A stretch of 64,000 nt of DNA from Kordia algicida OT-1 (lineage in GTDB: Bacteria > Bacteroidota > Bacteroidia > Flavobacteriales > Flavobacteriaceae), in assembly GCF_000154725.1 (NCBI RefSeq), contig NZ_DS544873.1, positions 1,092,758-1,156,757 of the forward strand, given 5' to 3'. Under the pieces are notes generated by a model. It saw only the letters and a program-made list of their open reading frames with translations. It had not been told where the DNA came from and did no database searches. Both the position numbers and the translations under genes were made by a program. Below are positions 1 through 64,000 of this stretch, one piece after another. How positions within the stretch are numbered: position 1 is the stretch's first letter; each line of letters starts with the position of its first letter.

Positions 1-527
1 TTTGAAATGATATCATCAGAAAAACGTTTTTTAATCAATTTTGCAGGATTGCCACCAACAATAGTGTAAGGCGAAACATCTTTTGTAACCACTGCTTTTG
101 TGGCTATAATGGCACCATTACCAATGGTTACACCTGGCATAATGGTAGCATCGTGACCAATCCAAACATCATTACCAATTACAGTATCACCTTTAGTTGG
201 ATAACTTTTGCCATCCATAGCATGCTGCCACGCACCGCCAAATATGGCAAACGGATAAGCTGATGTAGCTTCGGTTAAGTGGTTGCCACCATTCATAATA
301 AAAGTGGCATCAGAAGCTATCATGCAAAACTTTCCAATAATGAGTTTATCGCCAATAAAATCGAAATGGTATTTCACATTTTTTTCAAAATTTGAAACAG
401 CTTCAAAATCGTCATAATAGGTGTAGTCGCCAATCTCAATGTTCGGATTATTGATGTAGTTTTTCAAAAAACATAGCTTATCGTAATTGGCTAACGGAAA
501 AACGGTATTTGGATCTGGAATGTTCAT
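1..527 (-). CDS. Vat/CatB-type acetyltransferase, 3' end beyond the left edge
   Basis: I translated this from the sequence: it starts at ATG 525-527 ([18 protein letters not shown]) and is open to base 1. The product has left-handed beta-helix hexapeptide repeats ([27 protein letters not shown]) and the VVGGNPAK motif of the xenobiotic O-acetyltransferase (Vat/CatB) subfamily. Such enzymes transfer acetyl from acetyl-CoA to a hydroxyl group, for example on streptogramins or chloramphenicol; the substrate here is unknown. About 175 residues are visible, so only the C-terminal helix is missing. Its ATG overlaps the TGA of the upstream reductase gene (shared bases 524-527), so the two are probably translationally coupled. 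Confidence 0.85.
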
Positions 528-1390
528 ATCTCTAGTGTATTAGCTTCTTCTCTAAAATAATCTTTTAAATGGTGCTTGCCATAGGTTGGTGCGATATTAT
601 CTTCAGCCATTAAAGTTAGGAAAAATTCAATAGGACCGTAGGTTTTAACGCTGGTGAAAGTTCTTAAAGACCAAATAGTGAATCGTCTTAAACAATCAGG
701 TAAATGCGTAATTTTAATCGGCTTGTTTAATGAAGTTAATGCTAATTTACTAATATCATTTAGACTTAAAACATCAGGACCTCCAATGGTTATTGTTTTG
801 TTGAAATCACTCAAATTCTCCACAATCGCATTGGCTAAATCTTCTCCATGAATTGGATTGAATTTTTGATTGCCTGATCCGAATAAATATACACGCCCCG
901 ATTTTGCCATTTGCAAAAAGTCTTTCATATCTGAGAAAAAGCCGTTGGGTCTTACAATGGTATAGTTTAATCCTGATGATTTTAAAGCATCAACAAACAT
1001 TTCCTTGGCTTCAAAAATTTTCAGATTTCGGTATTTATCTCCATTAATGGCAGAGACGTAAACAAAATGATTCACACCGCTTTTTTGGGCTTCAACAAGC
1101 AAATTCATATTCGCTTGATAATCGACATCCATATAGGTTAAACCATCCTTTTGCCTCGTAATACCAACAGTTGAAATGACCGTATCTATCCCTTTGCAAA
1201 TATCTCTTAAAGTTTCGGGTTTGGTGACTTCAGCTTGCTTAATTTCCAGATAGTTTTCATTAGGATTATCTATCTGATTTGGCTTACGGACAATTGCAAC
1301 TACCTGGTTTTGTTTTTCGATCAAAACCTTTAATAAATGCCTGCCTAAATAGCCTGTAGCACCTGCTAATAATATATTGGTATGTTGCAT
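524..1390 (-). CDS. NAD(P)-binding NmrA/SDR-type reductase
   Basis: A 288-residue atypical short-chain dehydrogenase (NmrA/NAD-dependent epimerase-like). The N-terminal Rossmann nucleotide-binding motif GATGYLGR lies at about residues 10-17, followed by [15 protein letters not shown] and [12 protein letters not shown] match the middle of the fold. The family carries sugar epimerases, quinone reductases and redox sensors, so the substrate cannot be assigned. It sits 33 bp downstream of the serine hydrolase gene and overlaps the acetyltransferase start by four bases (ATGA), indicating one minus-strand operon. Confidence 0.85.
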
Positions 1391-1423
1391 TTTTTCTAAT
1401 GATTAATGATTTAAGATTGAATC

Positions 1424-2503
1424 TTAGTTAAATTCGTTGGTTAGCAGTTGCTGAATAATGGTATTACGCTGTTCACCAGAATCATCTTGCTGATTGCTTA
1501 ATAGTACAATGGTAGCATTGTGTTCTGGCACAAAACCAATCATACTCCAATAACCGTCAATATCACCACCATGCCAGTAAAGTGTGGTATTGCCTTCTTG
1601 TGAGGTAAACCAACCTAAACCAAAATCTACATAGCCACTTGGTACATCTTGCGCGAAAATAACGTCTTTTTCGGCAGTAGAAAACCAATCTGTTTTTATC
1701 GCATTTGTCCAAATTTCCATATCTTTTGGTGTACTACTAAAATCACCAGCACCAAAAGCTAAATTCATAGGATAAATACTGTGTGCGCTTCCATTGTTGT
1801 AACCTTCTGCATGCGTATTAGCGTTAATGTTATCTACTCCTCTGTAAGTATTTGTCATTTGTAAAGGATCAAAGATGTTCTGCTGAATGTACTCATGGTA
1901 AGACATATCAGTTAGTTCTTCAACCAACAAAGCAGCGATCAGGTAGTTGGAATTACTGTATTGTTTTCCTGCGCCAGGTGTAAAGTTGAGTCCGTTTTCT
2001 GAAATTAGTTCAATAATTACTTCGTAGATATCTTCTTCATCAAAAAAGTTGCCTTGTGCTGTAGCTTCTTCAACAACAACTTGATAATCTGGAATACCTG
2101 ATTGGTGTGATAATAATTGTGCGATTGTTATTTGATTCCCGTAAGGAAACTCAGGATCAAATTCGTCTAACGTTTGATTGTAATTTGAAATATAACCATC
2201 ACGTTTTAGTTGAATAATTGCAGCTGCGGTTAATGTTTTAGATACCGAACCAATACGGTAAGCCAATTCGTAATCTTGCGGGAGAGCTGTTTCTTCATTG
2301 GCTAAACCAAAACCTTGCCGCACCAAATCGTTTCCATTTTTTGTGATAATTGCGTAACCTTGAAAGTCAATTTCAGTTAATAAATTTTCAGCAGTTGTGT
2401 AGTCAATCGAAGGTGTATTGTTGTCATCATCTGTTGAACATGATGTAAAAAGCATTAGCATACCTATTGCTAATGCGACTAAGAATTTGTGTAAAGTAGT
2501 CAT
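1424..2503 (-). CDS. Serine hydrolase of the class C beta-lactamase family, lipoprotein
   Basis: A 359-residue protein with an N-terminal signal and lipobox (LFTSC, lipidated Cys22), so it is probably anchored in an outer membrane leaflet. The catalytic signature of the beta-lactamase/DD-peptidase (PF00144) family is visible: SVSK (nucleophile Ser86, Lys89), YSN at 182-184, and a C-terminal WHGGDIDGYW in the position of the KTG/HGG motif. The family includes esterases, D-aminopeptidases and penicillin-binding proteins, so true beta-lactamase activity is not implied. The gene lies 112 bp downstream of the TPR-AraC regulator, which may control it. Confidence 0.88.
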   Translation of the reverse strand: MTTLHKFLVALAIGMLMLFTSCSTDDDNNTPSIDYTTAENLLTEIDFQGYAIITKNGNDLVRQGFGLANEETALPQDYELAYRIGSVSKTLTAAAIIQLKRDGYISNYNQTLDEFDPEFPYGNQITIAQLLSHQSGIPDYQVVVEEATAQGNFFDEEDIYEVIIELISENGLNFTPGAGKQYSNSNYLIAALLVEELTDMSYHEYIQQNIFDPLQMTNTYRGVDNINANTHAEGYNNGSAHSIYPMNLAFGAGDFSSTPKDMEIWTNAIKTDWFSTAEKDVIFAQDVPSGYVDFGLGWFTSQEGNTTLYWHGGDIDGYWSMIGFVPEHNATIVLLSNQQDDSGEQRNTIIQQLLTNEFN

Positions 2504-2615
2504 AACTGTTCGTTTTTTTAATTGATTATTTGATACTGCAAAATTGGAGTATAAACAGTTATGAGTCGTGTTGAATTATAATTTAGAACGTTCGGAATTT
2601 ATAACAAAAAGCGAT

Positions 2616-4409
2616 TTACTTATTATGTAGCCGTACCCATTTGCTAGGAGTAATGCCTTCCGTTTTTTTGAAAAAAGTATTAAATACGCTCTTAGAATTA
2701 AAACCGCTGTCGTAAGCTAAACCAAGAATAGTAATGTGCTTAAACTCTGGTTTTAAAGCAATGGTTTTAAAATATTCTAAACGATAAGTATTGATAAAGT
2801 CGTTAAAGTTTTTCTTAAAGCTCGCATTAAGCAACCATGATAAATGATTGGGATGAATATCGATTTTGTCCGCTAAAGTTCGTAAGGATAGTGTGGTATC
2901 AAGGAAACATTCTTCGTTTTTCATTAAGTTTAAAATAGCGGTTTTATAATGTGCTATTTGAGCTTTGGAAAGTAATTGTTTTTCAGTAGTTTCGGTTGTG
3001 GGTTTACTTTCGTTTGATAAGGCAAAAATGATTTGAAGTTGTTTTTTGAAGCGCTCAAGCGAGTGTAAAGGTTCTAATAACGGATCTACTTTAACTAATG
3101 TCATTAAAGGTTCTTTGTGTAAGATGCCTGCATCTATTAAATCTAAAGCGGTATCGTACTGTTTTAAAATCGTATAAATATAAATCAAGAAAAAGCGTAC
3201 ACGCTCACGACTATCGGTATTGAGTAAAGGTTTTAGTAGTTCTAAATTTGTTTCAACCTTAGCAGAATCTTGCCTTACAGCATACGCCAAGGTGGTCATA
3301 ATTAGCTGCTCTGTTTTAGAGCCATCCATTTCTGGAATGCTTTTAGCAACTTCAATAATTTTATCTGGTTGTATTAGATAAGCTAAAGCCAAGGCATAAA
3401 TACCATAACCAACAATGAACTTGTTATTGATTTCAAAACATTTTTTAAAATGCTTTTTTACAGCGTTTTCATCTTTATTGATATAGGCATTGTAGCCCAT
3501 AAAATAGTTGTTTAAATCGTTAAGCGGATCTAGTGTGTATGCTTTATTTATATGGATATTAGCTTCATCAAGATTTCCTTCTAAGATTAAAGTGATAAAG
3601 AGTTTTTGATGTGCATCGGAATAGCCAGGTTTTAGTTCTAAAGCTTTTTTAAGATGGCAAGCAGCAGATTTAAAATCCCATTTTTTATTGAGAGCGTCCC
3701 AACCTAAGGAATGATGAACTTCGGGTAAATCTACTTTTAAATTGTGAGCAGTTTCTAGATAATGTCCACCAATTTCAAAAGCTTTTTTTACAGGCATTAA
3801 TCCAGCAGCAGCGAGTATATTGTAAGCGTAATGAATATGAACATGCGCCAACGCAAATGTTGGATACTGCTCAATGACGTTTTTTAATATTGAAATACCT
3901 TCTAAAGCATCATCTTTATTAAAACGTGAAATAAGCTTTTTCGCTTTTAAGTATTCGTGATAGGCTGCTGTAGAAATATTATGATGCGTTACCAGCGAAT
4001 CGTCAACATTAAAATGCCCAAAGTTTTCTCTTATTTTGTCTGCAATTAAAAGACTAATTTCATCTTGTAGTTTGAAAATATCATCAAGCTCGCGATCAAA
4101 ATTTTTTGACCAATAATGCGTACCATCTGTTGTATCTATTAATTGTGCAGAAATACGAACGCGATTTTCAGCTTTTCTCACACTACCTTCTAGTATGGTA
4201 GAAACATTTAATTCTTTTCCAACTTTTCTAACATCCACATGTTTTCCTTTAAAGACAAAAGAAGATGTTCTTGCAATAACTTTTAATGCCTTAATATTGG
4301 ATAAAGCATTAATAATTTCTTCAGTTATTCCATCACTAAAATACTCGTTGTCAATATCATTACTCATATTGACAAATGGTAGAACAGCTATGGACTTTTG
4401 ATCATTCAA
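2616..4409 (-). CDS. TolB-like/TPR/AraC-type transcriptional regulator
   Basis: A 597-residue cytosolic regulator. Residues 1-115 form the TolB-like N-domain often seen with adenylate cyclases (SIAVLPFVNMS, YFSDGITEEI, LEGSVRK, DTTDGTHYWSKNFDREL). Tetratricopeptide-like helices follow at about 150-430, and an AraC-type helix-turn-helix pair at about 490-597 ends in FFKKTEGITPSKW. There is no membrane segment. The frame is closed by TAA two codons upstream, so the start must be TTG at 4409 or the later ATG at Met15; TTG keeps the whole TolB-like strand. It probably senses through the TPR region and regulates nearby genes such as the serine hydrolase, but no ligand is evident. Confidence 0.85.
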   Translation of the reverse strand: MNDQKSIAVLPFVNMSNDIDNEYFSDGITEEIINALSNIKALKVIARTSSFVFKGKHVDVRKVGKELNVSTILEGSVRKAENRVRISAQLIDTTDGTHYWSKNFDRELDDIFKLQDEISLLIADKIRENFGHFNVDDSLVTHHNISTAAYHEYLKAKKLISRFNKDDALEGISILKNVIEQYPTFALAHVHIHYAYNILAAAGLMPVKKAFEIGGHYLETAHNLKVDLPEVHHSLGWDALNKKWDFKSAACHLKKALELKPGYSDAHQKLFITLILEGNLDEANIHINKAYTLDPLNDLNNYFMGYNAYINKDENAVKKHFKKCFEINNKFIVGYGIYALALAYLIQPDKIIEVAKSIPEMDGSKTEQLIMTTLAYAVRQDSAKVETNLELLKPLLNTDSRERVRFFLIYIYTILKQYDTALDLIDAGILHKEPLMTLVKVDPLLEPLHSLERFKKQLQIIFALSNESKPTTETTEKQLLSKAQIAHYKTAILNLMKNEECFLDTTLSLRTLADKIDIHPNHLSWLLNASFKKNFNDFINTYRLEYFKTIALKPEFKHITILGLAYDSGFNSKSVFNTFFKKTEGITPSKWVRLHNK

Positions 4410-4848
4410 ATTTTACAAAATTTTAGTAGCATAATAATTTTTGTTTCTTGCACATTCATACTCTCACATTATTGGCCACGTGTTTGTGTATGTTTAGTTG
4501 CTTGTTTAAGTGTCTAATTTAGTAAACACAAACTTGAATTCGCGAGAACTTTTGTAAACTGGCAAAAACCAGCAATTAATTTATGCGATGTGGCTGTTGC
4601 ACAAGTCTAAGATATTGAATAATTATGTTTCTTAGGTTATGCAAGGCAAGAAAATATATCAAGAAAAATTATTCAATTATTTTCAATATAAAAGTATTAT
4701 TTGGTAACTATATCTTGATTGTAAATGGTACTAATTTTAAGTGTGGATAGGGAAAATTAAAATAAATATTTCCTTAAAAAGGCTAAAATCAGCCAGTTTA
4801 TAAATTTTTTTTGGATTGTTTATTGGTTAACCTTTTTAGACAAAGTAT
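4410..4848. other. 439-bp intergenic region, no gene seen
   Basis: AT-rich sequence between the 5' end of the TPR-AraC regulator and the 3' end of the unrecognised gene at 4849. It should hold the regulator's promoter. The only clear structure is the long hairpin at 4614-4677, listed separately. I see no RNA gene or small coding frame with support. Confidence 0.5.
4614..4677. repeat. Long inverted repeat (hairpin)
   Basis: The arms ATTGAATAATT (4614-4624) and AATTATTCAAT (4667-4677) are perfect complements over 11 bp. Inside them TTTCTT (4628-4633) pairs with AAGAAA (4661-4666) after a 3-base bulge, leaving a 27-base loop. It lies more than 200 bp from either flanking coding end and has no T-run, so it is not a typical terminator. 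Function unknown. Confidence 0.5.
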
Positions 4849-5688
4849 TTATTTTTTAAAGTCCGATAAAAAAAAATCAAAATTTTTAATTATTTCCTCT
4901 AGTTTTTGTTTTGTTTCGACACTTTCTTTTAATTCTGGTTTTAAGCTATTTTTTATTGTTTCATAATCAAGTTCAAAATATTGTTTAAATCCGATTGTAA
5001 TTATTTGAGACATTAATAATTGACAATGTGATTTTAGTTTCTCAATATCAGATTTAAAAGTTTCTTTAGCAACTACAATTCTTTTGTTTGTATCAGGATT
5101 TAAAAAATCTGGATGAATTTCTTCACGATGAAATCCGTCATTGTGTTTTACAGCATTAGATATGTAATTTATTCTTTTGGTTATATCAAAACAGTTGTGA
5201 GATTTGAAAATATTTATTTTAAATTCTTTTTTGCAGTATTCTTCGATACTCAACAAGTTGTTTTCTTGATTAAGTTCTTTTAATAGAAAGTTTGTAGCAT
5301 TGACCAACGATTTTAGATATGATTCATATTTATGAAAAAGTCCAACATATCCAAGTCGAATAGTTTCGTAAAGATTCTCTTTTAATTCATCTTTTGAAAT
5401 ATTCAATAAATGTCTGTATTTAGACTTTGAAACTTGATTCCAACTATCTACAATTGACTTATTTGCTGAAGGAATATAATAGTTCAGAAAAAGCACTTGA
5501 AAATTTTCCATTTCAGATGACGACTTAATAATCAAGTCAAAAAGCCTTTTTCCTTCTTCTGATTCTTGTAGTTTATCAAAGTCTTTTACTTTTGCAAAAT
5601 TCTCAGACAATCTTTCAACGAGTAAGTCAATAGGATTGTATTTAGTTTTTTTCATATTTTGTCTCACATATACTTTACAGGAACTCAT
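4849..5688 (-). CDS. Unrecognised protein, all-helical, weakly HEPN-like
   Basis: A 279-residue protein that I do not recognise. It is rich in Lys, Glu, Leu and Asn, has no signal peptide or membrane segment, and looks entirely helical. One stretch, RINYISNAVKHN at about residues 170-181, recalls the Arg-Asn...His region of HEPN-type proteins, but the spacing does not match the canonical RxxxxxH, so this is only a hint. Two starts are possible: ATG 5686-5688 (MSSCKV) or ATG 5653-5655 (MKKTKYN). It is an isolated gene with about 440 and 300 bp of non-coding DNA on its sides and low GC, which suits an accessory gene. Confidence 0.6.
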   Translation of the reverse strand: MSSCKVYVRQNMKKTKYNPIDLLVERLSENFAKVKDFDKLQESEEGKRLFDLIIKSSSEMENFQVLFLNYYIPSANKSIVDSWNQVSKSKYRHLLNISKDELKENLYETIRLGYVGLFHKYESYLKSLVNATNFLLKELNQENNLLSIEEYCKKEFKINIFKSHNCFDITKRINYISNAVKHNDGFHREEIHPDFLNPDTNKRIVVAKETFKSDIEKLKSHCQLLMSQIITIGFKQYFELDYETIKNSLKPELKESVETKQKLEEIIKNFDFFLSDFKK

Positions 5689-5987
5689 TTCTCAACAACT
5701 TCCTATTATTTCCCATAAATGTAAAACAAAACCCACACATACACAATGTGGTTTTCCGTAAATAAAGTAAAATAGCACATGAGTTTCTAAAAAGTATAGA
5801 TTCCTGCCTTTATTTCGGCAAGCTCCGCATGAACGCAAGAATGACAACTATACATTATTTGGAAGCTATTAGATATTTGCTAAAAACAAACATTCTATAA
5901 AAACCGAAAAAACTGTATGTCTTGAAAATTAAGGAACCTGAAAAAATCATGTCGAAAGCACATGAAATATGATGAAATTCTAGAAAT
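5689..5987. other. 299-bp intergenic region
   Basis: No gene found. Bases about 5807-5853 (AGATTCCTGCC followed by CAAGAATGAC) look like a degenerate member of the inverted intergenic repeats ending in GGAATGACAA common in Flavobacteria, but the arms are eroded. The rest is AT-rich and holds the promoter region of the gene at 4849. Confidence 0.3.
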
Positions 5988-6446
5988 CTAACGGAAACTT
6001 TTTTTGATGCGATCTAAGTTACGCTTATTGTCGCGATCTTTGATGGTTTCACGTTTGTCGTGAATCTTTTTACCTTTTACCAACGCAATAGATAATTTCG
6101 CCAAACCTCTGTCATTTAAAAATAAACGCAATGGCACAATCGTTAATCCTGAGTTTTTTACTTGTTTGTTGAGACTTCGTAATTCTTTTTTATTTAAGAG
6201 TAACTTGCGTGTGCTTCTAGGTTTGTGGTTGTAATGTGTTCCAAAAGCATATTCTTCAATATACATATTCACGACAAAAAGTTCGCCACGTTCGTTAAAC
6301 TCACAGAAACTTTCTGCAATGGAAGCTTTGCTCAATCGGATGGATTTAATTTCCGTTCCGGTGAGTACAATTCCCGCTGTATACTTGTCTAAGATTTCGT
6401 ATTGAAAGCGTGCTTTTTTGTTTTGTATGTTGATGTTTTTTTGCAT
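5988..6446 (-). CDS. smpB: SsrA-binding protein SmpB
   Basis: SmpB binds tmRNA and brings it to stalled ribosomes for trans-translation. The 152-residue product has the family hallmarks: [22 protein letters not shown], the [16 protein letters not shown] loop, and the C-terminal basic tail [19 protein letters not shown] that enters the mRNA channel. I chose ATG 6444-6446 (MQKNINI), which matches family N-termini; the frame could extend four codons to a TTG at 6458 without gaining conserved residues. It is a single gene, not obviously in an operon. Confidence 0.95.
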
Positions 6447-6565
6447 AAATGGACGCAAATATAGCTATTTCACTAGAATTTGTATGAAACTTTGCGTGTT
6501 ATGTAAAAAATATTTTTCACAAACACTCCGTATAGCTACTTTCTATTCTCTAGAAAATTTGAAGT

Positions 6566-7093
6566 TTAATTAATCGTCAACAATTGCACAGTTCGCACAT
6601 CGCCAGTAATGGTAACAATGTACAAATTTCCGTTATTATCGTCCTCAATGTCTTCAAACATTTCTTTTCTAAGCAATCTATTTGCAAATGTTGGTGTTGT
6701 ATTGCTATGACCAACAACTAAAACCGTTTTTCCTTTGGTTCGTTTTAAAAAATCTGACATTTTAATTTTAAACGGATGATACGAAGTAATTTCTAGTTTA
6801 TTTGCTGTTGCAGTTGGTTGTGCAGTTTGTATAGTTCTGTTGTATTCAGTGGAATATACCGCATCAAATTTTACATTTTTAAAAACTTCTGCCCAATACG
6901 CCGCTCTGTTATTTCCTTGTTTGGTTAATTCAGGATCTTTATTGCTTTTGTCAGAACGATCTTTTTCTGCATGTCGAATCAAGTAATACGTAGATGTGGT
7001 TGCTTTGTCTTTTTTCTTTTCTTTTTTTGATGCTTGAGCGAAGCAATTTACAACTAAGAATAAACTCAGTATGAGTAAGATGTTTTTTTTCAT
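6566..7093 (-). CDS. Histidine phosphatase family protein, exported
   Basis: A 175-residue protein with a signal peptide (hydrophobic residues 4-16, cleavage near CFAQ), so probably periplasmic. The catalytic RHAEKDR motif places the phospho-accepting His at residue 41, and VVGHSNTTP supplies the second active-site His. These mark the SixA/phosphoglycerate-mutase branch of histidine phosphatases. Its start is 19 bp downstream of deoD, so it is likely co-transcribed with deoC-deoD. Dephosphorylation of a nucleotide or sugar phosphate would fit that context but is inference. Confidence 0.85.
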   Translation of the reverse strand: MKKNILLILSLFLVVNCFAQASKKEKKKDKATTSTYYLIRHAEKDRSDKSNKDPELTKQGNNRAAYWAEVFKNVKFDAVYSTEYNRTIQTAQPTATANKLEITSYHPFKIKMSDFLKRTKGKTVLVVGHSNTTPTFANRLLRKEMFEDIEDDNNGNLYIVTITGDVRTVQLLTIN

Positions 7094-7112
7094 TCGTGTT
7101 CGTATTTTTATG

Positions 7113-7811
7113 TTAGCTGATGGCTAGTGCTATTTCAATCATTTCTTTGAACGTTTTGGCACGTTCTTCGGAAGTTGTCGTTTCATGTGTAACTAAACTA
7201 TCCGAAATCGTCAATAAAGATAATGCTTTTACTTGAAATCGTGCTGCAAGTGTATACAAAGCCGCTGTTTCCATTTCAACACAAAGTACGCCATATTTTG
7301 CCCATTTTTTATAATAATCGGGATCTTCTTGATAAAAAACATCGCTCGTTAAGATATTTCCTGCTTTTACAGGAATATTTTTTTCGTTTGCCACATTGAT
7401 TGCTGCTAAGAATAATTCCGCATGAGCGGTAGGCGCAAAATTTTCTCCATGAAACGGTAAATTATTAAAACTACTGTTGGAAGAAGCTGCCATAGCAATC
7501 ACAATGTCTCTAATTTTTACATTTTTTTGATACGAACCAGCACTTCCTACACGAATGAGTTTTTGTACTTCATATTCATTAATTAATTCATGTGCATAAA
7601 TCCCGATAGAAGGTGCGCCCATTCCTGTTCCTTGTACCGAAATTGGTTTCCCATTGAAGGTTCCTGTGTAGCCATACATGCCGCGTACATCATTGTATAA
7701 CGTAGGATTTTCAAAATATGTTTCTGCAATCCACTTGGCACGCATTGGATCGCCAGGAAGCAACACTGTTGGAGCAATTTCACCTTTTTTTGCGTTAATG
7801 TGTATACTCAT
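7113..7811 (-). CDS. deoD: Purine-nucleoside phosphorylase, DeoD type
   Basis: Phosphorolysis of purine (deoxy)nucleosides to the base and (deoxy)ribose-1-phosphate. The 232-residue protein has the hexameric PNP signature throughout: [30 protein letters not shown] at the start, [22 protein letters not shown], and the substrate-binding [12 protein letters not shown] and LLTISDSL. Length is normal for the family (about 235). It follows deoC with a 3-bp gap. DeoC and DeoD together recycle deoxyribose from deoxynucleosides into central metabolism. Confidence 0.95.
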
Positions 7812-7814
7812 AAT

Positions 7815-8480
7815 TTAATAGTTGTTTTGTGAAATGGTTCCGTTGATAATTGCAATTCCGTTAGAAGTTCCCAAGCGCGAAACGCCAGCATCAATATATT
7901 TTTTTGCTGTTTCATAATTGCGAATACCGCCAGAAGCTTTAAGTTTTGCGTTGCCTTTTACCGCTTTTCTCATGATGGCAATGTCTTTAAAAGTAGCGCC
8001 GCCTGTACCAAAGCCTGTAGACGTTTTTACAAAATCAGCGCCAGCTTCAACCGCAATTTCAGTTGCTTTTATTTTTTCTTCATCGGTAAGATAACAGGTT
8101 TCAATGATGACTTTTAAAATCATATTTCCTGCGGCAAATTTTAGTTTTTTAATTTCTTTAAAGACCAAATCTTCTTTTCTAGATTTGAGCCAACCGATGT
8201 TGATAACCATGTCAAATTCTTCTGCACCATCTAGTTTTGCTTGCTCTAATTCTGCTATTTTTGCTTCTGTACTCATCGCGCCAAGCGGAAAACCAATCAC
8301 GCTACACACACTTACAGAAGTATTTGGAAATAGAAAGTCTTTCGCCAATTTGACATACGAACTATTCACACAGACAGCATAAAAATCGTGTTCTATTGCT
8401 TCATCACACAATTTTTTAATGTCCAATTCCGAAGCCGTTGGTTTTAGCAAAGTATGATCTATATATCGATTGATGTTCAT
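7815..8480 (-). CDS. deoC: Deoxyribose-phosphate aldolase
   Basis: Cleaves 2-deoxyribose-5-phosphate to glyceraldehyde-3-phosphate and acetaldehyde through a lysine Schiff base. The 221-residue TIM-barrel protein shows IDHTLLKP at the N-terminus, VIGFPLG, EFDMVINIGWLKS, and the catalytic Lys152 in VKTSTGFG, followed by KASGGIR. It is the first gene of deoC-deoD-phosphatase. Start ATG 8478-8480. Confidence 0.95.
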   Translation of the reverse strand: MNINRYIDHTLLKPTASELDIKKLCDEAIEHDFYAVCVNSSYVKLAKDFLFPNTSVSVCSVIGFPLGAMSTEAKIAELEQAKLDGAEEFDMVINIGWLKSRKEDLVFKEIKKLKFAAGNMILKVIIETCYLTDEEKIKATEIAVEAGADFVKTSTGFGTGGATFKDIAIMRKAVKGNAKLKASGGIRNYETAKKYIDAGVSRLGTSNGIAIINGTISQNNY

Positions 8481-8538
8481 TGTAATTTTAATTTGGCGTA
8501 AATATACTTAAAAACCGATATCGCAAAACTGATAAATA

Positions 8539-9027
8539 TCAAGAAACTGTTGCCAAACGCAAACTTTTTATACGTTCTGCAAAATTTGTTTCTTTAACTG
8601 GAAGCACAACATTCTCAAACAATGTGATAAACTTTTCATTGTGTTCGTGTGCTTTTCCTTTTATAACGTTGAAGTGTACAAACGAACTCCACATGACAGC
8701 TTTCAGTTCTGTTTTTTGTTGATTGTACATGCGAATTTCTACCAATAACTGCTTTTTACCATATTGTAACAATTGTGATTGAATGGTAACGGTTTCCATG
8801 ACAAATGCTGGTCGTATGTATGCAATTTGATGTGAACCAACCACCCAAGTTGTTCCTGTGTTTTTGGCATTTTCAAAGATATTAAGATCGTAGTGTTCAA
8901 TGAGTTGATCTTCACGAGCGTTGATGAGGTAATCGAGATATTTGCTATTGTTTAAGTGATTTAGCGGATCGCAATCTTGAAATCGTATTTTGGCGTTGCT
9001 TTCTAGAATTTTTGGTAATTGTGTCAT
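8539..9027 (-). CDS. Acyl-CoA thioesterase, 4HBT hotdog fold
   Basis: A 162-residue hotdog-fold protein. The active-site region RFQDCDPLNHLNNSKYLDYLINARED carries the Asp and His-Asn arrangement of the 4-hydroxybenzoyl-CoA thioesterase family, which hydrolyses acyl-CoA esters. I start it at ATG 9025-9027 (MTQLPKILE). The longer frame to TTG 9054 would run into the operator at 9044-9065. The operator lies 17 bp upstream of the ATG, so the TetR regulator encoded just upstream very probably controls this gene. A role in fatty-acid or degraded aromatic acyl-CoA turnover is possible. Confidence 0.85.
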   Translation of the reverse strand: MTQLPKILESNAKIRFQDCDPLNHLNNSKYLDYLINAREDQLIEHYDLNIFENAKNTGTTWVVGSHQIAYIRPAFVMETVTIQSQLLQYGKKQLLVEIRMYNQQKTELKAVMWSSFVHFNVIKGKAHEHNEKFITLFENVVLPVKETNFAERIKSLRLATVS

Positions 9028-9043
9028 TGTTAATTGTTTTTTT

Positions 9044-9065
9044 AAATATACCAATCGGTATATTT
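9044..9065. promoter_or_regulatory. Probable TetR operator upstream of the thioesterase
   Basis: A 22-bp inverted repeat with perfect 9-bp arms (AAATATACC and GGTATATTT) around AATC. The same core ATATACCAATCGGTATA recurs at 9701-9717, upstream of the tetR-type gene. Two identical sites flanking a TetR gene are the normal pattern for autoregulation plus control of a neighbour. Confidence 0.75.
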
Positions 9066-9083
9066 TTGATTAAAAAAATAGTT

Positions 9084-9680
9084 TTATGCGCTTAATTCGT
9101 TGTGTATCATGTTATCAATTTGGTTCATCGTATCTTGAATATAGAAATCATCATCCATGGTATATGCCATAAAAATTGCACCTTGAATCATGGTGTCGAT
9201 ACGTTTTGCGGAATGCATTGCATTAACTTCCGTAGAAATTTCTCCAATTTCAATACCATCTTCAATAATAGTTGCCAATTGATCTTGAATTCTTTGAATA
9301 ATGGTGCGAACTTTTTCTAGTAATAATGAATTTTGATTGTTCGCATCTACACCAATATTTAAAATTGGACAACCGCCCATTTTGTTGGTATACATGTAAT
9401 AATTCCGATAAAAATCTGAGATTAACAATAGCTTTCCAATTGGCGAATCGCTTTTATCCATGTGTTTTACAAGGTCTTTCATCAAGCTTTTTACCATGAA
9501 TTTAAACGAAGCAATGGCAAGTTCTTCTTTATTTTTAAAGTTTCCGTAAATCGCGCCTTTGGTCAAACCAGTTGCTTTTGTTATGTCAGAAATACTCGTT
9601 GCGGCATATCCATTTTTGTTAAAAATAGGCGCAACGGTTTCTACAATAAAAGCAGTAGTTTTTTCAGCTTTACGTTTCAT
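9084..9680 (-). CDS. TetR/AcrR family transcriptional regulator
   Basis: A 198-residue repressor. The N-terminal helix-turn-helix is clear: RKAEKTTAFIVETVAPIF, NGYAATSISDITKATGLTKGAIYGNFKNKEELA at about residues 20-55. The C-terminal half is a ligand-binding helical domain with MGGCPILNIGVDAN, typical of the AcrR/YsiA-like branch. The gene lies between two identical palindromes (9044-9065 and 9701-9717), the second only 21 bp from its own start, which predicts autorepression and repression of the thioesterase. The inducer is unknown; an acyl-CoA would suit the target gene. Confidence 0.93.
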   Translation of the reverse strand: MKRKAEKTTAFIVETVAPIFNKNGYAATSISDITKATGLTKGAIYGNFKNKEELAIASFKFMVKSLMKDLVKHMDKSDSPIGKLLLISDFYRNYYMYTNKMGGCPILNIGVDANNQNSLLLEKVRTIIQRIQDQLATIIEDGIEIGEISTEVNAMHSAKRIDTMIQGAIFMAYTMDDDFYIQDTMNQIDNMIHNELSA

Positions 9681-9700
9681 ACTTCAAATATAGTAAAAAA

Positions 9701-9717
9701 ATATACCAATCGGTATA
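9701..9717. promoter_or_regulatory. Probable TetR operator upstream of the tetR-type gene
   Basis: ATATACCAATCGGTATA, identical over 17 bp and in the same orientation to the core of the site at 9044-9065. It lies 21 bp upstream of the regulator's ATG, where it would overlap the promoter. It is also about 100 bp upstream of the plus-strand peptide gene at 9820, which might therefore share the regulation. Confidence 0.75.
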
Positions 9718-9819
9718 AAATAAATAATTTATAGTAAAAACGTAGCGGAAGTATTGTTTCTGAGTATTTGTAAGTGTTTGATTATTAGTAAATTTATAAT
9801 GAATTAAAAAAGAATTGTC

Positions 9820-9999
9820 ATGAAAAAATCCAACGTAAGTGTAAAATTAACATTGCAAAAGAAGATCATTGCTTCTTTGGACACGATTCGACTGAAAGGA
9901 GGAATTAAACATTCTGACGATCCGACAGTAGATAATTCTTTGGGCAAACAAAGCACATGTCCTATTGAAACGTGTACATGTGAACCTGTAAGAGTTTGA
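9820..9999 (+). CDS. Class I lanthipeptide-like RiPP precursor
   Basis: A 59-residue peptide found by reading the sequence. The leader is MKKSNVSVKLTLQKKIIASL followed by DTIRLKGG, matching the Bacteroidetes lanthipeptide leader pattern (L-x-L-x-K-x-x-I-x-x-L ... GG), with the Gly-Gly at residues 27-28. The core is short and polar with Thr/Ser and three Cys near the end (STCPIETCTCEPVRV), as needed for thioether rings. It is followed by a terminator-like hairpin at 10130-10165. No modification enzyme is nearby, so it would need enzymes encoded elsewhere. Confidence 0.75.
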   Translation: MKKSNVSVKLTLQKKIIASLDTIRLKGGIKHSDDPTVDNSLGKQSTCPIETCTCEPVRV

Positions 10000-10129
10000 A
10001 TAATAGATGATTAAAAAATATAAAAGTAAAGTTGCAACTTTGGTAAACAATATTGCTAAGACCATAAGTTGCAATAACTCCCTTTACAGTTTTTAGTAGT
10101 CAAATTATAAATTTTGAGTTAGTTAAAGG

Positions 10130-10168
10130 AAGATAGAAGTGTGTGTTCGCATAGGCTTCTATCTTTTT
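10130..10168 (+). terminator. Rho-independent terminator after the peptide gene
   Basis: AAGATAGAAG (10130-10139) pairs with CTTCTATCTT (10156-10165), a 10-bp stem followed by TTTTGTTTTTT. It is placed to end transcription of the peptide gene at 9820. Confidence 0.7.
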
Positions 10169-10437
10169 GTTTTTTAGATTGAAAGATTGAAGAATTAAAA
10201 GATTGAATGATTTAAGAATGTTGTTTGACTTTGTATTTTTATCATGAATTTTCAAAAATTACATTCCGCAACTTCATTTTACCATACGTCAACTTCGTTG
10301 CTGCCATTGGAGCAGGAAAGGTAAATTCGCAAAACTTTAACTTTTCTCCCTAAAATAAAGCCTTTCGAGAAGCGTTTATATATTGAATCTTGTAGTTCAG
10401 GAGACATCATAATATTTCCTGACATTGTTAGTAAAAG

Positions 10438-10466
10438 CAAAGCGCAATCAAATTGATTGCGCTTTG
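10438..10466. terminator. Bidirectional terminator downstream of clpB
   Basis: A 13-bp perfect stem (CAAAGCGCAATCA / TGATTGCGCTTTG) with a 3-base loop. It lies 20 bp beyond the clpB stop and has T-rich flanks on both strands. Confidence 0.8.
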
Positions 10467-10485
10467 TGTTTTTATGATTCTTTTT

Positions 10486-13089
10486 TTAAACGTTTTCTAT
10501 TAAATCTGTTTGATTACGGAAAACCAATTTTTCATCAAATTCATCTAGCAGAATGATACTGTCTACCGTGACTTTTCCGCTGAGGATTTCCTTAGAAAGT
10601 TCATTCAATACTTTACGCTGAATGACACGCTTTACAGGTCGCGCTCCAAATTGCGGATCGAATCCTTGTTTTGCTAAATATTGAATTGCTTCTTCGGTTG
10701 CATCTAAAGTAATTTGCTGTTTTGCCAACATTTTCATTACATTTTTCAACTGTAAACGCACAATTTCTTTGATGTTTTCCTGCGAAAGCGGTGTAAACAT
10801 GACCATGTCATCAATACGATTTAAGAATTCTGGACGAATCGTTTGTTTCAATAATCCTAAAACTTCTACTTTGGCAGCTTCCGTAGCGCTGTACATGTCT
10901 TTCATTGCCTTGAATTTTTCTTCAATAATGTGACTTCCCATGTTAGATGTCATAATAATGATCGTGTTCTTAAAATCGGCAATTCTTCCTTTATTATCTG
11001 TCAAACGACCTTCGTCTAATACTTGCAACAGAATATTGAATGTATCCGGATGCGCTTTTTCAATTTCATCTAATAACACTACAGAATACGGTTTGCGTCG
11101 TACAGCTTCTGTTAATTGTCCGCCTTCATCATAACCAACATATCCTGGAGGCGCACCAACCAATCTACTTACCGAATGTGATTCTTGGTATTCGCTCATG
11201 TCAATTCGCGTCATCGCGTTTTCATCATCAAACAAATAGGAGGCAAGTGCTTTTGCTAATTCGGTCTTTCCAACACCTGTCATTCCCAAGAAAAGAAATG
11301 AACCAATTGGTCTGTTGGCATCTTGCAATCCTGCACGGCTTCTACGAACGGCGTCTGAAACAGCAACAATGGCTTCTTCTTGTCCAACGACGCGTTTGTG
11401 CAATTCTTGTTCGAGTTGTAATAATTTTTCACGCTCACTTTGCAGCATTTTTGTCACAGGAATTCCTGTCCATTTTGCTACAACTTCTGCAATATCTTCG
11501 TTGGTAACTTCTTCTTTGATTAGCGCGTTTTCTTCATGCGTTTCTAAATCTTTTTGCAACGAATCTAGTTTTGCTTGTGCTTCTTTGATCTTTCCGTAAC
11601 GCAATTCGGCTACTTTTCCATAGTTTCCTTCACGTTCGGCTCTTTCCGCTTCTGCGCGATAGTTCTCAATAGCCTCTTTCGTTGCCTGAACCGTATCAAC
11701 GACATCTTTTTCCGATTGCCATTTTGCGAAAATCTCGTTGCGTTCGTCCTTGATATTTGCCAATTCTAGATTTAGTGCTTTTAGCTTTGCTTCGTCATTT
11801 TCACGTTTTATCGCTTCAATTTCAATCTCCAATTGCATAATTCGTCTGTCCAAAACATCTAATTCTTCAGGTTTTGAGTTAATTTCCATACGAAGTTTGG
11901 AAGCTGCTTCATCAATCAAATCAATGGCTTTATCTGGCAAGAAACGATTGGTAATGTAACGTTGCGATAATTCTACCGCAGCAATAATAGCTTCATCTTT
12001 GATACGTACTTTGTGATGTGTTTCATATTTTTCTTTAATTCCTCTTAAAATAGAAATTGCACTTTCAGTATCTGGTTCATCTACCATAATCTTCTGAAAA
12101 CGACGTTCTAAAGCTTTGTCTTTTTCAAAATATTTTTGATATTCATCTAGTGTTGTTGCTCCAATTGCTCTCAATTCGCCACGTGCCAATGCAGGTTTTA
12201 AGATGTTTGCTGCATCCATCGCACCTTGTCCGCCACCAGCACCAACTAAGGTGTGAATTTCATCAATAAAGAGTACAATATCACCATCTGCAGAAGTAAC
12301 TTCTTTGATGACGGCTTTTAAACGTTCTTCAAATTCACCTTTAAATTTTGCACCAGCAATCAATGCGCCCATATCGAGTGAATAGATTTGCTTGTCTTTC
12401 AGATTTTCTGGAACATCACCTTGAATAATTCTATGTGCCAATCCTTCTGCAATAGCAGTTTTACCAACTCCAGGTTCTCCGACTAAAATTGGGTTGTTTT
12501 TGGTTCTACGAGAAAGAATTTGCAATACTCTACGGATTTCTTCATCTCTACCAATGACTGGATCGAGTTTTCCATCGTTTGCCAATTGGTTCAGGTTGTT
12601 TGCGTATTTAGTTAGTGAATTATAGGTTTCTTCCGCAGTAGCGGAAGTTACACGTTCGCCTTTACTCAATTCTTGAATCGCAGCTTTTAAACCTTTTTCG
12701 GTAACTCCTTGATCTTTTAAGATTTGTGAAATTTTACTGTTTGATTTGAAAATTGCTAAGACTAAATGTGAAGTTGATACAAATTCGTCATTCATTTCTT
12801 TAGCAACAATACTCGCGTCTGTCAGCGTTTTTCCAGTCTTTGGAGATAGCATGATGTTTCCGCCACTTACTTTTGGAAAACTGTTGAGTGTACTTTCTAA
12901 AATTTGTTCTAGCAAAGTTACATTTACGTTGAGTTTCTTTAGTAGAAATGGCAATACATTGTCATCAACATCTATGATAGCTTTAAAAAGATGTTCATTT
13001 TCAATTTGTTGATGTCCATATGTTTGTGTCAGTTGTTGCGCTTGTTGCACAACTTCTTGTGATTTTATAGTATAATTATTAAAATTCAT
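10486..13089 (-). CDS. clpB: ATP-dependent chaperone ClpB
   Basis: The AAA+ disaggregase that works with DnaK to rescue aggregated proteins. The 867-residue product has the full ClpB layout: Clp-N repeats (1-145), NBD1 with Walker A GEPGVGKT and Walker [16 protein letters not shown], the coiled-coil middle domain (about 400-530) that separates ClpB from ClpA/C, NBD2 with [12 protein letters not shown] and [11 protein letters not shown], and the C-terminal small domain ending in [16 protein letters not shown]. The length is typical. A perfect 16-bp palindrome (13216-13231) lies in the divergent promoter region shared with ytxJ. No CIRCE element is visible. Confidence 0.97.
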
Positions 13090-13215
13090 AGCGTTTCGTT
13101 ATGTGTTTTTTTGATAATTTTGCAATTGTTATTCCAATCGCGAATACAAGACAAAATGGCGGTTGAACGTTGAATTTACAAGACATTTTGACATTTTTAC
13201 TTTTTTTGAAAGTAT

Positions 13216-13231
13216 TCGAAAGTACTTTCGA
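13216..13231. promoter_or_regulatory. Perfect 16-bp palindrome in the clpB/ytxJ divergent region
   Basis: TCGAAAGTACTTTCGA is fully self-complementary, preceded by a related half (TGAAAGTATTCGAAAG). It lies 28 bp upstream of the ytxJ ATG and 127 bp upstream of clpB. It looks like a binding site for a dimeric regulator. The regulator is unknown. Confidence 0.4.
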
Positions 13232-13258
13232 CTCACTTTATAAATTTAGTACATACTT

Positions 13259-13654
13259 ATGGGAATATTCAATAAAATATTTGGAAGTTCTAATCCTTCT
13301 GAAACTCCAGAGCCTTCAAAATTACAATGGACTCCATTAACTAACGTTGCACAATTAGATACTATTGTGGATGAGTCTAAAACAAAGCCTGTAGCCATTT
13401 TTAAGCATAGTACGCGTTGCGGAATTAGTAGTATGGTGATTAAGCAATTTGAACGAAATTATCCTTTGGAGGAAAACCAAATGAAAGTTTATTATTTGGA
13501 TTTGTTGAGTTATCGTTCCATTTCAGAGGAAATTGCAGCTAAATTCCAAGTATGGCATGAAAGTCCGCAATTAATTATCGTAAAAAATGGAATAACGGTA
13601 GCGCATGCGTCGCATAGCCAAATTAATGCGATTCCGTTAGAACAATTTGTATAA
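13259..13654 (+). CDS. ytxJ: Bacillithiol system redox-active protein YtxJ
   Basis: A 131-residue thioredoxin-fold monothiol protein of the DUF2847/YtxJ family, thought to act as a bacilliredoxin that removes bacillithiol from modified proteins. The signature is FKHSTRCGISSMV, with a single active-site Cys, followed by the strand YYLDLLSYRSIS and a cis-Pro region HESPQLIIVKNG. It has no signal peptide. It is transcribed divergently from clpB, which fits a stress role. Confidence 0.9.
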   Translation: MGIFNKIFGSSNPSETPEPSKLQWTPLTNVAQLDTIVDESKTKPVAIFKHSTRCGISSMVIKQFERNYPLEENQMKVYYLDLLSYRSISEEIAAKFQVWHESPQLIIVKNGITVAHASHSQINAIPLEQFV

Positions 13655-13774
13655 ACAATCATTTTTTCTTCATCGGAATAAGAATTAAGAATTTTTTAAG
13701 AAGGATTTTACTTTCTTGTTTGTATCTTGAAACAACATCATTCAATCAAAATTCGTTCTTAAAAACCACTGCCG

Positions 13775-14887
13775 ATGGAAACTACCATAAACATATGGAT
13801 AATGCTATTCTTTGCATTTGCCATACAAGCCTTTGTACTCGGAATTTTATTTTTTCTAAAGCGTAAAGGTGATCGCGTTGCCAATAGTATTTTTGGCATT
13901 TTTTTACTACTATTTTCTTATAATCAATTATTTAACTGTGCATATTGGTCTGGTTATGAAGGTTCTTACGTAGAACATATGTCATTTACTAACTTTATCC
14001 CTTGGGTTTCTTATGGACCGCTTTTATACATATATATAAAACGTGTGTTGCGAAAAACTCCTTTTACTTGGCGCGATTTGCGACATGCCATTCCTTTGGT
14101 TTGGATTTTTTGGGTTTTTGGACGCTTTTACTTTTTACCACATGCCGTAAAGTTAACATTAGCGCAAAATCAAACATACTCAACATATGTAAATTGGTGG
14201 CCAATTCCGAGACAATACATGATATATACTGTCACTTTTTTGATGTTAATTTATGTGTTTAAAATTTATCATTTATACAAAAGAGAAAAAGATAATGTAA
14301 CGCAACCACAGCGTTTTTGGGTAAAATCGTTATGGATGTGTTTTACAGGATATGCCTTGGTATTCTTCACTTATTTTATGCTGATTTATTTTCGATTGAT
14401 GACTATTTCCAATGATTATTTAATTGGATATGCAATGGTTTTCTTTATTGGAATAGTTTCGTATTTCAGTTTTATGCAGCCAAGTATCTTTTCTGGAGCT
14501 GTACAAATTCCGTTTACAAAATATAAAAACAACGGATTATCATCTTCAATTGCCGTAGAAATGAAAGATAAATTGGTGTCTTTGATGGAATCTGATAAGT
14601 TGTATTTAGATAATTCACTTACGTTAGATGCGTTATCGGAACATTTAAACCTGTCACGACATCATACTTCGCAATTAATCAATGAGCATTTTGAAGTAAA
14701 CTACTTCGAATTTGTAAATAATTATCGGATTGACGAAGCCATGAAGTTATTGCAGGATAAAAAGAACCAATTGAACATTAATCAAATTATATATTCATCA
14801 GGATTTAACAATAGAACTTCTTTTTACAACGCATTCAAGAAAAAGACTGGCATTTCGCCAAAATCTTATAGAAATAAAATTGCGTAA
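13775..14887 (+). CDS. Membrane-anchored AraC family regulator
   Basis: A 370-residue protein with about seven predicted membrane helices in residues 5-245 (for example ILFFLKRKGD, ALVFFTYFMLIYF, YLIGYAMVFFIGIVSYF) followed by a cytosolic AraC DNA-binding domain at about 265-370 (SLTLDALSEHLNLSRHH...GFNNRTSFYNAFKKKTG). This 7TM-AraC layout is frequent in Flavobacteria and suggests direct membrane sensing. It lies directly upstream of the four-peptide RiPP cluster on the same strand and is a plausible, unproven regulator of it. Confidence 0.88.
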   Translation: METTINIWIMLFFAFAIQAFVLGILFFLKRKGDRVANSIFGIFLLLFSYNQLFNCAYWSGYEGSYVEHMSFTNFIPWVSYGPLLYIYIKRVLRKTPFTWRDLRHAIPLVWIFWVFGRFYFLPHAVKLTLAQNQTYSTYVNWWPIPRQYMIYTVTFLMLIYVFKIYHLYKREKDNVTQPQRFWVKSLWMCFTGYALVFFTYFMLIYFRLMTISNDYLIGYAMVFFIGIVSYFSFMQPSIFSGAVQIPFTKYKNNGLSSSIAVEMKDKLVSLMESDKLYLDNSLTLDALSEHLNLSRHHTSQLINEHFEVNYFEFVNNYRIDEAMKLLQDKKNQLNINQIIYSSGFNNRTSFYNAFKKKTGISPKSYRNKIA

Positions 14888-14999
14888 ACTGCTTCATTCC
14901 ACAAAAATCAATTTGTAAATCTTTATCGGTTGGGATGTTTTTGTACACTTTTCTCTTTTCCTTTATGATTGAAATAAAAGGCCATTTATTCAGAAAAGG

Positions 15000-15026
15000 G
15001 GAAGCCGAAAAACTAATAGAGTAGGC
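15000..15026 (+). repeat. Upstream element of peptide gene 1, repeated at peptide gene 2
   Basis: GGAAGCCGAAAAAC, five variable bases, then AGAGTAGGC. Nearly the same sequence occurs at 15255-15280. Both copies end 20-25 bp upstream of a lanthipeptide-like start codon, so this is either a shared leader-RNA or promoter element or the trace of a duplication of the whole gene unit. Confidence 0.6.
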
Positions 15027-15049
15027 ATATTTTTTACAAACATTACATC

Positions 15050-15241
15050 ATGAAAAAACAAGAATTCAAATTAGGGTTGAATAAGTTTGTCGTTTCTAAC
15101 CTTAATACAGAGAAGTTAAAAGGTGGAACAGGAACGTTTCAACCAGAATCTCAAGACAGATAACATTGTGAAACAGAAAATTGTTCACACGGTTGTGTTA
15201 CAGTTGATTATACAAATTGTAATCACTGTACTACTTGCTAG
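15050..15241 (+). pseudogene. Lanthipeptide-like precursor with an in-frame stop in the core
   Basis: ATG at 15050 gives a class I lanthipeptide-type leader, MKKQEFKLGLNKFVVSNL then NTEKLKGG, with the Gly-Gly at residues 25-26. The core TGTFQPESQDR ends at TAA 15161-15163, giving only 37 residues without Cys. The same frame continues for 25 codons to TAG 15239-15241 and encodes HCETENCSHGCVTVDYTNC then NHCTTC, a Cys- and Thr-rich stretch just like a lanthipeptide core. The TAA therefore splits an otherwise intact precursor of 63 codons plus the stop. Choices are a pseudogene, a sequencing error, or readthrough. The upstream element matches that of the next gene. Confidence 0.75.
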
Positions 15242-15254
15242 AGATAATTATAGT

Positions 15255-15280
15255 GGAAGCTGAAAAACGTACGAGTAGGC
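15255..15280 (+). repeat. Upstream element of peptide gene 2
   Basis: GGAAGCTGAAAAACGTAC followed by GAGTAGGC. It is a near copy of 15000-15026, one base shorter, and stands 20 bp before the ATG at 15301. Confidence 0.6.
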
Positions 15281-15300
15281 AAAATTTAAACATGAAAAGT

Positions 15301-15459
15301 ATGAAAAAACAATCGAAAAAAATAGGATTACAAAAAACAACAATTACACAGTTAAATAAAGTAGCACAAGAGCAGCTAAAAGGCGGAGCAACCATTACGT
15401 TTTTAGGATGTTTGTCACGCGGAAACTGTACTGCTGGAACAGGCGTTTTGTGTTATTAA
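15301..15459 (+). CDS. Class I lanthipeptide-like RiPP precursor
   Basis: A 52-residue peptide, MKKQSKKIGLQKTTITQLNK then VAQEQLKGG. Gly-Gly lies at residues 28-29. The core is ATITFLGCLSRGNCTAGTG then VLCY, with three Cys plus Ser/Thr donors for thioether bridges. I start it at ATG 15301; an in-frame ATG nine bases upstream (15292) would add MKS. The longer frame to TTG 15235 overlaps the previous gene and is unlikely. Second of four consecutive precursors. Confidence 0.8.
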   Translation: MKKQSKKIGLQKTTITQLNKVAQEQLKGGATITFLGCLSRGNCTAGTGVLCY

Positions 15460-15491
15460 TCCGAATCAGAAACTTTTAAAAAGCAAAAATT

Positions 15492-15665
15492 ATGAAAAAA
15501 CAACATATAAAAAAGTCGCTAAAATTAAGAAAATCAAGTATTGCAAGCTTGGAAGATAAAGAAATCACAATTGTAAAAGGAGGAGGACGAAGCGTGCCTG
15601 CAAACTTATGTCCTTCTTTTATTCCAATTCTTTGTTTGTACACTATACGTTCATGTCCAGTTTAA
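15492..15665 (+). CDS. Class I lanthipeptide-like RiPP precursor
   Basis: A 57-residue peptide: leader MKKQHIKKSLKLRKSSIASL then EDKEITIVKGGG, with L-x-L-x-K-x-S-I-A-x-L spacing typical of the Bacteroidetes lanthipeptide leader and the Gly-Gly at 30-31. The core RSVPANLCPSFIPILCLYTI then RSCPV is more hydrophobic than its neighbours, with three Cys. Third of four precursors. The core shares nothing with its neighbours, while the leader is conserved. Confidence 0.8.
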   Translation: MKKQHIKKSLKLRKSSIASLEDKEITIVKGGGRSVPANLCPSFIPILCLYTIRSCPV

Positions 15666-15719
15666 AAAAATGCATGACGATGTTTTTAGGATAGATTTAA
15701 TTATTAAAACCAAAACATT

Positions 15720-15899
15720 ATGAAAAAGCAAATTAAAAAATCATCATTAAGTATTAAAAAGGCGACGATAGCTGAACTTAATAATAAGCAAGTAGATGCC
15801 GTAAAAGGAGGTTCTACAATTTCCACCTCAGTATTGGCAGCTTTATGTAATACCATCAATCCGTTGGATTGTAGTATGAGTGCATTTTGTGCGTACTAA
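15720..15899 (+). CDS. Class I lanthipeptide-like RiPP precursor
   Basis: A 59-residue peptide, MKKQIKKSSLSIKKATIAEL then NNKQVDAVKGG (Gly-Gly at 30-31). The core STISTSVLAALCNTINPLDC then SMSAFCAY has three Cys and many Ser/Thr. Last of the four tandem precursors; a terminator at 15924-15958 closes the cluster. Modification (LanB/LanC-type) and export genes are absent from the window. Confidence 0.8.
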   Translation: MKKQIKKSSLSIKKATIAELNNKQVDAVKGGSTISTSVLAALCNTINPLDCSMSAFCAY

Positions 15900-15923
15900 T
15901 TTTAATTAATTTAACTACAGTTG

Positions 15924-15958
15924 AACTAATCCTGCTATATGGCGAGATTAGTTTTTTT
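15924..15958 (+). terminator. Terminator of the RiPP precursor cluster
   Basis: AACTAATC (15924-15931) pairs with GATTAGTT (15946-15953), followed by a T-run. It lies 25 bp after the last peptide stop. Confidence 0.75.
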
Positions 15959-16077
15959 ATGTAAATTTCGTTACTTCAAAATTGAAAAAATTTCTTTTAT
16001 GGTATAAAATGCTTCTGGAGAAGATTCTTTTTTTTAAAACTAAACTTTTCGAGTACATTGCAACAAATTTTATTTGC

Positions 16078-16827
16078 ATGTGTGATCCACTTATTTACGT
16101 ACTTTTAGGTCTAGCCGTTGGTTATATTGGTGGTTTTGCAGGAATCGGTGGCGGTCCGTTTTTGGTATCTTTTCTAGTTTTATACTGTGGAATGTCACAA
16201 TTGGTCGCACAAGGAAACATTCTTACCATGATGCTTGGTCCTATGAGTTTACTAGGTGTAATGTCATTGTACGAATATGTAAAAAAACAATGGATTCATA
16301 TAGTCGTCGGTGTAATTTGTTATTGCATCTTCTCGTATTTCGGAGCAGTTTTCGCCTTTTATATTGGAGAAACAGATTTAAAATATTACTTCGCTATTTT
16401 GTTGGTTATCATTGCGTTATTACAATTTCGATCGTATATGAAGAAAAATGCCAAAGCTGCGGACAAAGCATATATTTCAGTATATTGGATTGGAATTTTG
16501 GCAGCTTGCACAGGAATTTTGGGTGGAATGTTCGGAATTGGCGCAGGTGTGTTAATGGTGCCAATTTTAATTGGAGGATTTAAACTCAAAAAGGAATATG
16601 CACGTGCATTGAGTTTAGCAATTTTGATTCCGCCTGTGAGTTACGGTGCTTTTATCAAATATAATTTGGAAAATCCTATTGATTGGCAATTGGTAGGAAT
16701 TCTATTTGGAACGTATTTTATTGCTAATTTCTTCGGCGCAAAAATGGGTAGTAAAATTTCAGGAAAAGTATTTACACTTGTATATGGCGTGATTTTACTA
16801 TCAATAGCAATTATTTATCTGGTTTAA
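16078..16827 (+). CDS. TauE/SafE (TSUP) family permease
   Basis: A membrane protein of about 249 residues with some eight hydrophobic helices, including the duplicated half-motifs GYIGGFAGIGGGPFLVSFLV near the N-terminus and GILGGMFGIGAGVLMVPILI in the middle, diagnostic of the TSUP family of sulfite, sulfoacetate or other organic anion exporters. I chose ATG 16078 (MCDPLIYVLLGL), which starts right before helix 1. ATG 16009 and TTG 15982 would add a short charged-hydrophobic extension. Substrate unknown; no sulfur genes are adjacent. Confidence 0.85.
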   Translation: MCDPLIYVLLGLAVGYIGGFAGIGGGPFLVSFLVLYCGMSQLVAQGNILTMMLGPMSLLGVMSLYEYVKKQWIHIVVGVICYCIFSYFGAVFAFYIGETDLKYYFAILLVIIALLQFRSYMKKNAKAADKAYISVYWIGILAACTGILGGMFGIGAGVLMVPILIGGFKLKKEYARALSLAILIPPVSYGAFIKYNLENPIDWQLVGILFGTYFIANFFGAKMGSKISGKVFTLVYGVILLSIAIIYLV

Positions 16828-16838
16828 GAAAACAAAAA

Positions 16839-16860
16839 AGCACCAACGATTGTTGATGCT
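16839..16860. terminator. Terminator between convergent genes
   Basis: AGCACCAAC and GTTGATGCT form a 9-bp stem with one G-T type pair, flanked by an A-run and T-rich DNA. It serves the permease gene and the convergent fumarylacetoacetase gene. Confidence 0.65.
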
Positions 16861-16884
16861 TTCATTATAATTTGTAGTGCAAAT

Positions 16885-18174
16885 TTATTTCTTCTTCGGC
16901 TGAAAAACAGGTAATAATTTTGAAGAAACTTCTCCAAAACCAATACGTACATGCTCATTTTTACAATGTCCGCGCATGGTTACAGTATCGCCATCATTGA
17001 TAAAAGTACGTTCAGAACCATCATTTAATTTCACAGGATTTTTTCCTGCCCAAGACAATTCTAGCATAGAACCGTATGAATCAGGTGTTTTTCCTGACAA
17101 CGTTCCGCTTCCCATCATATCTCCAGAATTTACAGGGCAACCATTGATCGTATGATGTGTTAATTGTTGCGCCATGTTCCAATACATATATTTAAAATTA
17201 GAACGCGAAACAATCGTTTCTTCTCCGTTTTCAGGTGTAATTCCTACTTCCAAATTGATGTCGTAGCTTTTCTTTCCTGTATATTGTAAATACTCTAATT
17301 GTGGTTTTAATGGTTTTGGCGTTTCTACTCTAAACGGTTCTAAAGCGTCCATAGTAACAATCCAAGGTGAAATTGACGAAGCAAAACTCTTTCCTAAAAA
17401 TGGTCCTAATGGCACATATTCCCACTTTTGAATGTCACGCGCGCTCCAATCATTAAATAAAACCACGCCAAAAATATAATCTTCGGCTTCTTCAATCGGA
17501 ATTGGTTCTCCTAAATGATTGGCATCTGTAGTGATGAACGCCATTTCTAATTCAAAATCGACACGTTTTGAAGGACCAAATACAGGCGTATCTGCTCCAG
17601 CAGGCAATGTTTGCCCTTGCGGACGATGAATTGGAATTCCCGACGGAATGATCGAAGAACTTCTTCCATGGTAACCAACAGGTACATGAAGCCAATTGGG
17701 CATCAAGGCATTTTCTTCACCACGAAACATTTTTCCAACATTTGTAGCGTGTTCTATACTTGAATAAAAATCTGTATAATCGCCAATTTGTACTGGCAAT
17801 TGCATTTCTATTTCGTTTAGGGTAAAAATAACGCGCTCGCGGTGTTCTTTATGATCGCGCAAAGCGGCATTATCGGCATCAAAAATATCTCCTATACGGT
17901 TTCGCACCAAGCGCCATGTTTTCTTTCCATCAGAAATAAAATCATTTAAGCTGTCTTGCAAAAAAATATCATCTGTAAGCGGAATTCCATCAAAATATCC
18001 TAATTGATGTAACGCACCTAAATCTATAGCATAGTCGCCGATTCGGGTTCCAATGGTAATCACGTCGTCTCTGGTGAGAAAAACGCCAAAAGGTATGTTT
18101 TGAATTGGAAAATCGCTATCAGGAGCAACTTCTAGCCAAGTTTTGCGATTGGGATTATTGGTTGTATCTGGCAT
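16885..18174 (-). CDS. fahA: Fumarylacetoacetase
   Basis: Last enzyme of tyrosine breakdown: hydrolyses fumarylacetoacetate to fumarate and acetoacetate. The 429-residue product has the length and two-domain form of the eukaryote-type enzyme: the SH3-like N-domain (IPFGVFLTRDDVITIGTRIG) and the FAH fold with NWLHVPVGYHGRSSSI, DFELEMAFI, VVLFNDWSARDIQKWEYVPLGPFLGKSF (metal and substrate site) and GSGTLSGKTPDSYGSMLE. The other tyrosine genes (hppD, hmgA) are not in the window. It is monocistronic and divergent from glyA. Confidence 0.95.
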   Translation of the reverse strand: MPDTTNNPNRKTWLEVAPDSDFPIQNIPFGVFLTRDDVITIGTRIGDYAIDLGALHQLGYFDGIPLTDDIFLQDSLNDFISDGKKTWRLVRNRIGDIFDADNAALRDHKEHRERVIFTLNEIEMQLPVQIGDYTDFYSSIEHATNVGKMFRGEENALMPNWLHVPVGYHGRSSSIIPSGIPIHRPQGQTLPAGADTPVFGPSKRVDFELEMAFITTDANHLGEPIPIEEAEDYIFGVVLFNDWSARDIQKWEYVPLGPFLGKSFASSISPWIVTMDALEPFRVETPKPLKPQLEYLQYTGKKSYDINLEVGITPENGEETIVSRSNFKYMYWNMAQQLTHHTINGCPVNSGDMMGSGTLSGKTPDSYGSMLELSWAGKNPVKLNDGSERTFINDGDTVTMRGHCKNEHVRIGFGEVSSKLLPVFQPKKK

Positions 18175-18296
18175 AGTTGTGTTGAATGTTTATTATTTTA
18201 TAAAAATTGTTATTTCTATTCAAATATATGAGTTTTATATATGAGTTATGGAATCTAAATCATATTTTTGGTTTTTATTAACATAGAGTCAAAATA

Positions 18297-19571
18297 ATGC
18301 AACGCGACGAACAAATTTTTGAATTAATTCAAGCCGAAAAAGAAAGGCAATTAGAAGGATTGGAATTGATCGCTTCTGAGAATTTTGTAAGTAATCAAGT
18401 TATGGAAGCCGTAGGTTCTGTACTGACAAATAAATACGCTGAAGGATATCCCGGAAAGCGTTATTACGGCGGCTGTGAAGTCGTTGATGAGGTAGAAACC
18501 ATCGCCATTGAGCGCGCCAAAGCTTTGTTTGGAGCTGCTTGGGTAAATGTACAACCACACAGTGGAAGTCAGGCAAATACTGCTGTTTTTGCAGCATGTT
18601 TGAAACCTGGGGATAAAATTCTAGGATTCGATTTGTCTCATGGAGGACATTTAACACACGGTTCGCCTGTAAACTTTTCAGGGAAATTATATACGCCTTC
18701 ATTTTACGGAGTAGAAGAAGATACAGGTGTTTTGAATTACGATAAAATTCAAGAAATAGCAACTAAAGAGCAACCAAAAATGATTATCGCGGGCGCATCT
18801 GCTTATTCTAGAGATATCGATTTTAAACGTTTTCGCGAGATTGCAGATAGTGTAAATGCTTTGTTATTGGCAGATATTTCGCATCCTGCAGGTTTGATTG
18901 CCAAAGGAATTTTAAACGATCCAATTCCGCATTGTCATATTGTAACAACAACAACACATAAAACCTTACGTGGACCGCGTGGTGGAATGATTATGATGGG
19001 AAAAGATTTTCCAAATCCGTTTGGAATCACGCTTAAAAATGGAAAATTGCGTAAAATGTCTTCACTTTTAGATGGCGCTGTCTTTCCTGGAAATCAAGGT
19101 GGACCACTTGAACATGTTATTGCAGGAAAAGCAATTGCTTTTGGAGAAGCGTTGACAGATGAATTTATGCATTACATTTTACAAGTGCAGAAAAACGCGC
19201 AGGCAATGGCTAATGCTTTTGTTGAAAAAGGATATAAAATTATTTCTGGCGGAACGGATAACCACATGATGTTGATTGATCTTCGCAATAAAAATATCAC
19301 TGGAAAAGAAGCAGAAGCAGCTCTTGGAAAAGCAGATATTACGGTCAATAAAAATATGGTTCCTTTTGATGATAAAAGCCCGTTTGTAACTTCTGGTATA
19401 CGTATCGGAACTGCAGCCATTACAACACGTGGTTTAAAAGAAGAAGATATGGGATTGATCGTTGAGTATATTGACGAAGCTATCACAAATTTTGAAGATG
19501 AAGCGAAGTTAGAAAACATTGCTTTCAAAGTAAATACAATGATGTCAGACAGACCTTTGTTCAAAGCTTAA
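18297..19571 (+). CDS. glyA: Serine hydroxymethyltransferase
   Basis: PLP enzyme that interconverts serine and glycine while loading one-carbon units on tetrahydrofolate. The 424-residue product shows [32 protein letters not shown], and the PLP lysine Lys222 in [15 protein letters not shown] Bacteroidetes-type -7 element (TATTTTTG, fitting TAnnTTTG) lies at 18263-18270, 26 bp before the ATG. A 13-bp inverted repeat follows the gene at 19576-19622. Confidence 0.97.
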
Positions 19572-19575
19572 TAAT

Positions 19576-19622
19576 GAAGTGATTTAAACTTTTTTGATTT
19601 GCTAAAAAATTTAAATCACTTC
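19576..19622. terminator. Hairpin after glyA
   Basis: GAAGTGATTTAAA (19576-19588) and TTTAAATCACTTC (19610-19622) are perfect 13-bp complements around a loop with T- and A-runs. It starts 4 bp after the glyA stop. There is no T-run after it, so termination is likely but not textbook. Confidence 0.5.
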
Positions 19623-19703
19623 AATATCTATAATAAGCAATTGTGTAATTTTTTAACATAAAATTAAGATTTCATATATTTGTTACTTTCAAAAGTTGCG
19701 GAT

Positions 19704-21416
19704 ATGAAAAATTACACAATTGCTATTTTATCATTCCTTTCCTTTTTTCTGGGAAATGCACAAATTTCGTTTGAAGAAAAAGCGTTCGATTTAGGAATCA
19801 ACATTACAGGAAATTTTAGCACACAACTTGGCGGCGTTAGTTTTTACGATTATGACAACGATGGTTGGGACGATTTGACTTTTGCGAGTAAAGAAAACTT
19901 TCCTGTTCGGTTTTTTAAAAACAATTCGGGCACTTTCGTGGAAGAAACTTTCAATATGACCATTTCTGGACATTCTAAGCAGGTTTTGTGGGTTGATTAT
20001 GATAATGATGGCGACAATGATTTGTTTGTAGCACGATTGGACGCAGCGAATAAGTTATACAACAATGACGGAAACTTTAATTTTACAGATGTTTCCGCTA
20101 TTGCGGGAATTCCTTCTACGATTCTATTTACGTATGGTGCTTCTTTTGGCGATTATGATAATGATGGCGATTTAGATTTGTTTTTGAGTAATAAAGATGA
20201 TAATAAAGTCATTCCAAATCAATTGTATCGTAATAATGGCAACGGAACGTTTACCGATGTTTCGCTGATTGCAGGAATTAGCAATGTAGGACATTTATCG
20301 TTTTGTTCTTCCTTTTTTGACTATGATAATGATGGTTTTTTAGATATTTATATTTCTAATGACCGATTTGCCAATACCAATATTCTCTACAAAAATAACG
20401 GAAACGGAACGTTTACTGACGTGAGTGCTTCTTCTGGGGCAGGAGTTGCGGCAAACGCCATGTCTACTACGATTGACGATTATAATTATGATGGTTTTTT
20501 AGATATTTACGTAACAAATACTACGGAAGGAAATCATTTATTAAAGAATAATGGCGATGGAACTTTTACAGATATTGCCACATCTTCAGGAACTATTTTT
20601 AATAGTATAGGTTGGGGCGCAAATTTCTTTGATGCTGATAATGATACCGATATGGATTTGTATGTGTGTAGCATGATTAACGATCCGAATTCTGGCTTGT
20701 TGACTTCTGGTTTTTATGAGTGTGACACAGGAAATAATTATACAATTCCAACTACAGCTGGTTTTGCTAATGATACATTTACAAGTTTTTCAAATGCTAT
20801 TGGCGATGTTAATAATGATGGTTATCAGGATTTTATCGTGGTAAATCAAGCACCAGAGAATCACGCTTTATGGAGAAATACTGGCGGAACTAACAATTGG
20901 TTAAAAGTTAAACTTAACGGAGTTAATAGTAATAAAGCTGGAATTGGTGCAAGAATCAAGGCAACGGTAAACGGACAAGCGATGTATCGTTATGTATTGT
21001 GTGGCGAAGCTTTTTTAGGACAAAATTCGGCAACAGAAATTTTTGGAATTGGAACAGAAACGACCATTGATATGTTGGAAATTTTCTGGCCAAGCGGCAT
21101 TCAAGATACATATACCAACTTAACTGCCAATCAATTGTTGACAGTTACCGAAGGAAGTACATTGAGTATTAATGAAGAAATCACTTCAACCTTCAACGTG
21201 TATCCAAATCCTGCATCGGATTATGTGACGATTTCTACGACAGTTTCTGAACCGTACAATGTCACTATTTTTGATAGTTTAGGAAAAGAAGTGTTCACTC
21301 AAAAACAACAAAACAATCAAGCTCGCATTGATGTTTCAAACATTTCTGGCGGAATTTTCTTTTTAGAGATTCGCACAAAAACAGCTAAAACTGTTCAGAA
21401 ATTAGTAATTAAATAG
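19704..21416 (+). CDS. Secreted FG-GAP/VCBS and UnbV domain protein with T9SS tail
   Basis: A 570-residue exported protein. It has a signal peptide (MKNYTIAILSFLSFFLGNAQ), then about seven FG-GAP/VCBS repeats rich in Asp-Asn-Asp-Gly calcium loops (DYDNDGDLDLFLSN, DYNYDGFLDIYVTN), an ASPIC/UnbV domain at about 395-480 (GIGARIKATVNG, FWPSGIQDTY), and a type A T9SS sorting domain from VYPNPASDYV to the end. This CRTAC1-like layout marks a cell-surface or released protein. I use ATG 19704 instead of the upstream TTG 19680 because the signal peptide begins there; a TATATTTG -7-like box lies at 19675-19682. Confidence 0.9.
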   Translation: MKNYTIAILSFLSFFLGNAQISFEEKAFDLGINITGNFSTQLGGVSFYDYDNDGWDDLTFASKENFPVRFFKNNSGTFVEETFNMTISGHSKQVLWVDYDNDGDNDLFVARLDAANKLYNNDGNFNFTDVSAIAGIPSTILFTYGASFGDYDNDGDLDLFLSNKDDNKVIPNQLYRNNGNGTFTDVSLIAGISNVGHLSFCSSFFDYDNDGFLDIYISNDRFANTNILYKNNGNGTFTDVSASSGAGVAANAMSTTIDDYNYDGFLDIYVTNTTEGNHLLKNNGDGTFTDIATSSGTIFNSIGWGANFFDADNDTDMDLYVCSMINDPNSGLLTSGFYECDTGNNYTIPTTAGFANDTFTSFSNAIGDVNNDGYQDFIVVNQAPENHALWRNTGGTNNWLKVKLNGVNSNKAGIGARIKATVNGQAMYRYVLCGEAFLGQNSATEIFGIGTETTIDMLEIFWPSGIQDTYTNLTANQLLTVTEGSTLSINEEITSTFNVYPNPASDYVTISTTVSEPYNVTIFDSLGKEVFTQKQQNNQARIDVSNISGGIFFLEIRTKTAKTVQKLVIK

Positions 21417-21423
21417 TCTATTT

Positions 21424-21783
21424 TTAGAATAAATACAAGATCGCTAGAATTAATAACGCCATTCCAACAATTACTTTAAAAGGCATTAATTTTTTAGAGA
21501 TTTTTACTAATGAGCCACCAATGGCAGGAATTTGACTCAATACATGTGTAAGCAGTAATAATCCGCCAGCAATGGCAACTGCACTGTATATAATATGCTT
21601 GAAACCTAATAAATACCAAATTCCTAATCCTAGAGAGATTCCTCCAATAGTTGTTGTAAATGGGATTAATTTTTTAGCAATATTATTGAAGAAATCGCTT
21701 TTGCCATCAAGTTTATCCAAAGCGGTTATTCCAAGTAAAATTCCAGCCATAATATTAGCGATGTCAAATATAAGTCCAAGCAT
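21424..21783 (-). CDS. Small membrane protein, function unknown
   Basis: A 119-residue protein with four hydrophobic segments (IFDIANIMAGILLGI, GISLGLGIWYLLGF, YSAVAIAGGLLLLTHV, VIVGMALLILAILYLF). Short polar loops contain Lys-Lys-Leu-x-Pro-Phe twice (KKLIPF and KKLMPF), suggesting an internal duplication of a two-helix unit. I recognise no family. It is convergent with the preceding secreted-protein gene, whose stop is only 7 bp away. Confidence 0.75.
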   Translation of the reverse strand: MLGLIFDIANIMAGILLGITALDKLDGKSDFFNNIAKKLIPFTTTIGGISLGLGIWYLLGFKHIIYSAVAIAGGLLLLTHVLSQIPAIGGSLVKISKKLMPFKVIVGMALLILAILYLF

Positions 21784-22027
21784 GATTGTCTAATTTTTAA
21801 GTTTATTTATTCTTTATTTTTGGTTTTCCTTCTAAGATACACATAAAAAAAGAATCTTAAAATAGCTGCGTTTTTTTACGATGGTTTTCGGTATGTGGTA
21901 ATGTTTTTTAGATAAAGTGAGTGCGTCGGTATTAATGGTAAAATCATCATGATTTGTATGTTTTATGATGAAATATACCTGTTGTGCTTAGAAAAGCTAA
22001 CTTGATTTTCCGTAGTTTTCTCTTTCG

Positions 22028-23593
22028 TTAATCGTCAAAAGTAGTGAAGTTGTAAGCGCCAACATCTGAAGGATTTGTTCTCGGATTTCCTAAAAGATCA
22101 CTCTGAACCGCAGGAATATTTGAGGTATTTCCTTCTCCAATAGCCGCAGAATCTGCTCCAATGAAAAATTCGTTGTTGGCTGTGTCTTTGTAATCAATCG
22201 TGTTGGAATTTATGACCAATTCGATTTCATCAAAGATGGCCGAGTTGTTAAAGGCGTATAATTCGTCATTTAAGAATCGGTTGTTGAAGTCATCAAATTT
22301 TATCAAACAATTTCTAAAATTGTAGTTTAACAACACGCTTGAATCGTTTTCTACTTTTTGTAAAATAAGTTCAATACTATTGCTTCCATCAATGATACAG
22401 TTTGAAAAATCAGCTTGTTCTAAATCTGCCGTAAAAACAGTTCCATCACCAACTTCTAAAAAATTATCGATTAAAACCGTTGGTGCTACTCTAAAGCTGT
22501 TGGTCCAATAGTTGGCAAACGTACAATGTCTAAAAGTATATTCGCCACCTAAATTTAAGTATAAAGACGCTTGTCCTGCGCTACCAATCACGCTATTGTT
22601 CGCTTCAATATGTCCTGTACGTGCCAATAAACCAATGGTTGCGCTATTATATATTTTAGAATTGTTGAGTGTTAATGTCGGATTCGTAGTTCCATCACTG
22701 TTTTCCGTTAAGATTCCGACAGAAGCATTTTTTATTGTTGCGTAATTGATGTTGTTGTTTGTACTTCCATCGGTAAGCCAAATGGTTCCCCATTGCCCTG
22801 GAACGTTTGCAAAACCTGGTTCTAAACGATCGCCTTCAAAAATAACTTCGCCTTCTAAGTCTTCGGTAGTGCTTAAAACACCGTTCACTTGTAACGATCC
22901 CATATTTCCGATGATAAGTCCAGAATCTGCATGAAAATGCACACGTGCGCCAGCTTCAACAGTTAAAACATCGTTTTGACCAACCGCTGCGTATCCGTAA
23001 ACAACATAAGGTTTTTCGTTGGTCCACGTAAGTTCAGAATCTTCCAAGAAGAAACCTTCAATGCGAGTTTCGTTACCTTCATCATCTACGCCGAGCAATA
23101 AGGTTTCAACCGTTCCATCATCAAATTGTTGCGGATAGAGAAAAACAGCATCTTGAACTAAGGTGACCAATTCAACTTTTTGTTGATTGTTTCCTGTGTC
23201 AAATTCGATTGCATCCGTGTATAAAAATTGATTTCCGCCAGCAAAGTCGTTGATATCCAACGTTGTTTCTACAAAAATAAACATGCTATCATTTGCCAAC
23301 AGTTCTACATCTTGAAATACTTTTCCAGCAATTCCATCTACATTTAAACGGTAATTGGAACTTTCGCCTTCGCCCAATTGAATGGTAGGAATGCGAATAT
23401 CGTCGTCACTTCGATTATATACTTTTAAGTTGTATGTACTAGAACCAATGTTGGTAAAAACAGTATCGAGATACACGGTATCTTTAGAGAATTGAAGTTG
23501 TCCTGAACTTGGCACAGTTACAAAATCTTTACGGCACGAACTCCAAAGTATGGTAATAGCAAGAATTAAAAAAGTATATAAATATTTTTTCAT
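22028..23593 (-). CDS. Beta-helix repeat lipoprotein with choice-of-anchor Q ending
   Basis: A 521-residue lipoprotein: signal and lipobox ITILWSSCRKDF, then an Ig-like segment, then a right-handed parallel beta-helix region of about residues 210-450 with short turns rich in Asn and Asp (SKIYNSATIGLLARTG, NSVIGSAGQASLYLNLGG, NCIIDGSNSIELILQ). The end, LLGNPRTNPSDVGAYNF, is the choice-of-anchor Q motif found after such helices. It is probably surface-exposed and binds or cleaves a glycan. No catalytic site can be assigned. Monocistronic. Confidence 0.85.
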   Translation of the reverse strand: MKKYLYTFLILAITILWSSCRKDFVTVPSSGQLQFSKDTVYLDTVFTNIGSSTYNLKVYNRSDDDIRIPTIQLGEGESSNYRLNVDGIAGKVFQDVELLANDSMFIFVETTLDINDFAGGNQFLYTDAIEFDTGNNQQKVELVTLVQDAVFLYPQQFDDGTVETLLLGVDDEGNETRIEGFFLEDSELTWTNEKPYVVYGYAAVGQNDVLTVEAGARVHFHADSGLIIGNMGSLQVNGVLSTTEDLEGEVIFEGDRLEPGFANVPGQWGTIWLTDGSTNNNINYATIKNASVGILTENSDGTTNPTLTLNNSKIYNSATIGLLARTGHIEANNSVIGSAGQASLYLNLGGEYTFRHCTFANYWTNSFRVAPTVLIDNFLEVGDGTVFTADLEQADFSNCIIDGSNSIELILQKVENDSSVLLNYNFRNCLIKFDDFNNRFLNDELYAFNNSAIFDEIELVINSNTIDYKDTANNEFFIGADSAAIGEGNTSNIPAVQSDLLGNPRTNPSDVGAYNFTTFDD

Positions 23594-23927
23594 TGTAATG
23601 TTTTAATGATCTAAAATCGCGGTAACGACTCATTTGCTGTAAAAATATAACTTTTTGAAATTCTTATTATTGTTTCAGGGATTTAATTTTTTCAAGAATA
23701 GTTGGGTAACATCTTTATAAAAGTGATACTGTAGAATATATATCAGTATTTTATGATGAGGTTTAGGTTACTTATCAAGTCTTAGCTGTAGTATTTAAAA
23801 GTATAACGACAACCATGAAAAAAAGTTTATTATTTAAATAACAGCAATAGCTCATGTCTTATAATATTATCGGATTATTTACAAGACTTGGTAGCACAGA
23901 AGCTCCTTTTTTAGGAGCTTCTTGTAT
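23594..23927. other. 334-bp intergenic region ending in a hairpin
   Basis: Holds the promoter of the beta-helix gene on its left and, at 23898-23922, a 9-bp inverted repeat (AGAAGCTCC / GGAGCTTCT) with a T-rich loop, 6 bp from the stop of the gene at 23928, probably its terminator. A nine-codon ATG frame (MKKSLLFK) near 23816 is too short to support. Confidence 0.5.
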
Positions 23928-24803
23928 TTACGATTTATTTTGTGCATTTTTTGCTTTGCGTGCTGCACGTCGTTTTGCGCGTTTTTCTTTCCATTTTTTC
24001 TTTTGGAATTTGAAGTAGTTCTCAGTTCGTTGATCTCGTTCTTTGATTTCTTCTTTGGTCATCGGTTTGGGATACCATGTTTTATCATAATCGCTTACAT
24101 AACCATATTCATCAGCTCCTGGCATCTGAAAGCATGCACCACCAACGACAGTAACTGCCACAAGATCATCACCAGATTCTAGTTTGGCATTGTATTCAAG
24201 CCTAGTTTTTGTTATTTTGATTGCTTTAGTCGTGAATCCAACATAACTTATTTGAATTTCATCGCCTACTTTTACCGTAATTGAGTAGTTTCCATCAAAA
24301 TCGGTAGTTTTTCCAATTGTTGTATTTTTTATTACGATGCTTGCGCCTGGTAACGGCATTCCACTTTCATCTGTAATTGTTCCTTTTATGACGATACTAT
24401 CTTTTTTTATAGAAGTATTTTTTCTTTCTAAAGAACTTATATTTAAGGATTTAAAATGTGAATTGTCTACTTTTTCTATTTTTGATTTTTTGTGATTTGT
24501 TGATTTCGTTTCCTGCGAAAATAGCGCCATTGGTAATAATAAAGAAGCTGCATACGACAACCAATGATTCCGTTTTTTTCTATCTGCAATCAGTTTCCTA
24601 CCCAATTGTGAAACATGAAATCGTCCGCAAAGGTTTCCATTTTTTGAAAAATGGTTGATAATTTCTTCATCGCTTTTAGCAGAAAAGTCAATGACTTCTT
24701 TTGTACAAACGTTACAGAATTTACCCTTTTCAGTTGGCGACATTTTGTTCCAATCTTCGTGACAAGGTTCAGGAATACTCACAATAATTTCAGGATGTTT
24801 CAT
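23928..24803 (-). CDS. Cys-motif and carboxypeptidase-regulatory-like domain protein, copy B
   Basis: A 291-residue protein. The N-terminal part has a conserved Cys set, Cys14, Cys30, Cys33, Cys59 (PCHEDWNKM, GKFCNVCTKEVIDFS, NLCGRFH), possibly metal-binding. A hydrophobic segment WLSYAASLLLPMALF (about 80-95) follows, then a CarboxypepD_reg-like beta-sandwich at about 137-215 (GTITDESGMPLPGASIVIKN, TDFDGNYSI, ISYVGF). The end is strongly basic (KKKWKEKRAKRRAARKAK). It is a paralogue of the adjacent upstream gene, 9 bp away. Function unknown; the membrane topology is cytosolic Cys domain, periplasmic sandwich. Confidence 0.8.
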   Translation of the reverse strand: MKHPEIIVSIPEPCHEDWNKMSPTEKGKFCNVCTKEVIDFSAKSDEEIINHFSKNGNLCGRFHVSQLGRKLIADRKKRNHWLSYAASLLLPMALFSQETKSTNHKKSKIEKVDNSHFKSLNISSLERKNTSIKKDSIVIKGTITDESGMPLPGASIVIKNTTIGKTTDFDGNYSITVKVGDEIQISYVGFTTKAIKITKTRLEYNAKLESGDDLVAVTVVGGACFQMPGADEYGYVSDYDKTWYPKPMTKEEIKERDQRTENYFKFQKKKWKEKRAKRRAARKAKNAQNKS

Positions 24804-24812
24804 AGGATTATC

Positions 24813-25709
24813 TTATTGGTCAGAAGCTTCTCTTTTTGCTTTACGTTCTGCGCGTCGTTTGGCTCTTTTAGCACGTCTTTTTTCGCGCTTTTCCAACCAG
24901 CGTTCGCGTTGACGTTTAAAATATTTTCGTGTACGTTCGTTTCTAGCTAAAACTTCCTTTTCTGTCATGGCTCTTGGATAGGAAGTTATATCATATTTAC
25001 TAACATAACCATATTCATCAGCTCCAGCAGGTTCAAAATAACAAACAATTCCAATCGTTAGTGAATCTTCAGGTTCAAGTATTGTATTGTAAATACTGTT
25101 GTTTTTGTTTACTTGGACTTCTTTTGTTTTAAATCCTACATAGCTTATTACCAAAACATCTCCTGCTTTTGCATTAAGTTCATAGTTTCCATCAAAATCA
25201 GTAGTTTTTCCTATCACACTTCCTTTTATCATTACAGTTGCGCCTGGTAATGGCATTCCTGTATCGTCTGTAATAGTTCCTGTGATGGTGAATTGTTCTT
25301 TTTGAATTGTATGAGTTGTAGTTGCTTTTCGTTGCAATGAACTTATATTGAGTGATTTGTAATCTGAAACATCAACCTGTGTTGTTTTTACAGTATTGCG
25401 TTCTTTTTTTGGTTTTTCATTAGAAAATAATGCCATTGGTAATAATAGCGAAGCTGCATATGATAACCAATGATTCCGTTTTTTTCTATCTGCAATCAGT
25501 TTTCTATCCAATTGTGATTGATGAAATCGCCCGCAAAGATTTCCATTATTTGTAAGATATTTAATAACTTCTTCATCGCTTTTAGCGGAAAAGTCTACAA
25601 CTTCTTTTGTGCATGTGTGACAAAATCTTCCTTTTTCTGTTGGTAACATTTTGTGCCAGCTTTCATGACAAGGTGCTGGAATTTGTACGATGATTTCAGG
25701 ATGTTTCAT
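24813..25709 (-). CDS. Cys-motif and carboxypeptidase-regulatory-like domain protein, copy A
   Basis: A 298-residue first gene of the tandem pair. Residues 1-95 are almost identical in pattern to copy B (MKHPEIIVQIPAPCHESWHKM, FCHTCTKEVVDFSAKSDEE, WLSYAASLLLPMALF), then GTITDDTGMPLPGATVMIKG with TDFDGNYEL, and a shared C-terminal motif EPAGADEYGYVSKYDITSYPRAMTEKE. The final 40 residues are Lys/Arg repeats (KREKRRAKRAKRRAERKAK). The pair arose by tandem duplication; linker regions have diverged. Copy B begins 9 bp downstream, so they form an operon. Confidence 0.8.
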   Translation of the reverse strand: MKHPEIIVQIPAPCHESWHKMLPTEKGRFCHTCTKEVVDFSAKSDEEVIKYLTNNGNLCGRFHQSQLDRKLIADRKKRNHWLSYAASLLLPMALFSNEKPKKERNTVKTTQVDVSDYKSLNISSLQRKATTTHTIQKEQFTITGTITDDTGMPLPGATVMIKGSVIGKTTDFDGNYELNAKAGDVLVISYVGFKTKEVQVNKNNSIYNTILEPEDSLTIGIVCYFEPAGADEYGYVSKYDITSYPRAMTEKEVLARNERTRKYFKRQRERWLEKREKRRAKRAKRRAERKAKREASDQ

Positions 25710-25978
25710 TGGGTTGATTTCTAATTACTTTTCAAAGAAAAATCAAAATAGCTTCTGATAAAACCAACAATGAGTAAACAGGCATTTTTAATGAGTGAAC
25801 TTATGAGTTTATTAGTTGATGAGTTTATTAGTTTATTAGTTGCTTTCAAAGAATAATTCAGCATCTAACATTCGACATTTAAAATTCATAAGAAGTTTAT
25901 GAGTTGATGAGTTTAATAGTTTAGTCTTTGAAACTATAAGCAGAGTAAATAGCTTAACCAGCAACCAGCAACCAGCAA
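25710..25978. repeat. Degenerate tandem repeats between two minus-strand genes
   Basis: Contains imperfect heptads built on TTATTAG and ATGAGTT (about 25796-25845 and 25889-25923), and three copies of AACCAGC at 25956-25976 directly against the stop codon of the VIT/vWA gene (TAG, 25979-25981). No gene. See the heptamer finding. Confidence 0.6.
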
Positions 25979-28900
25979 CTAAAACCGCAATTTCGCCACA
26001 ATCGTCTGATCTTTAGACTTCGTTAATCGAATGACTTTTACTTGTTTGGTTTCCTGTATGGTTCCGTAATCTGTGTACAAAGTCACTTTCATAAATGTAG
26101 GATTCTCAATTTTTTGATACCGATCGCCAAAGTATTTAATCTTCACAAAATAATCGCCTTTTATGGCTTTTTTTAGGGTAAATTCTTCTGGTCCAAAACC
26201 TTGCGTCATATCTTGCGAAATTTCTCCACCAATTTTTGTTTTGCTGTGTTTGTAATAACATTCTTCATAATTCGGATCGATCACGTGTAAATCTATGTCC
26301 GTATCATTATGATTCCAATCGACCACAATACGAACATCATATGTTTCTGGTGTAATGACTTTTGTATCGAGTTTACTCGTATCCAAATCCGTTTTGTATT
26401 TCTCTAATAAATGATTGATTTCATTCTTTACAATTTTATTCAATCCAGAAAATTTACGACGACGTGTTCCTTCATATATGTCGCCCGATACTACACGTTC
26501 TAACAAGTCAAAAGCTTCCTGACATTCTCCCAAATTTTCATGCGCCAACGCCAAATCACGATATGATTGCACATCTTCAGGACGCAATTCCAACACACGT
26601 TTCAATATAAATAAAGCAAGCTGATGCTGATTTGTTGCCTGTAATTGGTACGCATATACTTTCAATAATTCGTAATTGTCAAAATCGGTTTCTGTAATGT
26701 TTGATAAAATACGATCTGAATGTTTGAAAGCTTCAAATTCGTCACGGAAAAAATTAGATACATCTACATAATACGCAGGAACTTCCAAATAGCTTTCGCG
26801 TTGCAACAAGTAAAAATCATACGCTTCAAAAACAGTTTTAAACTTTCGTAATTCTTCAATATATGGCTCAGAAACTGTCTGATCTGCCACTTTTAAAGTT
26901 CCGTATGTCTTTAAATTTTGAGCTCTAGAATTTCTTATAGTATTGTTGTTTGTTGATGAATTTGTAGAAGTTTCTGTAACTACATTTCCATCTGCATTTA
27001 CTCTAAATATAATCGGTAATGTATAACGAATGCTTACATTTTTATGACGTTGTTTAGCGGGAATCATCTGTGGTAACAAGTTTAACACACGAATAACTTC
27101 TTCTGCCACTCGTGGATGCGGAGCTCTAGTTCGTATGTTTTTGATATTTCCTTCTTCGTCGATGATAAAAAGTGCATATGCTCGTTGTATTCCTGCGGAT
27201 AAATTTAACTGACTTACCGCAGCTATATTAAAATTATCAGCGATATGTTTTTGCATCTTTTTGGCAAAACATTTTTTTCGTTCTGCCAAATCGCGAAATG
27301 CTTCACAACCTGGAAATATTGGAGATTCTTCAATCATAACAAATGGAATATCTTCAATAGGTTCTTCTTCCTCTGTAATTTCTACATCATCAACTTCTTC
27401 CAAAACGTCAATTTCCTGAATATTTACGGGTGAAGGTTGACTGTAACCAAACGTACTTGAATTCACAAAACCATTGCCGATATTCTCTGTAACTATGAGA
27501 CGTTCACTAATTTTTGAATCTTCTTCAACAACTTGAATACGATCAACAATAGGAATTGTTTCACCGTTTTTCAATTGCTTATTTCTACGTTCTTTTTCAG
27601 CAATAATCTTGTTGTATTCATTGAGTAATTCTGCTGGTGGCTTGATGTTATAGCGAATATAATCGCGTACTTCTTCCAAAACAATCAATGAAGTATAATC
27701 GGTTACCAAACCATATTTTGTTGCCAAATTAACAATTTCAGCTTTGTTAACTTTTGAATTTTCTTGTAAATAAGCCAATCGTTTTTGTGCCCACATACGA
27801 GGAATATTTCCTGCATCTTTTTGTGCTTTAGATAAATTTAATTCAACACGTTCCGTGATTACATTATCGTATCCGAAATACAAAATGATACTTTCTTCGG
27901 AATTTAAATTTTTTCCCGCAATCGAAAAGGTATTGCCAACATTGGTAAATCTATTTGGATAAATGTCTATATTTTTTGAATACGATTTAAAACCTAAGTA
28001 TTGATATTGCTGATATTTGATTGCTGAAAATGCTTCCGTGGCACTCTTTGAAGTCAAATTGATATACGTTCCTTTTGAAGCTTCTGCCATTTTTTTCAAC
28101 GCAGGATGATTTGATTTTTTCAAACTATTAAAAACGATCAATGGAGTATCGGAATAATAATTGAAATTACTCAACGACTGAATTCCATCTGAAAAGAAAA
28201 ATACCAAATCGGAGTTTTTAAATTCAGTATTCAACACATTATAATTGGTTGCTCCATCATAAATAGTAGCTTCTAATTCACTTTTTAAAGTGCTCCAATT
28301 TCCATTACGAATGTCAAACGTTTTTCTTGATAATACAGTGTTGCTAAAGGTTTTTAGATGAACTTTTACATTCTTTACATGAGAAAAATACGTAGCTAAT
28401 AATTCAATTTCTTTCTTTAAATCTCGATCTTTCATGGAAAGCGAAGCGTCCCAAAACATCGTGATTTCTGTTGCTTTTTTTCGAAGTTTCTTTTGTGGAT
28501 TTAAGATCAAATGTGAATAGAAATAATCGTCTGAAACGACTACTTTTTTAGCACCAACTTTCGTCGGAATTTTTATGAGCAAACTCGTATTCGGAATGTA
28601 ATTTTGCTTTTCTAATTTCGTTCTAAAGTTTCGTTGCCAATCTTGAAAATTCAATCCAGAAACTTTTCCTTTTTCAATAACAGGTTTGGTATCTTGTTCA
28701 AAAACAGTAATAGTAAGTTTGAAGGTATCGAGTTTGTTTTTAAAATTTAGTGGCAAATCGAAATAATAACCATCTTTTTTATAAAGTAACTCTTGTTCGT
28801 ATGCTAGCACAACGCGTTTATAACCTTTTTGCGGAATAGGGTAGATGCGCGCTTTGTAATTATTTCCTGTGCCTTTTTCTAACAACGCAGGATCAACTCT

Positions 28901-29230
28901 ACGGCGAACGACTTCTTCAAAGGCAATTCGTCCAAGTTCTTTATCAACCACAACGGCTTCACGAAGTTTTCCGTTCACATCCAATGCAAAGCGAGATACA
29001 TTACAATTTTCTCCTAGCGGAAAAGACAATTCTCCTTCCAACACTTGATTTGTCGGATTGTAATACAACATATCAAAAGTTGTGGTGGTTTTATTGCCAA
29101 TAATTTCTACGGTAATATCTAAAGAAGACAGACCAACTTGGGTTTTTCCTGCTTTTAAAACAGGCGGTTCTTGCGCTGAACTAATTGCGGTACACAATAA
29201 TAACAGCACGAATGATACAAATGTTTTCAT
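25979..29230 (-). CDS. VIT/vWA/TonB-C/TPR/DUF2135 mosaic protein
   Basis: A 1083-residue exported protein (signal MKTFVSFVLLLLCTAISSAQ). Domains in order: VIT (about 25-145, LGRIAFEEVVRRRVDPALLE, YKARIYPIP), von Willebrand A (about 245-400) with the metal-site motif DASLSMKDRD, a TonB C-terminal-like domain at about 650-755 (IFPGCEAFRDLAERKKCFAKK, ALFIIDEEGNIKNIRTR), a TPR-like helical stretch at about 860-950 (RPEDVQSYRDLALAHENLG), and a C-terminal DUF2135 domain (DWNHNDTDIDLHVIDP, GPEEFTLKKA). It probably works as a periplasmic or surface adhesion/assembly scaffold. Substrates are unknown. Confidence 0.85.
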   Translation of the reverse strand: MKTFVSFVLLLLCTAISSAQEPPVLKAGKTQVGLSSLDITVEIIGNKTTTTFDMLYYNPTNQVLEGELSFPLGENCNVSRFALDVNGKLREAVVVDKELGRIAFEEVVRRRVDPALLEKGTGNNYKARIYPIPQKGYKRVVLAYEQELLYKKDGYYFDLPLNFKNKLDTFKLTITVFEQDTKPVIEKGKVSGLNFQDWQRNFRTKLEKQNYIPNTSLLIKIPTKVGAKKVVVSDDYFYSHLILNPQKKLRKKATEITMFWDASLSMKDRDLKKEIELLATYFSHVKNVKVHLKTFSNTVLSRKTFDIRNGNWSTLKSELEATIYDGATNYNVLNTEFKNSDLVFFFSDGIQSLSNFNYYSDTPLIVFNSLKKSNHPALKKMAEASKGTYINLTSKSATEAFSAIKYQQYQYLGFKSYSKNIDIYPNRFTNVGNTFSIAGKNLNSEESIILYFGYDNVITERVELNLSKAQKDAGNIPRMWAQKRLAYLQENSKVNKAEIVNLATKYGLVTDYTSLIVLEEVRDYIRYNIKPPAELLNEYNKIIAEKERRNKQLKNGETIPIVDRIQVVEEDSKISERLIVTENIGNGFVNSSTFGYSQPSPVNIQEIDVLEEVDDVEITEEEEPIEDIPFVMIEESPIFPGCEAFRDLAERKKCFAKKMQKHIADNFNIAAVSQLNLSAGIQRAYALFIIDEEGNIKNIRTRAPHPRVAEEVIRVLNLLPQMIPAKQRHKNVSIRYTLPIIFRVNADGNVVTETSTNSSTNNNTIRNSRAQNLKTYGTLKVADQTVSEPYIEELRKFKTVFEAYDFYLLQRESYLEVPAYYVDVSNFFRDEFEAFKHSDRILSNITETDFDNYELLKVYAYQLQATNQHQLALFILKRVLELRPEDVQSYRDLALAHENLGECQEAFDLLERVVSGDIYEGTRRRKFSGLNKIVKNEINHLLEKYKTDLDTSKLDTKVITPETYDVRIVVDWNHNDTDIDLHVIDPNYEECYYKHSKTKIGGEISQDMTQGFGPEEFTLKKAIKGDYFVKIKYFGDRYQKIENPTFMKVTLYTDYGTIQETKQVKVIRLTKSKDQTIVAKLRF

Positions 29231-29416
29231 AAAATCGGTTTTGAGACTAAAGTTTGGAGTCTATACGATCAATATTCATACCATTTTAAGAAAATTTTAA
29301 GAATTAGGTGTTAGTTTGGTTCTAAGTACCATTAGAAATTAAAAAAAAACAAATTAGAAGTTTACGAGTTAAAAAAGTTTATATTTTGATGTAGAAAATA
29401 GCATATACAATTTATC

Positions 29417-29444
29417 AAGACCTAAGACCCAAGACCCAAAAACC
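29417..29444. repeat. Heptanucleotide tract at the esterase 3' end
   Basis: Four in-phase 7-mers: AAGACCT, AAGACCC, AAGACCC, AAAAACC. The last unit's final C is the first base of the esterase stop codon (29444-29446 on the minus strand). Confidence 0.65.
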
Positions 29445-30310
29445 TAATGATGTTCCCCAATAAAAGCCTGTAGTTTATTCCACGTGTCAATTGCATTCTG
29501 ACCTGTCCATCCGTGACCTTCTTGCGGATAAAAGGTAAATTGATGCGTTACGCCCAATTGTGTCAAGCGATCACTTAAATCCATTCCTTGTGAATTTGGA
29601 ATCAACGGATCTTGTCCGCCATAAAATAATATAGTTGGCGGCGCGGATGCGGTAACTTTATTCAGTGGACTGTAGTTTTCTAAAAACGGAATTACAACAT
29701 TTGCACCCAACAAATCAATATATGCTTGAATAGCAGGATCGACGTTATTCAAATAGGCTTCATCAGCCAAATTTGTAGGTCCAACAATACTTGCTACCAT
29801 ATTCACATTGGCTTGCGTATCATAATCGTAACTCCACAAAAGCGATAAATGTGCACCTGCACTTGTGCCAAGAAAAGCATAATCTTCAGAAATGATATAT
29901 TCTTCATTTCTAGCTCTCAAATCGGTAATAATTGAAGTAATATCATTCAATTGCATCGGAAAAGGAGATGTTGTTTCGTTAGCCAATCTGTAATTAATAT
30001 TTACAATGGCATATTCGGGTAAATCTGCTAGAATCAGTTCAACAAACTCGTTCATATCAGCTTTGTCGCCACTTGTCCAACCGCCACCATGTACCAAAAT
30101 AATCACTTTGGTAGATAAGGTTCTGTTTGGCGGTAAATAAATATCATACACTTGGTCAGTTTCAGCACCATACGAAACATCTAAAATGGTTCGCGCAGCA
30201 ATCGTTTCTTCTGCCGGATTTGAAACAAAACTAACATCTGAATCAGAACTACACGCATAATTCAACAAGATAAACAAACTTAAAATACCGATGTAGAATG
30301 ATTTTTTCAT
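29444..30310 (-). CDS. Alpha/beta hydrolase (esterase/lipase), lipoprotein
   Basis: A 288-residue lipoprotein (lipobox LLNYAC, Cys20) with a carboxylesterase fold of the BD-FAE/hormone-sensitive-lipase type. The oxyanion motif HGGGWTSGDK lies at about residue 74, the nucleophile motif GTSAGAH at about 149, the acid in GGQDPLIPNSQ and the catalytic His in EGHGWTGQ near the end. It likely hydrolyses short esters in the periplasm or on the surface. The gene stands alone and is divergent from the YrdC-type gene. Confidence 0.88.
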   Translation of the reverse strand: MKKSFYIGILSLFILLNYACSSDSDVSFVSNPAEETIAARTILDVSYGAETDQVYDIYLPPNRTLSTKVIILVHGGGWTSGDKADMNEFVELILADLPEYAIVNINYRLANETTSPFPMQLNDITSIITDLRARNEEYIISEDYAFLGTSAGAHLSLLWSYDYDTQANVNMVASIVGPTNLADEAYLNNVDPAIQAYIDLLGANVVIPFLENYSPLNKVTASAPPTILFYGGQDPLIPNSQGMDLSDRLTQLGVTHQFTFYPQEGHGWTGQNAIDTWNKLQAFIGEHH

Positions 30311-30543
30311 AAAAAAGAATTAATTACAATACAAAACGCAATATCCTAAAAAAAAGTATACGAAAGTCTTAATGTTGACTTAAAATTAATACACTATTTA
30401 AATTGTTAAAGTCATCTTAAAATCAGTAATTTAGGTTGATTTTTAACCAGAATTTTTAATTCAGGAATAGAGATTGCATACCAATTATACATTATTGCTA
30501 AAAATGAATTACTTTTGTGTAATTGAAGTTTGTAAACAAACGT

Positions 30544-31167
30544 ATGGCTGAATTTATCAAATTATATAACGAAAATCCGAATCCGAAGGAAATCAAAAAA
30601 GTTGTGGATATTCTTCGCGATGGTGGTTTAGTGATTTATCCTACAGATACTGTATATGGTTTGGGTTGCGATATCACTAATACAAAAGCCTTGGAGCGAA
30701 TTGCCAGAATAAAAGGGATTAAGCTTGAAAAAGCCAATTTCTCCTTTATCTGTAATGATTTAAGCCATATTAGCGATTACATTCGTCAGATTGATACACC
30801 AACGTATAAAATCTTAAAAAAAGCATTGCCAGGTCCGTATACGTTTATTTTACCTGGAAATAACAATCTACCAAAAGTATTTAAAAAGAAAAAAACAGTC
30901 GGAATTCGTGTGCCAGACAACAATATTGCACGAACTATTGTGCAAGAATTAGGCAATCCGATTGTATCAACTTCTATTTATGATGAAGATGATATTATAG
31001 AATATACAACTGATCCTGAGTTGATTTTGGAAAAATGGGAAAACCTTGTAGACGCAGTAGTTGATGGCGGTTATGGAGACAATGTCGCTTCTACAATTAT
31101 TGATTTATCAGGCTATGAACCAGAGGTAATTCGTGAAGGAAAAGGTGATATTGATATCATTCTTTAA
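30544..31167 (+). CDS. L-threonylcarbamoyladenylate synthase (Sua5/YciO/YrdC)
   Basis: A 207-residue YrdC-domain protein. The family makes threonylcarbamoyl-AMP from threonine, bicarbonate and ATP for t6A tRNA modification. Motifs: GGLVIYPTDTVYGLGCDI, KANFSFICNDL, LPGPYTFILPG, VGIRVPDNNIA, NPIVSTSIYDEDD. I use ATG 30544; the upstream TTG 30523 adds seven residues. The first-strand pattern (KIIRDGGLVIYPTDT) and KANFSF place it closer to the YciO branch, so t6A synthesis is likely but not certain. It is followed 25 bp later by mltG. Confidence 0.88.
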   Translation: MAEFIKLYNENPNPKEIKKVVDILRDGGLVIYPTDTVYGLGCDITNTKALERIARIKGIKLEKANFSFICNDLSHISDYIRQIDTPTYKILKKALPGPYTFILPGNNNLPKVFKKKKTVGIRVPDNNIARTIVQELGNPIVSTSIYDEDDIIEYTTDPELILEKWENLVDAVVDGGYGDNVASTIIDLSGYEPEVIREGKGDIDIIL

Positions 31168-31192
31168 AATTGATTAGTACAGCGTAACATTT

Positions 31193-32236
31193 ATGAAGAA
31201 TATCAAAATTATTGGAGCTATAATTTTAATTGCAATACTTGCCGCAGGAATTTATATGTATCCAAAAGCTTCCATGTATTTCTATGGAAAGAAAACAGCA
31301 TCAATCACTGAAAAAACAAGCTTTTACGTGCCAACCAACGCAACATTTGATGAGGTTTTGGAAGATTTAAAAAGTAAAAAAATTATAGAAGACGTTGCTG
31401 CTTTTAAAAAATATGCGGTATTTCGTAATCTAAAACAAGAAACGCTTGAAGCAGGAAAGTATATTTTCCCAAAAAATGTAACCTATAGCAAAGTGCTAGA
31501 AGATTTACGTCAGGGAAATGGCGAAAAAGAAACACAAGTTACCTTCAACAATGCTCGAACGAAGAAAGAAGTTGCTGAAAAAATTGCATTAACGGTAGAA
31601 TTATCTGCGGAAGACATTTTACAATTAATTACTGACGAAAAATTTACAAGCAAATACGGCTTTACACCAACAACGATCAATACGATGTTTATTCCAAATA
31701 CGTATAATGTATATTGGGATATTTCGGCAGAAGATTTAATTGCAAAACTAGCGAAAGAATACAAACGTTTTTGGACACCTGAACGAAAAGCCAAAGCCAA
31801 AGCTCTTGGACTGTCACAAGTAGAAGTTTCAACATTAGCTTCTATTGTAGTTTGTGAAACCATAAAAATGGACGAAGCGCCAAAAATCGCAGGAGTGTAT
31901 GTAAATCGTTTGGAACGTGGGATTCCGCTAGATGCCGATCCGACATTGGTGTGGATTTTGGGTGATTTTACCGTAAAAAGAGTTTTAAACAAAGACAAAG
32001 AATTAGATTCGCCATACAATACGTATAAATATAGAGGTTTGCCACCAGGACCAATCTATATTCCATCAGTACAATATATTGATGCCGTTTTAAACTATGA
32101 AAAGCACGATTATATCTTTTTCTGTGCGAAAGAAGACTTTTCAGGATATTCCAACTTTGCCAAAACCAATCGTCAGCATGAAATCAATGCACGTAAATAT
32201 CGCAAAGCCTTAGACGAACGAAATATTTATCGCTAA
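31193..32236 (+). CDS. mltG: Endolytic murein transglycosylase MltG
   Basis: Cuts nascent peptidoglycan strands and so sets glycan length. The 347-residue protein has one N-terminal membrane anchor (IIGAIILIAILAAGIYMYP) and a YceG domain with the catalytic-Glu region ASIVVCETIKMDEAPKIAGVYVNRL and the motifs LDADPTLVW, SPYNTYKYRGLPPGPI. Its TAA (32234-32236) shares its last base with the ATG of the next gene, indicating coupled translation with the FAD oxidoreductase. Confidence 0.95.
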   Translation: MKNIKIIGAIILIAILAAGIYMYPKASMYFYGKKTASITEKTSFYVPTNATFDEVLEDLKSKKIIEDVAAFKKYAVFRNLKQETLEAGKYIFPKNVTYSKVLEDLRQGNGEKETQVTFNNARTKKEVAEKIALTVELSAEDILQLITDEKFTSKYGFTPTTINTMFIPNTYNVYWDISAEDLIAKLAKEYKRFWTPERKAKAKALGLSQVEVSTLASIVVCETIKMDEAPKIAGVYVNRLERGIPLDADPTLVWILGDFTVKRVLNKDKELDSPYNTYKYRGLPPGPIYIPSVQYIDAVLNYEKHDYIFFCAKEDFSGYSNFAKTNRQHEINARKYRKALDERNIYR

Positions 32237-33687
32237 TGGCAAATTACAATCGTAGAGACTTTGCAAAGTTAGTTATCTTAGGCGGAATTGGTTACACGAT
32301 TTTTTCTTGCGTAGATGATCCAAAAAAAGACAAAACCGCGAAAGAAGTAGAAGAAACGGCGCCAAAAATGCCTGAATTACTTCCAGAAAATATAAAAATC
32401 TTCCAAAAAGCAGATGAGGAATATCAAGATTTAACCATTCGTTTCAACAAAAGAATTCAACAAGCTCCAACGTTTATTGCACAATGTTTCAATACGAAAG
32501 GTGTTGTGGATGCAATATTATTTGCCAAGTTTAAAGACTTAAAAGTTGTGGTAAAAAGTGGCGGACATAGCTTTGAAGGTTTTTCCAATACAAATGATGG
32601 TTTGGTAATTGATGTTTCTGCCATGAAAAAAATGCAGTGGAACGACGATCATAGTGTAACGGTTGAAACTGGTTGTATCTTAAAAGAATTATACGACGAA
32701 ATGTTGCCAAAACAACGCATTTTACCTTCAGGTTCGTGCGCAACTGTCGGAATTGCTGGTTTAACACTCGGTGGCGGATACGGTTTTTTCAGTCGAAAAT
32801 ATGGTTTGACGTGTGATAGTTTGCAAGAAATCACGATGGTAGATGGCAACGGAAACATTCATCACGAAAGTGGAAACTCCGCCATACTAAAAGCTTGTAA
32901 AGGCGGCGGAAATGGGAACTTCGGAATTGTCACAAAAATGAAATTCCGAACGTATCAAGCACCAAAATTCTTTCAAACATATCGTTGCAAAGCTTATAAA
33001 TTAACCACAGAAAGAGCCAAATCTTTATTAAAAATGTGGTTTCAATACACCAAAAAATTGCCAAATACAGCATTTTCTGCTTTTGTATTGAACGGAAAAA
33101 CATTGACGATTCTCATTACAAATTATGCAACTGATAATAAAGGTGTTATGAAAATGTACAATGCTTTAAAAGCAGTTTCTGACAAAGCAACTATAGGAAG
33201 CAAACGACCGTTACAAAAAGCGTTGAAAACATTTTATGGCGTACAGCATCCTATCTATTTTAAAAACGCTTGCGCGGGATTGTACAAGGATTATACTGAA
33301 ATTGAAGGTTGCATGGACGATGTAATTTCAAAAGTCATTTCGTCTCGCGGTTTGATTTACCAAGTGAATACGCTTGGCGGAAATATTAATTCTTCTTCGG
33401 CTGAAAAAAGATCGGTTTTTCCACACAGAAGCTATCCGTATTTATCAGAATTGCAATCGTATTGGGACAAACCTTCGCAGGAAGCCAGCCGATTGAAAGC
33501 ATTTCAGGAAGTTCAAGATCGTTTTTACAAACACGGAATTCGTGCGCATTACCGCAATTATCCTGATATCAATTTTAAAGATTTTGAAACTTCGTATTAC
33601 GGAAAATATTTGCCTGAATTAAAAGCAATTAAACAACAACTTGATCCTGAAAATCGCATTCAGCATCCGCAGAGTATTTCTGTTTAG
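32236..33687 (+). CDS. FAD-binding oxidoreductase of the BBE (berberine-bridge) family
   Basis: A 483-residue flavoprotein. The PCMH-type FAD-binding domain has VVKSGGHSFEGFSNTNDG (the conserved His that often binds FAD covalently) and GGGYGFFSRKYGLTCDS. The C-terminal BBE motif is degenerate (RAHYRNYPDINF with YYGKYLPELKAIKQQLDPENR). The N-terminus MANYNRRDFAKLVILGG looks like a Tat signal (Arg-Arg-Asp-Phe), followed by a lipobox-like IFSC, so a Tat-exported lipoprotein is likely. The gene starts on the last base of mltG. Substrate unknown; carbohydrate oxidation is common in the family. Confidence 0.85.
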   Translation: MANYNRRDFAKLVILGGIGYTIFSCVDDPKKDKTAKEVEETAPKMPELLPENIKIFQKADEEYQDLTIRFNKRIQQAPTFIAQCFNTKGVVDAILFAKFKDLKVVVKSGGHSFEGFSNTNDGLVIDVSAMKKMQWNDDHSVTVETGCILKELYDEMLPKQRILPSGSCATVGIAGLTLGGGYGFFSRKYGLTCDSLQEITMVDGNGNIHHESGNSAILKACKGGGNGNFGIVTKMKFRTYQAPKFFQTYRCKAYKLTTERAKSLLKMWFQYTKKLPNTAFSAFVLNGKTLTILITNYATDNKGVMKMYNALKAVSDKATIGSKRPLQKALKTFYGVQHPIYFKNACAGLYKDYTEIEGCMDDVISKVISSRGLIYQVNTLGGNINSSSAEKRSVFPHRSYPYLSELQSYWDKPSQEASRLKAFQEVQDRFYKHGIRAHYRNYPDINFKDFETSYYGKYLPELKAIKQQLDPENRIQHPQSISV

Positions 33688-33725
33688 GTTCGCTTATGCT
33701 CTTAGACTCGGCTTTGCCTTTTAGT

Positions 33726-33784
33726 ATCGCTTCGCTTTTGGATCGCTTCGCTTTTGGATCGCTTCGCTTTTGGATCGCTTCGCG
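33726..33784. repeat. 16-bp tandem repeat after the oxidoreductase gene
   Basis: Three exact copies of ATCGCTTCGCTTTTGG (starts 33726, 33742, 33758) plus a partial fourth (33774-33784). The unit contains CGCTTCGC-type short palindromic words also seen in the other intergenic repeats of this window, as after holA. Confidence 0.85.
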
Positions 33785-33905
33785 AAGGTTCTTAGAATAC
33801 TTTAATACCTTAACATTTCCAAGTGTCACTTTGAGTGCCGAATCTGCGATTTGGTGTATCGAGAAGTACTTTGAAATTAGATTGGTTTTGTTTCGCTTTG
33901 CTCAC

Positions 33906-34765
33906 AATTCAAGGATTAAAATATTCAATAATTCAAGGTTGTTTCCGAGATCATTATTAGATTTTATATAAAATGCTAAATGCGTTTCAAAGACAAATTT
34001 GAGTGTTGTTTGAAACTAATTGATACATTTTCAAATTTTCAAATTGTTACATTAAAATTTAAGTATCGCTGTCGCTCAAAGTATATTCGTATTTTAGTTT
34101 GAATTTCCAATTACTTTTGGAACTTGACTAATACCTAATACCTAATACCTAAAAGCTAATGCCTATTTTTTCGCTACGCTGAATTCAAAGATTAAAATAT
34201 TCAATAATTCAAGGCTGTTTCCGAGATCATTATTAGATTTTATATAAAATGCTAAATGCGTTTCTATGACAAACTTGAGTATTATTTGAAACTAATTGAT
34301 ATATTTTTCAAATTTTCAAATTGCCACATTAATAACGTTTATAAAATTTAAGTATCGCTGTCGCTCAAAGTATATTCGTATTTTAGTTTGAATTTCCAAT
34401 TACTTTTAGAACTTGCCTAATGCCTATTTTTTCGCTACGCTCAATTCAAGGATTAAAATATTCAATAATTCAAGGCTGTTTCCGAGATCATTATTAGATT
34501 TTATATAAAATGCTAAATGCGTTTCAAAGACAAACTTGAGTGTTGTTTGAAACTAATTGATACATTTTCAAATTTTCAAATTGCCACATTAATAACGTTT
34601 ATAGAATTTTGGTATCGCTGTCGCTAATAGTATGTTCATATTTTAGTTTGAATTTCCAATTACTTTTAGAACTTGACTAATACCTAATTCCCAAAAGCTA
34701 ATGCCTATTTTTTCGTTACGCTCAATTCAAGGATTAAAATATTCAATAATTCAAGGTTTTATTCG
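33906..34765. repeat. Tandem array of 260-280-bp intergenic repeats
   Basis: Three imperfect full copies start at 33906, 34182 and 34443 and a fourth, partial one at 34724. Each copy begins AATTCAAGGATTAAAATATT, runs through CAAGGCTGTTTCCGAGATC, TGCTAAATGCGTTTC, GAAACTAATTGATACAT, TATCGCTGTCGCTCAAAG and TAGTTTGAATTTCCAATTAC, and ends in heptads such as CTAATACCTAATACC. There is no coding frame of note. It lies between convergent genes. Relatives occur at 38560-39045 and fragments near 50910. Confidence 0.85.
34128..34162. repeat. Heptanucleotide tract inside the long repeat
   Basis: CTAATAC three times, then CTAAAAG and CTAATGC, all in 7-bp phase. The other copies of the long repeat carry shorter or altered versions of this tract. 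Confidence 0.7.
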
Positions 34766-34800
34766 TTTTTTCTCTCGGTTTCGACTTCATTCCACAAAAA

Positions 34801-34828
34801 AAGCGTCCAACACAGGTTGAACGCTTTT
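34801..34828. terminator. Terminator downstream of the OmpA-family gene
   Basis: AAGCGTCCAAC (34801-34811) pairs with GTTGAACGCTT (34817-34827) with a single G-T pair, followed by TTT on the plus strand and preceded by an A-run. It lies 23 bp from the stop of the OmpA-family gene. Confidence 0.65.
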
Positions 34829-34850
34829 CTATTAGTTGCCTAAAACTATA

Positions 34851-35711
34851 TTATTTTCCTTCCGCAGAAAGGTTTTTCATTTCTTTTTCAATCATTTCGT
34901 AGAATTGGTCAATTTTTGGTAACACAACAATTCTAGTTCGTCTGTTAGTTGCTCTGTTTTCAGGCGTATCATTTTCCACTAAAGGAACATAATAACTTCT
35001 TCCTGCTGCAATTAATTGCCCTGGATTTACACCAAGTTCTTGCAACACACGAATGATAGACGTAGAACGTTTTACACTTAAATCCCAGTTGTCAATCAAT
35101 ACACCTTTGTTGTAAGGTACATTGTCCGTATGACCTTCCACCATACATTCAAAATTAGGCTTGCTGTTTACCACTTTCGCCACTTTTCCTAATACTACTT
35201 TCGCTTTATCAGTTACGTTGTAGCTTCCGCTTTTAAACAATAATTTATCAGCAATAGAGATAAATACAACTCCTTTTTCTACATTAATTTCAATATCTGG
35301 ATCGTCAATTCCTACTGCTTTTTTCAAGCTAGAAACAATTGCCAACGTTACACTATCTTTCTTGTTTAAAGCGTCTTGCAAACGTGTAATTTTCAAATCC
35401 TTTTCTTTCATGCTTTCTAATGACTTTTCAAGGTTTTCAGCACCTTTTGTCGTCAAAACAGTCATGTCTTTCGTATTTTGAATCAAATCTTGATTCGTTT
35501 TCTTTAAATCAGAAACACGATCTTCTAGTGCTTCAGCTCTTGCAGATGCAGAAGCTTTTTCTTCAAGACAAGCATTTAATTTAACGGTTGCAGAATTCAA
35601 TAAATCTTTAGTTTCCTTGTGTCTTGCTTCCAATTCGGCAAATTCTTTTTTAGAAACACAAGAGGATAACAAAATAGACACTGTTGCTGTCAGTAAGAGG
35701 ATCTTCTTCAT
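34851..35711 (-). CDS. OmpA family lipoprotein
   Basis: A 286-residue lipoprotein (SILLSSC lipobox, Cys18). Residues 25-120 form a long coiled coil (ARHKETKDLLNSATVKLNAC, SASARAEALEDRVSDLKK). The C-terminal OmpA-like peptidoglycan-binding domain at about 150-280 has CMVEGHTDNVPYNKG and NWDLSVKRSTSIIRVLQELG and ends ENRATNRRTRIVVLPK. It probably ties the outer membrane to the cell wall. It stands alone with a terminator downstream. Confidence 0.9.
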   Translation of the reverse strand: MKKILLLTATVSILLSSCVSKKEFAELEARHKETKDLLNSATVKLNACLEEKASASARAEALEDRVSDLKKTNQDLIQNTKDMTVLTTKGAENLEKSLESMKEKDLKITRLQDALNKKDSVTLAIVSSLKKAVGIDDPDIEINVEKGVVFISIADKLLFKSGSYNVTDKAKVVLGKVAKVVNSKPNFECMVEGHTDNVPYNKGVLIDNWDLSVKRSTSIIRVLQELGVNPGQLIAAGRSYYVPLVENDTPENRATNRRTRIVVLPKIDQFYEMIEKEMKNLSAEGK

Positions 35712-35921
35712 AAATCTTATTTTTATATATTAAAACGGTTTTTTCAAAATTCTAATCAAAAGTATTAAAAATGATATTGTTTTTACAAGTATTAACAAAC
35801 TTTTAAAGGTATTGTAACTTGTTTTTTTAACACTTAAAAAAGAACTACAATATTCCTAAAATATTGTATGAAGCCTTTGCTGTATCCGTTTTTTCTTTGA
35901 CTGAAAAAGGAATCGGCTGAA

Positions 35922-36911
35922 TTATAATTCAGTATAGATTTTTTTTCCTTTAACAAAATAAGAGTATACGATCGATTGATGTTGAAAGTATTTTTTTTCT
36001 TGACGATTTCCGCGCTTTTTAAGCATTTTTGGCAAACGTGTATAAAAATGAAAGTGTGCTTTTAAGATTGACCAAGTATGTTTGAATTTGAGCTGAAATA
36101 AAAACTGAACTCCAGCAATTCCGTCCAAAACTAAGCGTGAAAAAATGATTGGAAATAAGATACCTTTCGGAAGGTTCTTCGCAAGCATACACAAGGAATT
36201 TCTAAAATTCAAATAGGTTTTTTGTGGATTTGTACTATGTAATGTGGCACCACCAACATGATATACCACACTTTCTGAAATATATGTTGTTTGATAGCCT
36301 AAATTATATGCGCGCCAACACAAATCAATTTCTTCTTGATGCGCAAAAAAGTCTTCGTCAAAACCGTTCAATTCCTGAAAAACCGTTTTTCGGATGAATA
36401 AACACGCACCAGAAGCCCAAAATATTTTTTTTGTATCGTTGTATTGATTGGTATCTTTTTCTACAGTGTGAAAGATTCGTCCACGACAATACGGATAACC
36501 ATATTTGTCTATAAATCCGCCAGCAGCTCCCGCATATTCAAAATGTGTTTTTTGTTTAAAATCTAAAATTTTTGGTTGAATGATGGCAGTTTCAGCATTC
36601 GATTCAAATTCCAACAGAATAGGAGTGAGCCAATTTTCAGTGACTTCAATATCTGAATTTAACAGACAAAAAATATCTTCTGAAACATGCGGTAAAGCAT
36701 CATTATATCCTTTGGCATAACCGCCATTTTCAGCATTTTCAATGATTTTTACCGTAGGAAAATTAGTTTTAACATACGCAATGGAATCATCTGCGGAAGC
36801 ATTATCAGCCACGTACACAGTCGCTTCTTTCGAAAACGAAACCACTTTCGGTAAAAACTGTTCTAAAAGTTGTTTTCCGTTCCAATTCAGGATGACTACG
36901 GCAATTTTCAT
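35922..36911 (-). CDS. Glycosyltransferase family 2
   Basis: A 329-residue GT-A fold inverting glycosyltransferase. The N-terminal VVILNWNGKQLLEQFLP and ADNASADDS bind the nucleotide sugar; LLNSDIEV is the DxD-like metal motif; GASGACLFIRK and GFDEDFFAHQEEIDLCWRA complete the acceptor region. It resembles the rhamnosyltransferase-like branch (WbbL), which builds surface polysaccharides. There is one possible membrane-associated helix at about 255-275. It is upstream of no other glycan gene; acceptor unknown. Confidence 0.88.
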   Translation of the reverse strand: MKIAVVILNWNGKQLLEQFLPKVVSFSKEATVYVADNASADDSIAYVKTNFPTVKIIENAENGGYAKGYNDALPHVSEDIFCLLNSDIEVTENWLTPILLEFESNAETAIIQPKILDFKQKTHFEYAGAAGGFIDKYGYPYCRGRIFHTVEKDTNQYNDTKKIFWASGACLFIRKTVFQELNGFDEDFFAHQEEIDLCWRAYNLGYQTTYISESVVYHVGGATLHSTNPQKTYLNFRNSLCMLAKNLPKGILFPIIFSRLVLDGIAGVQFLFQLKFKHTWSILKAHFHFYTRLPKMLKKRGNRQEKKYFQHQSIVYSYFVKGKKIYTEL

Positions 36912-36939
36912 ATTGAAATTTTAAAATATTATAGTTAAC

Positions 36940-36981
36940 AACACACAACACACAACACACAACTCACAACTCACAACTCAT
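36940..36981. repeat. Heptanucleotide tract overlapping the HsdR-N gene 3' end
   Basis: Six in-phase units: AACACAC three times, AACTCAC twice, then AACTCAT. The stop codon of the minus-strand gene (36971-36973) lies inside a unit, and its last Glu-Leu codons are part of the repeat. Confidence 0.75.
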
Positions 36982-37417
36982 AATCTGGTATCTCTCTCAA
37001 AAAATGATATTGCTGTGCTTCATAATCCATTGTGCAATAATAATGATTCATTCCGTTGGTCACCATTAAATATTCTGCATCCAAAATCATGTTATAACGT
37101 GCAATCTGGTCAAATGTCTGTTGATTGATCGTAATCGTACTGCGTTTACATTCTACTACCAAAAAAATACTTCCGTCAGAGTTAAAAATAACAATATCAT
37201 ATCGTTTCTTTAAGTTGTTGAAAATGAGTTCTTTCTCAACGTTAATCAAGCTGATTGGATAGTTTTTTTCTTGAAGTAGAAATTGCACCGTATGTTGCCG
37301 AACCCATTCTTCTGGAGTTAAGACTACAAACTTTTTCCGGATGGCATCAAAAATATAGATTTTATTTTCCCTATTTTTGAAGCGGAACGAATATTTTGGA
37401 AAATTTAAGAGTTCCAT
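36971..37417 (-). CDS. HsdR N-terminal domain (PD-(D/E)xK nuclease-like) protein
   Basis: A 148-residue stand-alone copy of the type I restriction HsdR N-terminal nuclease-like domain. It contains RYDIVIFNSDGSIFLVVECKRS, matching the Asp...Glu-x-Lys metal-binding core, then QIARYNMILDAEYLMVTNGMNHY. No hsdM, hsdS or helicase is near it. Such single-domain proteins are widespread in Bacteroidetes next to holA and may be a conserved housekeeping nuclease. It is divergent from holA. The last codons are made from a heptamer repeat. Confidence 0.85.
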   Translation of the reverse strand: MELLNFPKYSFRFKNRENKIYIFDAIRKKFVVLTPEEWVRQHTVQFLLQEKNYPISLINVEKELIFNNLKKRYDIVIFNSDGSIFLVVECKRSTITINQQTFDQIARYNMILDAEYLMVTNGMNHYYCTMDYEAQQYHFLREIPDYEL

Positions 37418-37476
37418 AGCACAAAACTAACGATTCGTGCATCGAAAACCAATACAATTGCGTATTTGTCTAAAGA

Positions 37477-38481
37477 ATGGAAGAAGCTAAACAAATTGTC
37501 GTTGATATACAGCAAGGAAATATTAAACCTATTTATTTTTTAATGGGTGAAGAAGCCTATTATATTGACAAAATTGCAGAATATATTGAAGAAAAAGTCT
37601 TGGCGGAAGAAGAAAAAGGCTTTAACCAAATGGTGTTGTACGGACGCGATGTGACGGTTGATGATATTGTGGCAAATGCAAAACGCTATCCGATGATGGC
37701 AGAACGCCAAGTGGTTATTGTAAAAGAAGCACAAGACTTATCGCGCACGATTGATAAATTGGTCAGTTATATTGAAAATCCACAACCAACAACGGTTTTA
37801 GTAATTTGCTATAAATACAAAAAGATTGCGAAGAATAAGAAATTGTACAAAGTCACTAAGAAAAATGGTGTGATGTATGAAAGCAAGAAATTGTATGAAA
37901 ATCAGGTGGCAGATTGGATTCGTAGAGTTTTAGCAGGAAAAAAATATAAAATCACGCCGAAAGCTGCACAAATGCTGGTAGAATTTTTAGGAACGAATTT
38001 GAGTAAGATTGATAACGAACTGGAAAAACTAAAGTTAATTCTACCTATTGGAAGTGAAATTACACCAGAAGCTATTGAAGAAAATATCGGAATTAGCAAA
38101 GATTACAACAATTTTGAGTTGCGAAAAGCTATTGGCGATCGTGATGTGAAAAAAGCGTTCCGAATTATCACTTATTTTTCCGAGAACCCAAAGGACAATC
38201 CGACAGTTGTGACGGTTTCGTTGTTGTTTAATTTCTTTTCTCAATTATTACAATATCATGGTTTGCGCGATCAGAATCCAAAGAATGTAGCTTCTGTGTT
38301 GCGAATCAATCCGTATTTTGTAAAGGAATATCAAGCCGCAGCGCGCAATTATCCGATGAAAAAAGTAAGCGGAATTGTGGCAACACTACGCGAAATGGAC
38401 GTAAAGAGTAAAGGAGTTGGCGCTAGTAATTTATCAAATGGAGATTTACTGAAAGAGTTATTGGTGCGAATTATGAATTAG
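37477..38481 (+). CDS. holA: DNA polymerase III subunit delta
   Basis: The clamp-loader subunit that opens the beta clamp. The 334-residue product fits HolA in length and content: IKPIYFLMGEEAYYIDKIAEYI, MMAERQVVIVKEAQDLSR, LVICYKYKKIAKNKKLYK, and the C-terminal YPMKKVSGIVATLREMDVKSKGVG with GDLLKELLVRIM. Start ATG 37477. It is followed by a repeat-rich non-coding region. DnaN, the partner clamp, is also in this window at 50951. Confidence 0.93.
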   Translation: MEEAKQIVVDIQQGNIKPIYFLMGEEAYYIDKIAEYIEEKVLAEEEKGFNQMVLYGRDVTVDDIVANAKRYPMMAERQVVIVKEAQDLSRTIDKLVSYIENPQPTTVLVICYKYKKIAKNKKLYKVTKKNGVMYESKKLYENQVADWIRRVLAGKKYKITPKAAQMLVEFLGTNLSKIDNELEKLKLILPIGSEITPEAIEENIGISKDYNNFELRKAIGDRDVKKAFRIITYFSENPKDNPTVVTVSLLFNFFSQLLQYHGLRDQNPKNVASVLRINPYFVKEYQAAARNYPMKKVSGIVATLREMDVKSKGVGASNLSNGDLLKELLVRIMN

Positions 38482-39085
38482 ATCGCTTGCGCTCTTAGAT
38501 ACTAGATCGGCTTCGCCTGTTAGACCGCTATCGCTTTTAGATATTAGATCGCTTCGCTCAATTCAAGGATTTAAAAATTTAATGATTCAGAGTTGTTTCG
38601 ATTTTAGAAACTTTGGGTTTAGACTTGCTACGCTTTTAGACTTGTTTCTGCGTCGCAAAACCTCTTAGAACGCTTTGCTTTTAGAACTTTTCTTAACTTA
38701 CTAAAACTTTTTGAATCGTCATTGCGAACGCAGTGAAGCAATCTGCTTTTTTTTAATCTGTTTCGTACTTTGAAACTAATTGCTACATTTTCAAATTGTT
38801 AAATTAAAATTAAGTATCGCTGTCGCTCAAAGTATATTCGTATTTTAGTTTGAATTTCCAATTACTCTTAGAACTTGACTAATATCTAATTCCCAAAAAC
38901 TAATGCCTATTTTTTCGCTATGCTCAATTCAAGGATTTAAAAATTTAATGATTCAAGGTTGTTTCTAAGACAAACCTGAATATTGTTTGAAACTAATTAA
39001 CACATTTTTAAATTTTCAAATTGCTACATCAATAACATTTTATAAATGTACGATGGATAAAGTGTAAGTGTAGGTACTAAAAAGC
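38482..39085. repeat. Intergenic repeat region after holA
   Basis: First come 16-18-bp phased words (GATCGCTTGCGCTCTTAGA, GGCTTCGCCTGTTAGA, CCGCTATCGCTTTTAGA) to about 38558. Then come two diverged copies of the long repeat, starting at 38560 and 38926 with AATTCAAGGATTTAAAAATT, and parts of a third (TATCGCTGTCGCTCAAAG at about 38814). The first copy is broken after about 40 bp by unrelated sequence. No gene is seen. Confidence 0.75.
38717..38745. repeat. REP-like element with the CGTCATTGCGA core
   Basis: CGTCATTGCGAACGCAGTGA followed by AGCAATCTG resembles short interspersed elements with a TCATTGCGA ... GAAGCAATCT frame known in many bacterial genomes. Only one copy is visible here. Confidence 0.4.
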
Positions 39086-39119
39086 GAAAAACCATCTGTA
39101 AGGCCGCAGACGGTTTTTC
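39086..39119. terminator. Terminator downstream of the TonB-dependent receptor gene
   Basis: GAAAAACCATCTG (39086-39098) pairs with CAGACGGTTTTTC (39107-39119), one G-T type pair, loop TAAGGCCG. Nearly the same hairpin recurs at 44369-44401. Confidence 0.75.
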
Positions 39120-39157
39120 TATTAAAATAATTAACAAACACAGCATTTTAAATGTCA

Positions 39158-41383
39158 TTAAAATCGGTAGGCGATACTTGCTTTTAAGAAGAAAGGCGTT
39201 CCAGGTGTGAAATGAATTTCTTCGGTAGACTGTGTTTCGTTTTGTAAGCGTGATTCCGTAGCAAATTGAGTTTCGTTCCATTCGGTATCAAATAAGTTTT
39301 GTACCTGAATTCCCAAGCTCAACTTTTCCCAGTTGTAGCCAATGTTCATGTCAAAAACAGTATAGCCTTCTGCAACAATTGAATTGTCTTCGTTTGCAGG
39401 TCTGTCTTTAATATGTTTCAGATTGATTCCGCCATAAAAACCGCTTTCTAATTGAACGTTTACGCCATTTGAAAGTGTAAAATCTGGTGCAAGCGGAATA
39501 AAATCTTGTCCGCTAGGTTCTTCTGTTGAACGTGCATGCGTATAATTTGCATCTACATTCCAAAATAACCATTGAAACGGCTGATAGCGCATACTAAAAT
39601 CGATTCCTTGTCGACGAGTTTTTCCGCTAGGTTCTACAATTCCCGCATCGCCAACATATACAAATTCTTGTTCTAAATATAGTTGCCAGTATGCAGTATT
39701 TAATACCAATTCAGGAATTGGCTTCCATATAAAACCAACATCAAAACCGTAAGCCGCAGGTAAAATTTCTTCTCCGTTTTGTGCAATTACGACACGTGCG
39801 TCGTTAGAATGAAATCCTTTTCCTGTTTTTACATAAGCTTGTAAGTTTTCAGAATGATTGTATAAAAAGTTCAATTTCGGACTTACAATGGCTTCACTTT
39901 GCGATTGTGTTTCATAATTCGCTTGTAAAAAATCATTGTATTTAAAGTCGAAATAATCTATTCGTAGTGCAGGATTGATCGTCCATTTTCCAAATTCAAA
40001 TTCTGCATTAGCAAAAACACCAATATTCGTTTCATCAATGTCTCCAAATTGTATGTTTTCTAAAGTTTCACGGCGATTCAACGTTCTAGAGAGTTCATTG
40101 TCGTTACTTTGATCTTTTCGCAAACTGATTCCTGCATTCCATCTTCCTCCAAAAGAAGTATTTGTAAATTTTTGAGAATATTCACTTTTTAAACCAAATA
40201 AGGTTCTGTCTTCTTGTTGTTTGATTTGATCGCCATTTATAGGATCTTCCAAAAAGAAGGTAAAGTTTGAGTAAAGTTTAAAGTCGTATTTGCTGTAAAA
40301 GAAACTATTTTTTATCACTGAATTTGGCGATAGTTCTTTATCATAATTTAAAAGAAAGTTTGTTCTGCTTGTTGTTCCACCTTCGGTGTCATCAATTGCT
40401 CCAAAACGACTTATCAAACCACTGTTTACAGCTCTTACGGGAATTTGTCCTGAAGCATCCCAAGTACTTTCAAAGTGTGATAATGTCACGCCAATTCTAT
40501 CAGTTTCAGAGAGGTTTCCAGTGTATTTTCCGAAGATATTAAAACGATTGAAGTTTTGCGGACTATCAAAAGGTCCGTCAGTTGCCAAATATTCCGTAGC
40601 TATATATGCTGAATGATCTAAATTGTTTAAAATATTGAACATTCCCAGCATTCGGTAGGTATCAAATTGTCCAGCTTCTAGTTTTATAGTACTTTCTCGC
40701 AATTGTTTTTTCGTTTTAAAATCTACATAACCTGCGGTATTAAAATTCCCTTGATTTGCATAGTACGGACCTTTTCCGAAATCAATTTTATCAAGAGTTT
40801 CAGGAATCAAAAAGTGTAAATCGGCATATCCTTGACCGTGTGCGTGCGATACCATGTTTACAGGAATTCCATCGGCAGTAATCGTAATATCTGTTCCGTG
40901 ATCGATATCAAATCCGCGAAGGAAAATTTGTTCAGCTTTTCCACCGCCAGCATGTTGTCCAATAAACAATCCTGGAACTTGTCGTAAAATTTCTTGAGAA
41001 GAATTTACAGGATTTACCTGAATATTTATGTCACTAATCAAATTTAAGGCATCCAGTTTTGGACTGATGACAATTTCATTGAGCGAAATTGATTTTTTCT
41101 CCAAGAAAATGTTTAATTCTTTAGTAAGAGACGAAATCACAACATATTTGGTTTGGTAACCAATGTGCGAAATTCGTAAAGTGTCACCAATAGAAACACC
41201 TTCAATCATAAACTTTCCATCATCGTCACTATGTGTGTGTGTTTTGTTTTTTTGATTATAAATTTGAGCTTCTGGAATTGGTGCATTATATGCATTTGTG
41301 AGTAAACCTGAGATCGATTGTGCCGAAGCGCCAATTGAAATGAATAGTACGGTGATGAATACGTACAGATGTTTTGTTGTCAT
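39158..41383 (-). CDS. TonB-dependent receptor with carboxypeptidase-like N-domain
   Basis: A 741-residue outer-membrane transporter. Signal peptide (VFITVLFISIGASAQ), then a CarboxypepD_reg-like domain at about 25-105 (GLLTNAYNAPIPEAQIYNQ, DDDGKFMIEGV, ISHIGYQTKYVVIS), a plug at about 115-230 (LRQVPGLFIGQHAGGGKAEQIFLRGFDIDHGTDI, DGIPVNMVSHAHG), and a 22-strand barrel ending in a C-terminal Phe (FFLKASIAYRF). The His-rich plug resembles receptors for metal or small chelates, but no ligand can be given. It has no SusD partner in the window. Confidence 0.93.
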   Translation of the reverse strand: MTTKHLYVFITVLFISIGASAQSISGLLTNAYNAPIPEAQIYNQKNKTHTHSDDDGKFMIEGVSIGDTLRISHIGYQTKYVVISSLTKELNIFLEKKSISLNEIVISPKLDALNLISDINIQVNPVNSSQEILRQVPGLFIGQHAGGGKAEQIFLRGFDIDHGTDITITADGIPVNMVSHAHGQGYADLHFLIPETLDKIDFGKGPYYANQGNFNTAGYVDFKTKKQLRESTIKLEAGQFDTYRMLGMFNILNNLDHSAYIATEYLATDGPFDSPQNFNRFNIFGKYTGNLSETDRIGVTLSHFESTWDASGQIPVRAVNSGLISRFGAIDDTEGGTTSRTNFLLNYDKELSPNSVIKNSFFYSKYDFKLYSNFTFFLEDPINGDQIKQQEDRTLFGLKSEYSQKFTNTSFGGRWNAGISLRKDQSNDNELSRTLNRRETLENIQFGDIDETNIGVFANAEFEFGKWTINPALRIDYFDFKYNDFLQANYETQSQSEAIVSPKLNFLYNHSENLQAYVKTGKGFHSNDARVVIAQNGEEILPAAYGFDVGFIWKPIPELVLNTAYWQLYLEQEFVYVGDAGIVEPSGKTRRQGIDFSMRYQPFQWLFWNVDANYTHARSTEEPSGQDFIPLAPDFTLSNGVNVQLESGFYGGINLKHIKDRPANEDNSIVAEGYTVFDMNIGYNWEKLSLGIQVQNLFDTEWNETQFATESRLQNETQSTEEIHFTPGTPFFLKASIAYRF

Positions 41384-41755
41384 AACTTTTTATAAAATTG
41401 ATTAGTTTTCAGTTTTATATACGACAGATTTTTTGAGTCGGTTTTTTTACTTTTTTAAATAAATTAGAAATAACGTTTATTGTGTTGATTTTTAGTTGAT
41501 TATTTTGAGTTTTTATTTACATATTTTCTCCAACAGCTTCTTTTTCTTTATTTTCTTAAGATGTTGAACTTGCATCAAAGTACACTTTATCTTTTATTCT
41601 TTTTAGTTGGTCTAAATTTTAAATTCAATACAAAAAAATCTCATATTTTTACATGAAATACTTCCCCCTAAAATTCTTATTGTAACATTATAAGCTGTTA
41701 CTACACACATAATGTTAGTGTATTATTCGTAGAACTATAATTTAAATTTTTTGTT
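41384..41755. other. 372-bp intergenic region between divergent genes
   Basis: AT-rich promoter region between the receptor (minus) and the lipase-like gene (plus). Apart from a short GTAAC ... GTTAC inverted pair at 41682-41701, I see no structure or gene. Confidence 0.4.
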
Positions 41756-44350
41756 ATGAAATTAAAGTTACTTGTATTGCTTTTTGTTTTTTTGGGAACA
41801 AATGTTCATGCGTTTCAGCAAGTTGTGGCAACTGTTGGCGAAGTCGAATTGCTCGATCATAATCCTTCGGAAGCTCTTGCTGATAAAACTCCGTTGTTAT
41901 TAGTACACGGTTGGCAACCGTATCCAAGTCCTGCATCTGGAAATATTACCATTTGGAATAATTTGGTTAGTTATATTGAAACTGCTCCAAATTTATCAGA
42001 TTATAAAATTTACTATGTTCGCTACACTTCCAATTTGATAAGTGTGGAAATAATTTCCAATCAATTTCGCCAGTTGGTAGAAGAATATGTGCCTTTTGCA
42101 AACAAACAATTGACGCTTATTGCGCACAGTATGGGCGGATTGGTCTCTAAAAATTTTATGTACAACAGTTATCAAGGAAGTCCGTTAGGTGGCGAACGTG
42201 TTACAAAACTAATAACGTTGGGCACACCACATCATGGAAGTCCGATGGCAAACGGACCCATACGTGCTGAAGTTGTAAATGATGTGATTACAGAAAATGC
42301 GATTGCGTTTTTTGATTTTGAATTGTATGAAAACTGTGATGCACCAGCATTTGATACCAATAGCAGAACTGATCTTCGTTGGGATAATTTTGATAATTTA
42401 TATACAACAACTCAATACGCGACAGAACCAAATGCTTGGTTAGTAGCACTGAATCTTAATACGTTGTATGATAGTAAAATAACGGCATATGTTGCGTATT
42501 TGAAAAATAGAAAAGATGCTAGTTTTCAGTATAAACAAACCAGTAGATTTTTGGAAGCCTTTGATATAAGTTATGTAAATGATGGGATTGTTCCTGTGGA
42601 AAGTGCTCGTTTTGATGGACATACACTTGCGGGACTTCGTTTTTTTGAAGATTACGATCATGCGCAAATTGCTAAAGGAAAATCAGCAGAAAACACTTTG
42701 GATACCGAATTGTTTAAAACGATAGAAAATGATTTGCTTTCCAACGCACAAGGATTACAAATTACGCCTCCAGGAATTTTTGATATTGGTTCTACACCTA
42801 TAAATACTGTAAAAAATGTGACATTTTCTGTGACGAATAACAGTAATGTTGCAACTTCTTTTTCAATAAGTAATTCGCCGAGTAATGATTTTTTAGTAGT
42901 AAATCCGGGAAGTATTCAAAATTCGTTGGCTGTTGGAGAAACTAAAACTGTCAATGTGAAATTTGATCCAACGACGCCAGGCGAGAAGTTTCATAATATT
43001 ACCATCGTCAATAGTTTAGGAAACATTAGCAAACAAATAAAAGGAACAGCTTTGAGCGAAGAAGTAACTTCTAGTCTTTTTGATGATGATTATTTTATTG
43101 GAACTACAGAACTTGGAACGGAAGTGTACAAAACTATCGAAATAAAAAACAGACGACACACGACAGCAACGGTAACACTTTCAGGTATTTCAACTGCCGC
43201 AGACAACGAACCAATTTTCGAATTTGTTGATAATATTGAAAATACCTTCAATTTATTACCTGATGAATCAAAACTATTAACAATACGATTTAGTCCTACA
43301 AGTGGAAATTTAGGATTGCAAACAGGTTTTTTAAATGTTACTTGGTCATATCCAGATATTTCTACACCGCCGCCGCCAGGAGCCATCAGTGTTTTTGGTT
43401 TGGGTACACTGTCACAAACGGGCGATGTTACTTTTGATTCTCCAGAAGCTGTCAACAACTATTTTCAAAATATTGTCAACCAAAATAATGGTAATGTTTC
43501 TGTTGGCGATTTATCAAACAATGTGTTAATGCCTTTGCAAAATTTACAGACAGTGCAAGGCGATTTTATCATTAATAATTCTAATACGATTCAAAATCTT
43601 CAATTTATTCGTGATTTGGTATTTGTGAGTGGCGATTTGACAATTTCAAATACAGCCAATTTAGGTTTTCTAGATTTTATTAGACTCGGCTCTGATGGTT
43701 TGGATTTCATTATCCAACGATTGGCTTGTCCTAATGTGTCAGCACCAACATTTTTGCCTGAAAATACAACGATGGACACCGATGCTGTGATTGATAATTT
43801 AACCTTAGATAACAATCAAAGTTTAACAGATATCAGTGGTTTACAAGGTGTAAAGCGTATTTCGGGGAATTTAACAATTACCAATAATGCACTATTGACA
43901 AATCTAGATGGTTTTTCAAACTTAGAATTTGTAGATGGCGGAACAATTACCATAACCAACAATCCAAATTTGACTAATTTTTGCGGATTAAATAAGCTTT
44001 TGACAAATAGTTCTTTTTCAGGAACAATCAATATTTCAGGAAATGATTACAATCCAACGCTTCAAGATTTTAATGATGGAAATTGTGATGGAGAAACGCT
44101 AAATATTACAGAAACAACTTATGAAAATGCAGTAAGTATCTATCCAAATCCTACCAATGATCGTGTATTCATTGAAACGGAAACTCACATGAAAGAAGTT
44201 TCAATTTATGACAGTACAGGACGTTTTATTCAAACACAACAACTAAAGAATAATCAATTTTCAACACTTCACCTGTCAAAAGGAATTTATTTAATACAAC
44301 TTGCAGATGATCTTGGAAATAAGCAGCTTTTCAAGCTTGTGAAATTATAA
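41756..44350 (+). CDS. Secreted lipase-like hydrolase with T9SS tail
   Basis: An 864-residue exported protein: signal MKLKLLVLLFVFLGTNVHAF, then an alpha/beta-hydrolase domain (PGAP1/lipase-type) with LLLVHGWQPYPSP and the nucleophile Ser125 in IAHSMGGLVSKN. Choice-of-anchor D (ASH-like) beta-sandwiches follow at about 345-440 and 440-550, then a receptor-L/leucine-rich-like region (IQNLQFIRDLVFVSGDLTI, LTNLDGFSNLEFVDGGTI), and a C-terminal type A sorting domain (SIYPNPTNDRVFIET). It is probably secreted by T9SS and acts on lipids or esters at the surface. Confidence 0.88.
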   Translation: MKLKLLVLLFVFLGTNVHAFQQVVATVGEVELLDHNPSEALADKTPLLLVHGWQPYPSPASGNITIWNNLVSYIETAPNLSDYKIYYVRYTSNLISVEIISNQFRQLVEEYVPFANKQLTLIAHSMGGLVSKNFMYNSYQGSPLGGERVTKLITLGTPHHGSPMANGPIRAEVVNDVITENAIAFFDFELYENCDAPAFDTNSRTDLRWDNFDNLYTTTQYATEPNAWLVALNLNTLYDSKITAYVAYLKNRKDASFQYKQTSRFLEAFDISYVNDGIVPVESARFDGHTLAGLRFFEDYDHAQIAKGKSAENTLDTELFKTIENDLLSNAQGLQITPPGIFDIGSTPINTVKNVTFSVTNNSNVATSFSISNSPSNDFLVVNPGSIQNSLAVGETKTVNVKFDPTTPGEKFHNITIVNSLGNISKQIKGTALSEEVTSSLFDDDYFIGTTELGTEVYKTIEIKNRRHTTATVTLSGISTAADNEPIFEFVDNIENTFNLLPDESKLLTIRFSPTSGNLGLQTGFLNVTWSYPDISTPPPPGAISVFGLGTLSQTGDVTFDSPEAVNNYFQNIVNQNNGNVSVGDLSNNVLMPLQNLQTVQGDFIINNSNTIQNLQFIRDLVFVSGDLTISNTANLGFLDFIRLGSDGLDFIIQRLACPNVSAPTFLPENTTMDTDAVIDNLTLDNNQSLTDISGLQGVKRISGNLTITNNALLTNLDGFSNLEFVDGGTITITNNPNLTNFCGLNKLLTNSSFSGTINISGNDYNPTLQDFNDGNCDGETLNITETTYENAVSIYPNPTNDRVFIETETHMKEVSIYDSTGRFIQTQQLKNNQFSTLHLSKGIYLIQLADDLGNKQLFKLVKL

Positions 44351-44368
44351 GTAAAAGATATAAAATTG

Positions 44369-44401
44369 AAAAACCATCTGTAAGGGCGGCAGATGGTTTT
44401 C
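44369..44401. terminator. Terminator after the lipase-like gene
   Basis: GAAAACCATCTG and CAGATGGTTTTC form a 12-bp perfect stem with loop TAAGGGCGG, 18 bp after the stop. It is a near copy of the hairpin at 39086-39119. Confidence 0.75.
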
Positions 44402-44632
44402 TATCAGATTTTTAACAATACTACATATCAAATTATTATCGTAAAACTTGTATTTAGAAATTTTTTCTTATCAGAAAAATTTCAAACCTAAATATATGTG
44501 TTTTGTTTTTCAAGAGTATATACGGAGAAAAGTTTGGTTTGGTTTTTATTTTTTTGAAAAAAAATGAATTATTTTTTAATTGACTGAAATACAGTTTTTT
44601 ATCGATTTAAAAAAATGATATTTTTTTTAAAA

Positions 44633-46027
44633 TCACTTCCCAATACAAAAATTTGCAAAGATATTCCCTAGTAAATCATCACTTGTAATTTCTCCTGTGA
44701 TTTCTCCAAAATGATACAATGCTTGTCGAATGTCAATTGCCATTAAATCAACTGATAAGCCAGATTCTAAACCGTAATGAACTTTGTCAATTTCCTCTAA
44801 AGCTTTTAGTAAAGCATCGTAGTGACGCGTATTGGTAATAATCGTTTCGTTGTTTCGCAATGCGCCTGTATTTACAAAGGAAACAAGTTTTTCTTTTAGA
44901 TCGTCAACACCGATATTTTCTTTGGCAGAAAGTAGTAATAGATTGTCAAACTCAAAGGTATTTTTGATAAAAGTTGCATCACCTTTGTCAATTTTGTTAG
45001 AAACAATCACAATTGGCTTTTGTGGAAATTTATTTTGAAGCTTATGAATTTCCTGCAACATTACTTTCGATTTCTCCTGATCGTTCGATAGGAGTGAAGC
45101 ATCAAATAAGTAAATGACGACTTGTGCTTGCTCAATTTTCTCAAAAGTTTTCTGAATTCCGATGCTTTCTACAACATCTTTGGTTTCCCGAATTCCCGCA
45201 GTATCAATAAATCGGAATGAAATTCCATCAATGACCAATTCGTCTTCAATGGTATCGCGTGTTGTTCCTGCAATGTCAGAGACAATAGCGCGTTCTTCAT
45301 TTAACAAAGCATTTAGTAAAGTAGATTTTCCAACATTTGGTTCTCCAACAATTGCCACAGGAATTCCGTTTTTAATCACGTTTCCAACCGCAAACGAATC
45401 AATCAAACGTTTTAAGACAAATTGAATACGTTTTACCAAGGTTTTAAACTGTGTACGATCGGCAAATTCTACATCTTCTTCCGCAAAATCAAGTTCCAAT
45501 TCTATCAAAGAAGCAAAATTTAAAAGTTCTTCACGCAAGTTTTTAATTTCATTGCTAAATCCGCCACGCATTTGCTGCATTGCCAATTGGTGTGACGCTT
45601 CCGAATCGCTCGCAATCAAATCTGCCACAGCTTCCGCTTGCGATAAATCGAGTTTTCCATTTAAAAATGATCGCAAAGTAAATTCTCCTGCATTAGCATT
45701 TCTACAACCATTTCGCAATAACAATTGAATGATTTGTTGCTGAATGTACACTGAACCATGACAGGAAATTTCAATCGTATTTTCGCCTGTATATGAATTT
45801 GGTCCTTTAAACAGAGACACTAAAACTTCATCCAAATAACGATCATTATCCACAATGTGACCCAAATGAATGGTATGCGATTTTTGTTTGCTCAAATTTT
45901 TATTTCGGACAGATTTAAAAAGCGGTTCGCAAATTGTGATAGCATCTTTTCCAGAAACTCGAATCACAGAAATTGCGCCAGCGCCAGAAGGAGTCGCCAA
46001 AGCAACAATCGTATCATTTGGAATCAT
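44633..46027 (-). CDS. mnmE: tRNA modification GTPase MnmE
   Basis: With MnmG it makes the 5-carboxymethylaminomethyl group on wobble uridine of tRNAs. The 464-residue product has the N-terminal formyl-THF domain (VALATPSGAGAISVIRVSG), a helical domain, a G domain at about 215-375 with GEPNVGKST, DIAGTTRD, DTAGIR and SNKID, and the C-terminal catalytic CIGK. Normal length. It is monocistronic, with a heptamer array upstream. Confidence 0.97.
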   Translation of the reverse strand: MIPNDTIVALATPSGAGAISVIRVSGKDAITICEPLFKSVRNKNLSKQKSHTIHLGHIVDNDRYLDEVLVSLFKGPNSYTGENTIEISCHGSVYIQQQIIQLLLRNGCRNANAGEFTLRSFLNGKLDLSQAEAVADLIASDSEASHQLAMQQMRGGFSNEIKNLREELLNFASLIELELDFAEEDVEFADRTQFKTLVKRIQFVLKRLIDSFAVGNVIKNGIPVAIVGEPNVGKSTLLNALLNEERAIVSDIAGTTRDTIEDELVIDGISFRFIDTAGIRETKDVVESIGIQKTFEKIEQAQVVIYLFDASLLSNDQEKSKVMLQEIHKLQNKFPQKPIVIVSNKIDKGDATFIKNTFEFDNLLLLSAKENIGVDDLKEKLVSFVNTGALRNNETIITNTRHYDALLKALEEIDKVHYGLESGLSVDLMAIDIRQALYHFGEITGEITSDDLLGNIFANFCIGK

Positions 46028-46130
46028 ATACTTAAAATTTGTGCAAAAATAGGGAATATGTTTGATTTGATTGAGTTTAGCTAGTAGGTATTTGGTCGCT
46101 TTGCTTTGATAAGCTCAGTTTGAATACTTT

Positions 46131-46221
46131 TGTTATTTGTTATTTGTTATTTGTTATTTCGCTATTCGCTATTCGCTATTCACTATTCACTATTCACTAT
46201 TCGCTATTCGTTATCTGTTAT
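46131..46221. repeat. 13-unit heptanucleotide tract before the yfcC-type gene
   Basis: Thirteen consecutive in-phase 7-mers: TGTTATT four times, TCGCTAT three times, TCACTAT three times, then TCGCTAT, TCGTTAT, CTGTTAT. It lies between the divergent mnmE and yfcC-type genes. Six-frame reading gives only spurious repeats. Confidence 0.85.
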
Positions 46222-46338
46222 TTGGTTTTCCTTTTGCAGAACCAATCGATTTTCCATATTATTTCTCTGAAAAATCAAAAATATTTGAGTTTTTGATTAC
46301 ATTGGACTTTCTTTTATTTTCAAACACAACCAATACTA

Positions 46339-47742
46339 TTGAACACAACCTTAAAAAACACGAAGAAATGGTATGAACATATTCCGCATGCTGTCGTAAT
46401 TGTATTTATCATTATCGTTTTTGTTACATTGTTAACGTATCTAATTCCTGCGGGAGAGTTTAAACGTATGCTAGTGGACGGTCGCAATCGTGTCATACCA
46501 AATTCGTACACAACCATTCCAAGCACACCGATAGGATTTTTAGACATGTTTAAAGCCATACCTTTAGGTTTTAAAGCGGCTGCAGAAGTCATGTTTGTTG
46601 TTTTTTCTGGTGGAATTATGTTTGGTATCATGGAACGTACCAAAGCGATTGAAAATGCAGTCGGAACGTTTGTGAAGAAACTCGGACAGGAAAAAAAATA
46701 TCTCGCCGTTGTCATTATGACCTTTATTTATGGCGCATTGGGCGTTTTTGTAGGGTATGAACACAACATTGCGATGGTGCCAATTGCAGCTGTGGTAGCT
46801 TTGGCACTTGGTGGCGATTTAATATTAGCTGCGGGAATTTCGGTTGGCGCGATTACAATTGGATTCGGATTGTCTCCCATAAATCCGTATACGGTTGGTG
46901 TTGGACATAAAATTGCAGAACTTCCATTATTTTCGGGTGCATTATTGCGAAGTATTTTATGTTTTAGTGCGCTTGGTTTTTTGGCGTTTTACAATGTAAG
47001 ATATTTAAAGAAAATTGCTAAAAATCCAGAAAAAAGTCTAGGAAAAGGATTGAATATTGATGGTATTTCATTATCAAAACCGATCAACGAATATACCATT
47101 TCAACGAATAATTGGCTGGTAATTTCTGTATTTATGCTAGGTTTAGGAGCGATTTTATATGGTGTTTTTAATCTAAAATGGTATCTCAATGAAATCTCTG
47201 CGGTGTTTCTCATGATCGCGATTGCTTCGGGAATTATAGGAAAAATGAACACTAATATGTTTAGTGATACACTATTAAAATCGGTATCATATGTAGCGCC
47301 AGGCGCTTTTATGGTAGGTTTTGCAACTACGATAAAAGTATTGTTAGAAATGGGACATATTAGCGATACAATTTCATTTCATTTATCAGAGTTATTGAAA
47401 GATATGCCCTTGTATATTTCTGCCGTTGGTATGGCAATATCGCAGAGTTTTATTAACTTCTTTATTCCATCAGGAAGCGGACAAGCATTGGCAACGTTAC
47501 CCGTGATGATTCCATCAGGAGAAGTCATTGGACTCACACGACAAACTACTATTTTGGCATTTCAAATTGGCGATGGCGTTTCTAACTTAATCAATCCAAC
47601 ACTTGGCGGACTCATTGCGATGCTAAGTATGTGTCGCGTTCCTATAGATCGTTGGTTTCGATTTATATTTCCTGTCGCTTTAACCATATTTATTTTTTCA
47701 GCAATCACACTCATCATAGCAGTATTAACAGGCTATCATTAA
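46339..47742 (+). CDS. YfcC family membrane transporter
   Basis: A 467-residue polytopic protein of the YfcC/AbgT-like ion-transporter superfamily with about twelve helices. Motifs: HAVVIVFIIIVFVTLLTYLIPAGEF, GGIMFGIMERTKAIENAVG, GYEHNIAMVPIAAVVALALGGD, FFIPSGSGQALATLPVMIP and DGVSNLINPTLGGLIAML. No in-frame ATG exists upstream of the first helix, so the start is probably TTG 46339-46341. It is followed after 2 bp by a deacetylase/peptidase gene; transport of N-acyl amino acids or dipeptides for that enzyme is a reasonable inference. Confidence 0.85.
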   Translation: MNTTLKNTKKWYEHIPHAVVIVFIIIVFVTLLTYLIPAGEFKRMLVDGRNRVIPNSYTTIPSTPIGFLDMFKAIPLGFKAAAEVMFVVFSGGIMFGIMERTKAIENAVGTFVKKLGQEKKYLAVVIMTFIYGALGVFVGYEHNIAMVPIAAVVALALGGDLILAAGISVGAITIGFGLSPINPYTVGVGHKIAELPLFSGALLRSILCFSALGFLAFYNVRYLKKIAKNPEKSLGKGLNIDGISLSKPINEYTISTNNWLVISVFMLGLGAILYGVFNLKWYLNEISAVFLMIAIASGIIGKMNTNMFSDTLLKSVSYVAPGAFMVGFATTIKVLLEMGHISDTISFHLSELLKDMPLYISAVGMAISQSFINFFIPSGSGQALATLPVMIPSGEVIGLTRQTTILAFQIGDGVSNLINPTLGGLIAMLSMCRVPIDRWFRFIFPVALTIFIFSAITLIIAVLTGYH

Positions 47743-47744
47743 TT

Positions 47745-48890
47745 ATGAACGCAACTACAATATTAAGTCACTTGGTAAGTTTCCCAGTTTTAGGAGGCGA
47801 AAGTAATTTAAGTATCATTCATTGGATTCAAGAATATATAGAATCGTATGGAATTAAAACAACACTGGTTCCAAATGATGAAAATACAAAAGCTTCTTTA
47901 CACTGTAGAATTGGTCCTGCAGTTGATGGTGGAACTATTCTTTCGGGTCATACAGATGTTGTGCCTGTTGAAGGCCAAATTTGGGATACAAATCCTTTTA
48001 CACTTATTGAAAAGAATGGTAAACTTTATGCACGAGGTAGTTGTGATATGAAAGGTTTTGTAGCGTGCTGTTTGGCAGTTTTGCCAAAAATGATAAAAGC
48101 TGATTTGAAAAAACCAATTTATTTTGCTTTTAGTTATGACGAAGAAATTGGTTGTTTGGCTGCGCCAGATTTGATAAAACATATGAAAGCGACTTATAAA
48201 GAAACTCCAAAATATGCGATTATTGGTGAGCCAAGCATGTTAGAACCTGTCATCGGAAAAAAAGGCGTTTGTTATGTAAAAACAGAAGTCAACGGTTCTG
48301 CGGGACATAGTAGCGGAATTCATAAAGAAGTAAGTGCTATTCATGAAAGTACACGATTGATACTTTGGTTGGAAAATAAAATGAAAACCATTGCAAATAC
48401 TTCTGTAGATGATCGCTTTGTGCCGCCACATTCTACGATTCATGTCGGACAAATAAAAGGTGGTGTTGCGACGAATATTGTTGCAGATTATTGCCGTTTT
48501 GAATGGGATATACGTGTCATTCCAAAAGATGATATTCATCAAATATTTAAAGATTATTATGCTTTTTGTGCTGAAAGAGAAGCTGAAGTTCAAAAAAAGT
48601 TTGCTGATTTTAAAATAACCAATACGTTGGTACATCCACCAGTTCCTGCGTTAGATACGAAAGAAACAGATAGTATAGTTGCATTAATGCAAAAACTCAC
48701 AGGAAATCACAGTTGGAAAACAGTTGCGTATGCTGCTGAAGCTGGACAGTTTCATGAAGCCGGATTTGAAAGTATTATTTGTGGACCTGGAAGTATCGAT
48801 CAAGCGCATCGTGCAAATGAGTTTGTAACGCAAGAACAATTGGATCGTTGTGTTATTATATTGGAGAAGTTGGTTGAAGAATTGAGTTAA
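47745..48890 (+). CDS. Acetylornithine deacetylase / M20 peptidase family
   Basis: A 381-residue metal-dependent amidohydrolase of the M20 family, closest in pattern to ArgE. Zinc-site motifs: LSGHTDVVP (His-Thr-Asp), YARGSCDMKGF, SYDEEIGCLAAPDLI (catalytic Glu), IIGEPSM, and AAEAGQFHEAGFESIICGPGSIDQAHRANEFV with the last metal His. ArgE cleaves N-acetylornithine. Because it sits behind a transporter and not in an arginine operon, catabolic deacylation is possible. I use ATG 47745; the longer frame overlaps the transporter. Confidence 0.88.
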   Translation: MNATTILSHLVSFPVLGGESNLSIIHWIQEYIESYGIKTTLVPNDENTKASLHCRIGPAVDGGTILSGHTDVVPVEGQIWDTNPFTLIEKNGKLYARGSCDMKGFVACCLAVLPKMIKADLKKPIYFAFSYDEEIGCLAAPDLIKHMKATYKETPKYAIIGEPSMLEPVIGKKGVCYVKTEVNGSAGHSSGIHKEVSAIHESTRLILWLENKMKTIANTSVDDRFVPPHSTIHVGQIKGGVATNIVADYCRFEWDIRVIPKDDIHQIFKDYYAFCAEREAEVQKKFADFKITNTLVHPPVPALDTKETDSIVALMQKLTGNHSWKTVAYAAEAGQFHEAGFESIICGPGSIDQAHRANEFVTQEQLDRCVIILEKLVEELS

Positions 48891-49026
48891 TTTTTTGATT
48901 TTTATTTAGAGATTTAAGTAACTTTTTCCCTTGAAAAATAACTTTTTGAGCAGTGTTAAAAATAAAAAGTGTAACAAAATTAATTTTTCTACGTCATATT
49001 TATATCAATCAATAAAAAACACAATC

Positions 49027-49368
49027 ATGAGAAGAAAAGATAATCAATTAATGGTCATTACACATTTAACCCAACTTTCAACTTTTGTAATTGGTTTTGG
49101 GAGTTTAATCATTCCACTAATTCTTTGGGCGAGTAATAAAAATGATGTATATGAAATGGACGATCAAGGAAAACAAATTATCAATTTTCAAATCAGTATG
49201 ATAATTTATGCAATTGTAAGCATTCCACTAATTTTTGCTTTCGGACTCGGAATTTTAACACTTATTGCTGTGGGAATTTTGTCGTTTGTCATGCCAATTG
49301 TAAATGCGATCAAAGTGAGTAATGGCGAAGAACCAAATTATCCGTTATCGATGCAGTTTTTATCGTAA
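49027..49368 (+). CDS. DUF4870 (Tic20-like) membrane protein
   Basis: A 113-residue protein with three membrane helices. The pattern THLTQLSTFVIGFGSLIIPLILWASNKND, FQISMIIYAIVSIPLIFAFGLGI and FVMPIVNAIKVSNGEEPNYPLSMQFL is typical of DUF4870. Function unknown. ATG 49027 begins just before the first conserved helix; the longer frame from 48931 adds a low-complexity tail and is unlikely. It is followed by a strong terminator. Confidence 0.88.
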   Translation: MRRKDNQLMVITHLTQLSTFVIGFGSLIIPLILWASNKNDVYEMDDQGKQIINFQISMIIYAIVSIPLIFAFGLGILTLIAVGILSFVMPIVNAIKVSNGEEPNYPLSMQFLS

Positions 49369-49467
49369 GTTAGATTTTAGATCGCTTACGCTGTTAGACG
49401 TGAGACCGCTTTGCTATTAGATTTTTAGACTTACTTAGATTTGTTAGACTAGCTAACAAAAAAACAT

Positions 49468-49501
49468 AAAAAAGCCGTTGTAAAATGTACAACGGCTTTT
49501 T
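49468..49501 (+). terminator. Terminator after the DUF4870 gene
   Basis: AAAAAGCCGTTGTA (49469-49482) and TACAACGGCTTTTT (49488-49501) form a 14-bp perfect stem around a 5-base loop. It ends 9 bp before the left end of the IS element. Confidence 0.85.
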
Positions 49502-49510
49502 CTATATTAT

Positions 49511-49539
49511 TGTCTCGTCCTGAAATAGCGTTACACTAA
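49511..49539 (+). repeat. Left terminal inverted repeat of the IS
   Basis: 29-bp end, pairing with 50861-50889 with seven mismatches. It starts TGTCTCGTCC. Confidence 0.8.
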
Positions 49540-49551
49540 ATTTTAAGCGTA

Positions 49552-49938
49552 ATGAAAACAAATTATGTAAAACGTACTCAAAAAGATTATTCATTATCTT
49601 TTAAACTCCAAGTAGTTCAAGAGATTGAACAGGGCAAACTGACACGCTCACAAGTCTTATCAAAGTATGGTATACAATCTGGATCTACCATCAGAACTTG
49701 GTTAAAAAAATATGGTAACTTTGATTGGCATAATCAAACTCCACTTTCTATGACAAAGACTCCAGAACAAAAGATTTTAGAATTAGAAGAAAAAATCAAA
49801 CTGTTAGAAAAGCAGAAGGCTCGTGCAGAACATCTGGCGGAGCGTGCTGACAAGAAAGCTATTTTGTTTGATATGATGATTGATTTAGCAGAAAAAGAGT
49901 TTAATATTCCTATCAGAAAAAACTCCAAACCCAAGTAA
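49552..49938 (+). CDS. IS3-family transposase OrfA
   Basis: A 128-residue protein with a helix-turn-helix (SLSFKLQVVQEIEQGKLTRSQVLSKYGIQSGSTIRTWLKKYG) that binds the IS ends, followed by a leucine-zipper-like coiled coil (ILELEEKIKLLEKQKARAEHLAERADKK). The frame ends at TAA 49936-49938 after a slippery heptamer, A AAA AAC (49917-49923), which allows fusion to OrfB. Confidence 0.9.
   Translation: MKTNYVKRTQKDYSLSFKLQVVQEIEQGKLTRSQVLSKYGIQSGSTIRTWLKKYGNFDWHNQTPLSMTKTPEQKILELEEKIKLLEKQKARAEHLAERADKKAILFDMMIDLAEKEFNIPIRKNSKPK
49917..49923 (+). promoter_or_regulatory. Predicted -1 frameshift site between orfA and orfB
   Basis: A AAA AAC in the orfA frame is a canonical slippery heptamer. The -1 frame is open from 49905 through the orfB ATG, so slipping here gives an OrfAB fusion (…KKLQTQVIDMFRIHY…), the active IS3 transposase form. 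Confidence 0.75.
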
Positions 49939-49943
49939 TCGAT

Positions 49944-50843
49944 ATGTTTAGAATACATTACAGAGAAAGTATCTCATCTACTTGTGAGTTACTTGGGGTA
50001 AGCAGGCAAGTATATTACCGAGCGATACGTTCAAAAGAGAAACGACAGTGTATTGCTAGTGATGTGATAGAGCTGGTTCAATCTGTTAGAATAGAGCAAC
50101 CACGCATTGGCACAAGGAAGTTATATCATATTCTACAAGAGTCTTTACGTAGTTTAGGTGTCGGCAGAGATCGTTTATTTGCTATTTTAAAGGCAAATCA
50201 TATGTTGATTAAACCCAAGCGGAGCTATCATATCACTACTAACTCTCATCATCGGTTTAGAAAACATAACAATGTAATAGAGAATTTAGATGTAAACAGA
50301 CCAGAACAAGTTTGGGTAGCAGATATTACCTATGTAGGTAATCGAGCTAATCCCATGTATTTATCGCTTATTACAGATGCATATTCTAAGATGATCGTTG
50401 GGTATTATCTATCAAATACCTTGGCAGTAGATAGTTCTATAAAAGCATTAAAGCAAGCTGTTAAAAACAGAAAATATCCCAAGGAAAGGCTAATACATCA
50501 TTCTGATAGAGGTTTACAATATTGTAGTAATCAATATCAAAGAATATTAACTAAGAGTCATATTAAATGTAGTATGACAGAATCCTATGATCCATATCAA
50601 AATGCAGTAGCAGAGCGAATCAACGGAATCTTGAAACAAGAGTTTTTGATGGGCACCTCTAAAATAGACATCAAACTAATGAAGAAAATAGTACAACAGA
50701 GTATTAAAGTTTATAATACCAAAAGACCGCATTTATCATGTCAAATGCTAACTCCAGAACAGATGCACAAACAAAATAAAGTCAACATAAAAACCTATAA
50801 AAGAAAAAACACAGATAAGACAGCTGTCTTATCTGTGTTTTAA
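49944..50843 (+). CDS. IS3-family transposase OrfB (DDE catalytic part)
   Basis: A 299-residue catalytic subunit. HTH_21-type DNA-binding residues at the start (CELLGVSRQVYYRAI, IGTRKLYHIL), then the rve integrase core. Catalytic triad motifs: VWVADITYVG (Asp), LIHHSDRGLQYCSNQY (Asp) and DPYQNAVAERINGILKQEF (Glu). No in-frame break. It probably is made mainly as an OrfAB fusion by -1 frameshifting. The last coding bases belong to a 36-bp palindrome. Confidence 0.92.
   Translation: MFRIHYRESISSTCELLGVSRQVYYRAIRSKEKRQCIASDVIELVQSVRIEQPRIGTRKLYHILQESLRSLGVGRDRLFAILKANHMLIKPKRSYHITTNSHHRFRKHNNVIENLDVNRPEQVWVADITYVGNRANPMYLSLITDAYSKMIVGYYLSNTLAVDSSIKALKQAVKNRKYPKERLIHHSDRGLQYCSNQYQRILTKSHIKCSMTESYDPYQNAVAERINGILKQEFLMGTSKIDIKLMKKIVQQSIKVYNTKRPHLSCQMLTPEQMHKQNKVNIKTYKRKNTDKTAVLSVF
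50806..50841. terminator. 36-bp perfect palindrome at the end of orfB
   Basis: AAAACACAGATAAGACAG (50806-50823) is the exact complement of bases 50824-50841. It covers the last dozen codons of orfB and the first base of its TAA, and probably acts as a transcription terminator or blocks read-through from outside. Confidence 0.75.
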
Positions 50844-50950
50844 CTATTTTTAATCCTAAATAACTGTAACGGTTTTTTAGGACGGGTCAGAAATACTTTT
50901 GGTGGTTTTGAAAACGACTAATGCCTAATCTCCAAAACCTAATTCCTTTA

Positions 50951-52069
50951 TTAGTTATTCAACATTACTGGCATTACCAACATTGTGATGTGTTCGCCTT
51001 CTTCTAAACCATCAATTGGAGTTAGAATTCCAGCGCGATTTGGCAATGACATTTCTAATGAAACATCATCTGCACCTAAATTATTCAACATTTCCGTTAA
51101 GAAACGAGAGTTGAAACCAATTTGCATGTCATCACCTTGGTAATCACACGTTAAGCGTTCTTCAGCTTTGTTAGAGTAATCGATATCTTCTGCAGAAATA
51201 TTCAATTCTGCTCCAGCAATCTTCAAACGAATTTGATGCGTTGTTTTGTTAGAGAAAATACTAACACGACGTACAGAGTTTAAAAATTGATTTCTATTAA
51301 TTTCTAATTTATTTGGATTCTCCTTTGGAATTACCGCTTCGTAATTTGGGTACTTTCCATCGATTAAACGACAAACCAACACTGTATTATCAAACGTAAA
51401 CTTTGCGTTGCTATCATTATATTCAATCACAACATCGTCTTCGCTTCCGCCTAAAATTCCTTTCAATAAATTTAAAGGTTTCTTTGGCATGATGAATTCT
51501 GCTACTTGCGATGCTTGTAAATCTGTACGTTGGTATTTTACCAATTTGTGTGCGTCAGTGGCAACAAACGTTAGGTTTTCTGGTGAAAACTGGAAAAAAA
51601 CACCACTCATTACAGGTCGTAAATCATCGTTTCCAGAAGCAAAGATAGTTTTACTAATTGCTGTTGATAAAACATGTCCAGCAATAGTTGTAGCACTTGG
51701 TTCTTTCAATTCAACCGACGCAGGAAATTCATTTCCATCTGCGTATGCTAAAGCATATTTACCGTGATTTGAGCTGATTTCAACCGTGTTATTATCTTCC
51801 ACAACAAACGTTAATGGTTGCTCAGGAAATGTTTTTAAAGTATCTAATAATAATTTCGCAGGAACAGCAATATTTCCAGTGCTGTCTGATTCTACCGTTA
51901 AAACGGATGACATGGTTGTTTCTAAATCAGAAGCCGAAACCTTTAGTTCATTTTCATTCAGTTGAAAAAGGAAATTATCTAAAATAGGTAACGTATTGCT
52001 ATTATTAATAACGCCTCCTAAAACTTGAAGCTGCTTTAATAAGTATGTACTTGATACAATAAATTTCAT
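50951..52069 (-). CDS. dnaN: DNA polymerase III beta clamp
   Basis: The sliding clamp that tethers polymerase III. A 372-residue three-domain protein: MKFIVSSTYLLKQLQVLGGV, NFLFQLNENELKVSASDLETTM at the start, FVATDAHKLVKYQR in the middle and the C-terminal TPIDGLEEGEHITMLVMPVML. Normal length. It follows gldG after 150 bp in the same direction. Fragments of intergenic heptads (CTAATGC, CTAATCT, CTAATTC) lie directly beyond its stop. Confidence 0.96.
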   Translation of the reverse strand: MKFIVSSTYLLKQLQVLGGVINNSNTLPILDNFLFQLNENELKVSASDLETTMSSVLTVESDSTGNIAVPAKLLLDTLKTFPEQPLTFVVEDNNTVEISSNHGKYALAYADGNEFPASVELKEPSATTIAGHVLSTAISKTIFASGNDDLRPVMSGVFFQFSPENLTFVATDAHKLVKYQRTDLQASQVAEFIMPKKPLNLLKGILGGSEDDVVIEYNDSNAKFTFDNTVLVCRLIDGKYPNYEAVIPKENPNKLEINRNQFLNSVRRVSIFSNKTTHQIRLKIAGAELNISAEDIDYSNKAEERLTCDYQGDDMQIGFNSRFLTEMLNNLGADDVSLEMSLPNRAGILTPIDGLEEGEHITMLVMPVMLNN

Positions 52070-52220
52070 GTGTTTGTGTTCTATTTAATGTTCAAAAATA
52101 ATTCTTCCAAGTTAAATTACATAGCTTTTCAGCAGTAAATTCACGTAAAAAGAATCACCTCGTTATATTCTTACAAATATATCTCAAAAGTCTTTGTAAA
52201 GAAAGGAAACTTATTAACAA

Positions 52221-53879
52221 CTATTTTGCGTATTTGCGCTTTCGAAGGTAGTTAAATAGGAAGCCGAAAAGTGCGAGAATACCAAGCGGAAGTCCAATGT
52301 TTATCAGTTGCCAGTCGGTTTTTTGGTCAATCACTTTTTCAGGATCTAAAAACGCTAATTTTAATTCTTTCGATCGAATGTTTATAAGTCCGTTATTGTC
52401 TAAAAGGTAATTTACCGAATTTAACAAGAATTCTTTGTTTCCGTATTGTCGCTTTGTCACAACATCAAAACCTAATTCTTGTGGTCTTCCGCGAGTGACT
52501 TGGTTTTTTATCAAATCGCCATCCGCAATGACCAACATTTTCGATGCTCCTTGTGATTTTGCATCTGCAAGCGGAAAAGGTTTTACACGATTTTTGTAAA
52601 CAGATTCGAAAGTTCCTTCTAACAAAACTGCTAAATTATAATCTCCTTTGCCTTCGTAAGCTTCTAATTTTGGTTCGTTTTCTATCACAGATAATGAAAT
52701 CGGTTTCGGAACACCTTCAAGTTTTGATGTTGCTGAACTTTTCAATAGAATTGTCTTTTTTGTACTACTTTTTAGTGTGTCAATTTGATTGGCAAATTCA
52801 AAGCGAACCAAGTTGGTATTATTTGTAATTGGATGCTTTCCAGAAGGCTTTACCAACGGATTGTAGCGCCATTGTATCGGTAAATATTGTGTTTCGTTTC
52901 CTTCACCAACAGCCATAATAATTGGCGCACATTGTACATCGTTCACTAATTTCGGATTGATACGAACGCCATATTCGAAGAAAAAATCATTCAGGCGTAA
53001 ATCTCTAGGAAAAGCCAAAGTTGAACCACTTTCACTGTACAAACTGTCCATTTCGGCAACGGTATTTTCAACCAACCACAAGGATTTTCCGCCACGCATC
53101 GTGTATTGATCTAAAATGTATTTTTCACTATCAGAAAATGCTTTGGTAGGTTTTGGAACAATGGCTAAGTCAAAACGATTCAAATTTTCTAACGATTTCT
53201 CAGGATTGTCAGGAAATGCACTTAAATCGAAAGGCGCAATTTTGTAATAATCTTTCAGCGTTTGTAGAAAACTAGCAATATACACATCGTCCAATTCGCC
53301 GTTTCCTTTCAAAACGGCAATCGTTTGTTTATCAATTAATGTTAATTTGGTAAACGCATCCGCGAACGCATATTCCAAATGTTGCACCGAACTTGCAATT
53401 TTTTCTTCATCAGAATTCGCCAGATTGTTCTTGTAAAGCGGCACTTTTACGGTTTTATTTCCATAATTGGCAATTGCCCATGGAAAAACGGCTTCTTGAG
53501 TAACTTTTCCTGCAATTTCTTCGGTAACGTATCTCGGATTCAATCCGTTTGTGGTTAAATATTGTTCTGCACCTTCTTTGACAGGATCGACAAAATTGTA
53601 TTTAATGTTGGAGTTGTATGCAGAAAATTCTTCTAAGAGTTGTTCTGTTTCATCTGCCAAACGCTTGTATTCTGAAGGCAAATCACCTTTTAGGAAAATA
53701 TCAATAATGATCGGCGAATTTACTTCTGCAACCGTGTTTTTAGAAGCTTCTGATAGTGTATAACGTTTGTCTTGGGTTAAGTCAAAACGTGTAAATATAC
53801 TACTAGAAATAGCGTTTAGAATGATTAATCCGATAAGGACCAATACTATTTTTGTGCTCGTATGGAGTTCTTTCTTCAA
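52221..53879 (-). CDS. gldG: Gliding motility ABC transporter component GldG
   Basis: A 552-residue protein required, with GldF and GldA, for gliding in Flavobacteria. It has an N-terminal helix (IVLVLIGLIILNAISSSIF), the conserved FTRFDLTQDKRYTLSEAS, a long periplasmic region, and a C-terminal helix (INIGLPLGILALFGFLFNYL) followed by basic residues. The frame's first usable start is TTG 53877-53879, two bases after the gldF stop; no early ATG exists. The two genes are clearly an operon. gldA is not in the window. Confidence 0.93.
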   Translation of the reverse strand: MKKELHTSTKIVLVLIGLIILNAISSSIFTRFDLTQDKRYTLSEASKNTVAEVNSPIIIDIFLKGDLPSEYKRLADETEQLLEEFSAYNSNIKYNFVDPVKEGAEQYLTTNGLNPRYVTEEIAGKVTQEAVFPWAIANYGNKTVKVPLYKNNLANSDEEKIASSVQHLEYAFADAFTKLTLIDKQTIAVLKGNGELDDVYIASFLQTLKDYYKIAPFDLSAFPDNPEKSLENLNRFDLAIVPKPTKAFSDSEKYILDQYTMRGGKSLWLVENTVAEMDSLYSESGSTLAFPRDLRLNDFFFEYGVRINPKLVNDVQCAPIIMAVGEGNETQYLPIQWRYNPLVKPSGKHPITNNTNLVRFEFANQIDTLKSSTKKTILLKSSATSKLEGVPKPISLSVIENEPKLEAYEGKGDYNLAVLLEGTFESVYKNRVKPFPLADAKSQGASKMLVIADGDLIKNQVTRGRPQELGFDVVTKRQYGNKEFLLNSVNYLLDNNGLINIRSKELKLAFLDPEKVIDQKTDWQLINIGLPLGILALFGFLFNYLRKRKYAK

Positions 53880-53881
53880 AC

Positions 53882-54607
53882 TTATCGTTTTTTTAGTTGT
53901 AATACAGTTAAGAATAAAAAGAAAATGGTCACGCTGAGAAAGTAGATTACGTCTCTTGTATCAATCACACCGCGCGCTATACTATCAAAGTGTCGTTTCA
54001 TGCCTATTTTTTCTACAGAAGTACTGAAGTCTCCAAAAATACCAGCATTTGCAATACCTTCAAATCCAAAATACATGACAAAACAGATAAAAACTGAAAC
54101 TATAAACGCCACAATTTGATTCTGCGAAAGCGTTGATGTAAATATACCAATACTTGTATAGGCGGCAATTAAGAATAACAATCCAAAGTAGGAGCCAAGT
54201 GTGCTACCAACATCGAGATTTCCTTCCGGATTTCCTAAATTCCAAACGGTATATACGTATAAAAGTGTTGGAATCATGGCAAGAAGAATCAGTACAAACG
54301 CGCCAAAGTATTTTCCGAGTACAATTTGCCAACCTGAAATGGGTTTTGTCAATAATAATTCGAGTGTTCCTAAGCGTTTTTCTTCCGAGAAGCTTCGCAT
54401 GGTAATCGCGGGAATTAAAAAGATAAAAATCCACGGAGCTAGCGTGAAAAATGGTGTTAAATCGGCAAATCCGTAATTAAAAATATTGAATTCACTTTTA
54501 AAAAACCATAAGAATAATCCGTTGAGAATTAAAAATAAGGCAATTACCAAATATCCTACGGATGAGGAAAAAAAGGAATTGATTTCTTTACGAAGTATGG
54601 CGAGCAT
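53882..54607 (-). CDS. gldF: Gliding motility ABC transporter permease GldF
   Basis: A 241-residue ABC-2 type permease with six hydrophobic helices (VGYLVIALFLILNGLFLWFF, LAPWIFIFLIPAITM, AFVLILLAMIPTLLYVYTVW). The motif RSFSEEKRLGTLELLLTKPISGWQIVLGKYFG is the ABC-2 coupling region. It pairs with GldG and an ATPase encoded elsewhere. It follows the monooxygenase-like gene after 71 bp. Confidence 0.93.
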   Translation of the reverse strand: MLAILRKEINSFFSSSVGYLVIALFLILNGLFLWFFKSEFNIFNYGFADLTPFFTLAPWIFIFLIPAITMRSFSEEKRLGTLELLLTKPISGWQIVLGKYFGAFVLILLAMIPTLLYVYTVWNLGNPEGNLDVGSTLGSYFGLLFLIAAYTSIGIFTSTLSQNQIVAFIVSVFICFVMYFGFEGIANAGIFGDFSTSVEKIGMKRHFDSIARGVIDTRDVIYFLSVTIFFLFLTVLQLKKR

Positions 54608-54678
54608 TGCGTTCTTTTTTTACAATTGTTTGTGATGCACAGTTCAGTAACGATGCGGAATGGATTCTAGTATTTTTA

Positions 54679-54975
54679 TTAAGATAAACTCACTAATTTA
54701 TCAACACTCCACGCGTACGGTTTGTCGTTAAACATGGCTTTGGTTTGTTTCCAGACGTTTTTAAATAATTCTGAGTTTCTATACGCTTCCAAATCGTCTA
54801 CATGTCTCCAATGACTGTACGTGAAGAAGATTTCAGGATTGTTTTTATCTTGATATAATTCTAAAAACTCACAACCTTCACGGTTTTTAATTGATGCTTT
54901 TTTTTCATCAAACATTGCCAAAAAATCAGGAATGTATTTGGAGTGAAAGCTCATCTTTACTATGCGTACAAACAT
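54679..54975 (-). CDS. ABM-domain (antibiotic biosynthesis monooxygenase-like) protein
   Basis: A 98-residue ferredoxin-like fold protein, VRIVKMSFHSKYIPDFLAMF, NREGCEFLELYQDKNNPEIFFTYSHW, AYRNSELFKNVW. The family includes YgiN-type quinol monooxygenases and heme-degrading enzymes; no cofactor site is certain. It is separated by one base from the SAM hydrolase gene, so the two are co-transcribed. Confidence 0.85.
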   Translation of the reverse strand: MFVRIVKMSFHSKYIPDFLAMFDEKKASIKNREGCEFLELYQDKNNPEIFFTYSHWRHVDDLEAYRNSELFKNVWKQTKAMFNDKPYAWSVDKLVSLS

Positions 54976-54976
54976 A

Positions 54977-55810
54977 TTATATTGAAAAATTAATAGTTAT
55001 CGTATCTCTAAATCGCAATCCGAATAGGCTAGAAGCGCTTCCAACAGTTTGCGGATTACTTTTATATATGGCCAATTCTAAAAAATCAGCCGAATTAAAC
55101 AACGCTAGTTTTTTACCATCTTCTTCACGTTTGTGTTTTTCTAAATTAAAATTGATGGAATCACTATAACGCTCATGAATAGTTTTGAATTTATAATTAC
55201 GAGCAGAAATTTCAAAATTTCGTCCTTTTCCAACGTCTCTAAATATCTTTCTAGTGATGTTAGTTACCACATTTCCGTAATTGTCAATATAAATTACGTT
55301 TCCTATAATCTGCGTTTCATCAGTATTTACTACAGGTTTGATACCAGTTAAATGTTTGATTTCGTGAATAGTTTTCCCAATCACTTCCAAAGTTCCGCCA
55401 CGTGCAATATGGCAGGCAACTTTTACAAAAACGTCTAATACAGGGAAATTGGTCTCAATACGATCGTGAATATTTATTTCTACAATCTTTTCCGGAACGA
55501 TCTCAGAGGCAATCAAGCTCATAATTCCATTATTAGCACAGACAAAAAAATGACCATCTAGCTTTACGGCAATATGTTTGTTTTCGGGATTCAGTTCAGA
55601 ATCGATTCCGATAATATGAATACTACCTTTAGGAAAGCTGTTGAAGGCATTTTGGATAATATACGCAGCTTCTGTAATGCTAAACGGATTCACGCTATGT
55701 GAGATATCAACAATACGAATATCACTCAGTTCACTATAAATAGCTCCTTTAACTGCGCCCACAAAATGGTCTTTCTCCCCAAAATCAGTTGTCAGTGTTA
55801 TTATTGCCAT
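54977..55810 (-). CDS. S-adenosyl-L-methionine hydrolase (adenosine-forming), DUF62 family
   Basis: A 277-residue protein related to SAM-dependent fluorinase and chlorinase, most of which use water and make adenosine plus methionine. The N-terminal TLTTDFGEKDHFVGAVKGAI with DISHSVNPFSITEAAYII and the C-terminal FANNGIMSLIA-like CANNGIMSLI and IYIDNYGNVVTNI match the family. The Asp-Arg-His-type hydroxide site cannot be verified by eye. Co-transcribed with the ABM gene; divergent from phoH. Confidence 0.88.
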   Translation of the reverse strand: MAIITLTTDFGEKDHFVGAVKGAIYSELSDIRIVDISHSVNPFSITEAAYIIQNAFNSFPKGSIHIIGIDSELNPENKHIAVKLDGHFFVCANNGIMSLIASEIVPEKIVEINIHDRIETNFPVLDVFVKVACHIARGGTLEVIGKTIHEIKHLTGIKPVVNTDETQIIGNVIYIDNYGNVVTNITRKIFRDVGKGRNFEISARNYKFKTIHERYSDSINFNLEKHKREEDGKKLALFNSADFLELAIYKSNPQTVGSASSLFGLRFRDTITINFSI

Positions 55811-55917
55811 TGGCGAATTGTTGATATTTTTTTAAAATTAATCTATTTAAAAATGGTAAGTTTGCTATGCAAATCTAAAAAAACAAAACGGAAATCTAAC
55901 CTTAATACGAGTCGCTT

Positions 55918-56871
55918 TTGAACGAAATTATTTTTGAACTTTCTGAGATCAGTCCAAGAGAGTTTTTTGGACACCAAAATACCAACATCGAATTGTTGAA
56001 AAAATACTTCCCAAAACTCAAAATTGTAGCCAGAGGAAATAAGATAAAAGCATACGGAGATGAAGCCTTATTGGAAGAATTTGATAAGCGTTTAACGATG
56101 CTTATGGAACATTTTGCGAAGTACAACAAAATTGATGAAAATGTGATAGAACGTGTGCTTACCAGTGAAAGTTCTAAAGATTATGACACATCTGCTTCAA
56201 GTGGCGAAACGTTAGTGCATGGTCATAATGGGAAATTAATCAAAGCCATTACTGCCAATCAGCGAAAGTTAGTAGAGTTGATGAACAAGAACGATATGGT
56301 GTTTGCTATTGGACCTGCGGGAACAGGAAAAACGTATACGGGAGTTGCATTAGCCGTAAGAGCTTTAAAAAATAAAGAAGTAAGAAGAATCATTTTAACA
56401 CGTCCTGCGGTAGAAGCTGGAGAAAGTTTAGGTTTCTTGCCAGGAGATTTAAAAGAAAAGTTAGATCCGTACATGCAACCGTTGTATGATGCGTTGCGCG
56501 ACATGATTCCGCCAGAAAAATTAGCAAAATATATTGAAGATGGTACCATTCAAATTGCGCCAATGGCGTTTATGCGTGGGCGTACTTTAGATAATGCTTT
56601 TGTAATTTTAGATGAAGCACAAAACACGACACATGCGCAAATGAAGATGTTTTTGACGCGTATGGGGAAAAATGCAAAATTCATGCTTACGGGCGATCCT
56701 GGGCAAATTGACTTGCCTAGACGCGTTATTTCTGGATTAAAAGAAGCGTTGTTAGTTTTAAAAGATATCAAAGGAATTGGAATTATCTATTTGGATGATA
56801 AAGATGTCGTACGACACCGATTGGTAAAGAAAGTGATTGAAGCCTATAAGAGTATTGAGCATCAGAATTGA
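55918..56871 (+). CDS. PhoH family ATPase
   Basis: A 317-residue protein with an N-terminal KH-like part (SPREFFGHQNTNIELLKKYFPKLKIVARG) and a RecA-like ATPase domain with GPAGTGKTY (Walker A) and FVILDEAQNTT (Walker B), then MFLTRMGKNAKFMLTGDPGQIDLP. It is thought to act in RNA metabolism with YbeY or Rnase proteins. The start is TTG 55918-55920; no in-frame ATG lies before the conserved start and the sequence begins MNEIIFELSEISPREFFG as in relatives. Confidence 0.92.
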   Translation: MNEIIFELSEISPREFFGHQNTNIELLKKYFPKLKIVARGNKIKAYGDEALLEEFDKRLTMLMEHFAKYNKIDENVIERVLTSESSKDYDTSASSGETLVHGHNGKLIKAITANQRKLVELMNKNDMVFAIGPAGTGKTYTGVALAVRALKNKEVRRIILTRPAVEAGESLGFLPGDLKEKLDPYMQPLYDALRDMIPPEKLAKYIEDGTIQIAPMAFMRGRTLDNAFVILDEAQNTTHAQMKMFLTRMGKNAKFMLTGDPGQIDLPRRVISGLKEALLVLKDIKGIGIIYLDDKDVVRHRLVKKVIEAYKSIEHQN

Positions 56872-57252
56872 TGGAATTTTAAATTTTAAATGCTAAATGT
56901 TGAATTTTAAATAGTTTCAAAGAACAAATCAACGAATGGTAAATAACGAATCCATAGAAAACGAAAAACAAAAAAGTTATGAGTTGTGAGTTTTCAGTTA
57001 TGAGTTGTGAGTTTTCAGTTATGAGTGAAAATTCGAACGAGCTAAAAAATTTGTGCCAATTGAAGTCACAAAGAGCGTCAAACAAAAATAATTCGTGAAT
57101 TCGTGGTAAAATGTGTCTTAGTGAGAAGCAACAACGAATAACGAATAATGAATAATGAATAATGAAGTTAAAACGTTAACCAAGAATACTAAATTTTAAA
57201 AGAAAAAGTATTTTTAACCCAAAACCCAAAACCCAACAACAACACAACAACA
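56872..57252. repeat. 381-bp intergenic region with three heptamer tracts before purC
   Basis: Contains 56976-57024 (AGTTATG, AGTTGTG, AGTTTTC, repeated as 21-bp triplets, seven units), 57133-57167 (AACGAAT twice, AATGAAT twice, AATGAAG) and 57216-57250 (AACCCAA three times, then CAACAAC and ACAACAA), ending 2 bp before the purC ATG. It also holds the left copy of the purC-flanking direct repeat (57157-57220). No gene. Confidence 0.8.
57157..57220 (+). repeat. Left copy of the 64-bp direct repeat flanking purC
   Basis: GAATAATGAAGTTAAAACGT to AGAAAAAGTATTTTTAACCC. It matches 58407-58470 with only a handful of differences. Each copy then runs into a different heptamer tract. Confidence 0.8.
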
Positions 57253-58200
57253 ATGAGTAACACAATTACGGCTACGAACTTTAATTTTCCGAATCAAACT
57301 GCAAAATACACAGGAAAAGTACGTGAAGTATATACAATTAATGATGATTTGCTGGTTATGATTGCCACAGATCGTTTATCGGCATTTGATGTAGTGATGC
57401 CCAAAGGAATTCCGTTTAAAGGACAAATTCTGAATCAGATTGCCACTAAAATGATGAAAGCAACTGAACATTTGGTGCCAAACTGGCTGATTGCGACACC
57501 AGATCCGAATGTTGCTATTGGTCATATGTGCAAACCTTTTAAAGTAGAAATGGTGATTCGTGGTTATCTTTCTGGTCATGCAGCACGCGAATACAAAGCA
57601 GGAAAACGTAGATTATGTGGTGTAGAAATGCCAGAAGGTATGATTGAAAATGATAAATTTCCTTCGCCAATCATTACGCCAGCAACCAAAGCAGAAATGG
57701 GCGAACACGATGAAGATATTTCTCGTGAGGAAATTTTAGCCAAAGGAATTGTTTCTGAAGAAGATTACGCTCAGTTAGAAAACTATACACGTTTGTTATT
57801 TGAAGAAGGCACAAAAATCGCCAAAGAGCGTGGTTTAATTTTGGTGGATACCAAATACGAATTCGGAAAAACAAAAGATGGAAAAATCGTTTTAATCGAC
57901 GAAATTCACACACCAGATTCTTCTCGTTATTTCTACGCAGATACGTATGAAGAATTACAGAAAAAACAGGAACCACAGAAACAACTCTCAAAAGAATTTG
58001 TTCGTCAATGGCTTATCAATAATGACTTTCAAGGAAAGGAAGGACAAACTGTTCCTTTTATGAGTGACGAATATATCAATTCGGTTTCTGATCGTTATAT
58101 AGAATTATATGAAAATATTACAGGAGAAACTTTTAAAAAAGCTGATGTTTCTAATATTTTGAATCGTATAGAGGAGAATGTAGTTTCTTTCCTAGAATAA
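57253..58200 (+). CDS. purC: Phosphoribosylaminoimidazole-succinocarboxamide synthase
   Basis: SAICAR synthase of de novo purine synthesis, joining aspartate to CAIR with ATP. The 315-residue product is the longer, eukaryote-like form: [99 protein letters not shown]. It is solitary, with a terminator at 58248-58271. It is bracketed by a 64-bp direct repeat. Confidence 0.96.
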
Positions 58201-58247
58201 TAATTTCTGAATAAAAAAACAACTATTATACTGTTTTACAATTGTAT

Positions 58248-58271
58248 AAGCGAACTCAAATGGGTTCGCTT
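58248..58271 (+). terminator. Terminator after purC
   Basis: AAGCGAAC (58248-58255) pairs with GTTCGCTT (58264-58271), followed by TTTTTT. Confidence 0.8.
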
Positions 58272-58355
58272 TTTTTATGACTTTTAAAAATAACCAACGA
58301 ATGGGTTGATGGAAATGCGTTGTATTTTGAAAATTAACTTTATTCTAAACACAAA

Positions 58356-58390
58356 AAAATCGGCATTTTGATGACATAAATGCCGATTTT
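58356..58390. terminator. Second strong hairpin after purC
   Basis: AAAATCGGCATTT and AAATGCCGATTTT form a 13-bp perfect stem with a 9-base loop. With A- and T-runs on both sides it can end transcription from purC and from the convergent protease gene. Confidence 0.8.
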
Positions 58391-58406
58391 TAATTTATAA
58401 AATATA

Positions 58407-58470
58407 GAATAATGAAGTTAAAATGTTAAATCAAGAATACTAAATTTTAAAAGAAAAAGTATTTTAACTC
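58407..58470 (+). repeat. Right copy of the 64-bp direct repeat flanking purC
   Basis: GAATAATGAAGTTAAAATGT to AGAAAAAGTATTTTAACTC, near-identical to 57157-57220, and directly continued by the AACTCAT array. Confidence 0.8.
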
Positions 58471-58591
58471 ATAACTCATAACTCATAACTCATAACTCAT
58501 AACTCATAACTCATAACTCATAACTCATAACTCATAACTCATAACTCATAACTCATAACTCACAACTCATAACTCACAACTCATAACTCAC
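58466..58591. repeat. 18-unit AACTCAT heptamer array
   Basis: Thirteen perfect AACTCAT units followed by AACTCAC alternating with AACTCAT to unit 18. The array ends 2 bp from the stop codon of the metalloprotease gene (TAG, 58594-58596 on the minus strand). The same unit type appears at 36940-36981 and, as its complement, at 56976-57024. Confidence 0.9.
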
Positions 58592-58593
58592 AA

Positions 58594-61212
58594 CTACTTT
58601 ATCTCTTTCATCGCGTTGTCAATCAAGGTTTTTAAGTGTGTTTTATGTGCTTTTGTAGCTAGATCACCCAAACCGTTTCCTGCAAATTTTCTGATGGTTT
58701 TCAAGTTATAAATTGCCATCGATTTCGCAATATTATTAAAACGTCCGTTAGATTTTCCTGTTAACATCTCGATTAACATGTTTGTATATTCAATCTGTAA
58801 ATTTTGTCTAAAAGAATTCACAGAAGTGTTGATGTCTTTGTTAAAAATAGCTTTATTCAAGTCACTCATAAATTCCTGAATCTTATAGTCATTTCCGTAC
58901 AATTCAGAATCAACCATACGCTGTAACGTACGATAATGCAAAATGTGACGTAATACATTGGTTTGGTTGTATAAAATATAGGAATGAATTTTTGGATCTT
59001 CTGGTCCGCTAAAAAAGTTAAAACCTCTACGTTGTCTCGCTAAGTGTGAAAAAATTTCCTGTGGAATACTTTTATGGGTGTCAGGAGAAAATATATAATC
59101 TTCCAAAGCTTTCATGGCTCTTTTCTGATCGGCATAACTTACTGGTGTAAATGGTTGTGTAGCACCAACTTGTCCGTGCATAGCTCTGTCAACATACACA
59201 CCACCAATAAAACGAGATATTACATCGGAAGCTCTTATTTTTTGATAGTAAGTGTAATAAAAAGCGCTTCTCATTTGTTGATATGATTTATTATATGATG
59301 AAAATTTAGGTTTGATGTCTTTCATCATAGCATTTACAAGTTCAATTCTATTAATAGAATAGGTAATTTGATCGTTAGATAAATCACCTGTCATCACTCG
59401 TGGATCAATTGCTTTCCCTGGATTTCTCATATCATCAGCGTCATTACCAAAAACTAATGAAGGTTCGGTTGATCGTTTCAAAATATCATCTAATTCTTTG
59501 TATGTTTTTACAGGTTTGTATCCAAACTCAATTGCCCAGTAATCGTATGGACCAAGTGTAGGAGAGTAGTAATGTCCTTGATTTAAAGGATTATTTGTCA
59601 CATTAATTGTTTCATAATCCATTACAGAACCCGCTAATGCTTTTCCTTGAATGAAATCTTTATCTGCAAGTTGTGCAGGAGAAAACAATTGACTTGATTT
59701 CATGTTATGATTCAATCCTAACGTATGTCCAACTTCATGCATCACTAAGCTTAATAAGCTTTCTCTTTTCATATTTTTCATAGCTTCAGGAGAAGCATCA
59801 TGCAATTTTAAAGCCGTAGAACCAAACATATTATTCTCGCTCATTAAATTACCAAACGAACAATATTTCATATGATTTTGCAAAGCTAATTGGTCGTTTT
59901 CATCTTCAAAATATCCTCCTTTTTTAGCATTACCATTTGTGTAAACCTTATCTAAAAAAGTTAAGGCGCTTATCGAAGAATATTCTAACATGATGTCAGC
60001 ACCTAGAATTTGACCAGTTTTAGGATTCACAAAACTTGGTCCGTATCCACTAAAAGCAGGATCAGGTGAAGAAGCCCAACGCAATACATTATAGCGAATA
60101 TCTCCAGCATCCCATTCGGCATCATCAGGTTGTACTTTTACAATAATTGCGTTTTTAAAACCCGCTTTTTCGAAGGCTAAATTCCATTTTAAAACTCCTT
60201 CTTTTACAATTTCACGAACTTCTAAAGGCGTTGTGTTTTCAATCCACCAAGTAATTGGTTCAACAGGTTCAGAAATTGTAGCATTTGGGTCTTTTTTCTC
60301 TAAATGCCATCTGTGTACCAAATCACGATACGGTGTTGGAGAATCTGTTGTCATATCGTTGACTTGTGTCGTAAAATAACCAACTCTAGGGTCATCATAT
60401 CGAGGTGTATATGTGTTTTTCGGAACTTCTATTAAACTATGATTCACTCTAATAGTTACGTTTCTTCCGTCAGTTACACCTTCTCCGCCACCATTAAAAG
60501 TAGACGTTTTTGAGTATACATAATCAATCACTAAATCCGTATTTTCAGGATAGTTTTTAATCTTATTAATTTTAGATTTCCCTTTATTTAAAGCACCAAG
60601 TGTAAATGCAAAAGGCGATTGTCCTGGGTATCTCGGATATTTGATTTGTGTGAATGTTTCTTTTAAAAATAAATCATCAGCTTTAATTAAATACAATCCT
60701 TTTTTATCGTCAGAAGCTTCAATTTTAATACTCGCCATCACACCTTCACTGATGTTCGCGTTGGCAGATTTGGCTAAAGGGCTTTTGGGATCAAAATAAT
60801 AGGAATGGTCTTTAGAAACGAATTCAATTTTATTAAAATACTTCTTAACCGTAAAGATTTTAGCACCATTATAATATCCTCTAATTTGATTAGCATCACT
60901 AACTCCATCACTTATTTGGCTGAAATAGATAAAATCTTTTTCCAATTGATCTTTTGAAACCAACATGCGAATGCTTCCAGTAAGAGAGTCTTGATATATG
61001 GTAAAAAGACCTTCCATCTTTTTACTTTTCTTTGTCAAATCTTCAATAGATTTTTTACTACCTTTTTTCTTAGAAGTTACGTTTTCAGTAGTTTCTTTTT
61101 TGTCTTTCTTTCGTTTCTTTCGCTGTGCAGTAGCATCTGGAGAAGCTAAAAAGGCGAACAATAAAAACAATACCAAAATTAGTTTGTTTTTTGATTGCGG
61201 TTTCAATGTCAT
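58594..61212 (-). CDS. Zinc-dependent metalloprotease (DUF5117/DUF4953 type)
   Basis: An 872-residue exported protein with signal KLILVLFLLFAFLASPDATAQ and a basic linker (RKKRKKDKKETTENVTSKKK). A DUF5118/DUF5117 region runs to about residue 330 (FIYFSQISDGVSD, NTYTPRYDDPRVGYFTTQVND), and the gluzincin-like catalytic domain has MHEVGHTLGLNHNMKSS (zinc ligands His492 and His496, catalytic Glu493, third ligand His502), followed by GSVMDYETINV. It is a typical Bacteroidetes outer-surface protease; substrate unknown. The heptamer array abuts its 3' end. Confidence 0.92.
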   Translation of the reverse strand: MTLKPQSKNKLILVLFLLFAFLASPDATAQRKKRKKDKKETTENVTSKKKGSKKSIEDLTKKSKKMEGLFTIYQDSLTGSIRMLVSKDQLEKDFIYFSQISDGVSDANQIRGYYNGAKIFTVKKYFNKIEFVSKDHSYYFDPKSPLAKSANANISEGVMASIKIEASDDKKGLYLIKADDLFLKETFTQIKYPRYPGQSPFAFTLGALNKGKSKINKIKNYPENTDLVIDYVYSKTSTFNGGGEGVTDGRNVTIRVNHSLIEVPKNTYTPRYDDPRVGYFTTQVNDMTTDSPTPYRDLVHRWHLEKKDPNATISEPVEPITWWIENTTPLEVREIVKEGVLKWNLAFEKAGFKNAIIVKVQPDDAEWDAGDIRYNVLRWASSPDPAFSGYGPSFVNPKTGQILGADIMLEYSSISALTFLDKVYTNGNAKKGGYFEDENDQLALQNHMKYCSFGNLMSENNMFGSTALKLHDASPEAMKNMKRESLLSLVMHEVGHTLGLNHNMKSSQLFSPAQLADKDFIQGKALAGSVMDYETINVTNNPLNQGHYYSPTLGPYDYWAIEFGYKPVKTYKELDDILKRSTEPSLVFGNDADDMRNPGKAIDPRVMTGDLSNDQITYSINRIELVNAMMKDIKPKFSSYNKSYQQMRSAFYYTYYQKIRASDVISRFIGGVYVDRAMHGQVGATQPFTPVSYADQKRAMKALEDYIFSPDTHKSIPQEIFSHLARQRRGFNFFSGPEDPKIHSYILYNQTNVLRHILHYRTLQRMVDSELYGNDYKIQEFMSDLNKAIFNKDINTSVNSFRQNLQIEYTNMLIEMLTGKSNGRFNNIAKSMAIYNLKTIRKFAGNGLGDLATKAHKTHLKTLIDNAMKEIK

Positions 61213-61429
61213 ATCGGTTTTCTTTTTAGAGAGTCATAATCACCTCAAAAGGACTTTTAGAGTATAATTTATATCTTAAAGTGTAGTTTATAAGGGAATT
61301 ATAATTACGTTTTATACACAAATTAAAACCTTTACAATGTGAATTTCAAACTTTAAGAAAAAAAGTAAGAAATATATATTGTCATAATGCTAAAAAAAGT
61401 ATATTTCTTTTTGGATTTAATTTTTCTAC

Positions 61430-63109
61430 ATGAACCGATTATTGCTCATATTCATACTAAGTTTTTTACTTTATTCTTGCGCCAACACTTCACAGGAAAA
61501 GGATGCCAAAAACGATGTTGCTAAAATTTTAGAAGCAGCAGAGTTGGCAATTTTAAATCATCAAGGAATTGAAACAGATTCCATGATGCAATTGCGAATG
61601 GAATATTATCACAAGGCAAAAACCTTTAATGATTCCGTTCATATATATCGTTCACATTTTTATTTGGGAGAATTTTACCAAAGTAGAGGTATTTACAAAA
61701 ACGCCATGAAGGAATATGAAAAAGCATTGCAACATATTTCTGATGATGCTGATAGTGCACGTTACATTCAAACAAAAGTTGCCATTGCGACGACCGAAAT
61801 AGAATTGGGTAACAAATACAAAGCTGGAAGCATTCTGCTAGATGCTTATGAAGTCGCAACGCGTAACAAACGTACCATGCAACTAATAAACATTAACGGA
61901 AACATGGGAATTTTAAGCTTAGACTTAAAAAACTTCAAAGAAGCCAAAGCAAGTTTTAAAGAAGCCATAACTACCATCGAGCAAAAGGAACTCATTGAAA
62001 AAGATTCTATAAATTATGTAGAAAATTATATCAACTATCACATGTTTTTGGCGAAAGCCTACCAAGCAGAAAAATTGCTAGATTCTGCAATGCTATACAT
62101 TGATAAAGGAATTATTATTGCCAATTATTTTAATGATATTGAAGGAAAAGCCTATCTATTTGAACTCAAAGGAAAAACGCATACAGCACAAAAAAGTTTC
62201 CCAGAAGCGTATGAGAACCTTACAAAATCGAAAAAGATTTTTGAAGACTTACACAATGAAAAACAAATTTCTAAAATCATATATTTATTGTCAGATTATC
62301 ATTTTCAAAAAGGAGAAACAACCGAAGCTTTGGCATTATTAAATGATTTAGAAATACGCTATGAAGCCGATCAGTTGCTAGCAAGTGACTACCTGAATGT
62401 GTTACAGTTAAAAGCTACCATTTATAAAAACACAAAACAATTTGAAAAAGAATCTCGTTACAGGCAAAAGTCTAGTGATTTTAATGACAGCATTCTCGCC
62501 AACGGAAACAAACAAACCATTATACAAACGGCGACACAATACGAAATTGAAAAAATAAAAAATAAGTTTGAAGCACAACATCAAAAAGATGAAAAGCGAT
62601 TCTATACGTTTTTAATGATCGCTTTAGCTGTTACAGGACTCTTTGGTTTTTTACTGTACAGACAATTCCACAAAAAGAAAACTGAAAAAGTTATAGCTGA
62701 AAAGCACGAAGTCCTTGCGGAGAAAAAAGAGAAAAAAGAACCACAGAATGCTATCAAAAGTGATAAAACAGTTGATGAAATTCTCCAAAAACTGAAAAAC
62801 CTTGAAGCACAAGAATTTTACTTAAATCCAAAATACAATTTATACGCTACCGCCAAAAAAATAGAAACAAATACAACTTACTTATCAAGTCTTCTCAATA
62901 CACATAAAAAAATGACTTTTACAGAATACTTAAACAATTTGCGTATTCAATATACGTTGGATAGATTAGAAAAAGATAAGAAATTTCGCATGTATACTAT
63001 CAAAGCAATAGCCAAAGAAGTTGGTTACAAAAGTCACGGATCTTTTTCAAGAGCATTCAAAGCGAAAACAGGCGAGAATCCTTCTACATACCTCAAAAAA
63101 ATACGTTAA
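61430..63109 (+). CDS. TPR-domain AraC family regulator, membrane-anchored
   Basis: A 559-residue regulator. The N-terminus MNRLLLIFILSFLLYSCANTS looks like a lipoprotein signal. TPR helices fill about residues 60-350 (FYLGEFYQSRGIYKNAMKEYEKAL, YLFELKGKTHTAQKSFPEAYENL), a single membrane helix (FYTFLMIALAVTGLFGFLLY) at about 390-410, then a coiled linker and an AraC-type DNA-binding domain (EFYLNPKYNLYATAKKIETN to ...GYKSHGSFSRAFKAKTGENPSTYLKK). The layout periplasmic TPR sensor, membrane, cytosolic HTH suggests sensing of periplasmic peptides or proteins. It lies just before a RiPP-like peptide gene. Confidence 0.9.
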   Translation: MNRLLLIFILSFLLYSCANTSQEKDAKNDVAKILEAAELAILNHQGIETDSMMQLRMEYYHKAKTFNDSVHIYRSHFYLGEFYQSRGIYKNAMKEYEKALQHISDDADSARYIQTKVAIATTEIELGNKYKAGSILLDAYEVATRNKRTMQLININGNMGILSLDLKNFKEAKASFKEAITTIEQKELIEKDSINYVENYINYHMFLAKAYQAEKLLDSAMLYIDKGIIIANYFNDIEGKAYLFELKGKTHTAQKSFPEAYENLTKSKKIFEDLHNEKQISKIIYLLSDYHFQKGETTEALALLNDLEIRYEADQLLASDYLNVLQLKATIYKNTKQFEKESRYRQKSSDFNDSILANGNKQTIIQTATQYEIEKIKNKFEAQHQKDEKRFYTFLMIALAVTGLFGFLLYRQFHKKKTEKVIAEKHEVLAEKKEKKEPQNAIKSDKTVDEILQKLKNLEAQEFYLNPKYNLYATAKKIETNTTYLSSLLNTHKKMTFTEYLNNLRIQYTLDRLEKDKKFRMYTIKAIAKEVGYKSHGSFSRAFKAKTGENPSTYLKKIR

Positions 63110-63205
63110 ATTAGGTTGTTCAATTTATAAAATAGCAAGACTTTTTATAAGATTCATAACGTTTAGTTGTGTATATTGAGTGAAACTAATAAATACACTT
63201 ATCAT

Positions 63206-63391
63206 ATGAAGACCCAAAGAAAAATTTTAGCCCTCAAAAAAATACAAGTAGCAAAAATTAACTCTTTCCTCATTATCGGAAAAGGAAATCAAACTGGTGT
63301 TGATTGTCTAGCCGAAGAATCACGAACACCAAAAGAAGGAAAAACACAATCTACCTCAAATGATTTAGATCATTGTCCAACAGGATCGTGA
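63206..63391 (+). CDS. Lanthipeptide-like RiPP precursor (KKIQVAKI leader)
   Basis: A 61-residue peptide starting at ATG 63206: MKTQRKILALKKIQVAKINS then FLIIGKG. The leader L-x-L-K-K-I-Q-V-A-K-I matches a leader common in Kordia-like flavobacteria. Residue 25-27 Gly-Lys-Gly replaces the usual Gly-Gly. The core NQTGVDCLAEESRTPKEGKT then QSTSNDLDHCPTGS is polar with two Cys and many Thr/Ser. It lies 97 bp after the TPR-AraC regulator and shares a terminator with the convergent gene at 63483. Function inferred only from the leader. Confidence 0.7.
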   Translation: MKTQRKILALKKIQVAKINSFLIIGKGNQTGVDCLAEESRTPKEGKTQSTSNDLDHCPTGS

Positions 63392-63412
63392 TTTTAAAAA
63401 AAATAATATAGC

Positions 63413-63448
63413 AAAAAGGCTTCTTATCATATGAAAAGAAGCCTTTTT
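63413..63448. terminator. Bidirectional terminator between convergent peptide genes
   Basis: AAAAAGGCTTCTT (63413-63425) and AAGAAGCCTTTTT (63436-63448), a 13-bp perfect stem with a 10-base loop, with T-runs on each side. Confidence 0.85.
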
Positions 63449-63482
63449 TAATACTTGGTAAATAAAACTCTAATTAGAATGT

Positions 63483-63692
63483 TTATGATGTTTGGCTGTC
63501 TTCACAAGTGTAAACTTGTGGACAAGCTATTTGAGATTGACAGTAAAACGGACCAGTTACACGTCCTGCGCAATCGCATCCGCATTTAGACAAATCACCA
63601 CCAAAACTCCAACCTGCACCACCATTAATGGTACTTTGGTTTGCTTTTGAAATTACTTTAGCTCCTTTAATGTTTAAAATGTTTTTTTTCAT
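63483..63692 (-). CDS. Bacteriocin-like peptide with double-glycine leader
   Basis: A 69-residue peptide: MKKNILNIKGAKVISKANQS then TINGGAGWSF. The leader KKNILNIKG...QSTINGG is the Bacteroidetes bacteriocin-like (ComC-type) leader, with the processing site after Gly-Gly at about residues 24-25. The core is Cys-rich (CGCDCAGRV, YCQSQIACPQVYTCEDSQ), six Cys in all. Its end, YC-x5-CPQVYTC, is shared with the partial gene at 63935, so these are paralogues. Function unknown: bacteriocin or signalling peptide. Confidence 0.75.
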   Translation of the reverse strand: MKKNILNIKGAKVISKANQSTINGGAGWSFGGDLSKCGCDCAGRVTGPFYCQSQIACPQVYTCEDSQTS

Positions 63693-63827
63693 GATATTAA
63701 TTTTAGTAATTATCCTTACTCTATTTCAGGTTTTTCAGGGAACACCTTTGTATGTTGTAAATACGATACATTTTATAGTAAGAGAAGAAAGATAGTTTTA
63801 ACAATTTGCGAATATCTAATTATCAAA

Positions 63828-63856
63828 AAGGCTCCAGATGTATATCGTGAAGCCTT
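63828..63856 (-). terminator. Probable terminator of the edge peptide gene
   Basis: AAGGCTCC and GAAGCCTT pair over 8 bp with one mismatch. Read on the minus strand it is followed by TTTTT (63825-63829 region). It lies 78 bp downstream of the stop at 63935. Confidence 0.5.
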
Positions 63857-63934
63857 CTCTTTCCCTTAAATATGTCAGTCAAAAGAATGACCATATTTTA
63901 CTTAATAAAATGCTTTTAAAAAAAAAGGTTTGAA

Positions 63935-64000
63935 TTAAATATCGCTACCACATGTGTATACTTGCGGACAAGCCATAAACCATGGGCAATATTTAGGACC
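63935..64000 (-). CDS. Partial bacteriocin-like peptide, 5' end beyond the right edge
   Basis: Reading the minus strand inward from the edge gives GPKYCPWFMACPQVYTCGSD then I and TAA at 63935-63937. The segment YC-x5-CPQVYTC is the same as in the gene at 63483, which has GPFYCQSQIACPQVYTCEDS. It is the C-terminal 21 residues of a paralogue whose leader is outside the window. Confidence 0.75.
   Translation of the reverse strand, partial: GPKYCPWFMACPQVYTCGSDI

Follow-up and report, generated by a model that had tools for sequence, protein, structure and literature searches.

The tandem heptanucleotides of Calothrix go by the name STRR. Like the arrays considered here they comprise several sequences, the host in that case being a cyanobacterium (cited in Rehm 2015, PMC4692102). 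The GGGAATC and GGGGA(C/T)T repeats of Xanthomonas and Nostoc (Rehm 2015, PMC4692102) are also heptamers, and lie just past the stop on the coding strand and just before the start on the non-coding strand, with some repeats overlapping the stop; two Xanthomonas carry them mostly at the same gene pairs, with length and sequence varying. The TAACTGA direct repeats that MacGregor (2015, PMC4679880) describes in Beggiatoaceae, Cyanobacteria and five Bacteroidetes are likewise heptameric, largely intergenic and near starts, in the main species for the most part directly upstream of them, and Flexibacter litoralis has one reversed array directly past a stop. More generally, 7-bp units dominate among the longer units of prokaryotic long SSRs (Mrazek 2007, via PMC4679880 and PMC4692102), a preference whose cause these two papers, both of 2015, still treat as open.

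Heptanucleotide dominance is already in print, as are the gene-end geometry, for the quadruplex-forming repeats of Xanthomonas and Nostoc, and a few Bacteroidetes; the statement in the first-pass annotation of this DNA that it knew of no such description for this group is not borne out. The arrays described below look like a less sequence-bound form of the heptamer repeats known in other bacteria. Set against the SSRs of Mrazek (2007), as known through the citing papers, they differ in having 23 unit classes among 44 arrays (own-genome sample plus window), placement at stops and 7-bp module steps, within one family. They share the polar gene-end placement of the Rehm repeats, but whereas the unit there is a quadruplex-capable G-rich motif, here there are many units, and near stops almost none with GGG (2 of 35 stop-array pairs, by eye). 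Unlike the TAACTGA system, with its single fixed sequence, the present arrays have many sequences and lie more often 3' of stops; TAACTGA itself is absent from the 23 unit classes, which come from about one third of the genome. With its numerous arrays differing in sequence, the family uncouples step length from sequence and presents the gene-end geometry without quadruplex-forming units, and the cultivable hosts within it make 7-bp steps and stop placement directly measurable.

Heptad arrays in the 64-kb window

The window (the whole 64-kb stretch of DNA analysed) carries the features below, with arrays as called by TRF. Genes are the longest non-overlapping ORFs of at least 90 aa, called with no gene finder, a rule that leaves start positions uncertain.

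25801..25841, no strand assigned: 8-bp array TTATTAGT, 5.1 copies
25956..25979, minus strand: heptad array AACCAGC (coding strand TTGCTGG), 3.4 copies, also by direct reading; extends to the TAG stop of the 1083-aa VIT/DUF2135 gene 25979-29230
29416..29444 (TRF 29416-29439), minus strand: heptad array CAAGACC, 3.4 copies; 4 bp off the TAG stop of the 288-aa alpha/beta-hydrolase gene 29444-30310
34128..34165, no strand assigned: heptad array CTAATAC, 5.4 copies
36938..36977, minus strand: heptad array ACAACAC/AACTCAC, 5.7 copies; overlaps the TGA stop of the 148-aa HSDR_N gene 36971-37417
46129..46222, no strand assigned: two neighbouring heptad families, TTTGTTA (4.4 copies) and TTCGCTA (8.1 copies); about 100 bp upstream of the mnmE start (46027, minus strand)
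56875..56912, plus strand: degenerate heptad array AATTTTA, 5.4 copies (80% matches); begins 3 bp past the stop of the PhoH gene 55918-56871
56975..57026, no strand assigned: 21-bp higher-order array of three heptads (AGTTATG AGTTGTG AGTTTTC), 2.5 copies
57136..57166, no strand assigned: heptad array GAATAAT, 4.4 copies
57157..57214, no strand assigned: element with 95% identity to 58407..58465
57216..57236, plus strand: heptad array AACCCAA, 3 copies; 16 bp upstream of the start of the SAICAR synthetase gene (57253-58200)
58407..58465, no strand assigned: second copy of the 57157..57214 element, immediately before the TAACTCA array
58465..58595, minus strand: heptad array TAACTCA, 18.7 copies, the longest in the window; extends to the TAG stop of the 872-aa DUF4953/DUF5117 gene 58594-61212

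All nine tracts listed in the first-pass annotation do contain 7-bp units, by TRF and direct reading, with some revision of their extent and description. The tract given as 57216-57250 is heptad to 57236 only and continues as a CAA-rich run that stops 2 bp short of the SAICAR synthetase ATG; 46131-46221 is heptad in character but consists of two adjoining families; and 56976-57024, read as AGTTRTG, is heptad-based yet better described as a 21-bp unit of three heptads, copies of which match 100%. The copies at 29417-29444 are imperfect. Absent from that list were a tenth heptad array, the degenerate one at 56875-56912, and the 8-bp array at 25801-25841, which shares its intergenic region with the heptad array at 25956. 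Proximity to a stop or start, claimed for most tracts, applies to five of the nine, or about half: the tracts at 25956, 29417, 36940 and 58466 lie against a stop, and the one at 57216 ends 2 bp before a start.

The two elements are direct repeats flanking the SAICAR synthetase gene on either side, and a different heptad array follows each. The CTAATAC array sits within one copy of a dispersed intergenic module, copies of which are found at 33888-34756 (261-281 bp spacing) and 38769-38965. One window protein compared with plasmid records gave no match.

Period 7 in the genome and its relatives

The heptad tracts are genuine, above chance and longer than expected for the genome. In the window, offset 7 has 10 exact runs of at least 12 matched bases, where offset 6 has none and offset 8 a single one. 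Sampling 1.6 Mb of this genome (G+C 0.34) gives 43 exact runs at offset 7, 6 at offset 6 and 5 at offset 8, and TRF finds 36 arrays of 7 bp, 4 of 6 bp and 9 of 8 bp, with 35 of the 36 heptad arrays intergenic and one coding; one first-order Markov imitation of this sample yields no runs at offsets 6-22. The constancy of unit length amid differing sequence, first noted in the window, is a preference for period 7 throughout the sample. The density of the window itself (8 TRF heptad arrays in 64 kb versus 35 in 1600 kb) has a binomial P of 2e-4 that is flattered by the window having been selected on account of its arrays. Clustering of arrays in the genome was rejected, as the number of arrays per 20 kb, with a mean of 0.45 and a variance of 0.50, looks Poisson-distributed.

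Across 453 kb of intergenic DNA, the excess at offset 7 over distant offsets is 2-fold for 6 matched bases and reaches 143-fold for at least 21. There is no comparable rise with run length at offsets 5 and 6 in this DNA, while offset 8 rises more weakly than 7 and offset 16 has a smaller rise; the multiples 14, 21, 28 and 35 are likewise in excess for runs of at least 10. Once the tracts are masked, a small residue is left (z ~6.5 to 8.7 at lags 6-9, 11, 12, 21 and 24) that is not specific to 7, and a hidden 7-bp periodicity in the remaining intergenic DNA was rejected on this ground.

In 80 named loci, nearly all labelled Flavobacteriaceae or genera thereof, TRF finds 40 arrays of 7 bp, none of 6 bp and 2 of 8 bp, and exact runs number 35, 0 and 1 at offsets 7, 6 and 8. 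The excess of 7-bp units over other lengths, present in the own genome and in these loci, is not seen in 200 kb of the sister species G004, with 7 arrays of 8 bp and 6 of 7 bp and, after stops, offset 8 in 7/113 and offset 7 in 3/113. Because 8-bp arrays are equally common there, 7 is not the sole step. Samples of 100 kb from other genera hold two heptad arrays (G024) or none (G031, G035 and G053), so that, at this sample size, the trait does not appear in all genomes.

We infer slippage as the generating process, and consider it probable that the heptanucleotide arrays reflect slippage in 7-bp steps and purging from genes, with a gene-end bias in addition. Slippage or misalignment in DNA synthesis, depending little on local sequence, would create and extend arrays in steps of mostly 7 bp; these would originate in intergenic DNA, often next to or within dispersed intergenic repeats, and change in length by whole units. 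The unit at a given site would be replaced between sister species via mutation and re-spreading, in line with the different units at orthologous stops, and selection would purge arrays from reading frames, since 7 is not divisible by 3. Polymerase contact length, a hypothesis in print that reaches us via citing papers, may be what sets the step at 7.

As predicted by slippage, one of the processes that the first-pass annotation had raised, paralogous copies of one intergenic module in this single genome differ by whole multiples of 7. Seven of nine anchor pairs represent this module, with inter-anchor lengths of 8, 29 (five copies) and 36 bases, all equal to 1 modulo 7; the two further pairs (lengths 0 and 83) are without a tract and were excluded by eye. 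On the other side stand a second module family (11 anchor pairs), in which multiples of 7 do not come out cleanly, the 8-bp arrays of G004, and the 11 of 40 arrays in the named loci that fall inside ORFs, candidate genes under the crude calling rule.

Arrays at stops and starts

Of 73 stop-flanked arrays, 31 lie within 5 bp of the stop, as opposed to 5.7 expected, a pile-up that slippage and purging alone would not give. In this genome, therefore, neither of the grounds on which the first-pass annotation would have let its idea go, 7-bp tracts no commoner than those of 6 or 8 bp or the lack of a link to gene ends, is what one finds. Periodicity increases at about the stop codon; the onset is graded, and a sharp onset exactly at the codon was dropped.

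The arrays are also polar. With three sets summed, 33 arrays lie no more than 10 bp from a stop, and 28 of them have more G than C on the coding strand; 11 are equally close to a start, and 9 of these have more C than G. Arrays of other periods near stops have G>C in 9/15. Because polarity is opposite at starts and stops, replication- or transcription-strand bias was rejected as its single source. Start-side polarity matches the base composition before starts. Stop-side polarity opposes the composition found there, as C (0.151) exceeds G (0.140) in the 50 nt past stops (A 0.375, T 0.334), which also counts against slippage. Gene-end bias, stop adjacency and coding-strand G>C are left unexplained by the slippage account.

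Orthologous stops in sister species carry an array, often of another unit, in 15 of 53 cases, as against base rates of 51/832, 2/98 and 3/113 (2-6%); this count omits the array-bearing gene on L038 (2/10 raw), where N bases make its own end not comparable and three ortholog frames were shifted by one base. One array-bearing gene has an array at 0/10 sister-species orthologs. Drift of gene ends into arrays fails to account for the 872-aa, 1083-aa and 288-aa proteins, whose end position is shared by the sister species compared; for the 148-aa protein the final residues vary among them. In a control gene, several array-free orthologs have a hairpin-plus-T-run shortly past the stop (by eye).

The stop excess, the polarity and the recurrence at orthologous stops would all be expected of selected gene-end elements, with G/T-rich RNA past the stop (A/C-rich before the start) being functional, whether through a protein with a 7-nt footprint, 3'-end formation or translation. 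A cold-shock protein would be one such candidate, a link to heptamers proposed by MacGregor (PMC4679880). We nevertheless regard such selection, in any of these variants, as unlikely: units are very diverse, with no common motif seen, the start polarity tracks base composition, one gene's array has no counterpart in ten sister-species orthologs, and recurrence may merely mark permissive 3' regions like those with hairpin-plus-T-run. An all-frame stop function was rejected since reversed units contain stop codons at least as often (27/34) as the stop-side units themselves (25/34).

A broader and distinctly speculative reading is that a process of ~7-nt steps builds arrays of arbitrary sequence preferentially outward from the stop codon, so that distant bacteria would share a class of arrays that is polar and anchored at stops. 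The Xanthomonas and Nostoc quadruplex repeats would be one sequence-biased case, and the site would be set by where translation ends (or uncouples from transcription). As for the codon itself, TAA at array-bearing stops shows no shortage in one set (9/14 versus 1006/1430, P 0.57), and in the genus such stops are short of it (8/21 versus 1079/1501, Fisher P 0.002).

Flanks, quadruplexes and chance

Rather than being made in place, arrays could be carried by dispersed intergenic repeats, as part of a small mobile or recombining module. Of 48 array flanks, 26 have matches elsewhere in the genome sample, compared with 98 of 400 random intergenic segments, and among AACTCAC arrays the right flank is common to L088 and L010 and the left flank to L010 and L011. 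However, the other 22 flanks are without a match, similar flanks can adjoin arrays of different units, and orthologous stops carry different units, all of which makes carriage improbable.

G-quadruplex elements, as suggested for the Xanthomonas and Nostoc heptamers, would account for the shared geometry, coding strand past stops and non-coding strand before starts (PMC4692102), but are very hard to credit where nearly all stop-side units are without standard quadruplex G-runs. An artefact of assembly, or chance in DNA so rich in A and T, is next to negligible in spite of the low G+C, given the empty Markov imitation, an excess that is period-specific and exact heptad runs in 18 of the 80 separate named records.

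A seven-base period in Kordia algicida and its relatives

The genome is a single contig of 5.03 Mb, of which the window forms bases 1092758-1156757, and the host is a member of the Flavobacteriaceae; among named sequences, those closest to its SAICAR synthetase carry the label Flavobacteriaceae or one of its genera, with identities reaching 82%. The nine tandem tracts picked out by the first-pass annotation are all 7-bp repeats, some with a corrected description. A ~58-bp element flanks the SAICAR synthetase gene on both sides in direct orientation (window 57157-57214 and 58407-58465), and each copy is followed by a heptad array, the two units being unlike.

The preference for seven is seen by several measures in 80 stretches of 20 kb (1.6 Mb) spread across the same genome. 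With a minimum of 12 matched bases, exact runs number 43 at offset 7, as against 6 at offset 6 and 5 at each of offsets 8 and 9, with 11 at offset 14 and 18 at offset 21; one run of a Markov imitation gave none at offsets 6-22. Of the 7-bp arrays returned by TRF (score at least 40, at least 2.8 copies), 35 are intergenic and 1 is coding, compared with 2 and 2 for 6-bp units and 7 and 2 for 8-bp units; by our own ORF rule ~14% of the sequence is intergenic. In 453 kb of pooled intergenic DNA (80 named loci, this genome and three further sets of relatives), the offset-7 excess is 2-fold when runs of 6 are counted and climbs to 143-fold at run lengths of at least 21. Offsets 5 and 6 show no comparable rise with run length, offset 8 rises more weakly than offset 7, and offset 16 shows a smaller rise. 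When the 832 stop codons of the own-genome sample are given a local periodicity score within the following 60 nt, offsets 5 to 11 have, in turn, 6, 6, 51, 32, 16, 10 and 9 stops scoring at least 8, a spectrum that peaks at 7, tails into 8 and 9 and has little at 5 and 6.

The same period is found in relatives, though not uniformly. The 80 named loci (1.5 Mb, nearly all bearing the label Flavobacteriaceae or one of its genera, a few with broader or doubtful labels) hold 35 exact runs at offset 7, none at offset 6 and 1 at offset 8; 18 of the 80 carry a heptad run of at least 13, and of the arrays that TRF finds, 29 are intergenic and 11 lie in called ORFs. The richest is a Salinimicrobium sediminis locus (L191), with ten exact heptad runs of at least 13 in 19.5 kb. 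Two sister species, G003 and G004, have respectively 2 and 5 intergenic 7-bp arrays per 200 kb, plus 1 each in a called ORF. In the 200 kb of G004 (L311-L320), 8-bp arrays number 7 vs 6 of 7 bp, so that 8 is as common as 7 in this species; possibly its preferred step has shifted. Of three further genomes of the family, each sampled over 100 kb, two lack arrays and the third has 2; none were found in 100 kb of one genome of the same order.

Placement, onset and polarity at gene ends

Arrays crowd against stop codons. Relative to random placement within the same gaps, 10 of 32 stop-flanked arrays in the own-genome sample lie within 5 bp of the stop (2.7 expected), 15 of 40 once the window is added (3.2), 3 of 6 in two sister species (0.4) and 13 of 27 in other genera (2.1). 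All sets together give 31 of 73, with 5.7 expected (binomial P ~7e-16, a value that ignores relatedness). Periods 8-13, 15 and 16 show a weaker stop excess (13 of 61, 4.7 expected). The excess at gene starts is smaller than that at stops, with 4 of 25 arrays in the own genome and window (1.4 expected) and 2 of 24 in other genera (1.7 expected).

The onset was located by matching each base with the base 7 positions on in 35 stop-array pairs no more than 10 bp apart (the L043 array enters twice, with two stops), shuffling between arrays. The three bases of the stop match in 62 of 105 cells (shuffled 45.4; none of 5000 shuffles as high) and the three bases after it in 65 of 105 (shuffled 35.0), while the two codons before it match in 39 of 105 each (shuffled 31.0 and 30.9; P 0.05 and 0.017), a weak excess. 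The onset is therefore graded, the periodicity increasing around the stop codon.

The arrays are also polar. Summed over three array sets, those within 10 bp of stops have, on the coding strand, more G than C in 28 of 33 (C exceeds G in 3) and more T than A in 23 of 33; within 10 bp of starts, C exceeds G in 9 of 11 and A exceeds T in 10 of 11. Arrays of other periods near stops have G over C in 9 of 15. Local base composition agrees with the start-side polarity and opposes the stop-side polarity. A plain replication-strand or transcription-strand bias fails to explain both, since the sign reverses between the two gene ends.

These arrays belong to an already known class of repeat, whose signature in Flavobacteriaceae is strong. 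The abundance of heptanucleotide repeats goes back to a 2007 study by Mrazek, which, as cited in MacGregor 2015 (PMC4679880) and Rehm 2015 (PMC4692102), suggested that 7 nt is the stretch touching the polymerase. Rehm 2015 places Xanthomonas and Nostoc heptamers on the coding strand after stops and the non-coding strand before starts, overlap with the stop included, and reports no regulatory role found for them. This is the gene-end geometry of the Flavobacteriaceae arrays; the Xanthomonas and Nostoc units described there are, however, quadruplex-capable, whereas GGG units occur in only 2 of our 35 stop-array pairs, and the geometry therefore occurs without quadruplex-capable units. The literature searched, whose coverage leaves out most subscription journals, yielded no paper that surveys Flavobacteriaceae for heptad arrays. 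Three features deserve a specialist's attention: the arrays crowd at stop codons, their polarity is opposed between the two ends of a gene, and they recur at orthologous stops with altered units.

Recurrence at orthologous stops

Six array-bearing genes were followed into other species of an 11-genome genus set (the window's own genome included), an array being counted where the score reached 8 or more in the 60 nt past the stop. Units were read by eye:

1083-aa VIT/DUF2135 gene: array in 4 of 7; TTGCTGG in the window, GTTGGCT, TTAGCAT (~30 nt past the stop) and TTAGCCT-like units in sister species
288-aa alpha/beta-hydrolase gene: 4 of 10; GTCTTGG in the window, TAGGTAT, TTTTTTG and GGAATTA in sister species
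148-aa HSDR_N gene: 3 of 10, 2 of the 3 scoring higher at offset 8 or 9
872-aa DUF4953/DUF5117 gene: 1 of 6
gene of sampled stretch L061: 0 of 10
gene of sampled stretch L088: 3 of 10

The total is 15 of 53 (binomial P 4e-7 vs a 6.1% base rate), though recurrences across species are not independent events, because the species share ancestry, and 4 of the 6 genes come from one array-rich window. Base rates are 51/832 in the own genome, 2/98 in G003 and 3/113 in G004, and two control genes, mnmE and one from L075, have no array after the stop in 10 other species each. Four of the 15 recurrences score just 8-9; at a stricter score of at least 10, recurrence is 11 of 53 vs 4.4% of 864 stops in the own genome. 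In two species of the same genus (L235, L237), the region upstream of mnmE has, by eye, CCCAAAA/CCCAACA-like heptads where the window genome has the TTCGCTA type.

Intergenic modules and other repeats after stops

Of 48 array flanks, 26 match other sites in the sample, whereas among random intergenic segments 98 of 400 occur at another site within the sampled 1.66 Mb; arrays are therefore associated with dispersed intergenic repeats. Tandem intergenic modules of ~150-280 bp per unit lie at:

window 33888-34756: three copies plus a partial fourth, spaced 261-281 bp, with further copies elsewhere
L025:18240-19010
L038:10740-11180

Two conserved anchors gave nine matches, of which the 0- and 83-base matches, lacking the tract, were excluded by eye; the remaining 7 are copies of the window's module, and their anchor-to-anchor length is 29 bases in five copies and 8 or 36 in the others, all 1 modulo 7. 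In a second module family, 11 anchor pairs, some nested, have lengths scattered over residues, and of nine copies with a third anchor pair, seven have 36 bases between the anchors and the others 35 and 37.

Longer repeats of CGCTTCGCT-type words, with TTAG or TTGG between, occur at window 33685-33783, 38478-38559 and 49369-49430, each following the stop of a different gene (33687, 38481 and 49368). TTAGAC is 7.7-fold enriched 0-40 nt after stops vs 60-130 nt (39 vs 4 occurrences).
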